Below, piece by piece: positions 1-64,000 of a DNA stretch of 64,000 bases (positions are counted from its first letter, which is position 1; the number at the start of each line of letters is the position of its first letter). The translations under genes and the position numbers were made by a program. The notes below the pieces were generated by a model. The model worked only from the letters and a program-made list of their open reading frames with translations. It did not search any database and was not told the DNA's origin. Source of the DNA: Aphrocallistes beatrix (lineage: Eukaryota; Porifera; Hexactinellida; Sceptrulophora; Aphrocallistidae); the NCBI GenBank assembly GCA_963281255.1, contig OY725488.1:11195524-11259523 (forward strand), given 5' to 3'.

Positions 1-908
1 ATAAAAATAGAATAAAGAAAAAGCTAATCATTTAAGATTAGTTGTAAAAGTAAGCAATGAATAGGAAATATTATTATTAATGAACCACTTTGAAAAAAAT
101 ACTTTGTTCCAACCAGAATTAGGGGAATTTAGGGTGGAAGATTAATCTAAATCGAAAATTTTGATTGGTTCAACTTTCGTCACTTCAAAATTACCCCAAA
201 GGGGATAGATAATTTGAAGATTTTCGAGGGGTAATGGAATCTGATCTTGTTAGAATGTATGGCCTTACTCCAAACTGTGAATTGTAAACTACACTACCTG
301 GCCAAAAGTATTGGAACACCATATTGCTTTGCATCATAAGTAATACTAAAATGGGTCTCTCTACGGACGCCAATCAATTAAAACCACCAAAGTTAAGAAA
401 TCTAGCATCAATTTCGAATTATACACACTCGAATAAATCAATATAGAAGGTTCCTATAGATAATCCTTTCCAAAGCGCAATTACAGTACCTGTATCACCT
501 TGTGCCACTTGCCACCATTATATAAGTATATTATGGAAACAAGTGGATCAAGGTGGCACAAATGATATTAATTCCCTTTAGGCATAATTGAAGAATAGAA
601 AACCTCTAAACTGAGTAACTCGAGTGTGTGTATTTCGAACTTGATATCAGATATTCAATTCCTAAATGTCAAGGATGAGGCTGTATAACGAAAGTTTCCT
701 CAATTTGGTTTTTCGTTTCTAATAAAAAATGGTATTCTAATTCTACAGTGTTGGTGTCATCTGTTTGAACAAAATAAATGTATTTTCGGCCTAAAATGAA
801 CTAAAATGATTTGAAATTGCTATTCTTGGATTTGTTTAAACCATCTTGCCTTAATCTTGTGATTCAGTACAAAATCATTAGTTGGAATGGGGAGTGGGGA
901 CATTTTAG
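1..908. other. gene-free AT-rich DNA
   Basis: No coding region, RNA gene or exon homology could be recognised. Short open frames here show no domain and no codon signal. The stretch ends at a hAT-like element. Confidence 0.5.
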
Positions 909-1445
909 CAGGGTTACCATACGTCCTTTTTTAGAAAGGACAGTCCTTCTTTTTCGCTACCTGTCCTTTTTAAAATATGCTGTCCTTTTTGTCCTTATTG
1001 TCCTTTTTTTCGCTTTTTGTCCTTTTTGTTCTTATAAACTCATTCTTATCCTTTTACGTTTTACTTGTAGATTATATACTAGAATGGCTATCATGATGAT
1101 TTAGCATATTTTGGAAATCGAAACCCTAGGTGAGAATTTACATATATGTCCGCAGCTTCACAAAAAAATTCAAACCGATATCTCTTAAACTCAGGTCTGT
1201 ACACCACATACGGCCGGACACCAGCACTCATTTTAGAACTGTGCTACTATAACATTATATTGGATCAGAGATCCAATATAATGATATAGAAGCACACTAA
1301 AAACATTCAAAACAATTCCTTGGGGTGCTAGCACCCAGACAGCCATTATTGTCGTTCGCTACGCTCTCTCTTTACATCGTTTTTCTAAATCTTCGATCTA
1401 TCCCTGAGTGTCCTTTTTTTTATGACTGAGGAGATGGCAACCCTG
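909..1445. mobile_element. hAT-like non-autonomous element
   Basis: The ends are an imperfect inverted repeat (CAGGGTTACCAT on the left, ATGGCAACCCTG on the right). The flanks are near-identical 8-mers: CATTTTAG at 901-908 and CATTTTTG at 1446-1453. CAGGG termini with 8-bp target duplications are typical of hAT transposons. The interior is unusual: it repeats the word GTCCTTTTT many times near the left end, and its complement is just inside the right end. No transposase is encoded. A second element with the same ends lies at 6002-6380. Confidence 0.65.
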
Positions 1446-1789
1446 CATTTTTGCTGTCCCAATCTCCCCCACTTATGAGGTTCTACTCTACAAGATTGGA
1501 TGAGTTTGTTAAGAACTTATCATATAGCAACTCAGAAGGTGAATAGTTATGTTATCTACGTCCATTTTAATTGAGAGTAGAATTTCTTTAGGAATGAATT
1601 CTCTAAAGCTGTGAAGAGAATTCTTTAGCTGTATATATCGAATGCACTACACAATCTATTTGATAGTTCTCCACGAATCTATCAGTGTTACATCTATCCA
1701 TGCCACTTGATGGTCAAGAGTGCTTAAGTTGTCCTTGTAACCTATCCTCCTTCACTTCACACTTCCTAGATCGTACACATTACACAATG

Positions 1790-3965
1790 ACCGCTGGATT
1801 GTGTGGTATGACATAAATGTACATTTCTATCTTCGTGTCTGTTCATTTTCTCACTGACATGAATAGAGAGTCTCCGTTGTAGACAAACTCTCTCTACTGC
1901 TAGCTCTAGGCACTCTCTCTCATGGAGATTTGGACCAGAGGATTTCTCACAGGAGTGGACATAGGACGCGTTTAGTCCAGGAGTCAGGATCGACAGTTCA
2001 AGTTCAGACGGAAGGAGTGGTGAGGAAATATTCGACTGACCGTTAAGCCTAATACTCCCGAGCTGTCAGCCAATAGAATCCTAGAGATCTGTTTATTAGT
2101 TGATATTATTTAGATCTTATTTGATGTTAGACCTCTACTTGATCACGAGTGTAGTTTGTATTGAATTTTGTTTAAAATTATATTTTTGATGGTTTTACAG
2201 TGTCAAATATATCTCAAAGATTTGGTGCAATCGTTCCTCATTAGCACAAATAGGTTCTGATCGCTGTGTGTGGTATAATGGATCTATACTTTTGCATATT
2301 AATTCTGTGTATGCAGGTACTAAAACCTTTAAAGATATTATTTGTGCTGATTATCCGTACAAGAGATTATCTGCTAGTTTGAGTGTGCGATGCTCCTCCG
2401 TACGATTTTTAACCTGTTTAGGAGCTTTAAGATTTAGAATATTACCCAATACCTAGATTCTAATGTTATTTATCGATTTCGGGGGTTTGGGACTAGGAGC
2501 GTATCTCTGGAGGACTGTATCATACTCTGCATCCGTCACTACATCAATAAGATAGTTTAGTTTTTTCCAGTTAAGACTGACCTACACTGAACATCAAATG
2601 AATTCTTGAGAGAAGAGATCATGTTATTTAAAACCTAGGAATGTTGTGTTGTTTCATGGAATGTTTTAATCTCATTAGTGAGGATAATTTAATACTTAAT
2701 TAATGATAGCAGAGTGATAGAAGATATCTCGATGCTGGTACAACGGGAAAACAAATTCCTTTTGTAGACAATTTAGTCACAAGAGTAATGTTATGTCTAA
2801 TCAGCAGTTTTGATTGCATGATTGCATTGGATATTGCTTTCTTGAGATAAACGTAAAGAGTTCGTTTGCAAATTTGTCTTTAGATGAATTAGTTTACAAG
2901 AATTTGGAATAAGACCACTAATCGAATTTCTGTCTTTAGGAAAATGTTTAAGAAAATTGAATTGATGTGTTGTGTTCTCCGACTTTTGCGATGGATTTTT
3001 TAAGTAGTCGCCGACCCTTCGATCCGCCCAAGGCCGTAGAGAGGGGAGCAGCTTACCCCAAGGTTGGATGGATAAAGTCTGAATATTTATTTAGCAAATT
3101 ATAAAATAATTGGTGAGAGGGGAGTATTATCGGAGGTGATTTGTATTTCTAGGACATCAAAATTAGTGAATCTGTCCAAATTGTGAGACAAATGTTTCCT
3201 TGGGCTTTGCCCTTGGACCCCACTGGGGGACTACAGCGATACCCAGCTGGTTGATATAACCCCCACCACAAAAATTCCTAGCTACGTCCATGGATTTGCC
3301 CGTTCTCCCTTGTTCAGGGGACAAGAAGTGCCATCGTGATGTTCTATAGTTTAATTTCTCAGGGAAATTCTTCCAAAAGTATGTGACGTTTCCATCTCTT
3401 CAAGAAATTCTTGCATACTAGGACATAACGACTCTTTCTTAGCTCAATCTTAACTCTCTTCTCTTAGTTATGTTATACCTGCCAACTGTCCTGTTTTTGG
3501 TGGGACTTCCCGCTTTGTATTTCTGTATAATACTTTTCTATTGCTCCCGCCATGTCCCGTGAAATTCAGCAACGCTGCATCCCGCTTTTATGATGGCTCA
3601 AGTTGGCCTGTATATTATGTCCATGTGACAAGGGTAAGATTCGGTAAATAAACATAATTTGAAGTCTATTGATTCTACGCTAGCTCTTGAATGGACAATC
3701 CTCGCCTCAGTGGGAGAGAGTTGGACCGCACTCTCTCTCCTGACGACGCAGTCCGTCGTCCGGCAGAAGAGAGCTCACACTCACAGACTCAGTCCGCCAT
3801 TCTTTCCAGCTCCTGCAGCCTCTCTCCGCACTCAGACAGACAGCGGAGATCCGTTGAAGAACTACGTCAAACGGTGCTGGGACGGAGGAAGGCAGGAGTG
3901 TATCTCCGAGGATAAGCTGCTACTTTCTAGTTGGTTACCATTACTCCTATTATCTCTGATGTAGA
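1790..3965. repeat. segmental duplication, left copy
   Basis: This stretch is collinear with 7515-10500. The match starts with the block beginning GACATAAATGTACATTTC and runs through several shared blocks to the CSE1L first exon and its 5' flank. The two copies differ by substitutions and by insertions present only in the right copy. Those insertions are the Helitron-like element at 8846-9290 and a palindromic GC-rich insert near 9880-10057. The left copy therefore shows the unoccupied sites. Part of the same block recurs, inverted, near 16945-17130. Confidence 0.8.
3690..3915 (+). pseudogene. decayed duplicate of CSE1L exon 1
   Basis: The 5' flank (TTGAAGTCTATTGATTCT) and ATGGAC start match the true exon at 10221. 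The LDRTLSPDDAVRRPAEE stretch is preserved in one frame. Small insertions and deletions then scatter the rest over several frames: a match to the KNYVKRYW segment of the true exon, KNYVKRCW, reappears in another frame. Later CSE1L exons do not follow before 10221. It is best read as a pseudo-exon carried by the segmental duplication, not an alternative first exon. Confidence 0.85.
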
Positions 3966-4587
3966 GCTACTGTCCATGATAGTATTTCACAATACCTTCT
4001 CACGATTAGTTAGAGTATAGGTTGAGAGGTCTGCTTCTGTCGATGAAATTTCCACAATTTTCTCGTTTTTCCATTATACCCCACGTTTTTGACCCACCAC
4101 GAAAACCGCCATACAAATAGTATTAAAGTAGGCTTCCACAATAAAATACATACTCAAACTATATGAAATACTCTACTTTTGATTTCAAATTCGTAATCCA
4201 CACATTCTAATTACTCATAATCGAGAGCTTCAACTCAATCACTAACTCCCAAGTTTAAAATCTATCTTTGATATGGAGTGCTACTTGCCCCTAGTCACGG
4301 CCATTAAATATGATAGCGATTAGTAACACAAAGTGGCACAGGTAGATAATTATCTACATGGGAATTAGTATTTGTGTTGTATTTGTGAAAATGAGTAATT
4401 TGGATGTGTTTACGAATTAGAAAAAAAAAGAATATTTCTGAGAGTTTGAGTACATATTCCTTTACAAACAGACCCAATTCAATACTATTTGTGTGGAGGT
4501 TTTCGTGGTGATCGAATACTTCTGTCCGGGAGGTGTATATCCTTGCTATTATAACTCGATTAATGTCTATTTGTGTATATATATATA

Positions 4588-5096
4588 CAGTCGACTCTCG
4601 TTAACACGTACACCAAGGGATCGTGGAGATTTGTACTCCTTATCCGGAGTACGTATTAACCGAAGTACGTACATAACCACATTTGTCCAAAATACTCAAT
4701 ATACATAGTGATAACTAAGTGAGATTATGAAATTGTACTTGTCAAATAGAGAACTCATTATCCATGTTGTATTAACGAGATTCGACTGTATTTTCATTGA
4801 GAAATATCTGTCTAGTATCTATCTACGTACATACTACGTACCATATTCAAAGTGCTCGTAGGCACACACCTGTTCGTATTATCAGTGTTCGTATTAACCG
4901 ATGCATTTAGTATTGAAAACGCACTGAAGGGGACCCACAAATCGTACTTCTTATCCGATATTTCGTCTTATCCGTGTTCGTGTTAACAGGAGTTCGTTTG
5001 TATATATTTTGCCATAGATTAGGTTGGGGAATCAAAACTTGTACTTCTTATCCGATTGTACTCCTTATCCGTGTTCGTATTAACGAGAGTCGACTG
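4588..5096. mobile_element. pogo/Tigger-like MITE
   Basis: This 509-bp element has inverted termini CAGTCGACTCTCGTTAA and TTAACGAGAGTCGACTG, flanked by TA on both sides as expected for Tc1/mariner-pogo insertions. The interior repeats variants of the terminal motif (GTACTCCTTATCCG, GTTCGTATTAAC). No transposase is present. Elements with related CAGTCGACTC or CAGT ends lie at 26360-26544 and 53676-53857. Confidence 0.8.
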
Positions 5097-5111
5097 TATA
5101 TATATTAGGGT

Positions 5112-5500
5112 AATCCAAAAAATCGAAAGTTTGAATCTTTAGATGCACACTCTCCAAATAGTTTACCTTGATCACCAAGTATTCACCATAATTTTTCAAG
5201 CAATTCGGAGTTCTATCGATTCCGAGATATTGGTGAAAACAGTTAGGACCATTGATGATTTCAACTACGAAAGCTTGTCCCAAATGTTTTCACCAATATC
5301 TCGGAACTGGTAGATTTTATATCATTAAAAGTATTCAAGGTTAACATAAAACCACCTCCCAAATATCGCAGAAATAAAGTTACTAGTTTATTTAAATATC
5401 AGAAATACGCTCTTTGCAACTTTGCAACAAGCCGCAACCTCGACATATCCCGTTATGAATCAGCACGAGGGAGAGCCTACTTTGCGCGACCACTTTCCAA
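5112..5500. repeat. degenerate fold-back element copy
   Basis: This is a diverged, partly deleted copy of the fold-back element at 29305-29923. Shared blocks include TTTAGATGCACACTC, GATATTGGTGAAA with its complement TTTCACCAATATCTC, AAAACCACC, CCCAAATATC and TTGCGCGACCAC. The two arms can still pair around a centre near 5260. No coding capacity was recognised. Confidence 0.65.
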
Positions 5501-5537
5501 TTTTTCGAAATTTTGACCAGATTCAAACTTTCCAATT

Positions 5538-5624
5538 TTGTGGGAGTCTTGGCTATGGCTCCACTAATTCTGACCTCAGACGAAAATGTCGACTCGTCAT
5601 GGAATTATGACGTCATTGTCACCT
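5538..5624 (+). mobile_element. internal fragment of Helitron-like repeat
   Basis: It matches the conserved core of the Helitron-like family also seen at 8846-9290, 14750-14890 and 21082-21455. The shared words are GGCTATGGCTCCA, CGAAAATGTCGACTC and GGAATTATGACGTCATTG. Both ends are missing. Confidence 0.6.
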
Positions 5625-5659
5625 GCCAAATTATGCTGGAGACATAACTTATGCACCAT

Positions 5660-6265
5660 CCGGGCTTGCCTCATTTACGGGACGGCATCCCGTCCTGTAA
5701 ATTAGTTATCTTAACTCGTCCCGCCCGGTAAATTTGGGCACTTTTCTGTCCCGTCCCGTCCCGTAAACTGGGGCGACTTTGGCCCTAAGAGGTAACTTTG
5801 TCCCACAATAGCAATTTTAATAAAATATACTCAAACTTTATAATATTGCGGTTTAAATACCTTTGGATATATTGAGAGTTTCATTCAACATATTAGCAAT
5901 GATTACATTGATTCATTAGTTTGAGTATATTTTATTAAAATTGGTATTGTGGGACAATTCACCTCTTAGGGCCAAAGTCGCCCCAGTTTACGGTAAATTA
6001 GCAGGGTTGCCGTGGGAATGGAATTTCAATACCCATCCCCATCCCATTCCCACAGGATTTCTGTGGGAATACCCACAAAAACCCACAGAACCCACAGGTG
6101 ACCTCACAAAAAAACCCACAGAAACCCACAAGAAAACGGGCTTGCCTAATTTCCGGGACGGGACGGCATCCCGTCCTGGGAATTAGGTATCTTCACCCGT
6201 CCCGTCCCGGAAATTAGGCATCTTAACCCGTCCCGTCCCGGAAATTAGGCATGCCCCAAGAAAAC
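5660..6265. repeat. GC-rich palindromic word repeats
   Basis: The stretch contains repeated and inverted copies of a word built on CCTAATTTACGGGACGGG and its complement, near 5670-5780 and 6140-6255. A related block sits at 9960-10057. Adjacent arms can pair into strong hairpins. A hAT-like element (6002-6380) has inserted inside this repeat. I interpret it as the interior of a fold-back or MITE-like element, but its true ends are not clear. Confidence 0.5.
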
Positions 6266-6380
6266 CTACAGGAAAACCCACATCTGGGAATACCCATAGA
6301 CTTAAAGTCATTCCCATTCCAATCCCATATGGGAATACCTATGGGAAAACCCACAGATTCCCATACCCACGGCAACCCTG
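6002..6380. mobile_element. hAT-like MITE with perfect 8-bp duplication
   Basis: Termini are CAGGGTTGCC and GGCAACCCTG. They are flanked by the identical 8-mer TAAATTAG at 5994-6001 and 6381-6388, diagnostic of a hAT-type insertion. The interior is a run of near-palindromic words (GTGGGAATACCCACA and variants). It shares its ends with the element at 909-1445 but not its internal word, so the termini are the conserved part. Confidence 0.8.
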
Positions 6381-6388
6381 TAAATTAG

Positions 6389-7514
6389 GCATGCCAGCCC
6401 CACCCTGTCGTTCGAGATGACATTATACAATAGAACTATCACTGGAAAATTGGTGAGCAATTCTTTTTGACCGGTAGTGTACGTATACATGTTTAGATTA
6501 TCTAATTTTCTGATACATTACCTCCTCAATTGGAGAAATCGGGTTGGAACTCCTTGTCTAGGTCCATGTAAAGATTGATCGACCCTTTTTAGGCGTTTGA
6601 ATTTGAAATTATTAGCATAAGACCAATTTTCCCTGAAAAAATGGTCCCCGGAACAATATTCAATGGAAAATTGGTACATTGCAGGACCAAAATTTTCAGC
6701 ATAGGACCAATTTTCTCGCTGACCAAAATTTTCGTGACATACCTCTATAAATGAGGACCTTTTTAAGGGAGCAATATTAGGCCATCTTTTTCCATTTCCA
6801 TGAAATCAACCTCTTTAGTTGGCAGAGTGGTTTTCTGGACGCAAACTTAAACTTAAGTTTAATGCCATAGGACTTTCCAAATGGCGGCGCGCGGGACCTT
6901 TCCATGTGGCGCGTGGACTATTTTGTAAAAGTTCAATTATATCCCATCACATACAGTTCCAGGTAATTCCTTGGAGGTAATTACGTATAAGTATACCATT
7001 ACAAAATATATATCTACTGACCAATTAATTTAGAGACAGAGTTAATATACCTTGTTACGGAACCAGGATTGTATTTTCATTCTGAATAAAATTCATAATT
7101 TAGATTTTAGAAGAATTGCCAGGTTGTGGTGCTTCTAACTTTGAAGACAGAATTCTTAAGGGGTGTGGCATATCACTTCAGTTTGGGAGCAGATTAATTA
7201 AATGTTGATCAAAGTATTTTAATTTAGACTAACCTAACTATGTATGTAAACCAGTATAACAAGATGTTTTGGACGATTAAATTAGATTCTATTTATTAAT
7301 TAGTAGGACATTTTATGTATGTACTAAATTGAATTTACCAAACGAATGTGTTGATTTATCGTGGTGCGAATTGTCGGTATCCCCAATTATTAGTCATAAT
7401 TGGCTTCATTCACTTGTGACAAGATTTTCCCATAGATTTTGGCTTACAACAGTAAAATCGGTGTAACTCGATTTTGAATCTCTTTAGTTCAATATTCATA
7501 CCTCAGCGAGCTCT
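6389..7514. other. no recognisable gene
   Basis: The DNA is AT-rich with no exon, RNA gene or complete mobile element that I can identify. It separates the two copies of the segmental duplication. Confidence 0.5.
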
Positions 7515-8845
7515 TTAACGACATAAATGTACATTTCTATATTCGTGTCTATTCATTTTCTCACTGACATGAATAGAGAGTCTCCGTTGCAGACAAACTC
7601 TCTCTACTGCTAGCTCTAGGCACTCTCTCTCATGGAGATTTGAGACCATAGGATTCCTTACAGGAGTGGACATAGGACGCGTTTAGTCCAGGAGTCAGGA
7701 TCGACAATTCAAGTTGAGACGGAAGGAGCGGTGAGGAAATATTCGACTGACCGTTAAGCCTAATACTCCCGAGCTGTTAGCCAATAGAATCCTAGAGATC
7801 TGTTTATTAGTTATATTAAATAGATCTTATTAGAACTCTACTTGAGTGTAGTTTGTATTGAATGTTTACTTAAAAATTAGATCATTTGTATTTTGATGGT
7901 TTTACAGTATTAAATATACCTCGTTGGCGCAAATAGGTTCTGATCGCTGTGTGAGTAAACTCTAGTTAGTCTAGTATATACTTTTGTTATTAATTCTGGG
8001 TAGGCAGGTAGTAAAGCCCTTGAAGGGTCTTAGTTGTGTCGATGTCATAGAATAATAGAATACGTGTGAGTTCGCTTCTTTAGAAGTATGATTTTAACTC
8101 ATAACGTGTTTTGGAGCGTGAAAATTTAGAATATTACCCAATACGAGTATGCCGTATATTATAATGCTATTTATCGATTAAATATGAAAATTTATGGGTT
8201 TGAGGCTAGGAGCATATCTCTGGAGGGCTGTAATATACCCTGCATCCGTCCATACAATAATCAGATGGATTCGTTTTAACTAAAGTTAAGACTGATCTAC
8301 GCTGAATATCAAATGAATTCTTGAGAAGAGATCATGTTATTTGAAACCAAGGTATCTCTTGTAATGTTTTAATCTCATTAGTGAGGTTAATTTAAGAATT
8401 AATTAATAATAGCAGAGTGATAGAAGATATCTCGATGCTGGTACGACGATAAAACAAATTCCTTTTGTAGACAATTTAGTGTACAAGAGTAATGTTATGT
8501 CTAGTCAGCAGTTTTAAGATGTGTTTTTCAATTATTGCAATGCAGACTTTCTTGGGATTTATGTTAGATGAAATATACGTAAAGAGTTCGTTTGCAAATT
8601 TGTTTTTAGATGAATTAATTTTCAAGAATTTGGAAAAAGACCACAATCGAATGTCTGTATTTCGGAAAATATTAAGAATTGATGTGTTGTGTTCTCCGAG
8701 TTTTGCGATGGATGTTAAGTTGTCGCCATAGGCGTCGTAGATTTAGTGGCCGATCCTTCGATCCGCCCGAGGGCGTAGGGAGGAGGGTCAGGGGGGGGCT
8801 GCTGCCCCCCCTGACTGGATAAAGTCTGAATATTTATTTAGTAAA

Positions 8846-9290
8846 TCCTTACTGTTAAAACTCGATTAAAGCTGATTTTTGGCATGTGGGAGTCTTTTGG
8901 CTATGGCTCCAGTAAGTTCTGAATTATGACGTCATTGTCACCTTTTTTATGATTAAAAATTTCAGTTTTTCGACTATAACAAACAGCCATTTTAGGTGAT
9001 AGGGCTGAAATTTTAATGGAATGTGTATACTAATATATCTCACATATGATACAACTATCATCAAAAATGATGCTCATCACTCTGTTATGACGTCATCATT
9101 ACGCGTCAAAAAATTTAAAAATTGTCAAATTTGGTGATTTTTCGTGCAATATCGATTATAACAGTAGGATAGACGTATTTAGAGATTCCTCGTTTTATCC
9201 CCGTTTTAATTGATCAATGTGACCTCAGGCGCCTCTGGTGGACGCAAGGTGTCAGCCAGCTGCGCAGTGAAAATAGGCGAAGCGCGCTTG
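8846..9290 (+). mobile_element. non-autonomous Helitron-like element
   Basis: It starts TCCTTACTGTTAAAACTCG and ends in a GC-rich inverted segment finishing GCGCGCTTG, inserted between A and T. The sister duplication copy (near 3090-3105) reads through this point without the element, so the boundaries are well supported. A TC start, a hairpin near the 3' end and A/T insertion without target duplication are Helitron hallmarks. There is no Rep/helicase, so it is non-autonomous. Confidence 0.75.
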
Positions 9291-10220
9291 TAAAATAATT
9301 GGTGAGTGAGGAGTGTTATTGGAGGTAATTCGCATTTCTAAGACCTCAAATTAGATTAATCTGTCCAAATTGTGGGACAAATTGTTTTTGCCTCCTGGGG
9401 CTTTGCTTGCTCTTGGACCTGGCTTACAGTGACCCCAGACCCCCTTCTGGTTGATATGCCCCCCCTACAAAAATTCCAGGCTATGCCCTTGGACCCGCCT
9501 GTTCTCCTTTGTTCAGGGGCAAGAAGTTGCACATCGTGATGTTTAATACTTTCACGTTTCAAGGAAATTCCTCCAAATGTATGTGACATTTCCGCTCGTC
9601 AAGAAATTATTGCATACTAGGATATAATGACTCTTTCTCACCTTCTATCTTAGCTTTCTTCTCAGTAACAAAGTGCATTTAAATATCTTTCCCTTCTTTT
9701 ACAGCGCATCTTCTCACGGCGCTTTAGATCATTTCTTAGGAATAAATTCTCTAAAGCGCTGTTCGGAGGTGCGTGTATCTAAATTCCAGAGTGAGTATTT
9801 CTCACTTTACTCTCTTAGTTTGTTGAATTGATACCAACTGCCCCGTTTTTGGCGGGATATTCCGCTTTAGTATCTCTTTTGGCTAATTTTCACGAGTGTC
9901 CCGTTTTAACCTGAAATTTCTCTATTATGTCCCGACTTTTTGTAGTCCATGGATAAGGGTATGCCTAATTTACGGGACGGGACGGAACAGCCCCAGAAAA
10001 TCTAGATTCCTAATTTACGGGACGGGATGCCGTCCCGTAAATTAGGCATGCCCCATGTATAATACTTTTCTAATGCGTCCCACTAAGTACCCAGAAACTC
10101 AACGCTTCTTCCCGCTTTTATGATGGCTCAAGTTGGCCTGTATGTTATGTCCATGTAACAAGGGTTACATTTGGTAAATAAACAGAATTTGAAGTCTATT
10201 GATTCTGCGCTAGCTCTTGA

Positions 10221-10481
10221 ATGGACCCAATCCTCGCCTCAGTGGGAGAGTGTCTGGACCGCACTCTCTCTCCAGACGACGCAGTCCGTCGTCCGGCAGA
10301 AGAGCAGCTGCAGTCCTTACAGACTCAGTCCGGCTATTCCTTCCTGCTCCTCCAGCTCCTGCAGGCCCCCTCTCTCTCCGCACACACCAGACAGGCAGCG
10401 GCTATCGCGTTCAAGAACTACGTCAAGCGGTACTGGGACCCTGAAGAAGGCCAGGAACTCATCTCTCCGGCGGATAAGCAG
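10221..10481 (+). CDS. CSE1L: CSE1L exon 1 (codons 1-87)
   Basis: The exon begins with ATG (MDPILASVGECLDRTLSP) and ends at CAG|gtactt, phase 0. It encodes the start of the importin-beta N-terminal domain. The conserved DDAVRRPAEEQL segment and AFKNYVKRYW match CSE1L family landmarks (AIRRPAE, FKNYIKRNW in vertebrates). The Met was chosen because it places the first helix at the family position. Overlapping open frames in the other two phases are shadows. The upstream flank shared with the pseudo-exon at 3690 suggests that promoter or 5' UTR sequence was duplicated too. Confidence 0.93.
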
Positions 10482-10502
10482 GTACTTTCAACATTTTTCG
10501 CT

Positions 10503-10776
10503 GTAACGAATTGATTGAATAAAATTACTAGGCACAGAAAGCTGATTTTTTGGCATGTGGGAGTCTTTGACTATGGCTCCAGTAAGTTCTGAGCTCCGGA
10601 AATGTCGACTCATAATGGAATAATGAAAAATTGACAAATTTGATGATTTTTCGAGCGATGTCGATTATTACGGAAGACAACTGTATTTAGATATGTTATC
10701 TACCATATAATTAATTAATGTGACCCTAGGAGCCTTTTGGGCGCCAGCCGCGCGGTGCAAGTACGCGACGCGCTTG
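10503..10776 (+). mobile_element. 5'-truncated Helitron-like repeat in CSE1L intron 1
   Basis: It contains the family core (CTATGGCTCCAGTAAG, AATGTCGACTCATAATGG) and the GC-rich 3' end finishing GCGCTTG. It begins within the internal GTAACGAATTGATTGA motif, only about 20 bp past the exon 1 splice donor. The canonical TCCTTACT start is missing. Confidence 0.65.
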
Positions 10777-12477
10777 TATCTTATATATTTATGGCGTGAA
10801 GAACTTCAGCTATTGAGACCTCCTAGAGCTGTGATTCTCAACCGGCGAGAAAGTATAGCCACTTGATTAATATTTAAGTAATAACAAATTTGTTCGATTT
10901 TGCTTACTCAATGAAGCGCATTGTTTAGCTTTAGCACATTTTATTGTATTCTTGGAAGTGCTTTTTCAAAATAATATAATGTGTAAATCAATGCATTTTA
11001 TTGAATAGGCGTAATGACGCTACTTTTATATTAGAAAGGGGTGCGAGATTTGATTTCGAAAGCTGAAGGGGTGCGGAAGTCTAAAAAGGTTAAGAAACAC
11101 TGTCCTAGAGTGATCGTCATGTTATCACATCATTTGAGGGGAAGATTGTATTAACGTAGGGGATTAAATGGCATAAATAATTGACCCGGACCAATTTTAC
11201 CACAAATATTTCGTGACAGGGTTAAAGGCTTTCACCTGTCTTAATGTATGTACAATGCATGCCATTCTTAAACTAATTGAGTCATAGCTTTACCTACGTT
11301 ACACTAATGCCTGTTCACTAGTGTTGTATTTTCAACCATGGATGTATTTGAAGCCATTGATTGTCTTATATATTAAAACTCAATGATTTGCTTGTGCGAA
11401 TTGATTAACAACTGGGAGGTGCATGAAATTTGGAAAATATTGGACATTATAGTGCACATGTGCTTTGAAAATGATCGAGTTCGAATGCACATATTATCAC
11501 TTGTGTTTGTTACGGTATATTTGAATGGCGGACATACGGACATTTCATCCTCTGAACATTAGTTACAGGACAACGAGTAGCGGAACTTTCTTCCCTGGAA
11601 TTTTCGTCTCCTGAAATATCCCTTTCGCACCTACTTATTTTTCAATCAAAAGCCCTCATTTTCGCCAAACATGCTCCACTCAAAAAGCCTCAACCCGTTT
11701 ATTTTAGTCTCTATTCTCTAATGAGGCGAAATTCTCGTGAAATTCCTGTGAGGAAGATTTCGCTACACATTTTCCGATAACCATTGTTCAGAAGACGAAA
11801 TGTCTGACAACGAAATGTTCGTGCCAGTTTATATGTGTAGCAACTATTCCTTTTCTTGAGATTTGCTCCCAATTAGGCTGTCTTCCCGATTAATCCGTGT
11901 AATTATACCTCAAATGCACTACAGTCAAAATCAGGTATTTTATCCCGCTTTTTTTACATGGTATTTCTTTCTCGCTAGGGCTTTGTAATATTTTTTCTAT
12001 TATTCGTGTAACTCAATTACAAAATAAGAAACCGGTTTTCTTTTACGTACCAGGTCTTTCTAACTTATCGTTTTTCTTAACATTTCTTTATTATTTATGA
12101 TGTCAAGATTCCAAATCTATATTAATTCCATCGGTTTCTTACTAACGTCTTTTTCTTCTGTTTGAACCTGTAAAAAAATATATAGTAAGAAAAAATCGGT
12201 CCGATTGAGTTCTGCTTTTACGAAAGTCATTACAAATCGACTGTACTCTCTCATGCTTACTGAACCATTCCATTTCTCCACTGAAAATATCTGACATGAG
12301 ACTATAGAGGAGTGTAGTATCTGATTGGTCTGTTTAAAGCAGTCAGTCAAAGCTCACATCTGATTGGCTGAGTTAGCATTAGGCTCATAGACTCGATCTA
12401 TAAATTACCGAACTTTCAAGCTTACCATGTATTGGCAATTACAACTCCAATAATAATCCATCGTCCCATCAACCCAG
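10777..12477 (+). other. rest of CSE1L intron 1
   Basis: No nested gene or intact mobile element was recognised. It ends with the acceptor AACCCAG before exon 2. Confidence 0.6.
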
Positions 12478-12689
12478 GCCATCAAGCAGCACGTGGTGTC
12501 TCTGATGCTGGAGAGCCCTGACATGGTGCAGAAGCAGGTCTCTGACGCTATCAGCATAATCGGGAAGAGAGATTTCCCGCGGGACTGGCCGGGACTGCTG
12601 CAGGAGCTGACGGCTAAGCTGCAGTCAGGAGACTTCCACGCTATCAACGGAGTTCTACAGACCGCACACTCTCTCTTCAAGAAGTACAG
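12478..12689 (+). CDS. CSE1L: CSE1L exon 2 (codons 88-158)
   Basis: Acceptor AACCCAG|GCC, donor TACAG|gtgcgt, leaving phase 2. It encodes the family-typical stretch VQKQVSDAISIIGKRDFP, then SGDFHAINGVLQTAHSLF, which is nearly identical to vertebrate CSE1L. The frame continues directly from exon 1. The open frame running past the donor is intron read-through. Confidence 0.95.
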
Positions 12690-13237
12690 GTGCGTAGGTT
12701 TAAGGATGGAGCAACTGAGCTACCAGGACAGTCTCAGGAAGTTGACAATCCTGTAGACGGGGTGGGACCAATAATATAATTTGAAGCGTACTCACAGGCG
12801 GTCGCAGGAATTTTCCAAGCCCAGGAGGCAAAGAAAAACAATCCGGGGCCCTTACTATGATTTGGCTTAGGTTGTCCATTGAAATCCGGGTCCGCAGTAC
12901 CGAACTCGGAGCAAAAGCCCCTAATGCCCACCCTGGGACCACCCTTGAGCGTACTCCCTTTCTAAGGTGACTAATTCCTTAAAAATGGTGAAGAATTATG
13001 AATTATTCTAAATCTCAAATATTAGTGTAGATTCTATGCCTAAAATAGTTTTAAATTTATATGCCTCAAATATTGTTCAGTCATAAAGCAAAATATAAAA
13101 TCCATTTTTTACTAATTCCATTCAAATTTGAGTTATTCTTTGATAGCCCATAATTTAGCCAAGTTTGCTCTCTATGCTTTTGGCTTAGGTTTATCCATAG
13201 TAATACAATTGATTCAATTATACTGTCCATTGTGCAG

Positions 13238-13417
13238 ATATGAGATAAAGAACCAAGCCTTATGGGAAGAGATCAAGTTTGTGCTGGACAACTTCGCTGT
13301 GGAGTTCAGTAGTCTGTTCGAGAGTACGATGCAGCTGTGTGAGGTGCACAAGAACGAAGAGAGAGTTATCCGCATCCTCTACGAGTCCATCCTGCTCTGC
13401 ACCAAGATATTCCACAG
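13238..13417 (+). CDS. CSE1L: CSE1L exon 3 (codons 158-218)
   Basis: Acceptor TGTGCAG|A restores the Arg codon split by intron 2. The donor is CACAG|gtatgc, phase 2. It encodes LWEEIKFVLDNFAVEFSSLF and the following helix ending TKIFH. This is the HEAT-repeat region, collinear with the family between its RYRHEFKSNELW and LPEFFEDN landmarks. Confidence 0.93.
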
Positions 13418-14081
13418 GTATGCTCTCCATCTTATTCCGAATTATAACATGCAGACTTCAGTAAATCTGAATTCAGGCGCTGTTAATGGGAAATATGTTT
13501 TACCTCCTCCGCACGCAAAATTCACTATTCACAGTAGCCTGACCTAGGAATGTTGCTATATCATTTCGGTCCATAGAAATGCGGCATCTTTATCTATTAC
13601 TTATCAGTAATTCTAGTTTTAGGGTTGAGACCAACTCAGCTCAATATGCTCCCCATCTTATTCAGAGAAAATATGATTGCTATTAATAAGATGAAATCTG
13701 AATTGTACCGATCGCTCCAAACGATCAACGTCTTTTTTAGGTGAATTTACGACAAAATTCTGAGAAAGACGTTTCAACCTTAAATCTTGAAAATATTTCC
13801 CGTAAAAATTCCCGACATACTTCTGTTGGAAGTTTTTAGTTTGAGACGTTGGTGTAACTCAATTTTACATTTGTATACCTTTTAAATGACACTAGACTTT
13901 ACTAACTCATCTTCCATTAAGTCATTTTGGGCGGGGAAACCTTAGAAGTGTGGGTCTTTGCTATAAATAGAAATGGCCCCAAGTAATTTAAGGGTTGTTA
14001 GCCTCCAAAAAAATTGGACATGTTTTTATACCAAGATTGTTCTTAAAACCGCGTACTAATTCACCATCATATATCTCACAG

Positions 14082-14280
14082 TCTGAACTACCAAGATCTA
14101 CCCGAGCACTTCGAGGACAACATGTCCATGTGGATGCAGCGGTTCCATCAGCTGCTGCGAACCGAGAATGCACTGCTGGAGACGGAGCTGGACTCTGAGG
14201 TGGGAGTGCTGGAGCTGGTCAAGTCTCAGGTCTGCGACAACGTAGCTCTCTATGCACAGAAATATGACGAGGATTTCAAG
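14082..14280 (+). CDS. CSE1L: CSE1L exon 4 (codons 218-284)
   Basis: Acceptor CTCACAG|T, donor TTCAAG|gtaaat, phase 0. It encodes LNYQDLPEHFEDNMSMWM and ELVKSQVCDNVALYAQKYDE. The last motif is one of the most conserved in CSE1L proteins. Confidence 0.95.
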
Positions 14281-14371
14281 GTAAATCTCTACAGCACAAC
14301 TCTAAGGGTATTGATTTATACTGGAAGTACCTACAATTTAAATCTTTCTTCTCGTTACTTAATACTAGTAC

Positions 14372-14537
14372 CGTGATATCTTGAGATCGATTTTGAGATA
14401 TTGTAGCATTCTGAGATTTTGTTTCGCTTACTCAAATGGCCTTGTGGTTCAATCGGTTTCATCGTGACTTGATAACCACCTCCACCAAATATGCCACGGA
14501 CACAATTTAGTGGCATGCGACACAATTTACTATGGTA
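14372..14537. repeat. left arm of inverted repeat flanking the NHL gene
   Basis: About 165 bp match the reverse complement of 16563-16735. Shared words include GAGATTTTGTTTCGCTTACT, CAATCGGTTTCATCGT and CTTGATAACCACC. The arms lie within CSE1L intron 4 and enclose about 2.0 kb that includes the whole NHL gene and its TATA box. Confidence 0.8.
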
Positions 14538-14589
14538 GAATTTTATATGGACCTTAAATGGAAAATATAATTGATCCATGGTCCATAAA

Positions 14590-14739
14590 GTGTTTCCCAC
14601 CGAGCGCGTTAAGCGCGCTATTTAGCATGCAAGGCTTTCCGAATAACGTGATTTTGTTGTTAAATAATGCAATTTACCCGAATAAAACGCACAAAAATTG
14701 CAAAATTTACGCGCTTTCTCATAATCCTGAGGGAAACAC
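14590..14739. mobile_element. 150-bp MITE (GTGTTTCCC ends)
   Basis: Termini GTGTTTCCC and GGGAAACAC are inverted repeats. The subterminal region has GAGCGCGTTAAGCGCGCTAT. A second diverged copy lies at 51422-51561, with ends GTATTTTCC and GGGAAATAC and the shared interior TTAAATAATGCAAT. No target duplication was identified with confidence, so the superfamily is not assigned. Confidence 0.65.
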
Positions 14740-14749
14740 GTGGCCCATA

Positions 14750-14890
14750 TCCTTACTATTAAAACTCGATTAATGTTTGTTTGTTTGTGTATATATATAT
14801 ATATATTTTGGCTATGGCTCCAGTAAGTTCTGAGCTCAGACGAAAATGTCGACTCATCATGGAATTATGACGTCATTGTCACATTTTTAA
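14750..14890 (+). mobile_element. 3'-truncated Helitron-like repeat
   Basis: It starts A|TCCTTACTATTAAAACTCG, followed by a GTTTGTTTGT/TA-rich stretch and the family core GGCTATGGCTCCAG to GACGTCATTGTCAC. It then diverges just before the 3' end of the NHL gene. Confidence 0.65.
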
Positions 14891-14949
14891 AAGTTAACAA
14901 ATTTTCATTAGAAACTAAATAGAAATAAACATAATGACAGAAAACACAG

Positions 14950-15822
14950 TTATAGAGAAGAAAATATAAGAAGTCTATAGTTAGAGTTCAAAGATATAGC
15001 AACTAATTTTAGATTTGATGCCAGAGCTAATCCTTGAGGGTAATTAACCATTCCTACTTGGGGTCCATTTTCCCCTATCGTGTGGAGAAGAGATCCTTCA
15101 TTTGAGAATATTTTGATCCGGTGATCCCAGCAATCGCTGATAAGTAGATTCCTTTTGATGTCAAGACAGAAGAAGTAGGCTCGAGTTACTTGCATTCCTT
15201 TACCACGAGTGATTATAGAGCGTATCTTATGTCCGGTATGATTAAATACATGCACACAGGGAGAATCATCCGGGGAAATGACGTAAATCTCTTCTGTCGT
15301 TAATTTTACATCATAAGGTCTGTGCATGGATGGATCAGTAACCTCTCTTATCGGATGTAGAGAGCTGTCTAGGATTTGGATTCTGTTGTTGTTCGTATCA
15401 GCGATGTACACATCTCCATTAGTAGAGATGGACAGTTGGCTGGGTTCATCAAACTGTCCGAGACCAGACCCAATGCTCCCTAGCCTAGTCATCAGACGGA
15501 GGTCAGCCTCTATCTTCAAGTGGAACACAGCGTGAACCACATCGTCCGTTACATACAGGTTGTTTCCATGAATGGCGATACCACATAATGCTTTAATATC
15601 CTCGTGAGTACAACTGTCAAGGTACTCGCCAAACTCTGAAAATACAGACAGTCTCGTGAAATTACCAAAGATAAATGGATCTGCGTCAGTGACATATATG
15701 TGATTAGTGGCTGGGTCTATAGCGACACCACGAGGATTGTAGAGTTCACCAGGAGCTTTACCCTCCTTGGCAACAGCTGTTAAGTGCTCCACGGGCTGTA
15801 GGTCGGAAAATGCTATGGCCAT
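14950..15822 (-). CDS. NHL-repeat beta-propeller protein
   Basis: This intronless 290-residue frame consists almost entirely of NHL repeats. Clear blades include PRGVAIDPATNHIYVTDAD (about residues 31-49), GIAIHGNNLYVTDD, QLSISTNGDVYIADTNNNRI (about 131-150), LLISDCWDHRIKIFS and YPQGLALASN near the end. That fits a six-bladed propeller of the kind at the C-terminus of TRIM/Brat proteins, where it binds RNA or protein. There is no RING, B-box, coiled coil, signal peptide or membrane segment, so ubiquitin-ligase activity is not implied. An in-frame stop lies just upstream of the chosen ATG. It lies inside CSE1L intron 4 on the opposite strand. The lack of introns suggests retroposition or a lineage-specific expansion; this is inference. 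Confidence 0.85.
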   Translation of the reverse strand: MAIAFSDLQPVEHLTAVAKEGKAPGELYNPRGVAIDPATNHIYVTDADPFIFGNFTRLSVFSEFGEYLDSCTHEDIKALCGIAIHGNNLYVTDDVVHAVFHLKIEADLRLMTRLGSIGSGLGQFDEPSQLSISTNGDVYIADTNNNRIQILDSSLHPIREVTDPSMHRPYDVKLTTEEIYVISPDDSPCVHVFNHTGHKIRSIITRGKGMQVTRAYFFCLDIKRNLLISDCWDHRIKIFSNEGSLLHTIGENGPQVGMVNYPQGLALASNLKLVAISLNSNYRLLIFSSL

Positions 15823-15896
15823 TCTACTTAACTGGAAGATTGCTAATCACAGTAATAGGATAGTATGATGATGAATGAACAGGAGTCTCGTAAAGC

Positions 15897-15905
15897 TATA
15901 TATAG
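15897..15905 (-). promoter_or_regulatory. TATA box of NHL gene
   Basis: CTATATATA on the minus strand lies about 75 bp upstream of the NHL start codon. That spacing fits a short 5' leader, and it is the only TATA-like match close to the ATG. Confidence 0.5.
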
Positions 15906-16562
15906 TGGGATAGTGTACCAGTAATTACAAGGATTAGGTTACAAATACATATGTAGTAAATTATCAATCCTATTCCTTTGCAATATTGGAATTGTGTATC
16001 AGTAAAGCGACGCAAACTGTGCCTTGTGATTTTTAAAAAAATCATCATCAGTTAACTTTAGTTTCGTAGAACTGGCTTATTTTTACTCGAACTTTGATGG
16101 AGACATTATAATTTAATTTATTTAGTTATATGATAACTTATTTGTTTACAATAGACACATAAAGTAAACAAATCTCAAAAATATGCTATAAACTTGCTTT
16201 CAACGGTTGACATGGGGTTTTCGGGGGTGGAGATTTCGAATATCATATTTTCGAATAAATTTAATAATTAATTTGTTTACTTTTGTTCACAATAGATACA
16301 TAAACTAAACAAATTACAAAAAATAGCCTAGAGGCTGGCTTCCAACGGTTAACATGGGGTTTTCAAAGGTGTAGATTTAGAATATTTTATTTTCGGAACC
16401 ATATGAAAAATTATACGTTTAAACCTTGTATACAATATTTATATATAGTAAGAAATATCTTAAAATATATTACATTGAGAAACTACAGTCGCCCACAGGG
16501 TGACTCTGCGGACACACATTGTTCGCAAGCCGCGCAGCGCAAGCAAGCGAAGTGCGCTTGTA
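15906..16562. other. CSE1L intron 4 spacer with repeat fragments
   Basis: No gene was recognised. Two local near-repeats around CCAACGGTT.ACATGGGGTTTTC lie near 16199-16225 and 16340-16366. A GC-rich 3' end of the Helitron-like family (GCGCAGCGCAAGCAAGCGAAG) lies at about 16500-16562. Confidence 0.5.
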
Positions 16563-16735
16563 CCATAGTAAATTGTGTCGCGTGCCACTAAATTGTGTAA
16601 TGTGCCATAATTTGGTGGCGGTGGTTATCAAGTTACGATGAAACCGATTGAATCACAAGGCCATTTGAGTAAGCGAAACAAAATCTCAGAATGCTACGCG
16701 ATATCTCAAAATATCATGCAACAGACCTCATTAAA
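16563..16735. repeat. right arm of inverted repeat flanking the NHL gene
   Basis: It is the reverse complement of 14372-14537 with scattered mismatches and small indels. The outer boundary lies near the CTCAAAATATCATGC sequence. Confidence 0.8.
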
Positions 16736-17218
16736 AGGATTCATAACGAAATAATAACTTTAGACTACCGAAATGTACCACAGTAGTATTACTTTATGGC
16801 TTCTTTCCCATTGAAAATGCCTGGAGACATCCGCAATATCGCTAGTTTTCGGTAATCTGGGTTAATATTCTAACTCTGATTGAATTAATGTTATTTCACT
16901 AACAGAACGAATTCACTAATCCGAACAATTTTTCAGATCATTGATACAGAGTAGGGTTGTGTACAGCCCTCCAGATACGCTCCTAGTCTCAAATCCATAA
17001 ATTTCCATATGCCTAAATCGATAAATAACATTAAAATATAGGATACATTGGATAATATTCTAATTTTCATGATGATCCTATACATTTTCGGACTTAAAAT
17101 CATACATCTAAAGGAGCGTCTCACAATCCCATAAAATCCCTTGGTACAGAGCTGTTGGGGTTAGCTGGAGGTGTCTGTATTCCAATGTTGTGAGATAAGA
17201 ACTCATCCTTGGTTCTAG

Positions 17219-17483
17219 GAGCATCTGCCTAAGTTCGTGGAGAACATCTGGACACTGCTGGTGAGCACAGGCCTGAAGCCCAAGTACGACCTCTTGATGT
17301 GCAACGCCATCGACTTCCTGGCCCGTGTGGCAGAGAAGAACACGTACAAGGAGCTGTTCCAGGGGGAGGGGACCCTGGAGACCATCTGCTCCCAGGTCAT
17401 CCTCCCCAATGTGCAGCTGAGAGAGGCAGACGAGGAACAGTTCGAAGATAACCCAGAGGAGTACATCAGGAGAGACCTAGAAG
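17219..17483 (+). CDS. CSE1L: CSE1L exon 5 (codons 285-373)
   Basis: Acceptor GGTTCTAG|GAG, donor GAAG|gttagc, phase 1. It encodes EHLPKFVENIWTLLVSTG and ends with FEDNPEEYIRRDLEG, the family landmark before SDIDTRRRAA in vertebrates. The next exon is 38.5 kb away, yet the split Gly codon is restored precisely there. Confidence 0.95.
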
Positions 17484-18048
17484 GTTAGCATGTACACTAA
17501 TGCACTGATAATGTATCCCTAAGCCCATCTGTCCCAACGTCGCATTCTGCGGTATTTGACAGTCAGTGCTTCCGCCGTCTAGGGGGGGAGAAGAACCCCA
17601 GTTGTAAATATATTAAAAATTCGAATTTTAAACTTATCCTGATATAGGTATACAATTTTACTAGCTAGATATACCTAAGATAATGATTTAATCATCTGTT
17701 TACTTCCTGGGCTCTAGTAATTTACGGTCGACTTTCCTGAAAAATGTATGGACTTGCTGATGTTTTAAAATTTCTTAGAAATAGCAACTTCTCACTCCCA
17801 CGTACCCCCTCGTCCTGCCACTGTTAACAGTTCGAATCATTTGTTTGTCGGAATCCTTTTAGTATACATGAAGATCTGATTTATAACTTCATTAAACTGC
17901 GTACACTATTTCAATTTTTTTGTTCCTTTATTTAATATTAAGTCACACTTGTTGAATACTGACAGAGCATTAAACTTTATTACTTAATAAATACTGTAAC
18001 CTCAATATTACAATTGAGCAGTACTGAGAATATACCAACCATCATGTA
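17484..18048 (+). other. start of CSE1L intron 5
   Basis: No gene or intact transposon was recognised between the exon 5 donor and the 3' end of the first 7TM gene. Confidence 0.55.
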
Positions 18049-19170
18049 CTATGAGTAATGTCGGATAAGAAGAGCTTGTAAGTTGTCTGTATTGTATCTG
18101 TATGTCTTCTTGGATTTGCCTCGTATCGAGTTGTAGACTGAATTGACCCAGATGCATAGTGTAATGCATGTGAACGGGAAAATTAAAATGACCGAACCCA
18201 AAAACAAAGAATTAGTTGCTATTGACCAAATGTAAGATAAGACTTTGATCAAGATTGATATGTGCACGGAATTCGTCGGGATGAAGTTTGAGATTAGATT
18301 GAAAGGAAATTTGCAATTCCTAAAGAATAAAAGGCTGGTGAGGAAACCTGGAATGAATGCTAAGAGTCTGGACAGCATTATCAGCAATTCACCACAGCAC
18401 ACTGTCCGAATGGTATACTTGAAATATTTGTATTGTCTAACTTCCTCTTTGTTAGATCCGAACTGTGCCAGTCTTTCATTCGCACTCTGTAGCAGGGTGT
18501 ATTCAAACTGTTTGACTGCTCTTACAAAGATATAATAGTAGATTGGTAGTACAGTTAGTATTAACAAAATAGCAGAGTACTGTACCCATACTATTCCAAT
18601 CATGAAGACACTTATTGCAGTGAAAGCGAAAAAAAGTCGAAAAGTGAGCATTTTTGATGGATACTGGGTGTTCTTTATTCTCTGTGTCAGATATTTCATC
18701 AAACACACACTAAATACAAGAACGAACCATTCTACAATACTCTGTGAGATCGTGAGTATCATTCGAATAGGATTTGCTACTTGACTATACTGAAATTCCA
18801 GCAACATTTTATTCTCTATTTTACTGCACTCAGACAGTTTCAACTTGGTACTGTTCGCTATTTCAGGAAATGTAATATAGTTAAGATCCACGAGTGCAGT
18901 AAGACAATATAAAATCATGCAAGATGTTTCACTCAGGCTAATCAGGAGCAAATACGCATACTTTCTTATTTCAGTTTGGTAATGGTAACAGAATTGTTCG
19001 AATTCAGTACGTGAATCTTCTGACTGCTCAGTAATCAAGTGTCTAGCTGCAACTCTCAAATACTTCTTGGACTGATAGATCCGATAACTGAACACTATCA
19101 TCCAGTACAAACTCAATACTAAGAAAATGATAGAAGATGATAATATTATTGCGATGTTGAATTGATCCAT
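18049..19170 (-). CDS. 7TM family protein, copy 1
   Basis: This 373-residue intronless frame has seven hydrophobic segments near residues 6-29, 72-94, 136-160, 177-197, 198-218, 256-284 and 315-345. Loops 1-2, 3-4, 5-6 and the C-tail are rich in Lys/Arg, so the N-terminus should face outside, as in GPCRs. The 45-residue first inner loop (KKYLRVAARHLITEQSEDSR) is almost invariant in the array. Predicted outer loops carry one conserved Cys each (LSECSK and FRNCKFPF), possibly disulfide-bonded. With the copy at 44022 it forms a subgroup marked by EIANSTKLKLSEC, which includes an NST sequon. No DRY or NPxxY motif is present. Function is unknown; a receptor is plausible. Confidence 0.85.
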   Translation of the reverse strand: MDQFNIAIILSSSIIFLVLSLYWMIVFSYRIYQSKKYLRVAARHLITEQSEDSRTEFEQFCYHYQTEIRKYAYLLLISLSETSCMILYCLTALVDLNYITFPEIANSTKLKLSECSKIENKMLLEFQYSQVANPIRMILTISQSIVEWFVLVFSVCLMKYLTQRIKNTQYPSKMLTFRLFFAFTAISVFMIGIVWVQYSAILLILTVLPIYYYIFVRAVKQFEYTLLQSANERLAQFGSNKEEVRQYKYFKYTIRTVCCGELLIMLSRLLAFIPGFLTSLLFFRNCKFPFNLISNFIPTNSVHISILIKVLSYIWSIATNSLFLGSVILIFPFTCITLCIWVNSVYNSIRGKSKKTYRYNTDNLQALLIRHYS

Positions 19171-19230
19171 ACTATTAATTCACAAGGGAAGATGCTAAAT
19201 TTTGGAAATGTAATTTTGAGTGAAAGTAGG

Positions 19231-19246
19231 ACTATTTATAGTTCTA
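19231..19246 (-). promoter_or_regulatory. TATA box of 7TM copy 1
   Basis: The minus-strand sequence ACTATAAATAGT lies about 60 bp upstream of the ATG. It is at the same position as in the other copies and is preceded by TAGATAGA. Confidence 0.6.
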
Positions 19247-19679
19247 TCTAGTAATTGCGCAAATTTACTGTGTTTTTATACTGGAATTGATTTGCTTCGT
19301 GTACAATTCCTTGAAGATGGAATATCACTCTCACAATACTTGAGAATAGTCCATTGTCTTGTTATTTGATGTGGACATGGAAATTATTGTCGACTATGTT
19401 TCGATACAGTTTGATTACAATTGGCCTTAGTGTACTTTACAGTTTGAGGTTATATCCGATGATTTAGCTGGAACTGATTTCAGCAAGATTGATTTGCTGG
19501 GAATATTCCTGGAGTACAAATGTTACATACAGTACAAGTGTATTAAACTCTTTCTACGAATATTTATAATGCCAATTGAGAGAGGAGAAATGGTTCGTTA
19601 AATATTGATTAGGGAATTATAGAATGATAGTATAACTAATTCCATATAATAAAGCCAAATTGTTAATTAAGATATAGTG

Positions 19680-20480
19680 AAATTAATCTTATGCACACAT
19701 ATCAGTTCTTTCCTTTTCTCATAACCTAAGAAAATGAAGTATATGCACGTACGTAAGCTTATAATCACTATTAGCTAAGCTTAATCACCATAGGGGAATA
19801 AACTTTTCTATGCGCAAGAAATATTAATCGATATATTCCTGCAACAGTATGTTGTGGTTACTTCTGATAATTAGTTAAGAGATGTGTTAAGCAATTCATA
19901 TAATTATTTCTATGTTTGCGTTCTGTGCAAGTAGAAATTTCCTACTAGGTATGGAACATTTGTGCTTAATTGCGGATACTTATATCGACAAATTTGGCAG
20001 TATTATAAAATAAATCATTTAAAAATGCTACTTAGTAATTTTCCCCAAAATATGATACCCAATTTTATAAAATCATTCTCTTTTCGACTTAAGAGCCCAA
20101 TAATGTAAAATTGAAAGTAACTGATGAAACCCATAATTTTGTCTAAAAATCAGAGTTACCATTGACCTACTGAAAAGCAATTTGGCGTCGTAATAAATTT
20201 TGTCCCATTTTTTGTGTATTCCCATTACTGTGCCCTATTTTAGGCATTTTATCTGTGTTGTTTTGTATAGATTTATCTTAACATTACTTGTAAATTGAAG
20301 TGAATAGCTATATTATGCACATTTATGAATCTTATAATCTTATTATCAATGGTTGAGGAGCATAAGTGTGACTTTATGAATTCTCAAGATCAGTGTAGAT
20401 CACTATCAAACTAAACTATTATTAGATTGTTCAGTCCTCTTTCTGGTGCTGGAGATATCTGGTAACACTACTCAACTGTT
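19680..20480. repeat. 7TM array spacer block S, copy 1
   Basis: This conserved noncoding block upstream of copy 1 recurs, with changes, at about 26570-27300, 29990-30410 and 38440-38810. Shared words include TTTTCTATGCGCAAGAA, CAATTTGGCGTCG and TATTATGCACATTTATGAAT. It marks the far end of the tandemly duplicated unit. No RNA gene or ORF was recognised within it. Confidence 0.75.
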
Positions 20481-20562
20481 TGAATATAACTCGATTTATC
20501 TTATAACGACTAGCCAATTATTTGATCAATTTCTGCAAAAATTCTTAGCATTTTACTATATA

Positions 20563-21503
20563 AAAGCGCGCTTCCCTTGCTCGCGCAGCTTGCATGCGCT
20601 CCGCGACTGGCGGATACTTTGTGTCCGCCAGAGGCGTCCTTTGGATGCCAAGGCTCATATTTATTAATTATAAGGTAGATAACATCTCTAAATACGTCTG
20701 TTTTACGGATATTATAATCGATATCACTCGAAAAATCACAAAGTTGGCAATTTTCAAATTTTTGATGCGTAATGATGGCCTCATACCAGAGTGATGGGTC
20801 ATCATTCTTGATGAGAGTTGTATCATATTTCAGATATATTAATATACAAATTCTATTAAAATTTCAGCCTTCTATCATCTAAAATGGCTGAGTTATATTT
20901 GAAAAACTGAAATTTCTAATTATAAAAAATGGTGACAATGACGTTATAATTCCATGATGAGTCAACATTTCCGTCTGAGGTCAGAACTTAGTGGAGCCAT
21001 AGCCAAAAGACTCCCAAATGCCAAAAAATCAGCTTTCTGTGCCTGGCAGTTTCTTCAATCAATTCGTTACAGATATATACATCCTCACTATTAAAACGAT
21101 TAATGTGTCTCTGTAACCAATTGATTGAAGAAACTGCCAGGCACAGAATGCTGATTTTTTTTGGCTATGGCTCCAAGCTCTGACCTCAGGCGAAAATGTC
21201 GACTCATGATGAAATTATGATGCTATTGTCACCTTTTTTATAATTACAAATTTCAGTATTTCGGCTATAACTCATCCATTTTTAATGATAAAGGGCTGAA
21301 ATTTCAATAGAATGTGTATATTAATATATCTCACATGATACAACTCTTAGCAAAAAATGATAACTCATCAATGTGAGCCTAGGCGCCCGTAGGGCGCTTC
21401 CGGTGGGCACAAAGTGTCCGCCATCCGCGCAGTGCAAGCAATCGAACCGCGCTAGTATATATATATATATATATATACCATTAATCGAGTTTTAAAGTAA
21501 GGA
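20563..21503 (-). mobile_element. Helitron-like element interrupted by a second copy
   Basis: The minus-strand element has its 5' end at 21503 (TCCTTACTTTAAAACTCG read in reverse) and its GC-rich 3' end near 20563. It is split by a plus-strand copy of the same family at 21082-21455. Joining the flanks restores a normal family sequence across the TA-rich 5' region. The order of insertion is therefore clear. Confidence 0.7.
21082..21455 (+). mobile_element. Helitron-like element nested in another
   Basis: It begins TCCTCACTATTAAAACG after an A and ends CCGCGCTAG before a T. This exact A|TC...CTAG|T arrangement is the Helitron signature. The core matches the other copies in the window. The short length (374 bp) and lack of coding capacity make it non-autonomous. 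Confidence 0.8.
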
Positions 21504-21599
21504 TACGATGGATACGTTAATAATCTTCAACAGCTGTTTTAATGTAATCTATAAAATGCATCATTAAGAATACAATATATATAATTATCCCAAAGCAGG

Positions 21600-22115
21600 C
21601 CTAGGGTAATAGTAATATGTAATAGTAACGATCACATTTTAGAAATATAATAGTAGTAGTGTTTTCAAAATAGGATGTAAAAGTAATAGTAATATATTAC
21701 ATTTCAAAGTAATTGACCCCAGGCCTGGTATTAGAGAGACTGTTTAGCATCGCAGAGAAATTATTTATGCCAGATAGATTTTCAATGTCAGATGAAGTTT
21801 TTCAAAAGTTAATCATGATCAAATGCTATTCACACCTATGATAAATTAAGTGAAATTAGTTATTTGCTTAGGTTAGATAATATTATATTTTGTTTGTATG
21901 GGATAAACAAATAAATAATAAACTTCAGATATTATGAATCATAGCAAAGTCTTACTAGTAGTAATTGTCAAGAAATTTGTAATTGTAATTAAAAATAGTA
22001 GTATATTACATATAAACAAAATGTAATTGTAAGGGTAATAGTAATATAAAATAATATAGGTAATAGTAATAGTAATATATCACATTTCAAAGTAATTGAC
22101 CCCAGGCCTGATCCT
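21600..22115. repeat. TAATAG-rich interspersed repeat
   Basis: Runs of GTAATAGTAATA and complementary-looking motifs sit at both ends, bounded by AGGCCT (CAGGCCTAGGGTAATAG and AATTGACCCCAGGCCTG). The middle includes TTTAGCATCGCAGAGAAATT. A related copy spans about 50860-51200, and further pieces lie at 51865-51930, 52200-52270 and 55500-55625. It is noncoding, probably a MITE-type element. Confidence 0.6.
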
Positions 22116-22158
22116 AAAGCAGGTAGTATATTGATAGCAAAATACTAGTTGTAGATAT

Positions 22159-23340
22159 CTATATTATTAGTGGTTGGTAGATGATTGGGGTGTGGCGAGA
22201 AACTCCAAATCGTATTCTAAAATCTCGCCATAATCTTGATCCAAAATGAAAAAATGATATCAAAAAGTAGTGAGAAAATAAGCAAATACAACCTATACAA
22301 AATAACACATTCTCAACCCAGTTTACAATGGTAATAGACTTCTTGAGTTGATCAATCTGAGTAGAATCCACCAGTGGAGGCTGATAGAAAACCTTCCCAT
22401 ACGCGAATTCTGTGAAACATGGACTAAAGTAAATGGCTATCGAGGTGACAAAGGTATATTGAGTCACAAACTCAGCAGTAATGAAACACGCTAGACCCAT
22501 GCAATTCAATGTAGCTATGGTACCATACTGTTTCACTAGTCGAATGGATGCTTGAATAGTTGCACTGGGCTTGCAGATAATACCCATATCAATGGTTTGC
22601 CTTTTTAAGGTGTTGTGAAACATACGTATGTGCTTGACCAATAAACCGAGAAAGATAGATTGAATTATTGGTTCGATGATCCGTTGTAGGATCAGTAACT
22701 GTGGTATTACACTGAATACTATTAATATGATGCATACGAGTGAAGTGAGCGAAAGAAAACGCGAGATCCACCTGAAATTCCCAGCAATACCATAATAGCT
22801 ATTATGGAGGTATCTGATGAGACAGATACAGAGAGTCATGGTGAGTAGCATGCCTATCTGTCCTACTGCTAGAACAAAGCTGAGTTCAGGTATGATAGAT
22901 GTAACTGTTTGCATATTTCGTACATTGACATAGTCCAAAGTGCAATTGGATTGTTCAACATTTCCTGGAAAATGTAACGACTGTTTCCCACTGCTCAAGA
23001 AGTATGACGCTGCTAGCACGATTCCATAACAACTGAATGCTATTAGTTCAATAATGTTAATGATGAAGAGGAGAGAATATTTTACTACCTCGATCTTGTG
23101 ATTTTCAGCTAATTGGGAAAAGTTTCCTAAAATATCATATTTTGCCTTTTCTAGCGCTTTCGAGCGTTCTTTATTGAAGAATTGAAGCTTTTTAACAAAA
23201 TAAACACTCCAAAGAAAGTATAAAATTGATGTCAGTAATAAAAATGGTATAAAAATGATGCAATCCATCATAAAAACTATTGAATTCACAATGAAATTTG
23301 ATTTTGCATCGCTGTCACTAGATTTCGATTGTAAATCCAT
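22159..23340 (-). CDS. divergent 7TM paralogue, copy 2
   Basis: This 393-residue intronless frame has the same length class and hydrophobic layout as its neighbours but low sequence identity. Its N-terminus is longer and polar (MDLQSKSSDSDAKSN). Shared landmarks suggest common ancestry. After the first inner loop, HKIEVVKYSLLFIINIIEL parallels YQTEIRKYAYLLLISLSE. The outer loop has FPGNVEQSNCT where others have FPDIENE...LSNCS, and CLIRYLHN parallels SLMKYLTQ. The frame is intact despite this divergence, so it is probably an old, selected member. Molecular function is unknown. Confidence 0.75.
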   Translation of the reverse strand: MDLQSKSSDSDAKSNFIVNSIVFMMDCIIFIPFLLLTSILYFLWSVYFVKKLQFFNKERSKALEKAKYDILGNFSQLAENHKIEVVKYSLLFIINIIELIAFSCYGIVLAASYFLSSGKQSLHFPGNVEQSNCTLDYVNVRNMQTVTSIIPELSFVLAVGQIGMLLTMTLCICLIRYLHNSYYGIAGNFRWISRFLSLTSLVCIILIVFSVIPQLLILQRIIEPIIQSIFLGLLVKHIRMFHNTLKRQTIDMGIICKPSATIQASIRLVKQYGTIATLNCMGLACFITAEFVTQYTFVTSIAIYFSPCFTEFAYGKVFYQPPLVDSTQIDQLKKSITIVNWVENVLFCIGCICLFSHYFLISFFHFGSRLWRDFRIRFGVSRHTPIIYQPLII

Positions 23341-24672
23341 GATTTAACTGTATTTATATAAGTAAATTAACTAAGCATACTATTGTATTACTAAAAGGAA
23401 ATTCTCTCATGGAGATAGTGACTATTAATATGTAGTTTATGCACTAGACAGCAAGCCACAATACCACGTGTATATTGCAGAAAAATTGAAATTAACCTGG
23501 ATTTATTTTGCCTTATCAAATGATTTTATAATTTATATTTTAGAAATATCGAAAGTTCCTTTAAAATTTCTCTAAACCTACTTTTGAAATTAACTTTCCT
23601 GATGGTTAGGTAGAAAACTAGTTAGCATAATATTTCATTGGTTTAGCATCTATCGTTATAGTTGCTCTCATGTGTTGGACGTTTGCTAATATTTGATTAC
23701 AAGGATATATATTAACCTACTTCAAAAATATTACTGAGTAATATGAAGAATTTCTATTACATTCAAAATTGTCCATTTTAAATGATATTGTTATTTACAA
23801 AATTTTTTATTTAGTGTTTTAATATTAAAAACAACTTGGGAGCATTTCTATTTATAGTAATGACCCCAAATCATATCGGTCGGCATACCGCTTGTGCAGT
23901 TCTATTTAAATACCGACCTGATAAAAACTAAATTTAGTCGATCTTAACACTTCGTTGTGTCCAGAAAATTACTTTCACACTTTTACCACCAATGAAGCTA
24001 TTGCTTTGAAGTTTGAAGCATTCTTATCAACGACAGTTTATTGTAGTGCCATGGTAATGATTACTATAGTGAAAATGGAGGTACAAGTATATTGTATAGA
24101 AAGGTGTGAATAATGGTTTCCGTTCCTTTTACAGAAGTGTAAAAATTTCGCTTAGAACTTAATGGTAGACAGAGCTGTATCAACTCATTTTGAGTTGGTA
24201 AAAAACTCATTTTCTCGGGACCAACTCATTCAATTCATTTATATTGTACCAACTACATTAATTAAAAAATATGCTAATGTAATGAAATGAGTCAACTGGA
24301 ATAATATTTAAGTTATAGTAACCCTCTCTCTACCCCTAAGTCAGAAAAATAGATTTAGGTGACATAAATAATCAAATGTAACTAAAATCTTCTCTGCCGA
24401 GGCAACGACATGGTTGATTAATACCTAACTAGAATGAGTCGGTTTGAACCAACTCCTTTTAGTTAAAAAATTCGGTGTTATATGAGCATACTAGCTAAGA
24501 TATCAACCATATTTTAATTACAAGTACCATTCAAAAATATTTCTTATTGAATAAAGTTATGGTTATATGAAATACAATCAAAATGATATATTTAAGATAT
24601 ATCAAATCCTTTTCGAACATATTATACATAAAATACTGTTACATCACGTTTCAGTGATTCACTCCACTAACA
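23341..24672. other. spacer with duplicated block near 23800-24080
   Basis: No gene was recognised. The segment around 23810-24060 (CATATCGGTCGGCATACCG, GTTGTGTCCAGAAAATTACT) recurs at about 27350-27480 and 30415-30690, so it is part of the duplicated array spacer. Confidence 0.6.
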
Positions 24673-25803
24673 TTAAGCAAGGAGTGGATCTTGTAAGTTG
24701 TCAATTTTGTACCTGTATATCTTCTTGGGTGTTCCTCGTATTGACTTGTAGGCTTTACTGAACCAGATATATAATGTTATGCCTGTGAACGGAGATATTG
24801 TGATAATTATCCCACAAATCGAAAATAGATGTCCTAATCTCCAAATGTAAGTTAAAACTCGGATCAATAATGCTATTTGATCAGGTTTCCATGAAATGGG
24901 ATTATAATTTGGAATAAAATTGAAAGGGAATTGGCAATTCCTGTAGAATAAAATGCTAGTTAGAAATCCTGGAAAATACCCTAGTAATTTTGCCACTATG
25001 ATGATGAAGTAACCACAGCATACTATCCGCATCGTATACTTAAAATACTTGTGCTGTCTCAATTGATTTTTGTTCGATCCGAACTGTGCCAGTCTTTCAT
25101 ATGCACTCTGAAGTAGAGAGTATTCAAACTGTTTAACTGCTCTCAGGAAGAAGTAATAGTTAATTGGTAGTACAGTAAGTATTAGCAAAATAGCAAAGTA
25201 CTCTCTCCAAGCTACTCCAAGCATTAACACACACACACTTAAAAGTGCAATATTTCCGATAAAAATTCTGATTTTATAACCTTTTGATGGATACCTGATG
25301 TTCTTTATTCTCTGTGTCAGATACTTCATCAAACTTATGCTGATTACTAAAAGAAATGATTCCAGTATGTTCTGTAGCGTTGAAAGAGTATTAAGTATAG
25401 GATTTGCAGCTTGATGATAATGGAACTTCATTAAATCTGAGTTCTCAACTTGACTACAATTAGACAACCTTAATAGTACCTCGTTCTCAATATCAGGAAA
25501 TGTAATGTAGTTCTGCAGATCCACAAGGGCAGTTATAGAGAATAGGATTATGCAAGTTATTTCACTCAGGTTAATCAGGAGCAAATACGCATACTTTCTT
25601 ATTTCAGTTTGGTAATGGTAACATAATTGTTCGAATTCAGTACGTGAATCTTCTGACTGCTCAGTAATCAAGTGTCTAGCTGCAACTCTCAAATACTTCT
25701 TGGACTGAGAGATCCGATAACTGAACACTATCATCCAGTACAAACTCAATACTAAGAAAATAATAGAAAATAAGAATATTACAGCGATGTTTAATTGATC
25801 CAT
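24673..25803 (-). CDS. 7TM family protein, copy 3
   Basis: This 376-residue intronless frame can serve as the type copy. Predicted membrane segments are near 5-28, 72-95, 136-160, 178-199, 202-222, 260-287 and 322-349. The basic first inner loop (29-71) is the most conserved part. Cys116 lies in an NCS sequon between segments 2 and 3, and Cys290 lies in FYRNCQFPF between segments 6 and 7. The tail is short and basic and ends NLQDPLLA, which recurs in most copies. It is very close to copy 4 in the first 100 residues. There is no signal peptide apart from segment 1. It is probably a surface receptor or channel-like protein; the ligand and partner cannot be inferred. Confidence 0.87.
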   Translation of the reverse strand: MDQLNIAVIFLFSIIFLVLSLYWMIVFSYRISQSKKYLRVAARHLITEQSEDSRTEFEQLCYHYQTEIRKYAYLLLINLSEITCIILFSITALVDLQNYITFPDIENEVLLRLSNCSQVENSDLMKFHYHQAANPILNTLSTLQNILESFLLVISISLMKYLTQRIKNIRYPSKGYKIRIFIGNIALLSVCVLMLGVAWREYFAILLILTVLPINYYFFLRAVKQFEYSLLQSAYERLAQFGSNKNQLRQHKYFKYTMRIVCCGYFIIIVAKLLGYFPGFLTSILFYRNCQFPFNFIPNYNPISWKPDQIALLIRVLTYIWRLGHLFSICGIIITISPFTGITLYIWFSKAYKSIRGTPKKIYRYKIDNLQDPLLA

Positions 25804-25860
25804 AATTTTAATTCACAAGAGATGTTAAATTTTGCAAATATAATTTTTGGTGAAATTATA

Positions 25861-25880
25861 ACTATTTATATTTATCTCAT
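25861..25880 (-). promoter_or_regulatory. TATA and GATA motifs of 7TM copy 3
   Basis: On the minus strand GATGAGATAAATATAAATAG places a GATA word directly before a TATA box, about 58 bp from the ATG. The same 20 bases occur upstream of copy 4. Confidence 0.6.
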
Positions 25881-26359
25881 CTAATTGTACAAAGATTAGT
25901 GTGTGTGTGTGTGTTGACTAATTTCCACTGATAATTAGCTGGAATTTCCACTGATAATTTATTGAACTTGGAATATCACTCTCACCTGATCCCATCGAGT
26001 AATATTATGTAATGCTTGAAGAGTCCAGGGTATTTTTCTTTAACATTACTGTCGACTAAGATACGATGCAGTAATACTTTTACAATTGACCTTCTATGGT
26101 AAATATATTATGTTAGATGATCTAAGCAAGAAATGATTGAATTGCTGGTGATATCCCTAGAGTGCTAATGGTTACATACAATAAAGGACTGAACTCTTTC
26201 TACGAATACAGCAAGTTATGGAAATTGCATCAGGAATAAAAAGGTGTGAAATAAGCACATAATCACTTTTATTGTTATACCGTATGAATAAATTAGTATG
26301 TATATACGAATGATATAATACAGCCAAATTGTTAATTAAGATATAGTGAAATGCATATA

Positions 26360-26544
26360 CAGTTAGGGTCGCTTATTGTGAACCACCAGGGGACCAAAAA
26401 ATCTATTCATAATAGAGATACTTCATATTAAGCGAACTTGATTCAATACGAATCCTATCTAAAAAATGAAATTGGGACCAGGAGGTTAGTTCATAATAAA
26501 CGAATGTTCATATTAAGCGGGTTCATAATAAGCGACCCTGACTG
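26360..26544. mobile_element. 185-bp pogo/Tigger-like MITE
   Basis: Ends CAGTTAGGGTCGCTTATT and AATAAGCGACCCTGACTG are near-perfect inverted repeats flanked by TA. A partial related sequence occurs at about 29930-29990. It lies in the spacer of the copy 3 unit. Confidence 0.8.
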
Positions 26545-26569
26545 TATGTATATACATACATATCAGTGC

Positions 26570-27300
26570 TTTCTTTCTCACAAGCTAAGAAAATGAAGTA
26601 TATTAGCAAATTAAACGTATTGATGTAAATGGATTGAAACACTCTTGTTGAGAGATTTATTGTATGCACGTACGTATGCATATAATCACTATTAGCTAAG
26701 CTTAATCACCATAGGAGAATAAACTTTTCTATGCGCAAGAATTATTAATCGATATATTATTTAACAGTATGTTGTGGCTACTTCTGATAATAGTTAAGAG
26801 ATGATTTAAGCAATTCATATAATTGTTTCTATGTTTGCGTTCAGTGCAAGTAGAAATTTCCTACTCGGCAAAGAACATTTGTGCTTAATTGCGGATACTT
26901 ATATGACAAATTTGGCAGTTTTATATGATAAATCATCTAAAAATGCTACTTAATAATTTTCCCCAAAAATATGATACCGGTACCTAATTTTATAAAATCA
27001 TTCTCTTTTCGACTTAAGAGCCCAATAATGTACAATTGAAAGTAACTGATGAAACCCATAATTTTGTCTAAAAATCAGGGTTGCCTTTAACCTACTGAAA
27101 AGCAATTTGGCGTCGAAATATATTTTGTTCCATTTTTTGTGTGTTTCCATTACTGTGCCCTATTTTAGGAATTTTATCTGTGTTGTTTTGTATATATTTA
27201 TCTTAACATTACTTGTAAATTGAAATGAATAGCTATATTATGCACATTTATGAATCTTATAATCTCATTATCAATAGTTTGAGGAGCATAAGTGTGCTCT
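26570..27300. repeat. 7TM array spacer block S, copy 2
   Basis: This block is collinear with 19680-20350 upstream of copy 1, including TAAACTTTTCTATGCGCAAG and CAATTTGGCGTCG. It belongs to the duplicated unit of copy 3 and has no coding signal. Confidence 0.75.
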
Positions 27301-27679
27301 TAAGTGTGTTCAGCTAGTCAGTTAGTTAAATAATATTGTTATTTACAAAATACATTTTTTATTTATAGTGTTTTTAATATTAAAAGCAGCTTGGGAGCAT
27401 TTCTATTTATACTTAAGTAGTAAAGACCCCAAATCATATCGGTCGGCATACCGTTTGTGCAGTTCTATTTAAAAAACCTCTAACCTGTCTTGAAATTCGG
27501 TTTTATATGAGCATACATATTTATAATTGCTAAGGTATCAACAGTATTTTATTTGTTATTCAGAAATATTTTCTATATTTAGCATCAAAATGATATATTT
27601 AAGATATATCAAATCCTTTTCAAACATATTATACATAAAATACTGTTACATCACGTTTCACTGATTCACTCCACTAACA

Positions 27680-28804
27680 TTAAGCAAGGAGTGGATCCTG
27701 TAAGTTGTCTATTTTGTATCTGTATATCTTCATGGATGTTCCCCGTATTGACTTGTAGGCTTGAACGAACCATTTAGATAATGTTATCCCTGTGAACGGA
27801 GATATTGTGATAATTACCCCACAAATCGAAAATAGATGTCCTAATCTCAAGATGTAAGTTAGAACTCGGATCAATAATGCTATTTGATCAGGTTTCCATG
27901 AAATGGGATTATAATTTGGAGTAAAATTGAAAGGGAATTGACAATTCCTGTAGAATAAAATGCTAGTTAGAAATCCTGGGAAATAGATTAGTAACTTTGC
28001 AACTAAGATGATGAAGTAACCACAACATACTGTCCGCATCGTATACTTGAAATACTTGTACTGTTTAAATTCATTTTTGTTCGATCCGAACTGTGCCAGT
28101 CTTTCATATGCACTCTGAAGTAGAGAGTATTCAAACTGTTTAACTGCTTTCAGGAATAAGTAATAGTAAATTGGTTGCACAATGTGTATTAACAAAATAG
28201 CAAAGTACTCTCTCCAAGCTACTCCAAGCGTTAAAACACACACAATTGCAAGTGCAATATTTCCGATAAAAATTCTGATTTTATAACATTTTGATGGATA
28301 CCTGATGTTCTTTATTCTCTGTGTCAGATACTTCATCAAACTTATACTGAATACTCCGAGAAATAATTCCAATATGTTCTGAAGCATTGAAAGAGTATTA
28401 AGTATAGGATTTGCTTGATGATAATGGAACTTCATTAAATTTGAATTCTCAAATTTACTACAATTAGACAACCTTAATGATGCCTCTTTCTCAATATCAG
28501 GAAATGTAATGTAGTTCAGATCCACAAGGGCAGTTATAGAGAGTAGGATCATGCAAAATGTTTCACTCAGATTAATCAGGAGTAAATACGCATACTTTCT
28601 TATTTCAGTTTGGTAATGGTAACAGAATTGTTCGAATTCAGTACGTGAATCTTCTGACTGCTCAGTAATCAAGTGTCTAGCTGCAACTCTCAAATACTTC
28701 TTGGACTGAGAGATCCGATAACTGAACACTATCACCCAGTACAAACTCAATACTAAGAAAATAATAGAAAATAAGAATATTACAGCGATGTTTAATTGAT
28801 CCAT
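27680..28804 (-). CDS. 7TM family protein, copy 4
   Basis: This 374-residue intronless frame is near-identical to copy 3 over the first inner loop and in the C-terminal third (NYNPISWKPDQIALLIRVLTY). One Ala codon is missing in the HYHQANPIL segment, where others have HYHQAANPI. The layout of seven membrane segments, the two outer-loop Cys and the NLQDPLLA tail are kept. The frame is fully open, and the promoter has the shared TATA box. It is probably functional. Its 3' flank (CATCACGTTTCA.TGATTCACTCC) is also shared with copies 3, 5 and 6. Confidence 0.87.
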   Translation of the reverse strand: MDQLNIAVIFLFSIIFLVLSLYWVIVFSYRISQSKKYLRVAARHLITEQSEDSRTEFEQFCYHYQTEIRKYAYLLLINLSETFCMILLSITALVDLNYITFPDIEKEASLRLSNCSKFENSNLMKFHYHQANPILNTLSMLQNILELFLGVFSISLMKYLTQRIKNIRYPSKCYKIRIFIGNIALAIVCVLTLGVAWREYFAILLIHIVQPIYYYLFLKAVKQFEYSLLQSAYERLAQFGSNKNEFKQYKYFKYTMRTVCCGYFIILVAKLLIYFPGFLTSILFYRNCQFPFNFTPNYNPISWKPDQIALLIRVLTYILRLGHLFSICGVIITISPFTGITLSKWFVQAYKSIRGTSMKIYRYKIDNLQDPLLA

Positions 28805-28861
28805 AATTTTAATTCACAAGAGATGTTAAATTTTGCAAATATAATTTTTGGTGAAATTATA

Positions 28862-28881
28862 ACTATTTATATTTATCTCAT
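28862..28881 (-). promoter_or_regulatory. TATA and GATA motifs of 7TM copy 4; unoccupied Ginger site
   Basis: TATAAATAG with an upstream GATAAA lies about 58 bp from the ATG. The equivalent position in copy 5 is where the Ginger element has inserted, so this is a paralogous empty site. Confidence 0.6.
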
Positions 28882-29304
28882 CTAATTGTACAAAGTTTAG
28901 TGTGTGTGTTTTAACTGGATTTCCACTGATAATTACTTCAACATGGAATATCACTCTCATCTGATTCCTATCGAGTAATATTATGTAATGCTTGAGAATA
29001 GTCTAGGGTATTTTTCTTTGATGTAGAGAAGAACATTATTGTCAACTAAGATACGATGCAGTAATACTTTTCGATCACAATTGACCTTCTACGGTATGTA
29101 AATATATATATTATGTTATATGATCTAAGCAAGAAATGATTTCAGATTGATTTGCTGGTAATATCCCTAGAGTGCTAATGTTACATACAATAAAGGACTA
29201 AACTCTTTCTACGAATACAGCAAGTTATGAAAATTGCATCAGCTACTGTTTGGTAATATTGTTATGGAAAAAGTTCAGGTAATTACTGTTGGTAATTATT
29301 GTTT

Positions 29305-29923
29305 AAATATTTAGATGCACACTCTTCGAGTAGTTTTCTTTGATCATCAAGTATGCACTATAAAATTTTTCAAGCAATTAGGAGATGATTTAGTGGTCGC
29401 GCGCAATGTAGGCTCCTCCTGGTGCAGATTTATCATGGGATATGTCCGGTTTGAGGCTTAAAGTTGTAAAAGGCATAATTCTGAAATTCAAATATAAGTA
29501 ACTGTATTTTTGTGATATTTGGGGGTGGTTTTATATCAGCTAATAATACATTTTAATGACCTAAAAGCTACCTGTGGATATTGGTGAAACATTTGCGACC
29601 CTCAATAATTTCAATGAAGGAGACTGGTCGCAACTGTTTTCACCAATATATCCGAATCGGTAGCTTTCAGATCATTAAAATGTATTATTAGCTGATATAA
29701 AACCACCCCCAAATATCACAAAAATACAGTTACTTACGTTTGAATTTCAGAATTATACCTTTTACAACTTTAAGCCTCAAACCGGACATATCCCATGATA
29801 AATCTGCACCAGGAGGAGCCTACATTGCGCGACCACTAAATCATCTCCTAATTGTTTGGAAATTTTACAGTGCATACCTGGTGATCAATGTCAACTATTC
29901 GAAGAGTGTGCATCTAAATATTT
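29305..29923. mobile_element. fold-back element with 300-bp arms
   Basis: The left arm starts AAATATTTAGATGCACACTC and the right arm ends with its complement. The arms pair over roughly 300 bp each around a centre near 29615. They include CCGGACATATCCCATGAT and its complement, and the GGAGATGATTTAGTGG pair. No ORF is conserved. A degraded copy is at 5112-5500. It lies within the copy 4 spacer only, so it inserted after that unit was duplicated. Confidence 0.75.
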
Positions 29924-29989
29924 CAATATAGTCAGGTTCGCTTATTATGAACCCGCTTAATATTAAAATTCGTTTATTGTGAGCAAAAA

Positions 29990-30410
29990 ATATTAATCGA
30001 TATATTCTTGCAGCAGTATGTTGTGGCTACTTCTGATAATTAGTTAAGAGATGATTTAAGCAATTCACATAATTGTTTCTAATGTTTGCATTCTGTGCCA
30101 GTAGAAATTTCCTGCTCGGTATGGAAAATTTGGCAGTATTATAAAATAAATCATTTAAAAATGCTACTTAGTAATTTTCCCCAAATATGGTACCTAATTT
30201 AATAAAATCATTGTGTTCCCATTACTGTGCCCTATTTTAGGCATTTCATCTGTGTTGTTTTGTATAGATTTATCTTAACAAAACTTGTAAATTGAAATGA
30301 ATAGCTGTATTATGCACATTTATGAATCTTATAATCTCATTATCAGTAGTTTGAGGAGCTTAAGTGTGCTCTTAAGTGTGTTCAGCTAGTCAGTTAGTTA
30401 AATGATATTG
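29990..30410. repeat. 7TM array spacer block S, copy 3 (shortened)
   Basis: This block belongs to the copy 4 unit. It keeps AATATTAATCGATATATTC and TATTATGCACATTTATGAAT but lacks a middle part present in the other copies. Duplicated sequence shared with 23810-24060 follows at 30415-30690. Confidence 0.7.
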
Positions 30411-30827
30411 TTATTTACAAAAGACATTTTTATTTATAGTGTTTTTAATATTAAAAGCAGCTTGAGAGCATTTCTATTTATAGTAATGACCCCAAATCAT
30501 ATCGGTCGGCATACCGTTTGTGCAGTTCTATTTAAATACCGACCTGATAAAAACTAAATTTAGTCAACTTAACATTTCGTTGTGTCCAGAAAATTACTTT
30601 CACACTTTTACCACCAATAAAGTTATTGCTTTGAAGTTTGAAGCATTCTTATCAACGACAGTTTATTGTAGTGCCATGCAATATTACTATTGTGAAAATG
30701 AGGTATATGTCTCAAGGCCACTCTCTCCTATCAAGTTATTGTGTCTATCTACATCTCTAAAATCCCTAGGTAAATCATTGAATGCAAAAGCCTCTAACCT
30801 GTCTTGAAATTCGGTTTTATATGAGCA

Positions 30828-30905
30828 CAAGCGCGCTTCGCTTGCTTGCGCTGCGCGGCTTGCAGACACTACGTGTCTGCAGATTTACCCAGTGAGCGCT
30901 TGCGG
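30828..30905 (-). mobile_element. GC-rich 3' end of Helitron-like repeat
   Basis: GCGCGCTTCGCTTGCTTGCG and the GCAGACACTACGTGTCTGC palindrome match the 3' terminal region of the Helitron-like family in reverse. The body of the element is not obvious beyond it. A related 5'-region fragment (CAATTCTTCAATCAATTCGG) lies near 31528-31548. Confidence 0.5.
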
Positions 30906-31771
30906 ATATTAGAGAAACAATACGTCGCATTCTTGTTTTATACTAATTACGCTGGATTGTCATTTGTCTATGGTTACATTAATGAAATCAGAATTGTAGC
31001 AGAAATTTTGTTTCGTGATAAATATAATTTACTTCGTATTAAGTCTTAAGTCAACTATCCTGAATGTAAGCTCAATTTGAATTCACAAAGTTCACATTGC
31101 TAAAGATTATTATACTTAAATAATCAATTCCAGTCCATGTCGTTAAAAGTTATTTTATGATCGAATTGATTGATCGTAGCATATAACACACTTTAATTGT
31201 TGTTAACAATCAAATTATAGACTCAAAATAGCAGTATTCAATTATTTATATGAAATAGAATCGTGTGAATGGCATTATAAAAGGCTGATAATTGATTGGT
31301 TCACATAAACCAATGAATTTCAATCACAAATAGTTATTTTGATTGTATGCATAAGTCCCTACTATTTTATTCCAATGTATTTGCATTATAAAATAATCGA
31401 ATTTGATTGGTCAGCACATTTTGTCACCTATCTCGGCGAGGTGTGAACATTTCGCTTAGATCTTCGAACTTAATCCTAGATTCATCATTTGACACCTACC
31501 TGCCAATTTTCGTATTTCTATGACTTGCCAATTCTTCAATCAATTCGGACAAACAAACAAAAACAAAAAACAAAAAAAATAATCCTAGCATTTTAATATA
31601 TAAGATACATATATATAATTGCTAAAGTATCAACAATATTTTATTTGTTATTCAGAAATATTTTCTATATTTAGCATCGAAATGATATATTTAAGATATA
31701 ACAAATCCTTTTCAAACATATTATACATAAAATACTGTTACATCACGTTTCAGTGATTCACTCCACTAACA
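30906..31771. other. array spacer without recognised gene
   Basis: AT-rich DNA between the copy 4 and copy 5 units. No coding signal was found. The last 180 bases belong to the shared 3' flank of the 7TM genes. Confidence 0.5.
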
Positions 31772-32902
31772 TTAAGCAAGGAGTGGATCCTGTAAGTTTT
31801 CAATTTTGTATCTGTATATCTTCTTAGAAGTTCCTCGTATTGACTTGTAGGCTTTACTGAACCAGATATATAATGTTATGCCTGTGAACGGAGATATTGT
31901 GATAATTATCCCACAAACAGCAAATAGATGTCCTAATCTCTAAATGTAAGTTAGAACTCGGATCAATAATGTTATCTGATCAGGTTTCCATGAAATGGGA
32001 TTATAATTTGGAGTAAAATTGAAAGGGAATTGGCAATTCCTGTAGAATAAAATGCTAGTTAGAAATCCTGGAAAATACCCTATTAATCTTGCCACTAAGA
32101 TGATGAAGTAACCACAACATACTGTCCGCATCGTATACTTAAAATACTTGTACTGTTTAAATTCATTTTTGTTCGATCCGAACTGTGCCAGTCTTTCATA
32201 TGCACTCTGAAGTAGAGAGTATTCAAACTGTTTAACTGCTTTCAGGAAGAAGTAATAGTTAATTGATAGTACAGTAAGTATTAGCAAAATAGCAAAGTAC
32301 TCTCTCCAAGCTACTCCAAGCGTTAAAATACTCACACTTAAAAGTGCAATATTTCCGATAAAAATTCTGATTTTATAACCTTTTGATGGATATTTGATGT
32401 TCTTTATTCTCTGTGTCAGATACTTCATCAAACTGATGCTGAATACTAAGGTAAATAATTCCAGTACGTTCTGTAGCGTTGAAAGTGTATTAAGTATAGG
32501 ATTTGCAGCTTGATGATAATGGAACTTCATTAAATCTGAGTTCTCAACTTTACTACAATTAGATAACCTTAATAGTACCTCGTTCTCAATATCAGGAAAT
32601 GTAATGTAGTTCTGCAGATCCACAAGGGCACTTATAGGGAATATGATTATACAAGATGTTTCACTCAGGTTAATCAGGAGTAAATACGCATACTTTCTTA
32701 TTTCAGTTTGGTAATGGTAACATATTTGTTCGAATTCAGTACGTGAATCTTCTGACTGCTCAGTAATCAAGTGTCTAGCTGCAACTCTCAAATACTTCCT
32801 GAACTGATAGATCCGATAACTGAACACTATCATCCAGTACAAACTCAGTACTGAGTAAATGATGGAAAATAAGAATACTATAGCGATGTTGAATTGATCC
32901 AT
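31772..32902 (-). pseudogene. 7TM family copy 5, nonsense-truncated
   Basis: Apart from one codon the 377-codon frame is intact and the same length as copy 3. The Trp codon at position 321 (TGG in the paralogues) is TAG at 31940-31942. The predicted product stops at 320 residues, just before membrane segment 7 and the C-tail. Downstream sequence still reads in frame through LQDPLLA, so the mutation looks recent. A Ginger transposon sits 66 bp upstream of the ATG, in the TATA box. Both changes argue against normal expression. A truncated 6TM product cannot be excluded. Confidence 0.85.
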
Positions 32903-32968
32903 AATTTTAATTCACAAGAGAAGATACTAAATTTTGCAAATATAATTTTAATGAAATTATGACATTTA

Positions 32969-35900
32969 TGTTGCAGTGCAAACGCGAGATTGGTGTACAC
33001 GCGTGTACACCAGTGTGAATGCGTGTACACCAACTAGCTGGTGTACACGCGTGTACACTGGTGTGAACCCGGGTTTCCATTAAGTTTGATAATCTCGCGT
33101 TTACACCAGTGTAAACGCGAGTACCTATATAATTAAATATTGTGGTTGATTTATTACTCTAGAAAATACGATATGATGAGACGTATACTAATTACATCTA
33201 ATCTGATTTATTCTCGTGTGCAATTCGATTTCAATAAGTATTATAATCTCGGTTTCTAGTTTTATTACTTAGGGAATTTTAGACACATGCATTGAGATAT
33301 TTGTGTATAGAAAAGGGACATTTGCGTAGAATTATCTTTGGTACTATTGTGGGATTGTTGCAGTGTATACGCTACCCACTGTGAACGCGTTCACACCGGT
33401 GTATATAATATTTTATAGGCGACTCCAGATATTTATCCCAATTGTATTTGTATTCCACTATAGTCCGAGATTTTCCTCTCCTCTCTAGGTGACAACAATA
33501 GCTGTAGATCGATATTTGAGCGTCTGAGATTCAAAAAATTATGGGGAGCAAGCCCCCAGACCCCCTTACAATCGCTCGCTTCGCTGGCTCTTGCCCCCCT
33601 AGGTTTAATTTTAGGTATGATATTAAGCTGGACCCAATGTACAAGTGTACTTATATATTGTATTTAGTACTCGATTAGTACAGTGGAGGCGCTGGGAATT
33701 TCTTCTGGGGAGGGCGGTCAAAGTGGCTACCAATGCATAGGGATCTAATTATTTACTAATTTGCGTTAGCATAAATACCCCCATTATTTTGAGTGGGGCG
33801 GGGGTATTAAATAAAATAATCCTCCCACATTTTGGGATGAGGAAACTCTATAGGGATATCTTTCTAGTGCTTTACTGATTATACCATATCACAACACACA
33901 AATAAGTATATAGTTGGTTCAAATGCACCCGTCGTTGGGGTTGTGATATATGTCGATACCAATACGGTAAGTTCGGCTGTTTTGATGCTTAACATGCTGT
34001 GGATTGTAAAAGTCAGCAAGTTTGTATAAACAATTTATCAATTAGTAGCAACAAAACTGGTCAAGTTGATTTTTATTATCAATGATAAATTTATATATAC
34101 ATACGGGACTACATTGTTATGTTTACTCGATTATTAAGAGTCTTCAACGAAACATTAAAAGAAATAGTACTTTATTGTTATTCATTGCATATACGTAATT
34201 ATGTTTACGAATACATGGTTTCATATACCTGGGTATAGAATAGTAATCGAAATTTTGGACCCGAGAAATGTCCTGTGCTTTGAGAACCAGGTTCAACCCC
34301 TAGTTATAATGGTAAATCAAAACTTTGGGAGGGCGACCGCACGTTCGTCCCCCCCGGTCCGCCGCCACTGGATTAGTATGGAATTAAAAATATATGGTGT
34401 TGAAATATTTTCCGCTCAGAATACTGCTGACCTAAATCATTAATAATGTAATGAAATGAGAGGATTTCAAATTTTGCGCGCGCTATTGCGTCTTTTCGAC
34501 TAACTCGATTGCACAGTAAACACACAAAACTAAACATACTTGTTAAAACAAGTATGACCCTTATGGCATTTTGTATTACAGCTTCTATTTGATTTCTTGC
34601 AGGGGCATCTCTGAGTCTTGCAATGTTTACATCTACAAGCTGAGCTATTGCAAATTCCAAGAGAGGCGCTTTGCATTGCCTCGGTCTGCGAGATAGTACC
34701 AGCAGGGATTGAATCAATTGAGAGAATATTTGTTGGGCATACTTCGAACTGGTTACGACAATAATTAACAGCCAACGTTCCTTGATTTGTTCCAATTGAG
34801 TATGTTGAATCGCTTCTGCTCGTGATACATCCAATAATGTTACGAGGACCTAAGGAACTTACTTTATCAGGCTGCGAGATAGGTATTAGCACTGAATCAC
34901 CCACTTCAGCATGCTTGAACTTCTTCACACTTGCATTTAACATTCTCTCTTGCTGCTTTTCTTGGCTGCGTTTGATTCAATCTTATCGCATGCAGCATTT
35001 CTTGTCGAAAAATCACATGCAGGGCACACCACACTACTTCCGTAGCCTTCCTCTCCTTCAGTTCTTCCACAGATAGTGTGGATATTTCCAAAACAATATG
35101 GACATGAGTGTGCACCAGTTGTTTCTCTGCAGCATACAACGCATTCTTTGCTAGGATTCAAACAATCTGATTCTGCTGAGGGGACTTGATATGAATTACT
35201 TGGAGAATTAGAAATTTGGATATTTTGAGCAAATGAATTATTCACCGGTGTTGGGAAACTTTCAGATCGAATTGGGACAAGATTTTCGTGAACAATTATT
35301 CCAACCGGAAGTGGGGCCACAATTGCATTATCATATTCATCGATAGGAGGAAATTTTGAGGGAGGTGGTGATGGAATAACATGATCATATTCATCGTAAT
35401 GAGAAATAATTGAAAGAGGTGAATCAATTTGCGAATAATGGCTATCAAACTCTGAACGTTCGATGCTATCCAAAAGTTCGTTGTCAACCTCTAAGCTTTC
35501 ACGTTGTTCTATCTCCTTTTGAAAGATATCAATGTCATCTTTAGTGTTAATCTCTGCCCAGAATTCTTGAGGAATGCTAATATTGGATAACCCGATCGAA
35601 GGCTTTTTGTTATATACAGCTTCATATGGACTCATTCGAATTGCTGTATGGTAACTAGTATTATGATTCCATTGCACCCATCTGAGGTATTTGACCCAAC
35701 ATTGATCGTTGTCATGATCATGCATCATCCCGAATAGGCTGTCCTTAATGTCGCGATTAACTCGCTCTACAGCTCCTTGACTCTCTGGATGTCGAGGTTT
35801 CCCGTGAACTATCTTCAAAGTGGGCCACTTCGCTGCTAGAGTTGAAAACAGAAGATTGTTGGAAAACTCTTTCCCATTGTCAGAGTGCAAGATTTGAGGA

Positions 35901-37362
35901 GGCCCAGAATCACAGAAGATATCTAAAAGTCGCTCAGTTACCTCTTCAGCTGTTTTACGTTTGAGCGGGAACACATTTATCTTCTTGGTAAAATGATCGA
36001 TGTACACCAATATAAACTTATAGGGTGTGACGCCATCTGGTGATAGATTAACCTCAGGATTCTGATCGCTCATATCTATCAAATCGATCTGAGCCCGGGA
36101 AAGAAAGTTGGTTGAAGATATGGGTTTTACAACAATGCTCTTAAGGGACTTCTTGGACTTTTTGAGGTGGCACACTTGACATGTCCTAACGAACAGTCCA
36201 CATATTTTTTCACTTACACCGTAAAACTCTTGTGCAGCACGTTTGTAGAGTTGTCCGACCTGTATGGTTCCCCTCGATTTTGTGAAGCTTTTCCAAGATT
36301 GGGAACAACTCCTCCACTGCCAATACCCGTTTCGCAGGTGCATCTCATCTCCTCTTCAGATAAAGAATTTCTGTTCCTTGATAGGATAATAACTCAAAGC
36401 GATCATGAACCCTTTGCCATTTTGAGAGTTCTTTTTTCTGGTTGACCGACGGTTTCGCTCCATGAAGCATTGCGATTTTGTTAACAATATCAGCTCGTGT
36501 AAAATTCGAACTTGATGCATCCTTCGACAAAGAAAACACCAATTTTTCAAACTCTACCTTGGACATTTTAATATGCAACAATTGCAATTCTATGATCTAG
36601 ACTAAATTGTCAATGAACATATCTACTTATGGCATTTTGCAAGAACATCAAACTCGACATCTGCTCATGCACCATTCCAAGCAATTTAACAGCTGTCAGA
36701 TTTACTGTAAACAGGAAGAAATATCTCTCGAGATGACAAAGACATTTAATGGATACTTATTTTTATGTTGCCCATCATACATTTATTTTAGGTTTTCATC
36801 ACACTTATAAAATCGTGACTTATTTCAGTATAATGCAGATTGCAAATTCTACAATTACTCTTCTTATTTATTCATGGCATGCTACATAGAATCTTTAAAA
36901 TTAACACAATGCAATTAATTACTAAAGACTCTCGAAATCCAAACAAATTAAAAGAGAAAATTTTAATACGTATTAAATTAGTTAATTAATATAGTATACT
37001 GTTTTAACAATAAACAATTCATCATATCGTATTCTAGAGTAATAAATCAACCACAATATTTAATTATATAGGTACTCGCGTTAACACTGGTGTAAACGCG
37101 AGATTATCAAACTTAATGGAAACCCGGGTTTACACCAGTGTACACGCGTGTACACCAGCTAGTTGGTGTACACGCGTTCACACTGGTGTACACGCGTATA
37201 CACCAATCTCGCGTTTGCACTGCAACATAAACGCAAGATTATCAAACTTAATGGAAACCCGGGTTTACACCAGTGTACACACGTGTACACCAGCTAGTTG
37301 GTGTACACGCGTTCACACTGGTGTACACGCGTGTACACCAATCTCGCGTTTGCACTGCAACA
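32969..37362 (-). mobile_element. Ginger-type DNA transposon (4.4 kb)
   Basis: Termini begin TGTTGCAGTGCAAACGCGAG and are inverted over about 210 bp. They are flanked by TTTA on both sides (32965-32968 and 37363-37366), a 4-bp target duplication. TGT ends, short duplications and an integrase-like transposase are what I recall for Ginger elements. The inverted repeats are full of GTGTACAC palindromes. The outer part of the right end (about 133 bp) is tandemly duplicated, giving a second inner terminus at 37227. Its transposase is broken, so it is not autonomous today. Paralogous 7TM promoters show the empty site. Confidence 0.85.
34530..36587 (-). pseudogene. broken Ginger transposase (KRBA2-like integrase)
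   Basis: Three frames together give one family-like protein. The N-terminal part (36345-36587) ends at an in-frame TGA. A frameshift near 36250 then leads to the main 468-residue frame (34937-36343), and another near 34940 leads to the C-terminal 137 residues (34530-34943). Domains in order are: an H2C2-type zinc-binding region ending CQVC; the integrase core with D87 (QIDLID), D155 (HSDNGKEF) and E193 (GAVERVN) of the main frame; a CxxC-rich PHD-like zinc finger (CVVC, CPYC, CPAC); and a terminal Cys-rich CXC-like segment (CKHCKTQRCPCKK). The core looks intact, but the gene cannot make a full protein. Confidence 0.85.
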
Positions 37363-38430
37363 TTTATACGAATATTTATCTCTATCTAATTATACAAAGT
37401 TTAGTGGGTGTGTTTTAACTGGAATTTCCACTGATAATTTCTTGAACATGGAGTATCACTCTCATCTGATTCCTATCGAGTAGTATGATGTAATGCTTGA
37501 GAAGAGTCCAGTGTATTTTTCTTTGATGTAGAGAAGAATATTATTGTCGACTAAGATACAATACAGCTATACTCTTTGATTACAATTGACCTTCTATGTA
37601 AATATATTATGTTAGATGATCTAAGCAAGAAATGATTGATTTGCTGGTGATATCCCTAGAGTGCTAATGTTACATACAATAAAGGACTGAACTCTTTCTA
37701 CGAATACAGCAAGTTATCGAAATTGCATCTGCTGCTGTCTGGTAATTATTGTCATGGAAAAGGTTCAATACACAGTTTTAATTCTTCACACTATCTAATT
37801 TCTATTACTTAGGGCATTCAAAAAGTTCTCATCCCATATCTGTATCTGAAATGATAGTGAAAATATAATATTTTCGATATGTCCATTGTAACTATTCCTT
37901 AAGAGATCGGCTTCCAAGTATTTTAATTGAATAATTCATAATCCTTCATCATCTTTCAATGAATTAGTCAACTTAGGTTTAAGGTAGTCCCTTTGAAAGT
38001 GGTTTTGGGGTTCCCTTTGATATAATTCAGTTCTGAGCAAAATTTGATTAAAACTGATCCCTCCATTGAATTCTACGCATCAACTAACATATAGTAGATT
38101 GACTTCTCTAAAGTATTCTAGTTAGGCTGTGAGAATAATGTGTTTTGAAGTGGTTTACTACCACTTTTGCCTCACTTTTTAAATGGCGAAAATTGACGGT
38201 ATGATATCTTTCATTACGAGCAATACTATTGAACACCTCCCGTTTACTTTTTTACATTAGTTCTTGACTATTTAACCTTTTAATGATCTTATTCTACGAT
38301 TTTCACAATTTTTATTCTCTAAATTTAGTTTCAAGCCGTTTTCAATGGGAAGATTCCAACTTTCGACACTACCCTAAACCGATGTACAAAAATCTAATGT
38401 AGGAACCACAATAATTGTCCTCTTAAAATA
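37363..38430. other. rest of copy 5 promoter and spacer, displaced by Ginger
   Basis: Sequence right of the element (TATCTCTATCTAATTATAC, then TTTCCACTGATAATTTCTTG) continues the upstream region of the 7TM unit exactly where the left flank stops. No gene was recognised. Confidence 0.7.
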
Positions 38431-38439
38431 AACCAATAT

Positions 38440-38810
38440 ATAAACTGAAAGTAACTGATGAAAGTTAGTAACATCATTTTGTCTAAAAATCAGAGTTACC
38501 ATTGGCCTACTGAAAAGCAATTTGGCGTCGAAATAAATTTATGTGTCCCATTACTGTACCCTATTTTAGGCATTTTATCTGTGTTGTTTTGTATAGATTT
38601 ATCTTAACATTACTTATAAATTGAAATGAATAGCTATATTATGCACATTTATGAATATTATAATCTCATTATCAATGGTTTGAGGAGCTTAAGTGTGCTC
38701 TCTATGATTTCTCAAGATCAGTGTAGATCATTATAACTAAACTATTATTATATTGTTCAGTCCTCTTTCTGGTGCTGAAGATATCTGGTAATGCTGCTAA
38801 AGTTTTGATT
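38440..38810. repeat. 7TM array spacer block S, copy 4
   Basis: This block is collinear with 20095-20480, including CAATTTGGCGTCGAAATAAA and CAGTCCTCTTTCTGGTGCTG. It closes the copy 5 unit. Confidence 0.75.
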
Positions 38811-39174
38811 TACGTGTGTTTTGAAGAAAAATTGAAATTATTATGGATTTATTTTGCCATGACGAATGATTATATAAATTATATTTTAGTTCAATAATTG
38901 ATCGGATCAGAAATGACGAAAGTTAGATTTCATTGAATTCCCTTCAAAATTCCCCTAAACCTACTACGTATTGAAATTAACTTTCTGGATGATTAGATAG
39001 AAAAGTAGCATAATATTACTCTTTGGTTTTGCATTGATCGTTATAGTTACTCTAATGTGTTGGACGTTTGCTAACATTTTATTGCAAATATTATTACAAG
39101 ATATCAAATCCTTATAAAGAATATTTTACATAAAATACTGTTACATCACGTTTCAGTGATTCACTCCACTAACA

Positions 39175-40293
39175 TTAAGCAAGGAGTGGATCCTGTAAGT
39201 TTTCAATTTTGTATCTGTATATCTTCTTGGATGTTCCTCGTATTGACTTGTAGGCTTGAACGAACCATTTAGATAACGTAATGCCTGTGAACGGAGATAT
39301 TGTGATAATTATCCCACAAACAGCAAATATACGTCCTAATCTCCAGATGTAAGTTAGAACTCGGATCAATAATGCTATCTGATCAGGTTTCCATGAAATG
39401 GGATTATAATTTGGAGTAAAATTGAAAGGGAATTGGCAATTCCTGTAGAATATAATGCTTGTAAGAAATCCTGGAAAATATCCTATTAAATTTGCAACCA
39501 TGATGATGAAGTAACCACAGCATACTGTCCGCATTGTATACTTGAAATACTTGTACTGTCTCAATTGATTTTTGTTCGATCCGAACTGTGCAAGCCTTTC
39601 ATATGCACTCTGAAGTAGAGAGTATTCAAACTGTTTAACTGCTTTCAGGAATAAATAATAGTAAATTGGTTGCACAATGTGTATTAGCAAAATAGCAAAG
39701 TACTCTCTCCAAGCTACTCCAAGCGTTAGAACACACACACTTAAAACTGCAGATAATATTCTAGATTTATAATTTTTTGATGGACGCTTGATGTTCTTCA
39801 TTCTCTGTGTCAGATACTTCATCAAACTTATGCTGAATGCTAAGAGGAATAATTCCAGTACGTTCTGTAGCGCAAAAAGAGTATTAAATATAGGATTTGC
39901 AGCTTGATGATAATGAAACTTCATTAAATTTGAATTCTCAACTTTACTACAATTGGATAACCTTAATAATATCTCGTTCTCAATATCAGGAAATGTAATG
40001 TAATTCAGATCCACAAGGCCAGTTATTGAGAATAGAATTATGCAAGTTATTTCACTCAGGCTAATCAGGAGTAAATACGCATACTTTCTTATTTCAGTTT
40101 GGTAATGGTAACAGAATTGTTCGAATTCAGTACGTGAATCTTCTGACTGCTCAGTAATCAAGTGTCTAGCTGCAACTCTCAAATACTTCTTGGACTGATA
40201 GATCCGATAACTGAACACTATCACCCAGTACAAACTCAATACTGAGAAAATGATGGAAAATAAGAATACTATAGCGATTTTTAATTGGTCCAT
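39175..40293 (-). CDS. 7TM family protein, copy 6
   Basis: This 372-residue intact intronless frame has seven membrane segments, the near-invariant first inner loop, both outer-loop Cys (LSNCSKVEN, FYRNCQFPF) and the tail ENLQDPLLA. The loop before segment 4 differs from its neighbours (MKNIKRPSKNYKSRIL), and a few residues are missing there relative to copy 3. It is head-to-head with the broken copy 7. The two upstream regions are inverted duplicates of each other. Probably functional; role unknown. Confidence 0.87.
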   Translation of the reverse strand: MDQLKIAIVFLFSIIFSVLSLYWVIVFSYRIYQSKKYLRVAARHLITEQSEDSRTEFEQFCYHYQTEIRKYAYLLLISLSEITCIILFSITGLVDLNYITFPDIENEILLRLSNCSKVENSNLMKFHYHQAANPIFNTLFALQNVLELFLLAFSISLMKYLTQRMKNIKRPSKNYKSRILSAVLSVCVLTLGVAWREYFAILLIHIVQPIYYYLFLKAVKQFEYSLLQSAYERLAQFGSNKNQLRQYKYFKYTMRTVCCGYFIIMVANLIGYFPGFLTSIIFYRNCQFPFNFTPNYNPISWKPDQIALLIRVLTYIWRLGRIFAVCGIIITISPFTGITLSKWFVQAYKSIRGTSKKIYRYKIENLQDPLLA

Positions 40294-40358
40294 GCCTTAC
40301 TAGAGAAAATTATATTACTATATTTTGTTAATGTTTTATTGAGTTAACTAAATTAGGT

Positions 40359-40383
40359 CTATTTATTGTACCTCTTATCTATC
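40359..40383 (-). promoter_or_regulatory. GATA and TATA-like motifs of 7TM copy 6
   Basis: On the minus strand a GATAGATAAGAGG word is followed by CAATAAATAG, about 65-75 bp from the ATG. It mirrors the promoter of copy 7 on the other strand. Confidence 0.55.
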
Positions 40384-41150
40384 TGAACATGAGTTATTTT
40401 TACTGGAGTTTCCATGATTTGTTTTGTGGATATTTTAAATCCAAAATGTCATCTAGTAGCCTTGACACTACATATTATATTGAGTAATGCCTATAATATT
40501 GCCTACGAAAATGTCAGTACACGTGTTTTACTAGCTTGTAATCAAAGATTTGTCGCGACTAAGTTTCATCCCGTTATACTTGATCACAACACGTTATGCT
40601 TCCGGTATGATTTACTTAGAATATTTTAGCAGAGATTATTATTAAGCAGAATGCTTTTACTGGAATATTAATAATATTATTTGGGCATAGCATTCTATAC
40701 ACTAAGGTAATGATGCATTCTAGAATTATTGTACCATATATTAACCAAGATACACCGTTTTTTCTAACTTATCGTTTTTTCTAAGTTTTTCAGAATATTT
40801 CTGGCGTTTAGAATTCCAAATCTACATTATTTCCATCGGATTTTTCTTACTGTTTAACCAGAGAACCGGATATGACCTAATATTGGCGGTAATATGCATA
40901 AGAACTTAGTGAAAGGGAGCATTTTAGATTTGAAATAATGTCCAATTGATTGTGAAAGTGGCCTTTTTATTCCGTAAAGGAGGTACTGTGTGGCATCTAA
41001 GTCTTATTCTTACTTGGTAGGTTTTCGGTCTTATTCCTACCACAAATTTGGCCTTATCCCGGCGACTCAAAAACAACTGTCACATACAGTTAGTGCAACT
41101 CAGTTTTCAACATCCCATGTATTGATAGGTGAACCGCTAGGATTTGTATG
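40384..41150. other. spacer between head-to-head 7TM copies 6 and 7
   Basis: The ends are inverted duplicates (TTTTGTGGATATTTTAAAT near 40420 and GAAAATATCCACAAAACAAA near 41837). No gene was recognised in between except mobile element debris further right. Confidence 0.55.
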
Positions 41151-41358
41151 TGTGTTTGTTCGAATTGATTGAAGAATTGAGAAGTGGTAGAGATATGAAA
41201 ATTGGCATGTATTAGGTGTAAAATGCTGAGTCTACGACTAAGTTCGAAGATCTGAGCGAAATTTTTACATCTCTGCAAAACGAGTCGCAGGGCGACTCTG
41301 CGAACACAAAGTGCGCGCTAGCCCCGCTATGCAAGTACACTAAGCGCGCGCTTGTAGG
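41150..41358 (+). mobile_element. Helitron-like fragment
   Basis: It contains TGTTCGAATTGATTGAAGAA and the terminal GC-rich hairpin region ending GCGCGCGCTTG, the 3' end type of the Helitron-like family. The interior differs from the main subfamily and resembles the piece near 31440-31560. Confidence 0.55.
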
Positions 41359-41577
41359 AGTAATGTGGTCATGTCTATTTGTGCCAGAGATTAGGCGAGC
41401 AGCTGCATTTTGAATACTCTGAAGTCTGTTTAATTCCCGCATAGGTAGACCAAAGAATAAAGAGTTGCAGTAGTCCGATCTACACGAAATACAAATGTAT
41501 TTCATTGTTTGTATAATATAGAGCCATAATGTTTTGTAAACAATTTTTAAAATTAGGCCTATTGTTTTAAATTCCAT
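41359..41577 (-). mobile_element. LINE reverse-transcriptase remnant
   Basis: A 121-residue minus-strand frame contains SDYCNSLFFGLPMRELNRLQ followed by IQNAAARLISGTNRHDHITP. This is the characteristic C-terminal segment of CR1/Jockey-like non-LTR reverse transcriptases (SRLDYCNSLLYGLP...RLQ..QN.AARL). No other part of the polyprotein is present and no catalytic motif remains. It is a dead fragment in the copy 6/7 spacer. Confidence 0.75.
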
Positions 41578-41896
41578 GACATCTGATAGAGAGACAATCT
41601 TGCAGAGAAGTTTCCAACATCTTTCGTTTCTTTCCAGATTTTACAATTTGCAATTTAATCTCATATTTTTGTCAAACTTTCATCCCTCCAATAAAATAAT
41701 CGCTCAATCTGACTAAAATATAAGTCATGCGGGAAAAATTCGGGAAAAAGATGTAATGCTAACATATAAGGTGTTCCTCTAATGCAGTTACATCATCCTG
41801 CAATATGTGTACTGAAATCTTTTGACATTTTTAATTGAAAATATCCACAAAACAAATCAATGGAAATGCCAACTAAAATAGTAAGCTCATGTAATT

Positions 41897-41922
41897 AGAT
41901 AGATAAGATATAGTATAAGTAG
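41897..41922 (+). promoter_or_regulatory. GATA and TATA-like motifs of 7TM copy 7
   Basis: AGATAGATAAGATATAGTAT places GATA words next to a TATA-like TAGTATAAGTAG, about 65 bp before the ATG. It is the best example of the shared module on the + strand. Confidence 0.5.
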
Positions 41923-41984
41923 TTTCAATTTAGTTAATAAAATAATTAATACTTGCAATATATAAGTGTCTTCTCTAGTAAGTC

Positions 41985-43066
41985 ATGGAACAATTAAATA
42001 TCATCATTGTGCTCTCATTTTCTATAATTTTCTTGGTAATGAGTGTGTACTGGATGATAGTGTTCAGTTATCGGATCTCTCAGTCCAAGAAATATTTGAG
42101 AGTTGCAGCTAGACACTTGATTACTGAGCAGTCAGAAGATTCACGTACTGAATTCGTACAAATATGTTACCATTACCAAACTGAAATAAGAAAGTTATGC
42201 GTATTTGCTCCTGATTAACCTGAGTGAAACATCTTGCATAATCCTATTCCTTATAACTTGTCTTGTGAATCTTAACTACATTACATTTCCTGATATTGAG
42301 AACGAGGTACTATTAAGGTTGTCTAATTGCAGTCAAGTTGAGAATTCAAATTAATACTCTTTTTACGCTACAGAACATACTGGAATTATTCCTCTTAGCA
42401 TTCAGCATAAGTTTGATGAAGTATCTGATCCAGAGAATGAAGAACATCAGGTGTCCATCAAAAAAATATAAATTCAGAATATTATCTGCACTTTTAAGTG
42501 TGAGTGTGTTAACGCTTGGAGTAGCTTGGAGAGAGTACTTTGCTATTTTACCAATACTTACTGTTATACAACCAATATATTATCATGTCTTCCTGAAAGC
42601 AGTTAAACAGTTTGAATACTCTCTACTTCAGAGTGCATATGAAAGACTGGCACAGTTCGGATCGAACAAAAATCAATTGAGACAGTACAAATATTTTAAG
42701 TATACGATGCGGACAGTATGCTGTGGTTACTTCATCATCATAGTTGCAAAGTTACTAACCTATTTTCCAGGATTTCTAACTAGCATTTTATTCTACAGGA
42801 ATTGCCAATTCCCTTTCAATTTTACTCCAAATTATAATCCCATTCCATGGAAACCTGATCAGATAACATTATTGATCCGAGTTCTAACTTACATCTGGAG
42901 ATTAGGACATCTATTTTCGATTTGTGGGATAATTATCATAATATCTCCGTTCACAGGCATAACATTATATATCTGGTTCAGTAAGGCCTACAAGTCAATA
43001 CGAGGAACATCCAAGAAGATCTACAGATACAATAGAGACAACTTACAGGTTACACTCCTTGCTTAA
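41985..43066 (+). pseudogene. 7TM family copy 7, inverted and frameshifted
   Basis: This is the only array member on the + strand. It starts normally (MEQLNIIIVLSFSIIFLVMS) through the conserved inner loop. An extra T near 42195 then shifts the frame and stops it at 42218. A 41-bp deletion near 42350, flanked by a short repeat, removes the outer-loop HYHQAANP segment and shifts the frame again. From about 42345 the rest of the protein is open to the end (segments 3-7, tail NLQVTLLA). It still has a GATA/TATA-like promoter. Confidence 0.88.
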
Positions 43067-43460
43067 TGTTAGCAGAGTGTATTAAGATATAATGTATTTT
43101 ATGTGTGATTTATTACTCTGATTTGAATATAATGATGTACATGTATATTTAAAAAATTAATCATGCGGGTCTTTGAAGGGTGTGCACCCCAAGGGCGCAC
43201 CCTACCTCCCACAAATGCCAAAAGGCGTGATCGACCAGTACAACCCCTGAGTTTAATTATTATTTATTTGAGTTAAAACCCAGGGTTGTCATGAGAATGA
43301 AAAAAATGTTAGTCGACAGACCGATGTTATAGTTCAAGTAAGTAACTAAGGTGATGTAAAATTTCGCTATCTAGAATCATTAAGAAATGTCAATATAGAG
43401 TTTTTTAAGTGCCATTAGTAATCTACATAATTTTCATAGTCATTATAGCTCAAAACTTTC
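43067..43460. other. spacer, no gene recognised
   Basis: This AT-rich stretch includes a short C-rich word (GTGTGCACCCCAAGGGCGCA) near 43180-43200. No coding signal. Confidence 0.5.
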
Positions 43461-43464
43461 CTAA

Positions 43465-43750
43465 TATATAAAAATGCATACTCAAAGTGACGCTGAACTT
43501 TTGCCTCTTCGTGTTGACTATTTAGAAACTCGGAAAACTGCCTTTTGACATACGCTTTAAAGTCGAGGGTTTTCCCAAATTTAGATTTTTTACTTTAAAA
43601 CGTCATAACTGTGTTAAAACTTAAAAGGCATTTTTTCGAAATTCTAAACCACTCATCTTGAAGAGGAGACACTTTGCCTCATTCTGACCTTTTTTTAATA
43701 TGATGAATACTTTTTGAGTTAGAATGACAGAAATGATTCTAGGTTGGAAA
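43465..43750. repeat. fold-back repeat, family F, copy 1
   Basis: The ends are AAAATGCATACTCAAAGTGACG and CATCTTGAAGAGGAGACACT...GAATACTTTTTGAGTT, which pair as diverged inverted arms around a CGTCATAACTGTGT centre. Other copies are at 45655-45925 and 52865-53165. It is noncoding. Confidence 0.6.
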
Positions 43751-44021
43751 TTTGGAGAGAATAGAACCTCAAAATTCATTGTCTATTGGCTTTTCAGGAA
43801 TTTTAGTGCAGAATAAGACATTTCAAAATTCTTTCCATATAAAAGTCACTTACTGGACAGCACTATCTGAATGTGATATTTGTTTCGTTGCTAATTACTT
43901 AAGTATAGTCACCAGACTGATAAATGACTCATTGTTTTATATGCGATATAGATGTGCACAAAATAAACAACTCACAAGTATTGTATCATTTTATCAAATT
44001 AATATTATTTCTGAAATATGG

Positions 44022-45146
44022 TTAATCTTTATCGAGAAGGGTTTCTTGCAGGTCGTTTCTGTATCTGTATCCTTTCTTAGACTTTCCATGTATTGACAGG
44101 TAAACCTGACGAATCCACGTACACAGTGTTATGCATATAAAAGGAGATAATGTTAATGTTGTGCCCAAAAAACCGATCAAAAACCCCGCATACCAGATCC
44201 AGTTCAGAATTTGAATTAACTTTGATATTTCTACTTGATTCTCCGACACAGAGATGTAACTTGGAATGACACTGAGAGAAAATTGGCATTTCCCGTAGAA
44301 TAGAATGCTAGTAATGAATCCTGGAAAATACACTAACAATCTTGCCGCTATGATGAAGAAGTAGCCACAACATATTGATCGCATTGTGTATTTGAAGTAC
44401 TTGTACTGTCTGAATTCTTTTTCGTTCGACCCGAACTGTATCAGTCTTTCATATGCAATCTGAAGCAGAGTGTATTCAAACTGTTTAACTGCTCTCAGGA
44501 AGATGCAATAGTAGATTACGAGTAAAGTAAGCACTAACAAAATAGCGAAGTACTCTCTCCAAACTATTCCAACCGTGAAGACACTCAGCAGTGCAGTGAA
44601 GAAGATGAATGGTCGGAATTTATGATTTCCTGGATGCTTAACTCTCTTTATTCTCTGCGTCAGATATTTCATCAAACACACGCTTAACATAAGAACTAGC
44701 AGATATTCTACAATACTCTGTGAGGCAGCGAGTGTTGTGCGAATAGGATTTGCTGCTTGATTATACTGAAATTCCAGCAACATTTTATTCTCTATTTTAC
44801 TGCATTCAGACAGTTTCAACTTGGTACTGTTCGCTATTTCAGGAAATGTAATATAGTCACAATCCACGAGTGCACTAAGACAATATAAAATCATGCAGAA
44901 TGTTTCACTCAGGCTAATCAGGAGCAAATACGCATACTTTCTTATTTCAGTTTGGTAATGGTAACAGATTTGTTCGAATTCAGTACGTGAATCTTCTGAC
45001 TGCTCAGTAATCAAGTGTCTAGCTGCAACTCTCAAATACTTCTTGGACTGAGAGACCCGATAACTGAACACTATAACCCAGTACAAACTCATTACCAAGA
45101 AAATGATCGATAATGAGAGCACTATAACGGAATTTAGTTGTTCCAT
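44022..45146 (-). CDS. 7TM family protein, copy 8
   Basis: This 374-residue intact intronless frame groups with copy 1 through EIANSTKLKLSECSKIENK and IRTTLAASQSIVE, although the two are 25 kb apart. The first inner loop is nonetheless almost identical, even in DNA, to the other subgroup. Its tail differs (KGYRYRNDLQETLLDKD). The outer loop between segments 6 and 7 reads FYGKCQFSLSVIPSY, keeping the Cys. The promoter has the shared TATA box. It is probably a functional, distinct receptor-like subtype. Confidence 0.87.
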   Translation of the reverse strand: MEQLNSVIVLSLSIIFLVMSLYWVIVFSYRVSQSKKYLRVAARHLITEQSEDSRTEFEQICYHYQTEIRKYAYLLLISLSETFCMILYCLSALVDCDYITFPEIANSTKLKLSECSKIENKMLLEFQYNQAANPIRTTLAASQSIVEYLLVLMLSVCLMKYLTQRIKRVKHPGNHKFRPFIFFTALLSVFTVGIVWREYFAILLVLTLLVIYYCIFLRAVKQFEYTLLQIAYERLIQFGSNEKEFRQYKYFKYTMRSICCGYFFIIAARLLVYFPGFITSILFYGKCQFSLSVIPSYISVSENQVEISKLIQILNWIWYAGFLIGFLGTTLTLSPFICITLCTWIRQVYLSIHGKSKKGYRYRNDLQETLLDKD

Positions 45147-45210
45147 ACTTTTAATCTACTAGAAGGGATGTTGTATATTGCAGGTATTAATTATTTTGTG
45201 AGATAAATTA

Positions 45211-45230
45211 ACTATTTATAGTTTATCTCT
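45211..45230 (-). promoter_or_regulatory. TATA and GATA motifs of 7TM copy 8
   Basis: AGAGATAAACTATAAATAGT on the minus strand, about 65 bp from the ATG. Confidence 0.6.
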
Positions 45231-45654
45231 AATGTCATAAGTTCAATCTTTGGATCATAGGATAATTTGTACAGATATCTAATTGTTGGACGAGCAATAT
45301 TATGTCATATTTCGTCAGAGTTCAGTTCTTGTATTTTCTCCTATAGTCACAAGTGGAAGGTGCATCATTTGTCAACTAAATTATGGCACAGTAATATTTA
45401 ATTAATTTGTAAGCACACCTAACGTTTATTATCTAACAAGTGCGTAGATAAGGGAGGGGTTAGGTAAACAATAGTATAATGTCGTGACTATATGCTAAGT
45501 CTACTATTCCAGATACTAAATATAACTCTAAAGGTTGCTACTTAATAGCATGCTGATTTTAATAGTGTTGTTACTCCCCAAATTTCCTCCAGGCTGAGAA
45601 CTCGTGGTATAAAGTAAAAAGAGTATTGAGTATAGGACATTTTAACTCAGAAGT
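45231..45654. other. spacer, no gene recognised
   Basis: AT-rich DNA upstream of copy 8 with no exon, ORF or element signal. Confidence 0.5.
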
Positions 45655-45925
45655 ATTCATAATATATACAAATATGCTCAAAACGACGCGAATTGTCTCC
45701 TCTCCAAGATGACTGGTGGTTTAGAAGTTCGAAAAAAAATCCTTTTGACACAATTATGACGTTTTCAAGTTGAAAAAGTATAATTTTGGGAAACGACTTT
45801 AAAACAATAATATTAGAACTATATCAAAGGGCATTTTCAAGATTCTATGTAGACTAGTCATCTTGAAGAGGAAACAATTCCGCGTTTTTAATATTCATAT
45901 CTTTAGATATAGGGAATACTTTTTG
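45655..45925. repeat. fold-back repeat, family F, copy 2
   Basis: Inverted arms: TATGCTCAAAACGACGCGAA with TGTCTCCTCTCCAAGATGACT on the left, and AGTCATCTTGAAGAGGAAAC with ATTCCGCG on the right. The unpaired centre contains ATTATGACGTTTTCAAG. Confidence 0.6.
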
Positions 45926-45934
45926 AATTATAAT

Positions 45935-46247
45935 TAGGGATGAAACGAATATACCCAATATTCGGATATTCGTTGAAATGTTCTAAACGAGTATTCGTTT
46001 GCGCTAAATGGGAAATATTGCAATTAATTGTAGCATTTTTGAGTTATTCATTCGAAAATAAGAAATTTTTGCACTTTTGTGAAGATGGATTTGACTTTGG
46101 AGATAATTTTAACCTAATATATAATAAAATGAATTTTAGGATTACTTCTCATTGCTTGAAAACTAGGATTGATTCGGTTAAATGATGTCGGCTGAAAAAT
46201 CATCTAGACAAACGAATATTCAATTTCGAATATTCATTTCAGCCCTA
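45935..46247. mobile_element. hAT-like MITE (313 bp)
   Basis: Ends TAGGGATGAAACGAATA and TATTCATTTCAGCCCTA are inverted repeats. Flanking 8-mers ATTATAAT (45927-45934) and ATTGTAAT (46248-46255) match at seven positions. TAGGG ends and 8-bp duplications indicate hAT. The 81-residue open frame inside is incidental. Confidence 0.75.
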
Positions 46248-46578
46248 ATTGTAATGCAACGACAATTACGTATGTAGATTTCAAATGTCTGAAATGAATG
46301 AGTATCGAACTTTCTCGCCCTTAAAGTTACTTACTATACTATTGATCTATCAACCGACATTTCTTTCATTTCTACGACAACCGAGGGCTCAGCTCAAAAT
46401 ATTAATTTTTTTCTCAGGGGCTGCGCTGATCGATGACGCCCTATAGTATTGGGGTGTGGAGAGAGGGTTGCTCCCCCAAATATCCGCCTGATTAACTGTT
46501 AATATATTTACACATCATTATATTTATAGTAATAAATTACACATAAAATACATTGTATCTTAATACACTCCACTAACA

Positions 46579-47706
46579 TTAAGCAAGGAGTGGATCCTGT
46601 AAGTTGTCTATTTTGTATCTGTATATCTTCTTGGATGTTCCTCGTATTGACTTGTATGCTTGACTGAACCAGATATATAATGTTATGCCTATGAACGGAG
46701 ATATTGCGATAATTGTCCCACAAACTGTAAATACTTGTCCTAATCTCCAAATGTAAGTTAGAACTCGGATCAATAATGCTATTTGATCAGGTTTCCATGA
46801 AATAGGATTATAATTTGGAGTAAAATTGAAAGGAAATTGGCAATTCCTGTAGAATAAAATGCTAGTTAGAAATCCTGGAAAATTAGCTGGTAATTTTGAT
46901 GCTATGATGATGAAGTAACCACAACATACTGTCCGCATCGTATACTTGAAATACTTGTACTGTTTGAATTCATTTTTGTTCGATCCGAACCGTGCCAGTC
47001 TTTCATATGCACTCTGAAGTAGAGAGTATTCAAACTGTTTAACTACTCTCAGGAAGAAGTAATAGTAAATTGATAGTACAGTAAGTATTAGAAAAATAGC
47101 AAAGTACTCTCTCCAAGCTACTCCAAGCGTTAAAAAACTCACACTTAAAAGTGCAATATTTGCGAGAAAAATTCTGATTTTATAACCTTTTGATGGATAT
47201 TTGATGTTCTTCATTCTCTGTGTCAGATATTTCATCAAACTAATACTGAATACTAAGGTAAATAATTCCAGTACGTTCTGTAGCGTTGAAAGAGTATTAA
47301 ATATAGGATTTGCAGCTTGATGATAATGAAACTTCATTAAATCTGAGTTCTCAACTTTACTACAATTAGATAGCTTCAATAATACTTCGTTCTCAATATC
47401 AGGAAATGTAATGTAGCTAAGATGCACAAGGGCAGTTATCGGGAATAGGATAATGCATGATATTTCACTCAGGCTAATCAGGAGTAAATACACATACTTT
47501 CTTATTTCAGTTTGGTAATGGTGACAAAATTGTTCGAATTCAGTACGTGAATCTTCTGACTGCTCAGTAATCAAGTGTCTAGCTGCAACTCTCAAATACT
47601 TCTTAGACTGATAGATCCGATAACTGAATACTCTCACCCAGTACAAACTCAATACTGAGAAAATGATGAACAACGAGAATATTATTGCGATGTTAAATTG
47701 ATCCAT
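46579..47706 (-). CDS. 7TM family protein, copy 9
   Basis: This 375-residue intact intronless frame has all family marks: seven hydrophobic segments, the conserved inner loop, LSNCSKVENS, FYRNCQFPF and tail NLQDPLLA. Segment 1 begins IAIIFSLFIIFSVLSLYWVR, with an Arg where the others have Ile. Segment 6 has IIIASKLPANFPGF, with a Pro unlike its neighbours. Probably functional; role unknown. Confidence 0.87.
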   Translation of the reverse strand: MDQFNIAIIFSLFIIFSVLSLYWVRVFSYRIYQSKKYLRVAARHLITEQSEDSRTEFEQFCHHYQTEIRKYVYLLLISLSEISCIILFPITALVHLSYITFPDIENEVLLKLSNCSKVENSDLMKFHYHQAANPIFNTLSTLQNVLELFTLVFSISLMKYLTQRMKNIKYPSKGYKIRIFLANIALLSVSFLTLGVAWREYFAIFLILTVLSIYYYFFLRVVKQFEYSLLQSAYERLARFGSNKNEFKQYKYFKYTMRTVCCGYFIIIASKLPANFPGFLTSILFYRNCQFPFNFTPNYNPISWKPDQIALLIRVLTYIWRLGQVFTVCGTIIAISPFIGITLYIWFSQAYKSIRGTSKKIYRYKIDNLQDPLLA

Positions 47707-47767
47707 GCCTCACTAGAGAAGATTCTATATGTTGCATATATTATTTATTGGGTTAGCTAAATTAGAA

Positions 47768-47790
47768 CTATTTATAGTATCTCTTATCTA
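47768..47790 (-). promoter_or_regulatory. GATA and TATA motifs of 7TM copy 9
   Basis: TAGATAAGAGATACTATAAA continues into TAG on the minus strand, about 62 bp from the ATG. A consensus AGATAAG word lies 6 bp upstream of the TATA box. Confidence 0.6.
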
Positions 47791-48858
47791 TATAATTTAC
47801 ATTTTAGATTTAAATATTCACAAAACAAATCAATGGAACTCGAGTTTAAATAGTAAGCATGAGTTTGCTATTTTAACTGGATTTTCCTTTTGTTTGTGGA
47901 TATTTTGAATATCCACTAAACAAATCATTGTTTTGTGGATATTTTACATTCAAAATGTAATATAATAGCTTTGATACTAGTGATTGAGTAAAACCATGTA
48001 ATACTTGCTCAATATACAAGATTTCAGTGTAGGTACTAATTCTAGCTTTGATACAGTTATACTTGAAGTATGATTTAAGTATGATTTGCGTAGTGATTAG
48101 TCAATTAACTAGAATGGTTTAACTGGGATATTATGATTATCTTTGGGTTTACCAGGAACGTGTTGTCGGATATATCATTATATCAATTAGTTATACATTC
48201 AGAATCCAGGGATTTAACATTACGGCTGGTTGTGACATTATTGACCAATAGGGGTTATTAATTAACTAGCCAAACTCAATGCATACAAACAAGCTTCTAA
48301 TTATTCTAAAATCTAATGAGTTGAAATAAATAAAAAATTTACAAAACAATTATCACTCTATTAGCCCAGTCAATCTGTGGTTGAGTTGGAACAAATTGCG
48401 ACATAATTTATTTCAGTGAGAAATGAACAATGGAAGCTCCAGAATTTGATCAAACGCACGCTTAACATAAGTATTGTCAATTTTAACAATATTCATTTTA
48501 TCGAATGTTCAATTTGGATAATTATAAATATTATCCTGACCTTTGGATGGCACAGCAAGTATTGATATTTGGCTTTAGTTTTCAATGCATCAGCTTGAAT
48601 TAGACATGTAAGGTTTGTATATATTGATCTCATCTATGTCCTAATCTAATTTAAATCCGATTACATTTCGAAACACTGCTTAAAGTTGATCGATAATGCC
48701 TTATAACATTTAGAGGGCAGGGCCCGTCCCTGGGTGGTACCCGTCCCCAAAGATCTAACTAATTAAACTGTTTTAATGGATTAGGCACATCATTACATTC
48801 ATATCAGAGTAATAAATCACACATAAAATACATTATATCTTAATACACTCTGCTAACA
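47791..48858. other. spacer with 48700-48845 block repeated at 54113-54256
   Basis: No gene was found. The right part (GGGCAGGGCCCGTCCCTGGG, AATGGATTAGGCACATCATT) is duplicated next to copy 11. A short block (TTCAATTTGGATAATT and following) is also repeated at 52540-52720. Confidence 0.65.
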
Positions 48859-49976
48859 TTAAGCAAGGAGTGGAACCTGTAAGTTGTCTCTATTGTATCT
48901 GTATATCTTCTTGGATGTTCCTCGTATTGACTTGTAGGCTTTACTGAACCAGATATATAATGTTATGCCTGTGAACGGAGATATTATGATAATTATCCCA
49001 CAAATCGAAAATAGATGTCCTAATCTCCAGATGTAAGTTAGAACTCGGATCAATAATGCTATTTGATCAGGTTTCCATGAAATGGGATTATAATTTGGAG
49101 AAAAATTGAAAGGGAATTGCAATTCCTGTAGAATAAAATGCTAGTTAGAAATCCTGGAAAATACCCTAGTAATTTTGACACTATGATGATGAAGTAACCA
49201 CAACATACTGTCCGCATCGTATACTTGAAATACTTGTGCTGTCTCAATTGATTTTTGTTAGATCCGAACTGTGATAGTCTTTCATATGCACTCTGAAGTA
49301 GAGAGTATTCAAACTGTTTAACTGCTCTCAGGAAGAGATAATAATATATTGATAGTACAGTAAGTATTAGCAAAATAGCAAAGTGCTCTCTCCAAGCTAC
49401 TCCAAGCGTTAAAACGCTCACACTTAAAAGTGCAGTAAAAATTATGATTTTATAACCTTTTGATGGATACCTGATGTTCTTTATTCTCTGTGTCAGATAC
49501 TTCATCAAACTTATACTGAATACTAAAAGAAATAATTCCAGTATGTTCTGTAGCGTTGAAAGAGTATTAAGTATAGGATTTGCAGCTTGATGATAATGGA
49601 ACTTAATTAAATCTGAGTTCTCAACTTTACTGCAATTAGACAACCTTAATAATACCTCGTTCTCAATATCAGGAAATGTAATGTAGTGAAGATCTACAAG
49701 GGCAGTTATAGAGTGTAGGATTATGCAAGATGTTTCACTCAGGTTAATCAGGAGTAAATACGCATACTTTCTTATTTCAGTTTCGTAATGGTGACATATT
49801 TGTTCGAAGCTAGTGCGTGAATCTTCTGACTGTTCGGTAATCAAGTGTCTAGCTGCAACTCTCAAATACTTCTTAGACTGAGAGATCCGATAACTGAACA
49901 CTATCATCCAGTACAAACTCAATACTAAGAAAATGATAGAAAACGAGGATATTATGACAATTTCTACAGAATGCAT
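48859..49976 (-). pseudogene. 7TM family copy 10, 1-bp deletion
   Basis: It is open for 290 codons, then one G is missing near 49119: GGGAATTGCAATTCC against GGGAATTGGCAATTCC in paralogues. That sends FYRNC into another frame and a stop at 49059. The rest, including segment 7 and the tail NLQVPLLA, is intact in the original frame down to 48859. The N-terminus (MHSVEIVIISSFS) and promoter resemble copy 11, not the others. The lesion is a single base, so it is either recent or an assembly error. Confidence 0.85.
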
Positions 49977-50004
49977 TTTTATCTAGTACTTGCAATTTTA
50001 ATCG

Positions 50005-50016
50005 TTTTTATATTGC
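50005..50016 (-). promoter_or_regulatory. TATA-like motif of 7TM copy 10
   Basis: CAATATAAAAAC on the minus strand, about 30-40 bp before the ATG. The same TATAAAAAC word occurs at about 55420-55430 upstream of copy 11. This is a variant promoter for these two copies. Confidence 0.5.
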
Positions 50017-50029
50017 CCATTCATTGTGT

Positions 50030-50855
50030 TATTCATAGGAGGATAAGCTTGCAAATGTGAATCTCAGAATGCTTACAATCTCCTATTATAACATTCAGTA
50101 TGTCCCAGATAAATTGAGGCTTTTATTTTGTCTACAAATGAATTATAAACTATCCAAGGAGAGCTAATTTTCTATTACATAACTGTACATGATCTAATTT
50201 AATATTTTATTTTAATTCCGTTATTGTCGATAATCATTTTACATCTTTTTGCCACTGACTGCCAATATGTGGAGAGAAACTCCGCGGATTTATGTTTTTC
50301 CATATTTCTGTTACTACTAATTTTATGTCGAGCATCCAGTAATTGTAAAAATACAAGAACTATAGATGCTAATTATAATGTAAAGATTATATTAAAATGG
50401 AAGCAGTATCAAAATATGCTACGTCATTATGACGTCATAATTAGTTGATTGTCTTGTATTTAAGTTGTTAAATCATTCTAAAAATGTCATAAATCACCGT
50501 GTATGTTTTCAACCATTTTTGAAAACAAATGCATGACAGAAATTATAGTTGTCTATTAACCAAGGTTGCCCCTGGAATGTGTCGCGTCATTTCACTTTAA
50601 GCCATTTTAGGCTGGGAAGCCATTAAAATTTGGGGTATTTAATATAAATAGAAAAACCCCAGGGTCAATCATGGATATATATATCATATGTAAGTTTATA
50701 TTAATTAGGCTAAATTTTCTCGATTTGGGACATACTGTAGTATATTGGTTTGATGTAATTCGCCTAGAGAGTGTTGCATCATTTATATTAGGAATGTAGA
50801 ATGGGACATGTTTTAGCAGAATATTGGTATATAAAAGACTGGCAGTTCTCTGAAA
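50030..50855. other. spacer, no gene recognised
   Basis: AT-rich DNA upstream of copy 10. No domain or homology was seen in its short frames. Confidence 0.5.
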
Positions 50856-50859
50856 CTTT

Positions 50860-51200
50860 AGCATCGCAGGGAAATTATTTAGGCCAGATAGATGTTCAAT
50901 GTCTGATGAAGTTTTTCAAAATTTAATTATGATAAGTGCAATTCAAACCTATGATAAATATATTGAAATTAATTATTTGCCTAAGTTAGATAATATGCTT
51001 TCTTTGTGTGATACGTAATCAATTGATGATAAACTTCAGACTTTCTGAATCATAGAAAAGTCTTAGTAAATATTGTTTAGTAATTTGTAATTGTACATAA
51101 TTCTACTTGTAATAGTAATATATTACATATACACATAATGTAATTGTAATTGTAATAGTAATAGAATAGAAAGAAATATAAGTAATAGTAATATAATTCA
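50860..51200. repeat. TAATAG-rich interspersed repeat, second copy
   Basis: It shares TTTAGCATCGCAG.GAAATTATT, GATGAAGTTTTTCAAAA and the GTAATAGTAATA runs with 21700-22110. Noncoding. Confidence 0.6.
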
Positions 51201-51421
51201 GTTCAGGGACTGACGAATTAATTCAGCTTTTTCCTTTACACACTCCACACACAGGCGAACATCAAAGGCTGTGCTTCCTACTGGTGCACCTCTGCGTTCT
51301 GCATTCAGATTCGCAGTTGCACCTGATGACATCCAGGCGGGATTCATGAGCTAGAATTGCCCAACCATGGCCACTATCAATGTTTTTCTCGTTGATATTC
51401 CTGAGATTATATTTAGTGGAA

Positions 51422-51561
51422 GTATTTTCCGTAGAGCGCATTAAGCTCGCTATTTAACCGCTTAGCTTGTTGAATAACCTGATTTTGTCGTTAAATAATG
51501 CAATAACCAGAATAAACCGCACAAAAATTAACGCGCTTTCCATTAATCCCGAGGGAAATAC
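51422..51561. mobile_element. MITE, second copy of the 14590 type
   Basis: Ends GTATTTTCC and GGGAAATAC. The interior shares GTTAAATAATGCAAT and CGCACAAAAATT with the copy in CSE1L intron 4. It is more degraded. Confidence 0.6.
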
Positions 51562-52860
51562 TGGTGGAAGTTCTAGGATTTTGGCTCATATATGTAAGGA
51601 GTATAAATATCAATTTCATTCCTAGCTAAATTTAATTGGGGACAGATATTAATTCGGTTCAAATTCTTTAACATCGTCGGTATATCAATTAACTATTTTT
51701 AATAATTTCAAGATAAATTTTTTTGGAGACGTCCTTTTTTTCTCAACCCTAACCTGAAAAATATTTCTACTTTAAGAAATCCGGTCAAATATTGACATTA
51801 GATTCAAATGCTACCTCATTTATTGCAGATTAGGCGACATATTAATATGCACCAAGCTTGGGGTAATAGTAATATGTAATACTAATTGTAATAGTAACAA
51901 TTACTTTTGAGAATTAATAGTAAGAGTAATAGTATAGAATCTATTGCCATAGGAATTATCTATTACATATTTATAACTTCGGACTGGTTTATATCTTTTG
52001 TCGTGAAGTAACAGGAAGTTTTTAAAATTTAACTTAGACAAATGATATCGTTATGCATTTGTCATTTGTAAATGCGTTATTTCATTTTTAAGCATTAGTT
52101 ATTTGCTAAGATTAGATAATTTGTTTTGTTTTTATAGGATGATATATTATTTGACAGACATTCTGAGTCATAGAAAAGTCTTAGTAATTGTCTACTAATT
52201 CGTAATTGTAATAGTAATTATTAATTGTAATGGTAATATATTGCATTTTGAAATAATTGACCACAGGCCTGGCATGGCATGACCACTATTAGCTATTGCA
52301 ACGAGGCGATATTACGACTAAAGTAACAATTCACCTGATCATTTTTTGTTAAAGTATGTACACTTTACCTAATATACGTATATACGAAGATGTAAGATTT
52401 CGTAGCATTTTTATAGTGATTCATTTTTTTGCTTTTGGGGAGATCCTAAACATAATTCATTCCCAAAGTCCCAATTCAATCAGAAAATGTCCCACTGAAT
52501 TATTGATAAGGAGAAATATAATTAAACTTCTAATTGACAAATATTCAATTTGGATAATTCTAAATATTATCCTGACATTTAGATGACACAGCAAATATCG
52601 ATATTTGGCTTTAGTTTTCAATGCATCAGCTTGAATTAGACATGTAAGGTTTGTATATATTGATCTCATCTATGTCATAATCTAATTTAAATCCGATTAC
52701 ATTTCGAAACACTGCTTAAAGTTCAATTACGATGCTTGGGTCAAAATTGTAATAAAAACCACTTTTCCACAGAAAGAATGTTGAAAGTTCATATTCTGTA
52801 CGCAAAGTCCTAACAGGCACCCCTTCTCTACTCGTTTGACCGGCACCAGGAATTTTAATT
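51562..52860. other. spacer, repeats only
   Basis: It contains pieces of the TAATAG repeat (51865-51930, 52200-52270) and a block at 52530-52720 shared with 48500-48690. No gene was recognised. Confidence 0.55.
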
Positions 52861-52864
52861 TTCT

Positions 52865-53165
52865 TAAATCCTTTCTGTCTTTATAACTCAAAAAGTATTC
52901 ATTGTATAAAAATGGTCAAAACGACGCAAATTGTCTCCTCCTCAAGATGACACGTTTTGAATTTTAAAAAATGCCTTTTGACACAGTTATGACGTTTGTA
53001 GTAGAAAAAGTCTAAATTTTGTGGAAACTATTACTTGAATGCGTCATAACTATGTCAAAAGGCGTTTTCGAAATTCTAACTAGTCATCTTGAAAAGCAGA
53101 TAATTCTGCGTCGCTTTGAGCACGCATATTCTTTAGATATAGTGAAAAATCTTTGAGTTATAATG
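52865..53165. repeat. fold-back repeat, family F, copy 3
   Basis: The arms contain GTCAAAACGACGCAAATTGT/CTCCTCCTCAAGATGAC and CATCTTGAAAAGCAGATAATTCTGCG. The centre includes GACACAGTTATGACG and CGTCATAACTATGTC. Confidence 0.65.
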
Positions 53166-53901
53166 TTCGCTTCCTTGTGCTGCGCGGCTGGCGGACACTT
53201 TGTGTCCGCCGGAGGCTCCCTTCGGTCGCCTGGGGTCACATTGGTTAATTATAAGGGAGATAGCATCTCTAAATATGTCTGTCCTACTGTGATAATCAAT
53301 ATCACTCGAAAAATCACCAAATTTGTCAATTTAAAAATTTTTGATGAATAATGATGACGTCATAACAAAGTGATGAGTCATCATTTTTTGATGATAGTTG
53401 CATCATATGTGAGGTATGTTAGTATACAGATTCTATTAAAATTTCAGCCTTCTATCTCCTATAATGGCATAGTTATGCTCGATTTACTCTGTTGCTTAAC
53501 TTTTAAAAATGTAACAATGACGTCAGAATTACATGATGAGTCGACATTTTGCTCTGAGCTCAGAACTTCCTGGAGCCATAGCCAAAATACTCCCACATTC
53601 CAAAAATTAGCTTTCTATGACCGGCAGTTTCTTCAATCAATTCGATACAGATATATATATATATATACACGTATACAGTCGACTCCGCTTAATATGGTCA
53701 CTGTTTAATCGGGTCAACCGCTTAATCGGGCCACTTTTGGCAGGACCGGAATCACACATAGAAGCTAATACAAAATATTTTCGGTTAATAGGGTCCTCCG
53801 CTTAATCGGGGCAAAATGTCCTCTGACCGATGTGACCCTATTAAGCGGAGTCGACTGTATATATAAACAAATAAATATTAATCGAGTTTTAATAGTAAGG
53901 A
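53163..53901 (-). mobile_element. Helitron-like element carrying a nested MITE
   Basis: The minus-strand element has 5' end TCCTTACTATTAAAACTCG at 53901 and GC-rich 3' region near 53163 (GGCGGACACAAAGTGTCCGC). Its TA-rich 5' part is interrupted by the Tigger-like MITE at 53676-53857. The core matches the other family members. Confidence 0.7.
53676..53857. mobile_element. 182-bp pogo/Tigger-like MITE
   Basis: Ends CAGTCGACTCCGCTTAATA and TATTAAGCGGAGTCGACTG are perfect inverted repeats flanked by TA. The interior repeats CCGCTTAATCGGG. It is inserted in the Helitron-like element. Confidence 0.85.
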
Positions 53902-54273
53902 TGATGATTATGCAAATTTCAAAACGTCACTCAATATCTCTAAAATGAACATTTCTTAATGTTTCTAAATATCGAATTTTCGTGTCCTTCTAGTCACTTA
54001 CTTGAGTTACACTATCGATCTGCCGACTAGCATTTTTTTCATTCCCATTGCAACCCTGGGTGTTCAACTCAAATATATAAATATAAACTCATGGGCTGCC
54101 ATGATTGATAATGCCTTATAACATTTAGAGGGCAGGGCCCGTCCCTGGGTGGTACCTATCCCCAAAGATCCAACTGATTAAACTGTTTTAATGGATTAGG
54201 CACATCATTACATTCAAATCAGAGTAATAATTCACACATAAAATACATTATATCTTTATCTACCATGCTAACA

Positions 54274-55386
54274 TTAATCAAGGAGTGGATCCTGTAAGTT
54301 GTCAATTTTGTATCTGTATATCTTCTTGGATGTTCCTCGTATTGACTTGTAGGCTTGACTGAACCAGATATATAATGTTATGCCTGTGAACGGAGATATT
54401 GTGATAATTGTCCCACACTCTATAAATACTCGTGCTAAATTCCGAATGTAAGTTAAAACTCGGATCAATAATGCTATTTGATCAGGTTTCAATGAAATAG
54501 GATTATAATTTGAAGTAAAATTGAAAGGGAATTGGCAATTCTTGTAGAATAAAATGCTTGCAAGAAATCCAGGAAAATACCCTATTAATTTTGACACTAT
54601 GATGATGAAGTAACCACAACATACTGTCCGCATTGTATACTTAAAATACTTGTACTGTCTCAATTCATTTTTGTTCGATCCGAACTGTGCCAGTCTTTCA
54701 TATGTACTCTGAAGTAGAGAGTATTCAAACTGTTTAACTGCTTTCAGGAAGAAGTAATAGTAAATTGATAGTACAGTAAGTATTAGCAAAATAGCAAAGT
54801 ACTCTCTCCAAGCTACTCCAAGCGTTAAAAAACTCGTACCTAAAACTGCAGTAAAATTTTTGAATTTATAACCTTTTGATGGATACCTGATGTTCTTTAT
54901 TCTCTGTGTCAGATACTTCATCAAACTTATGCTGAATGCTAAGAGGAATAATTCCACTATGTTCTGTAGCATTGAAAGAGTATTAAATATAGGATTTGCA
55001 GCTTGATGATAATAAAACTTTATCAAATTTGAATTCTCAACTTTGCTACAATTAGATAACCTTAATAATACTTCGCTCTCAATATCAGGAAATGTAATGT
55101 AGTTAAGATCCACAAGGCCAGTTATTGAGAATAGAATTATGCAAGATATTTCACTCAGGTTAATCAGGAGTAAATACGCATACTTTCTTATTTCAGTTTG
55201 GTAATGGTAACAGATTTGTTCGAATTCAGTACGTGAATCTTCTGACTGCTCAGTAATCAAGTGTCTAGCTGCAACTCTCAAATACTTCTTGGACTGAGAG
55301 ATCCGATAACTGAACACTATCATCCAGTACAAACTCAATACTAAGAAAATTATAGAAAATGAAAATATTATGACAATTTCTATCAT
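54274..55386 (-). CDS. 7TM family protein, copy 11
   Basis: This 370-residue intact intronless frame has seven hydrophobic segments, the conserved inner loop, LSNCSKVENSN, FYKNCQFPF and tail NLQDPLLD. The start is MIEIVIIFSFS. Relative to copy 10 (MHSVEIVII) one extra base lies between the ancestral ATG at about 55393 and this one. The older ATG is therefore out of frame and overlaps the used start. It is the last array member before CSE1L exon 6. Probably functional; role unknown. Confidence 0.86.
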   Translation of the reverse strand: MIEIVIIFSFSIIFLVLSLYWMIVFSYRISQSKKYLRVAARHLITEQSEDSRTEFEQICYHYQTEIRKYAYLLLINLSEISCIILFSITGLVDLNYITFPDIESEVLLRLSNCSKVENSNLIKFYYHQAANPIFNTLSMLQNIVELFLLAFSISLMKYLTQRIKNIRYPSKGYKFKNFTAVLGTSFLTLGVAWREYFAILLILTVLSIYYYFFLKAVKQFEYSLLQSTYERLAQFGSNKNELRQYKYFKYTMRTVCCGYFIIIVSKLIGYFPGFLASILFYKNCQFPFNFTSNYNPISLKPDQIALLIRVLTYIRNLARVFIECGTIITISPFTGITLYIWFSQAYKSIRGTSKKIYRYKIDNLQDPLLD

Positions 55387-55430
55387 GATACATTTTTATC
55401 CAGTACTTTCAATTTTTTCGTTTTTATATT

Positions 55431-55971
55431 TCCTCTTCTTTGTATTATTCATAGAAAACATAATATTACAAATGTTAAATTTCAGAATACTTATAATTTG
55501 TAATCGTAATAGTACGTAATAGTGATAATATTATATTACACATAAACATAATGTAATTATGATAATAATAGAATACGTAGAAAGAATTATAAGTAAGAGT
55601 AATATATTACATTTTAAAGTAATTGTGCATACAGACAACATATTATGTTTCCTGTTGATATCAATGGCATCATGGTTGACTTTTCTTAATTGCTACTAAG
55701 CGATGCTAAATTTTCCGAATTTGTAATTGATCGAAGTTTATAAAATTTATAAATGAGCTTTCTTTTGTTTCACAGATACTCGCAAACGCTATCTGTCCGC
55801 CTATTGGACACCTTGTTCATTTCTGTTGCAAATAATAGAAATTTAATATGATTACAATATCAGAGTCAGTAAATTTTTAATAAAGTACTTTTTCCTGAGA
55901 ACTTAAATTTAAAATCCATACACTTTGAACGCCGTTTGACATAACTTTAGTTATTGCATTGGTTTATTTAG
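55431..55971. other. end of CSE1L intron 5
   Basis: TAATAG-rich repeat pieces lie near 55500-55625, then AT-rich sequence up to the acceptor ATTTAG. No gene was recognised. Confidence 0.55.
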
Positions 55972-56085
55972 GTTCAGATGTGGATACCAGGAGACACGCA
56001 GCTTGCCACCTAATCAAAGCTCTCTGCAAAAACTTTGAACAGAATGTGATCGAGATATTCAACAAGTTTATAGAACAGATGCTTT
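55972..56085 (+). CDS. CSE1L: CSE1L exon 6 (codons 373-411)
   Basis: Acceptor TTATTTAG|GT completes the Gly codon begun in exon 5. The donor is CTTT|gtgagt, phase 1. It encodes SDVDTRRHAACHLIKALC and ends at the EQM landmark (VNSML in vertebrates). Read-through past the donor gives an artefactual poly-Tyr tail from a microsatellite. Confidence 0.93.
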
Positions 56086-56105
56086 GTGAGTGTTTCAAGA
56101 ATAAA

Positions 56106-56242
<137 letters not shown>

Positions 56243-56261
56243 ATTTTATTATTGTACACAG

Positions 56262-56617
56262 CTGAGTACCAGAAGGACCCTGCTGCTGGGTGGAGGCAGA
56301 AAGACGCCGCTCTCTTCCTCATCCTTTCCCTGGCCAGCCGAGGCAAGACGGAAAGATACGGTATCACTAAAATCAGCGAGCTCGTCAACATCACAGATAT
56401 CTACTGGGGTCAAGTCGCCTCTGAACTGAAGTCCTCCTCCCCCACGCGGTTCCCCATGCTAGAGGCCACTGCTATCACCTACGTGCTGCACTTTCGAGGA
56501 CTGCTCTCTGCAGACGTGCTACTCGACGCACTCGCTCCCATCTCAGCTCTTCTCCTCAGCGGATCTAAGGTCGTGAACAGCTATGCATCTGCTTGCTGCG
56601 AGAGGATTCTCTTCCTG
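56262..56617 (+). CDS. CSE1L: CSE1L exon 7 (codons 411-529)
   Basis: Acceptor GTACACAG|CT, donor TTCCTG|gtgcgt, phase 0. It encodes WRQKDAALFLILSLASRG, YGITKISELVNIT and NSYASACCERILF. These are collinear with WKHKDAAIYLVTSLASK, HGITQANELVNLT and HTYAAHALERLF of vertebrate CSE1L. Confidence 0.95.
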
Positions 56618-57414
56618 GTGCGTAGATCTTCTCAGTATAAAATATGTACATTGGAATTCACTGGTATGGTGGAAATAGTTCGCCAAAAAAACGGAAATAG
56701 TTCACATAAAAATCACCATTAATCCTAATGATAAAAAACTATTTCCTAAATCTGCAATTGGAATTACGTATTTCCTTTTTGGAAAAGTCGAACCATTATC
56801 CGCATTACCAATTCACTTATTAGCCAACTCGGGTTTTGCTCACAAAAAGGTTGCTAAAAAGCAACGTTGATAATAGGGGCAGAATTATTACAAAATCTAC
56901 ACCTAGGACTTAAAATTGGTCGCTAATAGGGGCTAATAGTTGTTAATAAGCAAACTCCGCTGCATTTGAATAAAATACCTTATGTACTCAAATAGTAGCC
57001 GAGGCGGTTATTATTTTTTGCCCCATTTTCCCCTTGAATTAATTTTCAGATATAAGCGAGTTTTCAATTAATATTACCGCATGAGTGAATCAAGAAATTG
57101 CAAAATAATAATCGAAACCACTTTATAGGCTAAATAATGGCGAAATTGTGAGGAAAATAAACTTAATTTGCACCTTACATCTTCTAAATATTCGTTTTAA
57201 TTATTTCCGCTATCGGCATCTAGGTAAATTACAATACAAAACGAGACTGTATATTTTGATCAGAAAATATGTAGAATTTTGATATGTGGAATTTGTATTA
57301 ATTACTTGTAGTTTTGAAATTAAACATTTGTGATCAAAATTCTACATAGTACTTTCTGATCAAAATATACAGTCTCAATGTGCAACACATTACACTCTTC
57401 TCCATACTCCACAG

Positions 57415-57627
57415 GCCGGCACTAATCCTCAATCGCTGCAACTGGAGTCAGTCCAGCCTCAGACGCTCCTCATCCTCTCCAACTTGATACAGCTGCTAGC
57501 TACTGCTGGCAGTGAAGAGAACGAGTACGCGATGAAATGTGTCATGAGGGTGATGATCAAGAGCGGAGCTATACTCACTCAGTGCGTGGAGAAGGCTGTG
57601 CCTATGCTCGTAGAGAAGCTAGCCAGG
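57415..57627 (+). CDS. CSE1L: CSE1L exon 8 (codons 530-600)
   Basis: Acceptor CTCCACAG|GCC, donor GCCAGG|gtatgt, phase 0. It encodes SNLIQLLATAGSEENEYAMK and CVMRVMIK, matching the SSENEYIMKAIMR landmark of the family. It is the last exon found in the window. Confidence 0.92.
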
Positions 57628-57677
57628 GTATGTGTACATAAGCTGTAGCTTTTCTAGCATTTTAGCATTCTATTCTA

Positions 57678-58117
57678 TAGTAGAACGTCAGTTATCCGAA
57701 CCAGAGTTGCACGCGGGCCGACTTTTCTTATCGGCCCGCGGGTCGAATATATTAGGTTGCGGGCTCTGCGGTCGGAAATTTTGGCAGGACTCCCCGCGAT
57801 GACAACCGAGACGATGTCTTTAATTGTCACGGGGTGCCAATTAATTAAGGAATACCTACGAAATGGAACTTTGTTAGTTTCCACTTATTTGTGTTTGCAG
57901 AAACTCACTCCCATAAAAGGATTCCCTAAGTGTCTCTCTATAGTTAGTAACTTACAAAGCGGGCCGAAAATATTTATGCGGGCTTCTTGCGGACCGAAAA
58001 TTTAGTGGCGGGCCGGGCCGCGTTTACAAATTTCGGCCCGCGTGCAACTCTGATCCGAACATGATGGAACCAAATGGGGTTCAGATAACTAAAGTTCAGA
58101 TAAATGACTTTCTACTG
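57678..58117. mobile_element. Tigger-like MITE interrupted by a hAT MITE
   Basis: Outer ends AGTAGAACGTCAGTTATCCG and AGATAAATGACTTTCTACTG are inverted repeats of pogo/Tigger style. Removing the hAT element and one duplicated 8-mer leaves a compact MITE of about 80 bp. Confidence 0.65.
57702..58052. mobile_element. hAT MITE with perfect 8-bp duplication
   Basis: Ends CAGAGTTGCACGCGGGCCG and CGGCCCGCGTGCAACTCTG are perfect inverted repeats. ATCCGAAC flanks both sides (57694-57701 and 58053-58060). Internal words repeat GCGGGCCG. It is inserted in a Tigger-like MITE inside CSE1L intron 8. Confidence 0.88.
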
Positions 58118-59326
58118 ATCATTTATTTTGATCTGAGAATACTTTATGTAGTAATATGACCGAGTAACATTATACTATAACTCTTATTCAATGGGGATTT
58201 AACAATAATAAATTTGTAATGTTAGATATTATGTTTACTATTTCGTTTTAATTGTTTTCTAACGAAGTTTCTCAATCTTATTGAAAGATAACTATAGACT
58301 TCGATTCAAAACGTAGAGGCGAATAATATTATAAGTGTACTGTACTGTCGAGATATGGAGTTCAGGCCTCGACATAATACAACACATTAACTGGTGTGGT
58401 TATGTACGTAATGTTAACATCACAATTTCTCTAGGCTTCGGTCAGACTGTCATTCTTCTATACACAAAAATATTCGAACAATAACAACGCAAGTTATCCC
58501 AAGTTCTAGTATACTGCATCTAAGCACATAGGAACGAATTGTCCGTTTTTAGTAATTTTAGTACTCTGTTGAATTATGTGCATGGACTTCCATTATTAAG
58601 AAATCGCACTTTAAGAGTGTATCAGGAGAATGGCAGCCTGACTGATGAGCCTTAGCCGAGGCGAAACACTGAGATTAAAATGAGGAAAGAACTTGATTGC
58701 CTATTAAACTAGTGCATCTACTCTCAAATAGTTGGTAGATATATGTAATTAAGTGTACGTTCATTCAAGAATAATTATGTCACAGTATTATGTAAATATA
58801 TTAAGCGATAATTTTTGATGTTTCGTTTGACCATAATATAGTACTAGATTGCCTCCACTCATTCATAATTAGGATTTGACTCTATATATCGGAAAATCAG
58901 CCAATTCAATTTCTCAGGAATTGCAAGAATATTATCGGTCTTAGTCCTTGTTTTGTCATTCTCGTTCAATAATATTATGTCACACGACAAAGCATTTCAT
59001 CTGTATGTAGCGTCCTGTCATAGTAGGATAGTAAGTGAAGTTAGTTAACATTTTCTAACCATTAAAATTAAAACTACGTATCTATATTATTATTGTAAAA
59101 CGCCAATACACTAATAGTACATTAGTATTACAACATCACAATGCAATGTTGCAAACATATATCAGATATAGAATATGTTAGAATACTGACGATCCAATAC
59201 AAAGTAACACAAAACTAGCTATTAGAGAGGAGCATAAAAGCTATCACCATTATAGACTGGTAAAACGGATACAACTTAGAGAACTAGACACGTAGATTAG
59301 AGACTGACAGAGTATCAAGGCCAGAA
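58118..59326. other. CSE1L intron 8 spacer, no gene recognised
   Basis: AT-rich sequence between the MITEs and the 3' end of the helicase gene. No exon for CSE1L residues beyond 600 was found here. Confidence 0.55.
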
Positions 59327-62300
59327 CTACCAGTCACTGCTATGCTCTGCCATAAATCCACTCTGCTGCCCGTAAGGTCCAGCATGATTCCTCGGGACAT
59401 AGTACGGAAACCGTGGATTGGGAGCATGGGCGTATTGCTGTCCGAGAGGAGGGTAGTTTGGAGCGTCAATAAAGGAGGCATGATCGATAGCTTGGAAACG
59501 CAGTCTCGGCGCAAAGTCGCTCATGTAATTATAGCTAGGAGCTTGATACATGTTCTGGTGTTGCCGCTGTTGTTGAGGTGGGGGGTTAGGTCTGGGTCTG
59601 GCTGCACCGGCGTAGGAGTTCGAGGCCGCACCTCTCTCCTGGGGAATGTTGGTCTGCTCCTGTCTCCAAGAGGGAGTAGGAGGAGTAGGAGGAGTGGGTG
59701 GGGTGGGTGGGGTGGGTTCAGGGGGTATCGATGGATTTTGGGATTGCCTCTCTATCAGAAGGAGAGCAGATTCCGCCCGTAGTATCTGATCAGAGATTGC
59801 TGAGATAGTGTGGGGGGTTCTTGAGTCTTCTAACTCTTCCTTGCAGATAGAAATGAATGCTTTCAAATGTGTGGTTTTCCTCGCTATCCTCTCTTTAGCC
59901 TTATTGGCTCTTACTGCAGCAGTAGTCTGCTGCTGTGATGTCTCAACAGGCTGACTCTTACTTTTCTCCTTCACCTGATCAGACACTATATTTGCCCACT
60001 GCTTACCGCTCCCTTGAAACAGGTTATTATGCTGCTCATCAGCTATATCCCCATCTGGAAAATAGCCGCCTAGTTCTTTACACGCTTCTATGTACTGTCT
60101 CCACATCTCACTGCATCTTCCCACACTAGTGAGACATTCTGTGTCCCCAATCACCATCACCCACCCACGAGCACGGGACAGGATCGTGTTGAACTGAGTG
60201 AGGTCGTCGAGTAGGCCTAAGTCAAGTCTTGATTCAAATGTATTGTCTGTAGGAGCGTCGTGTATGGTTCGAACAGTGTTTATTATCAGCACGTTATACT
60301 CCATGCCCTGGATTTTACCGAGGCGGTCGCATTTAATCGTTTTATCATTGACACAATTAAACTTCTTACATAGTTTTCCTGTGTCGTCCCTTTGATGTGA
60401 ACATTTGTTGTTAGGGCCGATTATCCTCTCACTTATCAGATGCCTCTCAAAAAAACTAATCTGGCCTCTATATGTACTCATCACCTTGATGTCTTCAGGA
60501 TCTACTCCTGCCCTCACGAATCTTTTCAGAGCTTTGATGGTCTGTTCGCCTTCAGTTCGATTGGAAAAGGAAAAGAATCCATCAATGCCTCTCCTCTCTT
60601 CTTCTCCGTCAACATGTACCATGGACATACAAGGAAAATTTCCTGGGCCTTTCAATTTTGGTGGGTTTGCAGTAAGACTATCATTGTAGAATAACTTGGA
60701 CAGAAATCGGACGATAGGTTCTTGTGATCTGAAATTCTCTCTCAGTTCTACCCTACATCCCCCCAGCTGTTCTGTTTCGTACTCTTGGAGGTCATAGAAC
60801 CTATCCAGTAGAGTTCTGTCCAGTCCATGTGTTTGAGCTGTTTCAGACAAGACTAAGGGACGAGTCTGATTAACATCCCCCGCTAACACGACCTTAGTGT
60901 TAGGATGTGCGAAGTGTAGTGGAATGCAAGCTTCTGGCTCTATTATCTGGGCGGCTTCATCGATGAAGATATGCGAGAACAAGTCTGGTTTATCTAACTT
61001 GTCTTTTAGATTTATTAGTTTGTTACACCCCTGTGTAGTTGTAACAACAATGCCGCATATTAACAGTTCTTCCGAAGTGAGTGATTCATATACGAATTCT
61101 GCGTCCTTCTTATGACTTTTAGAATATTTAGTAAACTTGAGTTCATTATCAGCGAGTTTTTCAGTCTTAGCAAAATGGCGGAATAGAATAGGACGAATGT
61201 CAGCTGCTCTATTCTGTAATTTACTCTTGTAAGAAGAAATGCTATCAAACTGCCCAGATTTTGCCAAATCATCAACATAGAGATTGGCACAGCTGTTATT
61301 CTTTGTGACAATGAGAATGGTAGAACCGTGGAAGTAGAGAGCAATCAGTCTAGCTGCTACTGCTAGAGTGTGGGTCTTGCCACACCCGAAAGGACCGCAT
61401 ATCAAGGTGGGAAATGTCTGAAACTGGGTGTTAATGATTCTCATTAGACCTTCCATCTGACTGCGGCATAGTTTTTCATACACTGCCTTGTCTAGAATGG
61501 ATTTCTCTTCCCAATGCCAGAATATGGGAGCCTTCTTGAAATTAGGAAACATGACCTCCAAGTCCATTCTACAAAGTGCTTCATGCATTCTCACATAATC
61601 ATTTCTATCAGGTGCGAATCTCACCTGGGCTATTCCTCCCCTCTTCTCGCACTCTTCTACCATCGATTCAGTTATCATAAAGTGTATCTCATCTCCTCCT
61701 CTCCCCACGTACCTGCACTCGTGAGCTTCATTGGCTCCCTTTGGAATAACGAAGGCCTGTTTTGGAGATTTGTATGAACGATAACCTTCGAACAAACTGT
61801 ACAAAAGTTTGAATGTGATATGGCGGAAGTTAGCTGGTGCTTTTTTCACATTTGTACCCTCCTTGTCAGAGTACGTTAACATCTTTTTAGCTGTTTCGAA
61901 ATTGATGACGTAATCATTAAGATCGTATTTACTAAGTCTTCTTTTGTGTTCGAACTCCTCAAGGAAGAGAAGGTCATGGAATCGCTTCTTGTAATTGTTC
62001 GGTGAAATATCTTGTCCCATTTTACTGTAGACACCTGCCGCTATCATAGTCTCTATTTTAGCTGGGACTTCATGCCCTTTTAAGGTAGCGCGTTTTGAAT
62101 CAGCTGTGTTTGGAAATGGAATTATTTTGAAGTGCTGCTCCCATATAACACTACGTTGCGGGATAATAGTTGGGAGCGATTCGACTTGTTTATCGATCCA
62201 ATCATCGTATAACTTATTGGAAGCATCGAAATTCTCGTCCCTCACTTTTACATGTAGTCTGAAAGCAACGACTTCATTCATTAAGAGCTGGAACACTAAG

Positions 62301-63541
62301 TACACTTTGTATTCGCCTTCATGGGGCTTGAATATGACTGGAACCTCGAGGTACATATCCTTACCGATATCATGATCTATCAGACACCCTGTTTGGTTAT
62401 CATAAAGCTTAGTGTGCAGTTGTCTTTTGTGCCCATATGATTCCCCGTGTGTCATCTGTCCGATTCTGAATTTGTTCTTATGGTTGTGGAGTATGATTGC
62501 ATGTATCTGTTCTTCCTGACAGCTCGTAAACCTAAACACCCATTTTCTCTCTTCCTTACTCTGTATGCCGATCGTAATTTCTGATGGGGAATCACACTGC
62601 AGGTTGATGTGTGTGGGCTGTTTCTTAAGAATTTGTCCGATGTTATTTTTAGCTATAAAACGTCTTAAACTAGTCATGAATTCCGGAACGTAATTCACTG
62701 AAGGTTTGCCGTTCGAGAAAGGAGCAGGGTTTCTACCGGCACTAGTGAATTCCGGCGTACTTGGCCTTCGGTTCTTCTTCTTGGGCTTCTTCCTGGTTGG
62801 AGTCGTAGGTGAGGAAAACTCTGGTCGTCTGGGGATACTATAGGATGCGTCTCTCCTCACGTCTCCCCCTTGACCCCAGGACTTATCTTCCAAGGGACTG
62901 TCCGCCAACTCAGCTTCTCCTTGCATCTTCTCCGCCTCTAAGGCCTCGTTCCATGCCTCCCGTTCCTCCTCGGAATGCGCGAACTTGCACGCGTTGTGGG
63001 ACATACACCTCTTTCCCTTGGCTATTTCTTCGCACATCAAGTGTTCAGTGGTATGGATGGAGAGGTCGGGACGCTCTCTTATCGGACCACTAGCTCCTGC
63101 AGTAGGCAATAGCCTCATTTTCTCCGCTGTCCTGATATGTTCGATGCTATGCTTGTGAATGCTCTCATCCTTGCTGGAATCAAAATTAAGTTTGCACAAG
63201 TAACAGTAAAACTTTGGTTTATTCATGACTCTCTTTCCTTTCTCTGAATCCCATGCTTCCTTCTCGAGGTGATTGTGTGCGTGCACACAGTTCTGTCCTT
63301 TCGGACATTTCTTCTTGCCACCAATGGCAGAGCAGATGTTGTTCTTGCTCTTTAGAGTCCTCTCTCGGATTTGATACCATTTCTTATCCTGATGTGAGTA
63401 AGCGACGGAAATGCAATCCCAAACATTTTTGCAAGTAGGGCAAACTCTGTTTCTATTTTCTATATTACGAGTTGGGTTCATAAGGTCTTTAGTCTCTTCA
63501 AAACAATGACTGCACACTCTGTAAGTTGTTATAGAGCTCAT
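59327..63541 (-). CDS. CCCH/C2H2 zinc-finger UPF1-like SF1 helicase (HELZ-like)
   Basis: This is a 1404-residue single-exon frame. The N-terminus has a Cys4 cluster (C10, C13, C34, C37). A CCCH finger (C70, C79, C85, H89), a C2H2 finger (C113, C116, about H129, H135) and a second CCCH finger with identical spacing (C170, C179, C185, H189) follow. The helicase has Walker A GPFGCGKT (about 715), Walker B FIDEAAQ (about 862), GDVNQ (about 888), motif V QGME (about 1078) and motif VI LSRARG (about 1122). These fit the SF1 UPF1/HELZ group, RNA-dependent ATPases that remodel RNA-protein complexes. The C-terminus is low-complexity with repeated PPTPPTPP and a Gln-rich patch. It is nested in CSE1L intron 8 on the opposite strand. 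Orthology to HELZ or HELZ2 is not certain. Confidence 0.87.
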   Translation of the reverse strand: MSSITTYRVCSHCFEETKDLMNPTRNIENRNRVCPTCKNVWDCISVAYSHQDKKWYQIRERTLKSKNNICSAIGGKKKCPKGQNCVHAHNHLEKEAWDSEKGKRVMNKPKFYCYLCKLNFDSSKDESIHKHSIEHIRTAEKMRLLPTAGASGPIRERPDLSIHTTEHLMCEEIAKGKRCMSHNACKFAHSEEEREAWNEALEAEKMQGEAELADSPLEDKSWGQGGDVRRDASYSIPRRPEFSSPTTPTRKKPKKKNRRPSTPEFTSAGRNPAPFSNGKPSVNYVPEFMTSLRRFIAKNNIGQILKKQPTHINLQCDSPSEITIGIQSKEERKWVFRFTSCQEEQIHAIILHNHKNKFRIGQMTHGESYGHKRQLHTKLYDNQTGCLIDHDIGKDMYLEVPVIFKPHEGEYKVYLVFQLLMNEVVAFRLHVKVRDENFDASNKLYDDWIDKQVESLPTIIPQRSVIWEQHFKIIPFPNTADSKRATLKGHEVPAKIETMIAAGVYSKMGQDISPNNYKKRFHDLLFLEEFEHKRRLSKYDLNDYVINFETAKKMLTYSDKEGTNVKKAPANFRHITFKLLYSLFEGYRSYKSPKQAFVIPKGANEAHECRYVGRGGDEIHFMITESMVEECEKRGGIAQVRFAPDRNDYVRMHEALCRMDLEVMFPNFKKAPIFWHWEEKSILDKAVYEKLCRSQMEGLMRIINTQFQTFPTLICGPFGCGKTHTLAVAARLIALYFHGSTILIVTKNNSCANLYVDDLAKSGQFDSISSYKSKLQNRAADIRPILFRHFAKTEKLADNELKFTKYSKSHKKDAEFVYESLTSEELLICGIVVTTTQGCNKLINLKDKLDKPDLFSHIFIDEAAQIIEPEACIPLHFAHPNTKVVLAGDVNQTRPLVLSETAQTHGLDRTLLDRFYDLQEYETEQLGGCRVELRENFRSQEPIVRFLSKLFYNDSLTANPPKLKGPGNFPCMSMVHVDGEEERRGIDGFFSFSNRTEGEQTIKALKRFVRAGVDPEDIKVMSTYRGQISFFERHLISERIIGPNNKCSHQRDDTGKLCKKFNCVNDKTIKCDRLGKIQGMEYNVLIINTVRTIHDAPTDNTFESRLDLGLLDDLTQFNTILSRARGWVMVIGDTECLTSVGRCSEMWRQYIEACKELGGYFPDGDIADEQHNNLFQGSGKQWANIVSDQVKEKSKSQPVETSQQQTTAAVRANKAKERIARKTTHLKAFISICKEELEDSRTPHTISAISDQILRAESALLLIERQSQNPSIPPEPTPPTPPTPPTPPTPSWRQEQTNIPQERGAASNSYAGAARPRPNPPPQQQRQHQNMYQAPSYNYMSDFAPRLRFQAIDHASFIDAPNYPPLGQQYAHAPNPRFPYYVPRNHAGPYGQQSGFMAEHSSDW

Positions 63542-64000
63542 TCTATGATAGATAAATATACTACATGGACATGTCAGGGATAAATTTTATGAATTATACT
63601 ACCTTGGCAAAGGCTTTTGCTGCCACGAAATTATCTATGTAAAATTAAAATACTATATAATATATTTGAAAGATTACATATTTGTGAGAGTACACAATGC
63701 TATAATCATTCTGCAACTAAAAGTATTGACTTGTCCACCTACATTTGTGACCACATGAATATGTTATACTTGTATTGGTGATAACTGATTACTGATGGGT
63801 ATCCATTAATAATTTATAGTTGAGAGTAAGAATTTAAGTTTAATATCTCAAGTAGTTCGAATGAGTGGGTGTAGTTAAATCTCTTTGAAATTAATTTTTT
63901 CTCAAAGATATGTCCACATTACGATTCCAATGTAAATTTCAAGGTGGTTCATTGTGGTCTAAAACTGTTATCCAGCTATTCTAGGTCAGGAAACTCAAGT
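63542..64000. other. upstream of helicase; no gene recognised
   Basis: AT-rich flank. A TATA-like GTATATTTAT on the minus strand lies about 20 bp from the helicase ATG, too near for a normal TATA box unless the leader is very short. No further CSE1L exon is visible. Confidence 0.45.

Follow-up and report, generated by a model that had tools for sequence, protein, structure and literature searches.

CSE1L and the genes within its introns

The window that we analysed is a stretch of 64,000 nucleotides from contig C1 (C1:11195524-11259523) of the glass sponge Aphrocallistes beatrix, whose genome assembly contains 100.5 Mb in 28 contigs. On its plus strand, the window carries the first eight exons of a gene for CSE1L (exportin-2, or Cse1p). 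The complete model has 11 exons, covers 148,355 bp (C1:11205744-11354098), and encodes 966 amino acids with no internal stops. Exon 1 (10221..10481) starts with the ATG and is followed directly by a GT donor. This exon, exon 2 (12478..12689), and exon 6 (55972..56085) come from the gene model; exons 3 (13238..13417), 4 (14082..14280), 7 (56262..56617), and 8 (57415..57627) were also marked by Pfam scans, and exon 5 (17219..17483) by both a Pfam scan and the alignment to yeast Cse1p. Exon 9 lies 83,942 bp beyond exon 8 and is outside the window (C1:11337093). We picked splice points by their GT-AG ends, by phase, and by similarity; the one that opens exon 10 is the least secure. All 10 introns are compatible with GT-AG ends and consistent phases, and the exons are collinear.

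Yeast Cse1p matched the model over residues 23-929 (E = 2.4e-153). Judging from this nearly full-length match, and from exons that encode, in collinear order, the Cse1 and CAS_CSE1 domains, the host is CSE1L, as an earlier note on this DNA had proposed, and the gene appears to be intact. The introns are, in order, 1996, 548, 664, 2938, 38488, 176, 797, 83942, 1634, and 14271 bp long. The earlier note also tied growth of the nested array to the transcription length of the host, which stands only as arithmetic: introns 5 and 8 account for 122 of the 148 kb.

Intron 5 (17484..55971, plus strand; 38,488 bp) was said to split a glycine codon that is restored across 38.5 kb. At the level of sequence, this is correct. 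The donor is CTAGAAG/GTTAGC (17483/17484), the acceptor is TTTATTTAG/GTTCAG (55971/55972), and joining the two exons gives GAA GGT TCA (E-G-S), with the glycine codon divided as G/GT. Furthermore, the alignment to yeast Cse1p is unbroken over the junction (RRDLEGSDTDTRR). The gene model predicts that CSE1L is spliced across introns 5 and 8 in vivo.

Using tblastn, we found 11 single-exon 7TM genes or remnants in intron 5, ten from one subfamily and one from another, so that, by sequence, the array lies within one intron of an apparently intact host. Eight have intact frames (370-393 amino acids) and three are broken. All but one are antisense to CSE1L, and the lone sense copy is broken. This agrees with the earlier note, which had described eleven intronless 7TM genes or pseudogenes in one CSE1L intron, ten of them on the opposite strand. 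The intact genes, all on the minus strand, are gene 1 (18049..19170, 373 amino acids), gene 2 (22159..23340, 393 amino acids), gene 3 (24673..25803, 376 amino acids), gene 4 (27680..28804, 374 amino acids), gene 6 (39175..40293, 372 amino acids), gene 8 (44022..45146, 374 amino acids), gene 9 (46579..47706, 375 amino acids), and gene 11 (54274..55386, 370 amino acids). Gene 2 was placed by the tree in a distant subfamily, and its nearest relatives (about 54-55%) are on contig C10. Among the broken copies, copy 5 (31772..32902, minus strand) has one in-frame stop, copy 10 (48859..49976, minus strand) has a frame break near 49119, and copy 7 (41985..43066, plus strand), the only one in the sense of the host, has frame breaks as well as stops. 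An open reading frame of a mobile element, with an integrase core and a SCAND3-like zinc finger (Pfam), lies between 7TM copies (34937..36343, minus strand). Below, we refer to array members by their first coordinate.

Intron 5 is not special, as intron 8 is larger and likewise contains many antisense single-exon genes. In the first 46 kb of this 84-kb intron (to C1:11299523), there are eight single-exon helicase genes, seven intact and one broken, and all are antisense. The first of these AAA_11/AAA_12 helicase genes lies within the window (59327..63541, minus strand). We ran Pfam on two of the eight: AAA_11 and AAA_12 were well above the cut-off in both, and one had a CCCH finger below the cut-off. 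Intron 8 also contains at least four more 7TM loci, all antisense. Intron 4 contains a single-exon open reading frame of 290 amino acids with NHL repeats (14950..15822, minus strand; Pfam NHL, 4.3e-18).

Across the genome, the 7TM family numbers at least 105 loci, and they are frequent in the region of C1 between 10.4 and 12.2 Mb (58 loci by hand count). Inside CSE1L, 14 of 15 7TM loci are antisense, versus 19 of 43 on the minus strand elsewhere in this region (p = 0.0008, hand count); because array copies share their orientation by descent, so that there were few independent events, the bias is suggestive only. We propose that CSE1L lies in a region of ongoing expansion of single-exon families (about 10.4-12.2 Mb) and that its introns were colonised on the opposite strand. 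The reason for the bias might be that antisense placement lets the host transcript ignore the poly(A) signals of the nested genes, which would allow CSE1L to splice over 38 and 84 kb. A NACHT protein is encoded to the left of the CSE1L locus.

Promoter-like boxes and constraint

Of 52 full-length members of the 7TM family, 47 have a core-promoter-like box (TATAWAWR) at 30-140 bp before the ATG, and in seven control bins of equal width farther upstream, it was present in 1-7 of the 52; these counts are not independent, as they include near-copies. (We fetched 60 loci and excluded 8 without a full frame.) The gene at 39175 is without a strict TATA-like box. This pattern suggests that the nested 7TM genes may be transcribed separately from their host. 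Also, dN/dS ranged from 0.28 to 0.59 over 45 pairs of 7TM genes, which shows that the proteins are constrained.

Founders of the array and probable homogenisation of the 5' end

We built a tree of 7TM proteins with 29 rows, which was rooted at the midpoint and in which several long branches were flagged. Eight of the ten-copy subfamily group with a gene from contig C15 (support 100/100), and the exclusion of the C15 gene from these eight is weakly supported (93/67). The gene at 44022 joins a C7 gene and a protein from an alternative contig (100/99), and 18049 stands apart. The ten-copy subfamily and its relatives from C7, C15, and the alternative contig fall together in a single group (13 rows), for which support is modest (90/68). 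Finally, 22159 is separated from the other array members by a branch with 100/100 support and falls near genes from C10 and C13 (88/93). As 22159 belongs to a distant subfamily, intron 5 had at least two founders. Thus, the earlier idea that the array expanded in place fits the ten-copy subfamily and does not extend to 22159, which has its closest relatives on C10 and C13.

Silent sites in the ten-copy subfamily form a mosaic. We compared two old lineages of the array, 18049 and 44022, to its young clade (8 pairs) and found dS of 0.99-1.18 past codon 84, and of 0-0.15 in codons 22-84, a short segment with about 37 silent sites. Across this segment, dS between array genes and their non-array relatives on C7 and C15 was 0.24-0.42, and between the C7 and C15 genes it was 0.61. 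Informative sites changed in the same way. Before codon 84, there were 16 sites that unite the array copies against C7 and C15, 3 that agree with the tree, and 0 for the third (control) grouping; after codon 84, there were 3, 97, and 3 (Fisher p = 3e-7 for the contrast between codons 22-84 and the rest). In a permutation test of run lengths, one of 21 pairs was clear (18049/44022), and four more were at 33-62 of 2000.

The best reading of these sequence comparisons is that the first 84 or so codons were homogenised within the array by gene conversion. Alternatively, the silent sites of the 5' segment could be under constraint, as in an RNA or regulatory element, or the segment could have been replaced in the C7 and C15 genes instead of being converted in the array. 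The segment is short and close to the promoter, with few silent sites, as these explanations would have it. However, the divergence of the C7 and C15 genes from the array implies that any constraint is not absolute, and their divergence from each other implies that no single replacement was common to both. We consider these explanations unlikely. Under gene conversion, the first 84 or so codons would be evened out while the remainder of the gene, from TM3 to TM7, diverges.

Probable duplication of compact genes

For most pairs of array copies, similarity starts about 70-90 bp upstream of the ATG, which is at or just above the TATA-like box, and stops anywhere from less than 20 to several hundred bp past the stop codon. 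(48859 and 54274 have a common 5' end that is unlike that of the other copies.) A shared unit that reaches the TATA-like box and has a variable 3' end favours duplication of compact genes as DNA over retroposition. That mRNAs were copied back into the genome would account for genes without introns and for the short homology of many pairs, which continues for less than 20 up to about 100 bp beyond the frame. But family members that we fetched from other contigs are also single-exon, so no loss of introns is required, and the unit common to the copies usually contains the TATA-like box or borders on it. Also, some pairs share several hundred bp of additional sequence, the copies are clustered in one orientation, and an alignment of the 3' ends, inspected by eye, had no common poly(A) tail. 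We therefore do not favour retroposition, and give it little credence. Instead, a founder of the ten-copy subfamily probably reached intron 5 and multiplied there by local DNA duplication, with most units bringing along a TATA-like core promoter of their own; the distant-subfamily gene (22159) would have entered separately.

Is CSE1L one intact gene?

We scanned the genome with the Pfam models PF08506 and PF03378 (E up to 1). The parts of these Pfam models with matches at window positions 14053, 17204, 56255, and 57436, as well as at C1:11337087 and 11339048, were each matched a single time, and none of the matches listed was inside intron 5. Parts of exons 3, 6, and 11 had additional partial copies elsewhere on C1, and a degraded copy of exon 1 lies at 3524-3927. 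These partial copies of exons point to past duplication and rearrangement of the region.

Exons 1-8 and 9-11 might then not form one gene that is spliced in cis: the pieces could be joined by trans-splicing, or the gene could be decaying. At 38 and 84 kb, two introns are far out of line with the rest (which range from 176 bp to 14 kb), and fragments of CSE1L exons are scattered over C1. Nevertheless, the ten GT-AG introns with consistent phases, the intact frame, and the collinear order of the exons make this very improbable. Least probable of all is that the array, or joins made in scaffolding, were inserted by mistake between exons that are truly adjacent: arrays are difficult to assemble and partial copies of CSE1L exons do lie elsewhere on C1, but neither the window nor the fetched loci contain any N, the array copies are clearly different from one another, several parts of the middle exons are single-copy and collinear, and the proteins of the array are on one contig of 1,739,404 bp in the protein collection (a weak argument, as this is probably the same assembly).

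Overall, we think it likely that this is an apparently intact 148-kb CSE1L gene whose introns were colonised in antisense by single-exon families, with duplication in place and conversion of the 5' ends.

A large family of GPCR-like proteins

Class A (rhodopsin-like, 7tm_1) GPCRs have the hallmark motifs DRY, NPxxY, and CWxP. None of the three is present in any of 52 7TM proteins from this family, and Pfam gave no significant match for the four members scanned, including none to 7tm_1 or to the TAS2R profile. By sequence, then, the family does not appear to belong to class A. The predicted models align best to GPCRs, and among the best rows of this fold comparison, class T (TAS2R) ties with class A; a Foldseek search yielded nothing with E under 0.16. 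TAS2R genes are single-exon and arranged in tandem. One pattern for the TM7 motif of TAS2R matched none of the 52 proteins. The family may resemble GPCRs of class T or class A in its predicted arrangement of seven helices with the N terminus outside, as judged by fold comparison only, and differs from them in having no significant Pfam match (four scanned) and no class A motifs (52 proteins). The charges of the loops are compatible with an outside N terminus, and hydropathy gave a variable count of 6-11 segments. Taken by themselves, neither this count nor the Foldseek search supports a GPCR fold. We suspect that the proteins are surface receptors (N-out/C-in), plausibly for chemicals or microbes. 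Separately, we found a single match to the rhodopsin family in this genome, using a method that overlooks genes interrupted by introns.

Searches of a protein collection matched at least 22, at least 7, and at least 20 proteins, none of which was named; two of these searches scored proteins among the best 7998 and 7997 candidates sharing the most words. The matches listed seem all to come from this genome or its alternative contigs. The portions of the literature consulted, including parts of PMC4302439 and PMC12716839, contain no account of this family, although it may still have been described elsewhere.

Comparison to other nested genes

Nested genes and nested clusters are already known, and CSE1L is a strong variant of them. 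The human KRTAP10/12 cluster within TSPEAR likewise consists of intronless paralogues arrayed in a different gene, but these are structural hair proteins of vertebrates, unlike the receptor-like array in CSE1L. An intron of dunce in Drosophila holds Sgs4 and four "ng" genes, which are, as in CSE1L, small intronless genes inside an unrelated gene; the parts of the account that we consulted describe secreted glue-like proteins, whereas CSE1L has an 11-copy receptor-like array and other families in other introns (PMC10835880). Small animal genomes can have many nested intronic genes: 12.24% of exonic bases are nested in the ctenophore Hormiphora (PMC8527503) and 12.4% of genes in Aphrocallistes itself, where tandem blocks with many single-exon genes occur as well (PMC10282587). 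The sections of these two reports that we drew on give counts and a few examples of nested genes, while in CSE1L arrays from several families fill one essential gene. The earlier note's word "unusual" should be tempered, given about 12% in both of these genomes (as far as those sections go), but it is unusual for one essential gene to house three single-exon families. What stands out more is that several features coincide: these families share an essential gene, they are placed mostly in antisense, and the main occupant is a GPCR-like family that has no name.

A bolder and quite tentative idea is that these single-exon GPCR-like genes (at least 105 loci) form a large, lineage-restricted superfamily that diversifies by a cassette process housed in introns, in which conversion would keep the N-terminal part constant while TM3-TM7 diverge, and the introns of one essential housekeeping gene would offer protected, antisense, permanently open chromatin to three families. 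In any case, the CSE1L locus indicates the extent to which a compact animal genome may permit large gene families inside an essential gene, and it draws attention to a large, unnamed GPCR-like family. It could also be a test bed for whether antisense placement protects the host, whether host transcription affects the nested genes, and whether location in an active gene favours conversion.

Genes and repeats in and around CSE1L

Intron 8 of CSE1L (83,942 bp) also contains a tandem array of single-exon AAA_11/AAA_12 helicase genes, all antisense to the host gene, which extends from window positions 59327-63541 into the adjoining C1:11259524-11298488 (loci L002-L005; C1 is the contig that carries CSE1L). 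Seven of these helicases are intact and one is broken, they are 1,308-1,464 amino acids long, and two of the eight were scanned with Pfam. To the left of CSE1L, another single-exon gene (L006:3252-6107) encodes a NACHT protein of 951 amino acids. Intron 6 (176 bp) is mostly occupied by an ATT microsatellite (49 copies, window 56107-56253), and at window 37093-37363 a 135-bp unit occurs twice (97%), with GTGTACAC-like words being abundant.

Pieces of CSE1L itself also recur. The exon 1 region has a second, degraded copy at window 3524-3927 (82% identity over 437 alignment columns), which precedes the true exon by about 6.5 kb. Stray partial copies of exons 3, 6, and 11 are dispersed across about 445 kb of C1, at 11180855 (-), 11480129 (+), 11520784 (-), 11576317 (-), 11581361 (+), and 11626391 (+).

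7TM loci elsewhere in the genome

In a genome scan in which six candidates were scored, and which intron-split members could escape, the sole rhodopsin-family (7tm_1) match at E < 0.001 was at C10:4157164-4158087 (L001), within an open frame of 620 amino acids. The 7TM matches at C4:4694327-4695412 and C5:5520-6605 have identical scores, and one of them is near a contig start; this pair is possibly a duplicated haplotype or a contig overlap.

Between 430 and 656 kb of C10, 7TM loci with nearly equal scores lie at mirrored positions and on mirrored strands (for example, 430771 (+) with 655039 (-), and 461367 (+) with 628954 (-)), a pattern that suggests inverted duplication on a large scale, covering about 225 kb. 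On C1, the 7TM fragments at 11486480-11489890 (L027) and 11514623-11517916 (L035) lie in an inverted duplication with 98-99% identity. A stray copy of CSE1L exon 3 lies a few kb from each fragment, and exon copy and fragment are ordered relative to each other as they are in CSE1L. It looks as if a segment of CSE1L, with a 7TM copy nested in it, was first duplicated and afterwards mirrored.
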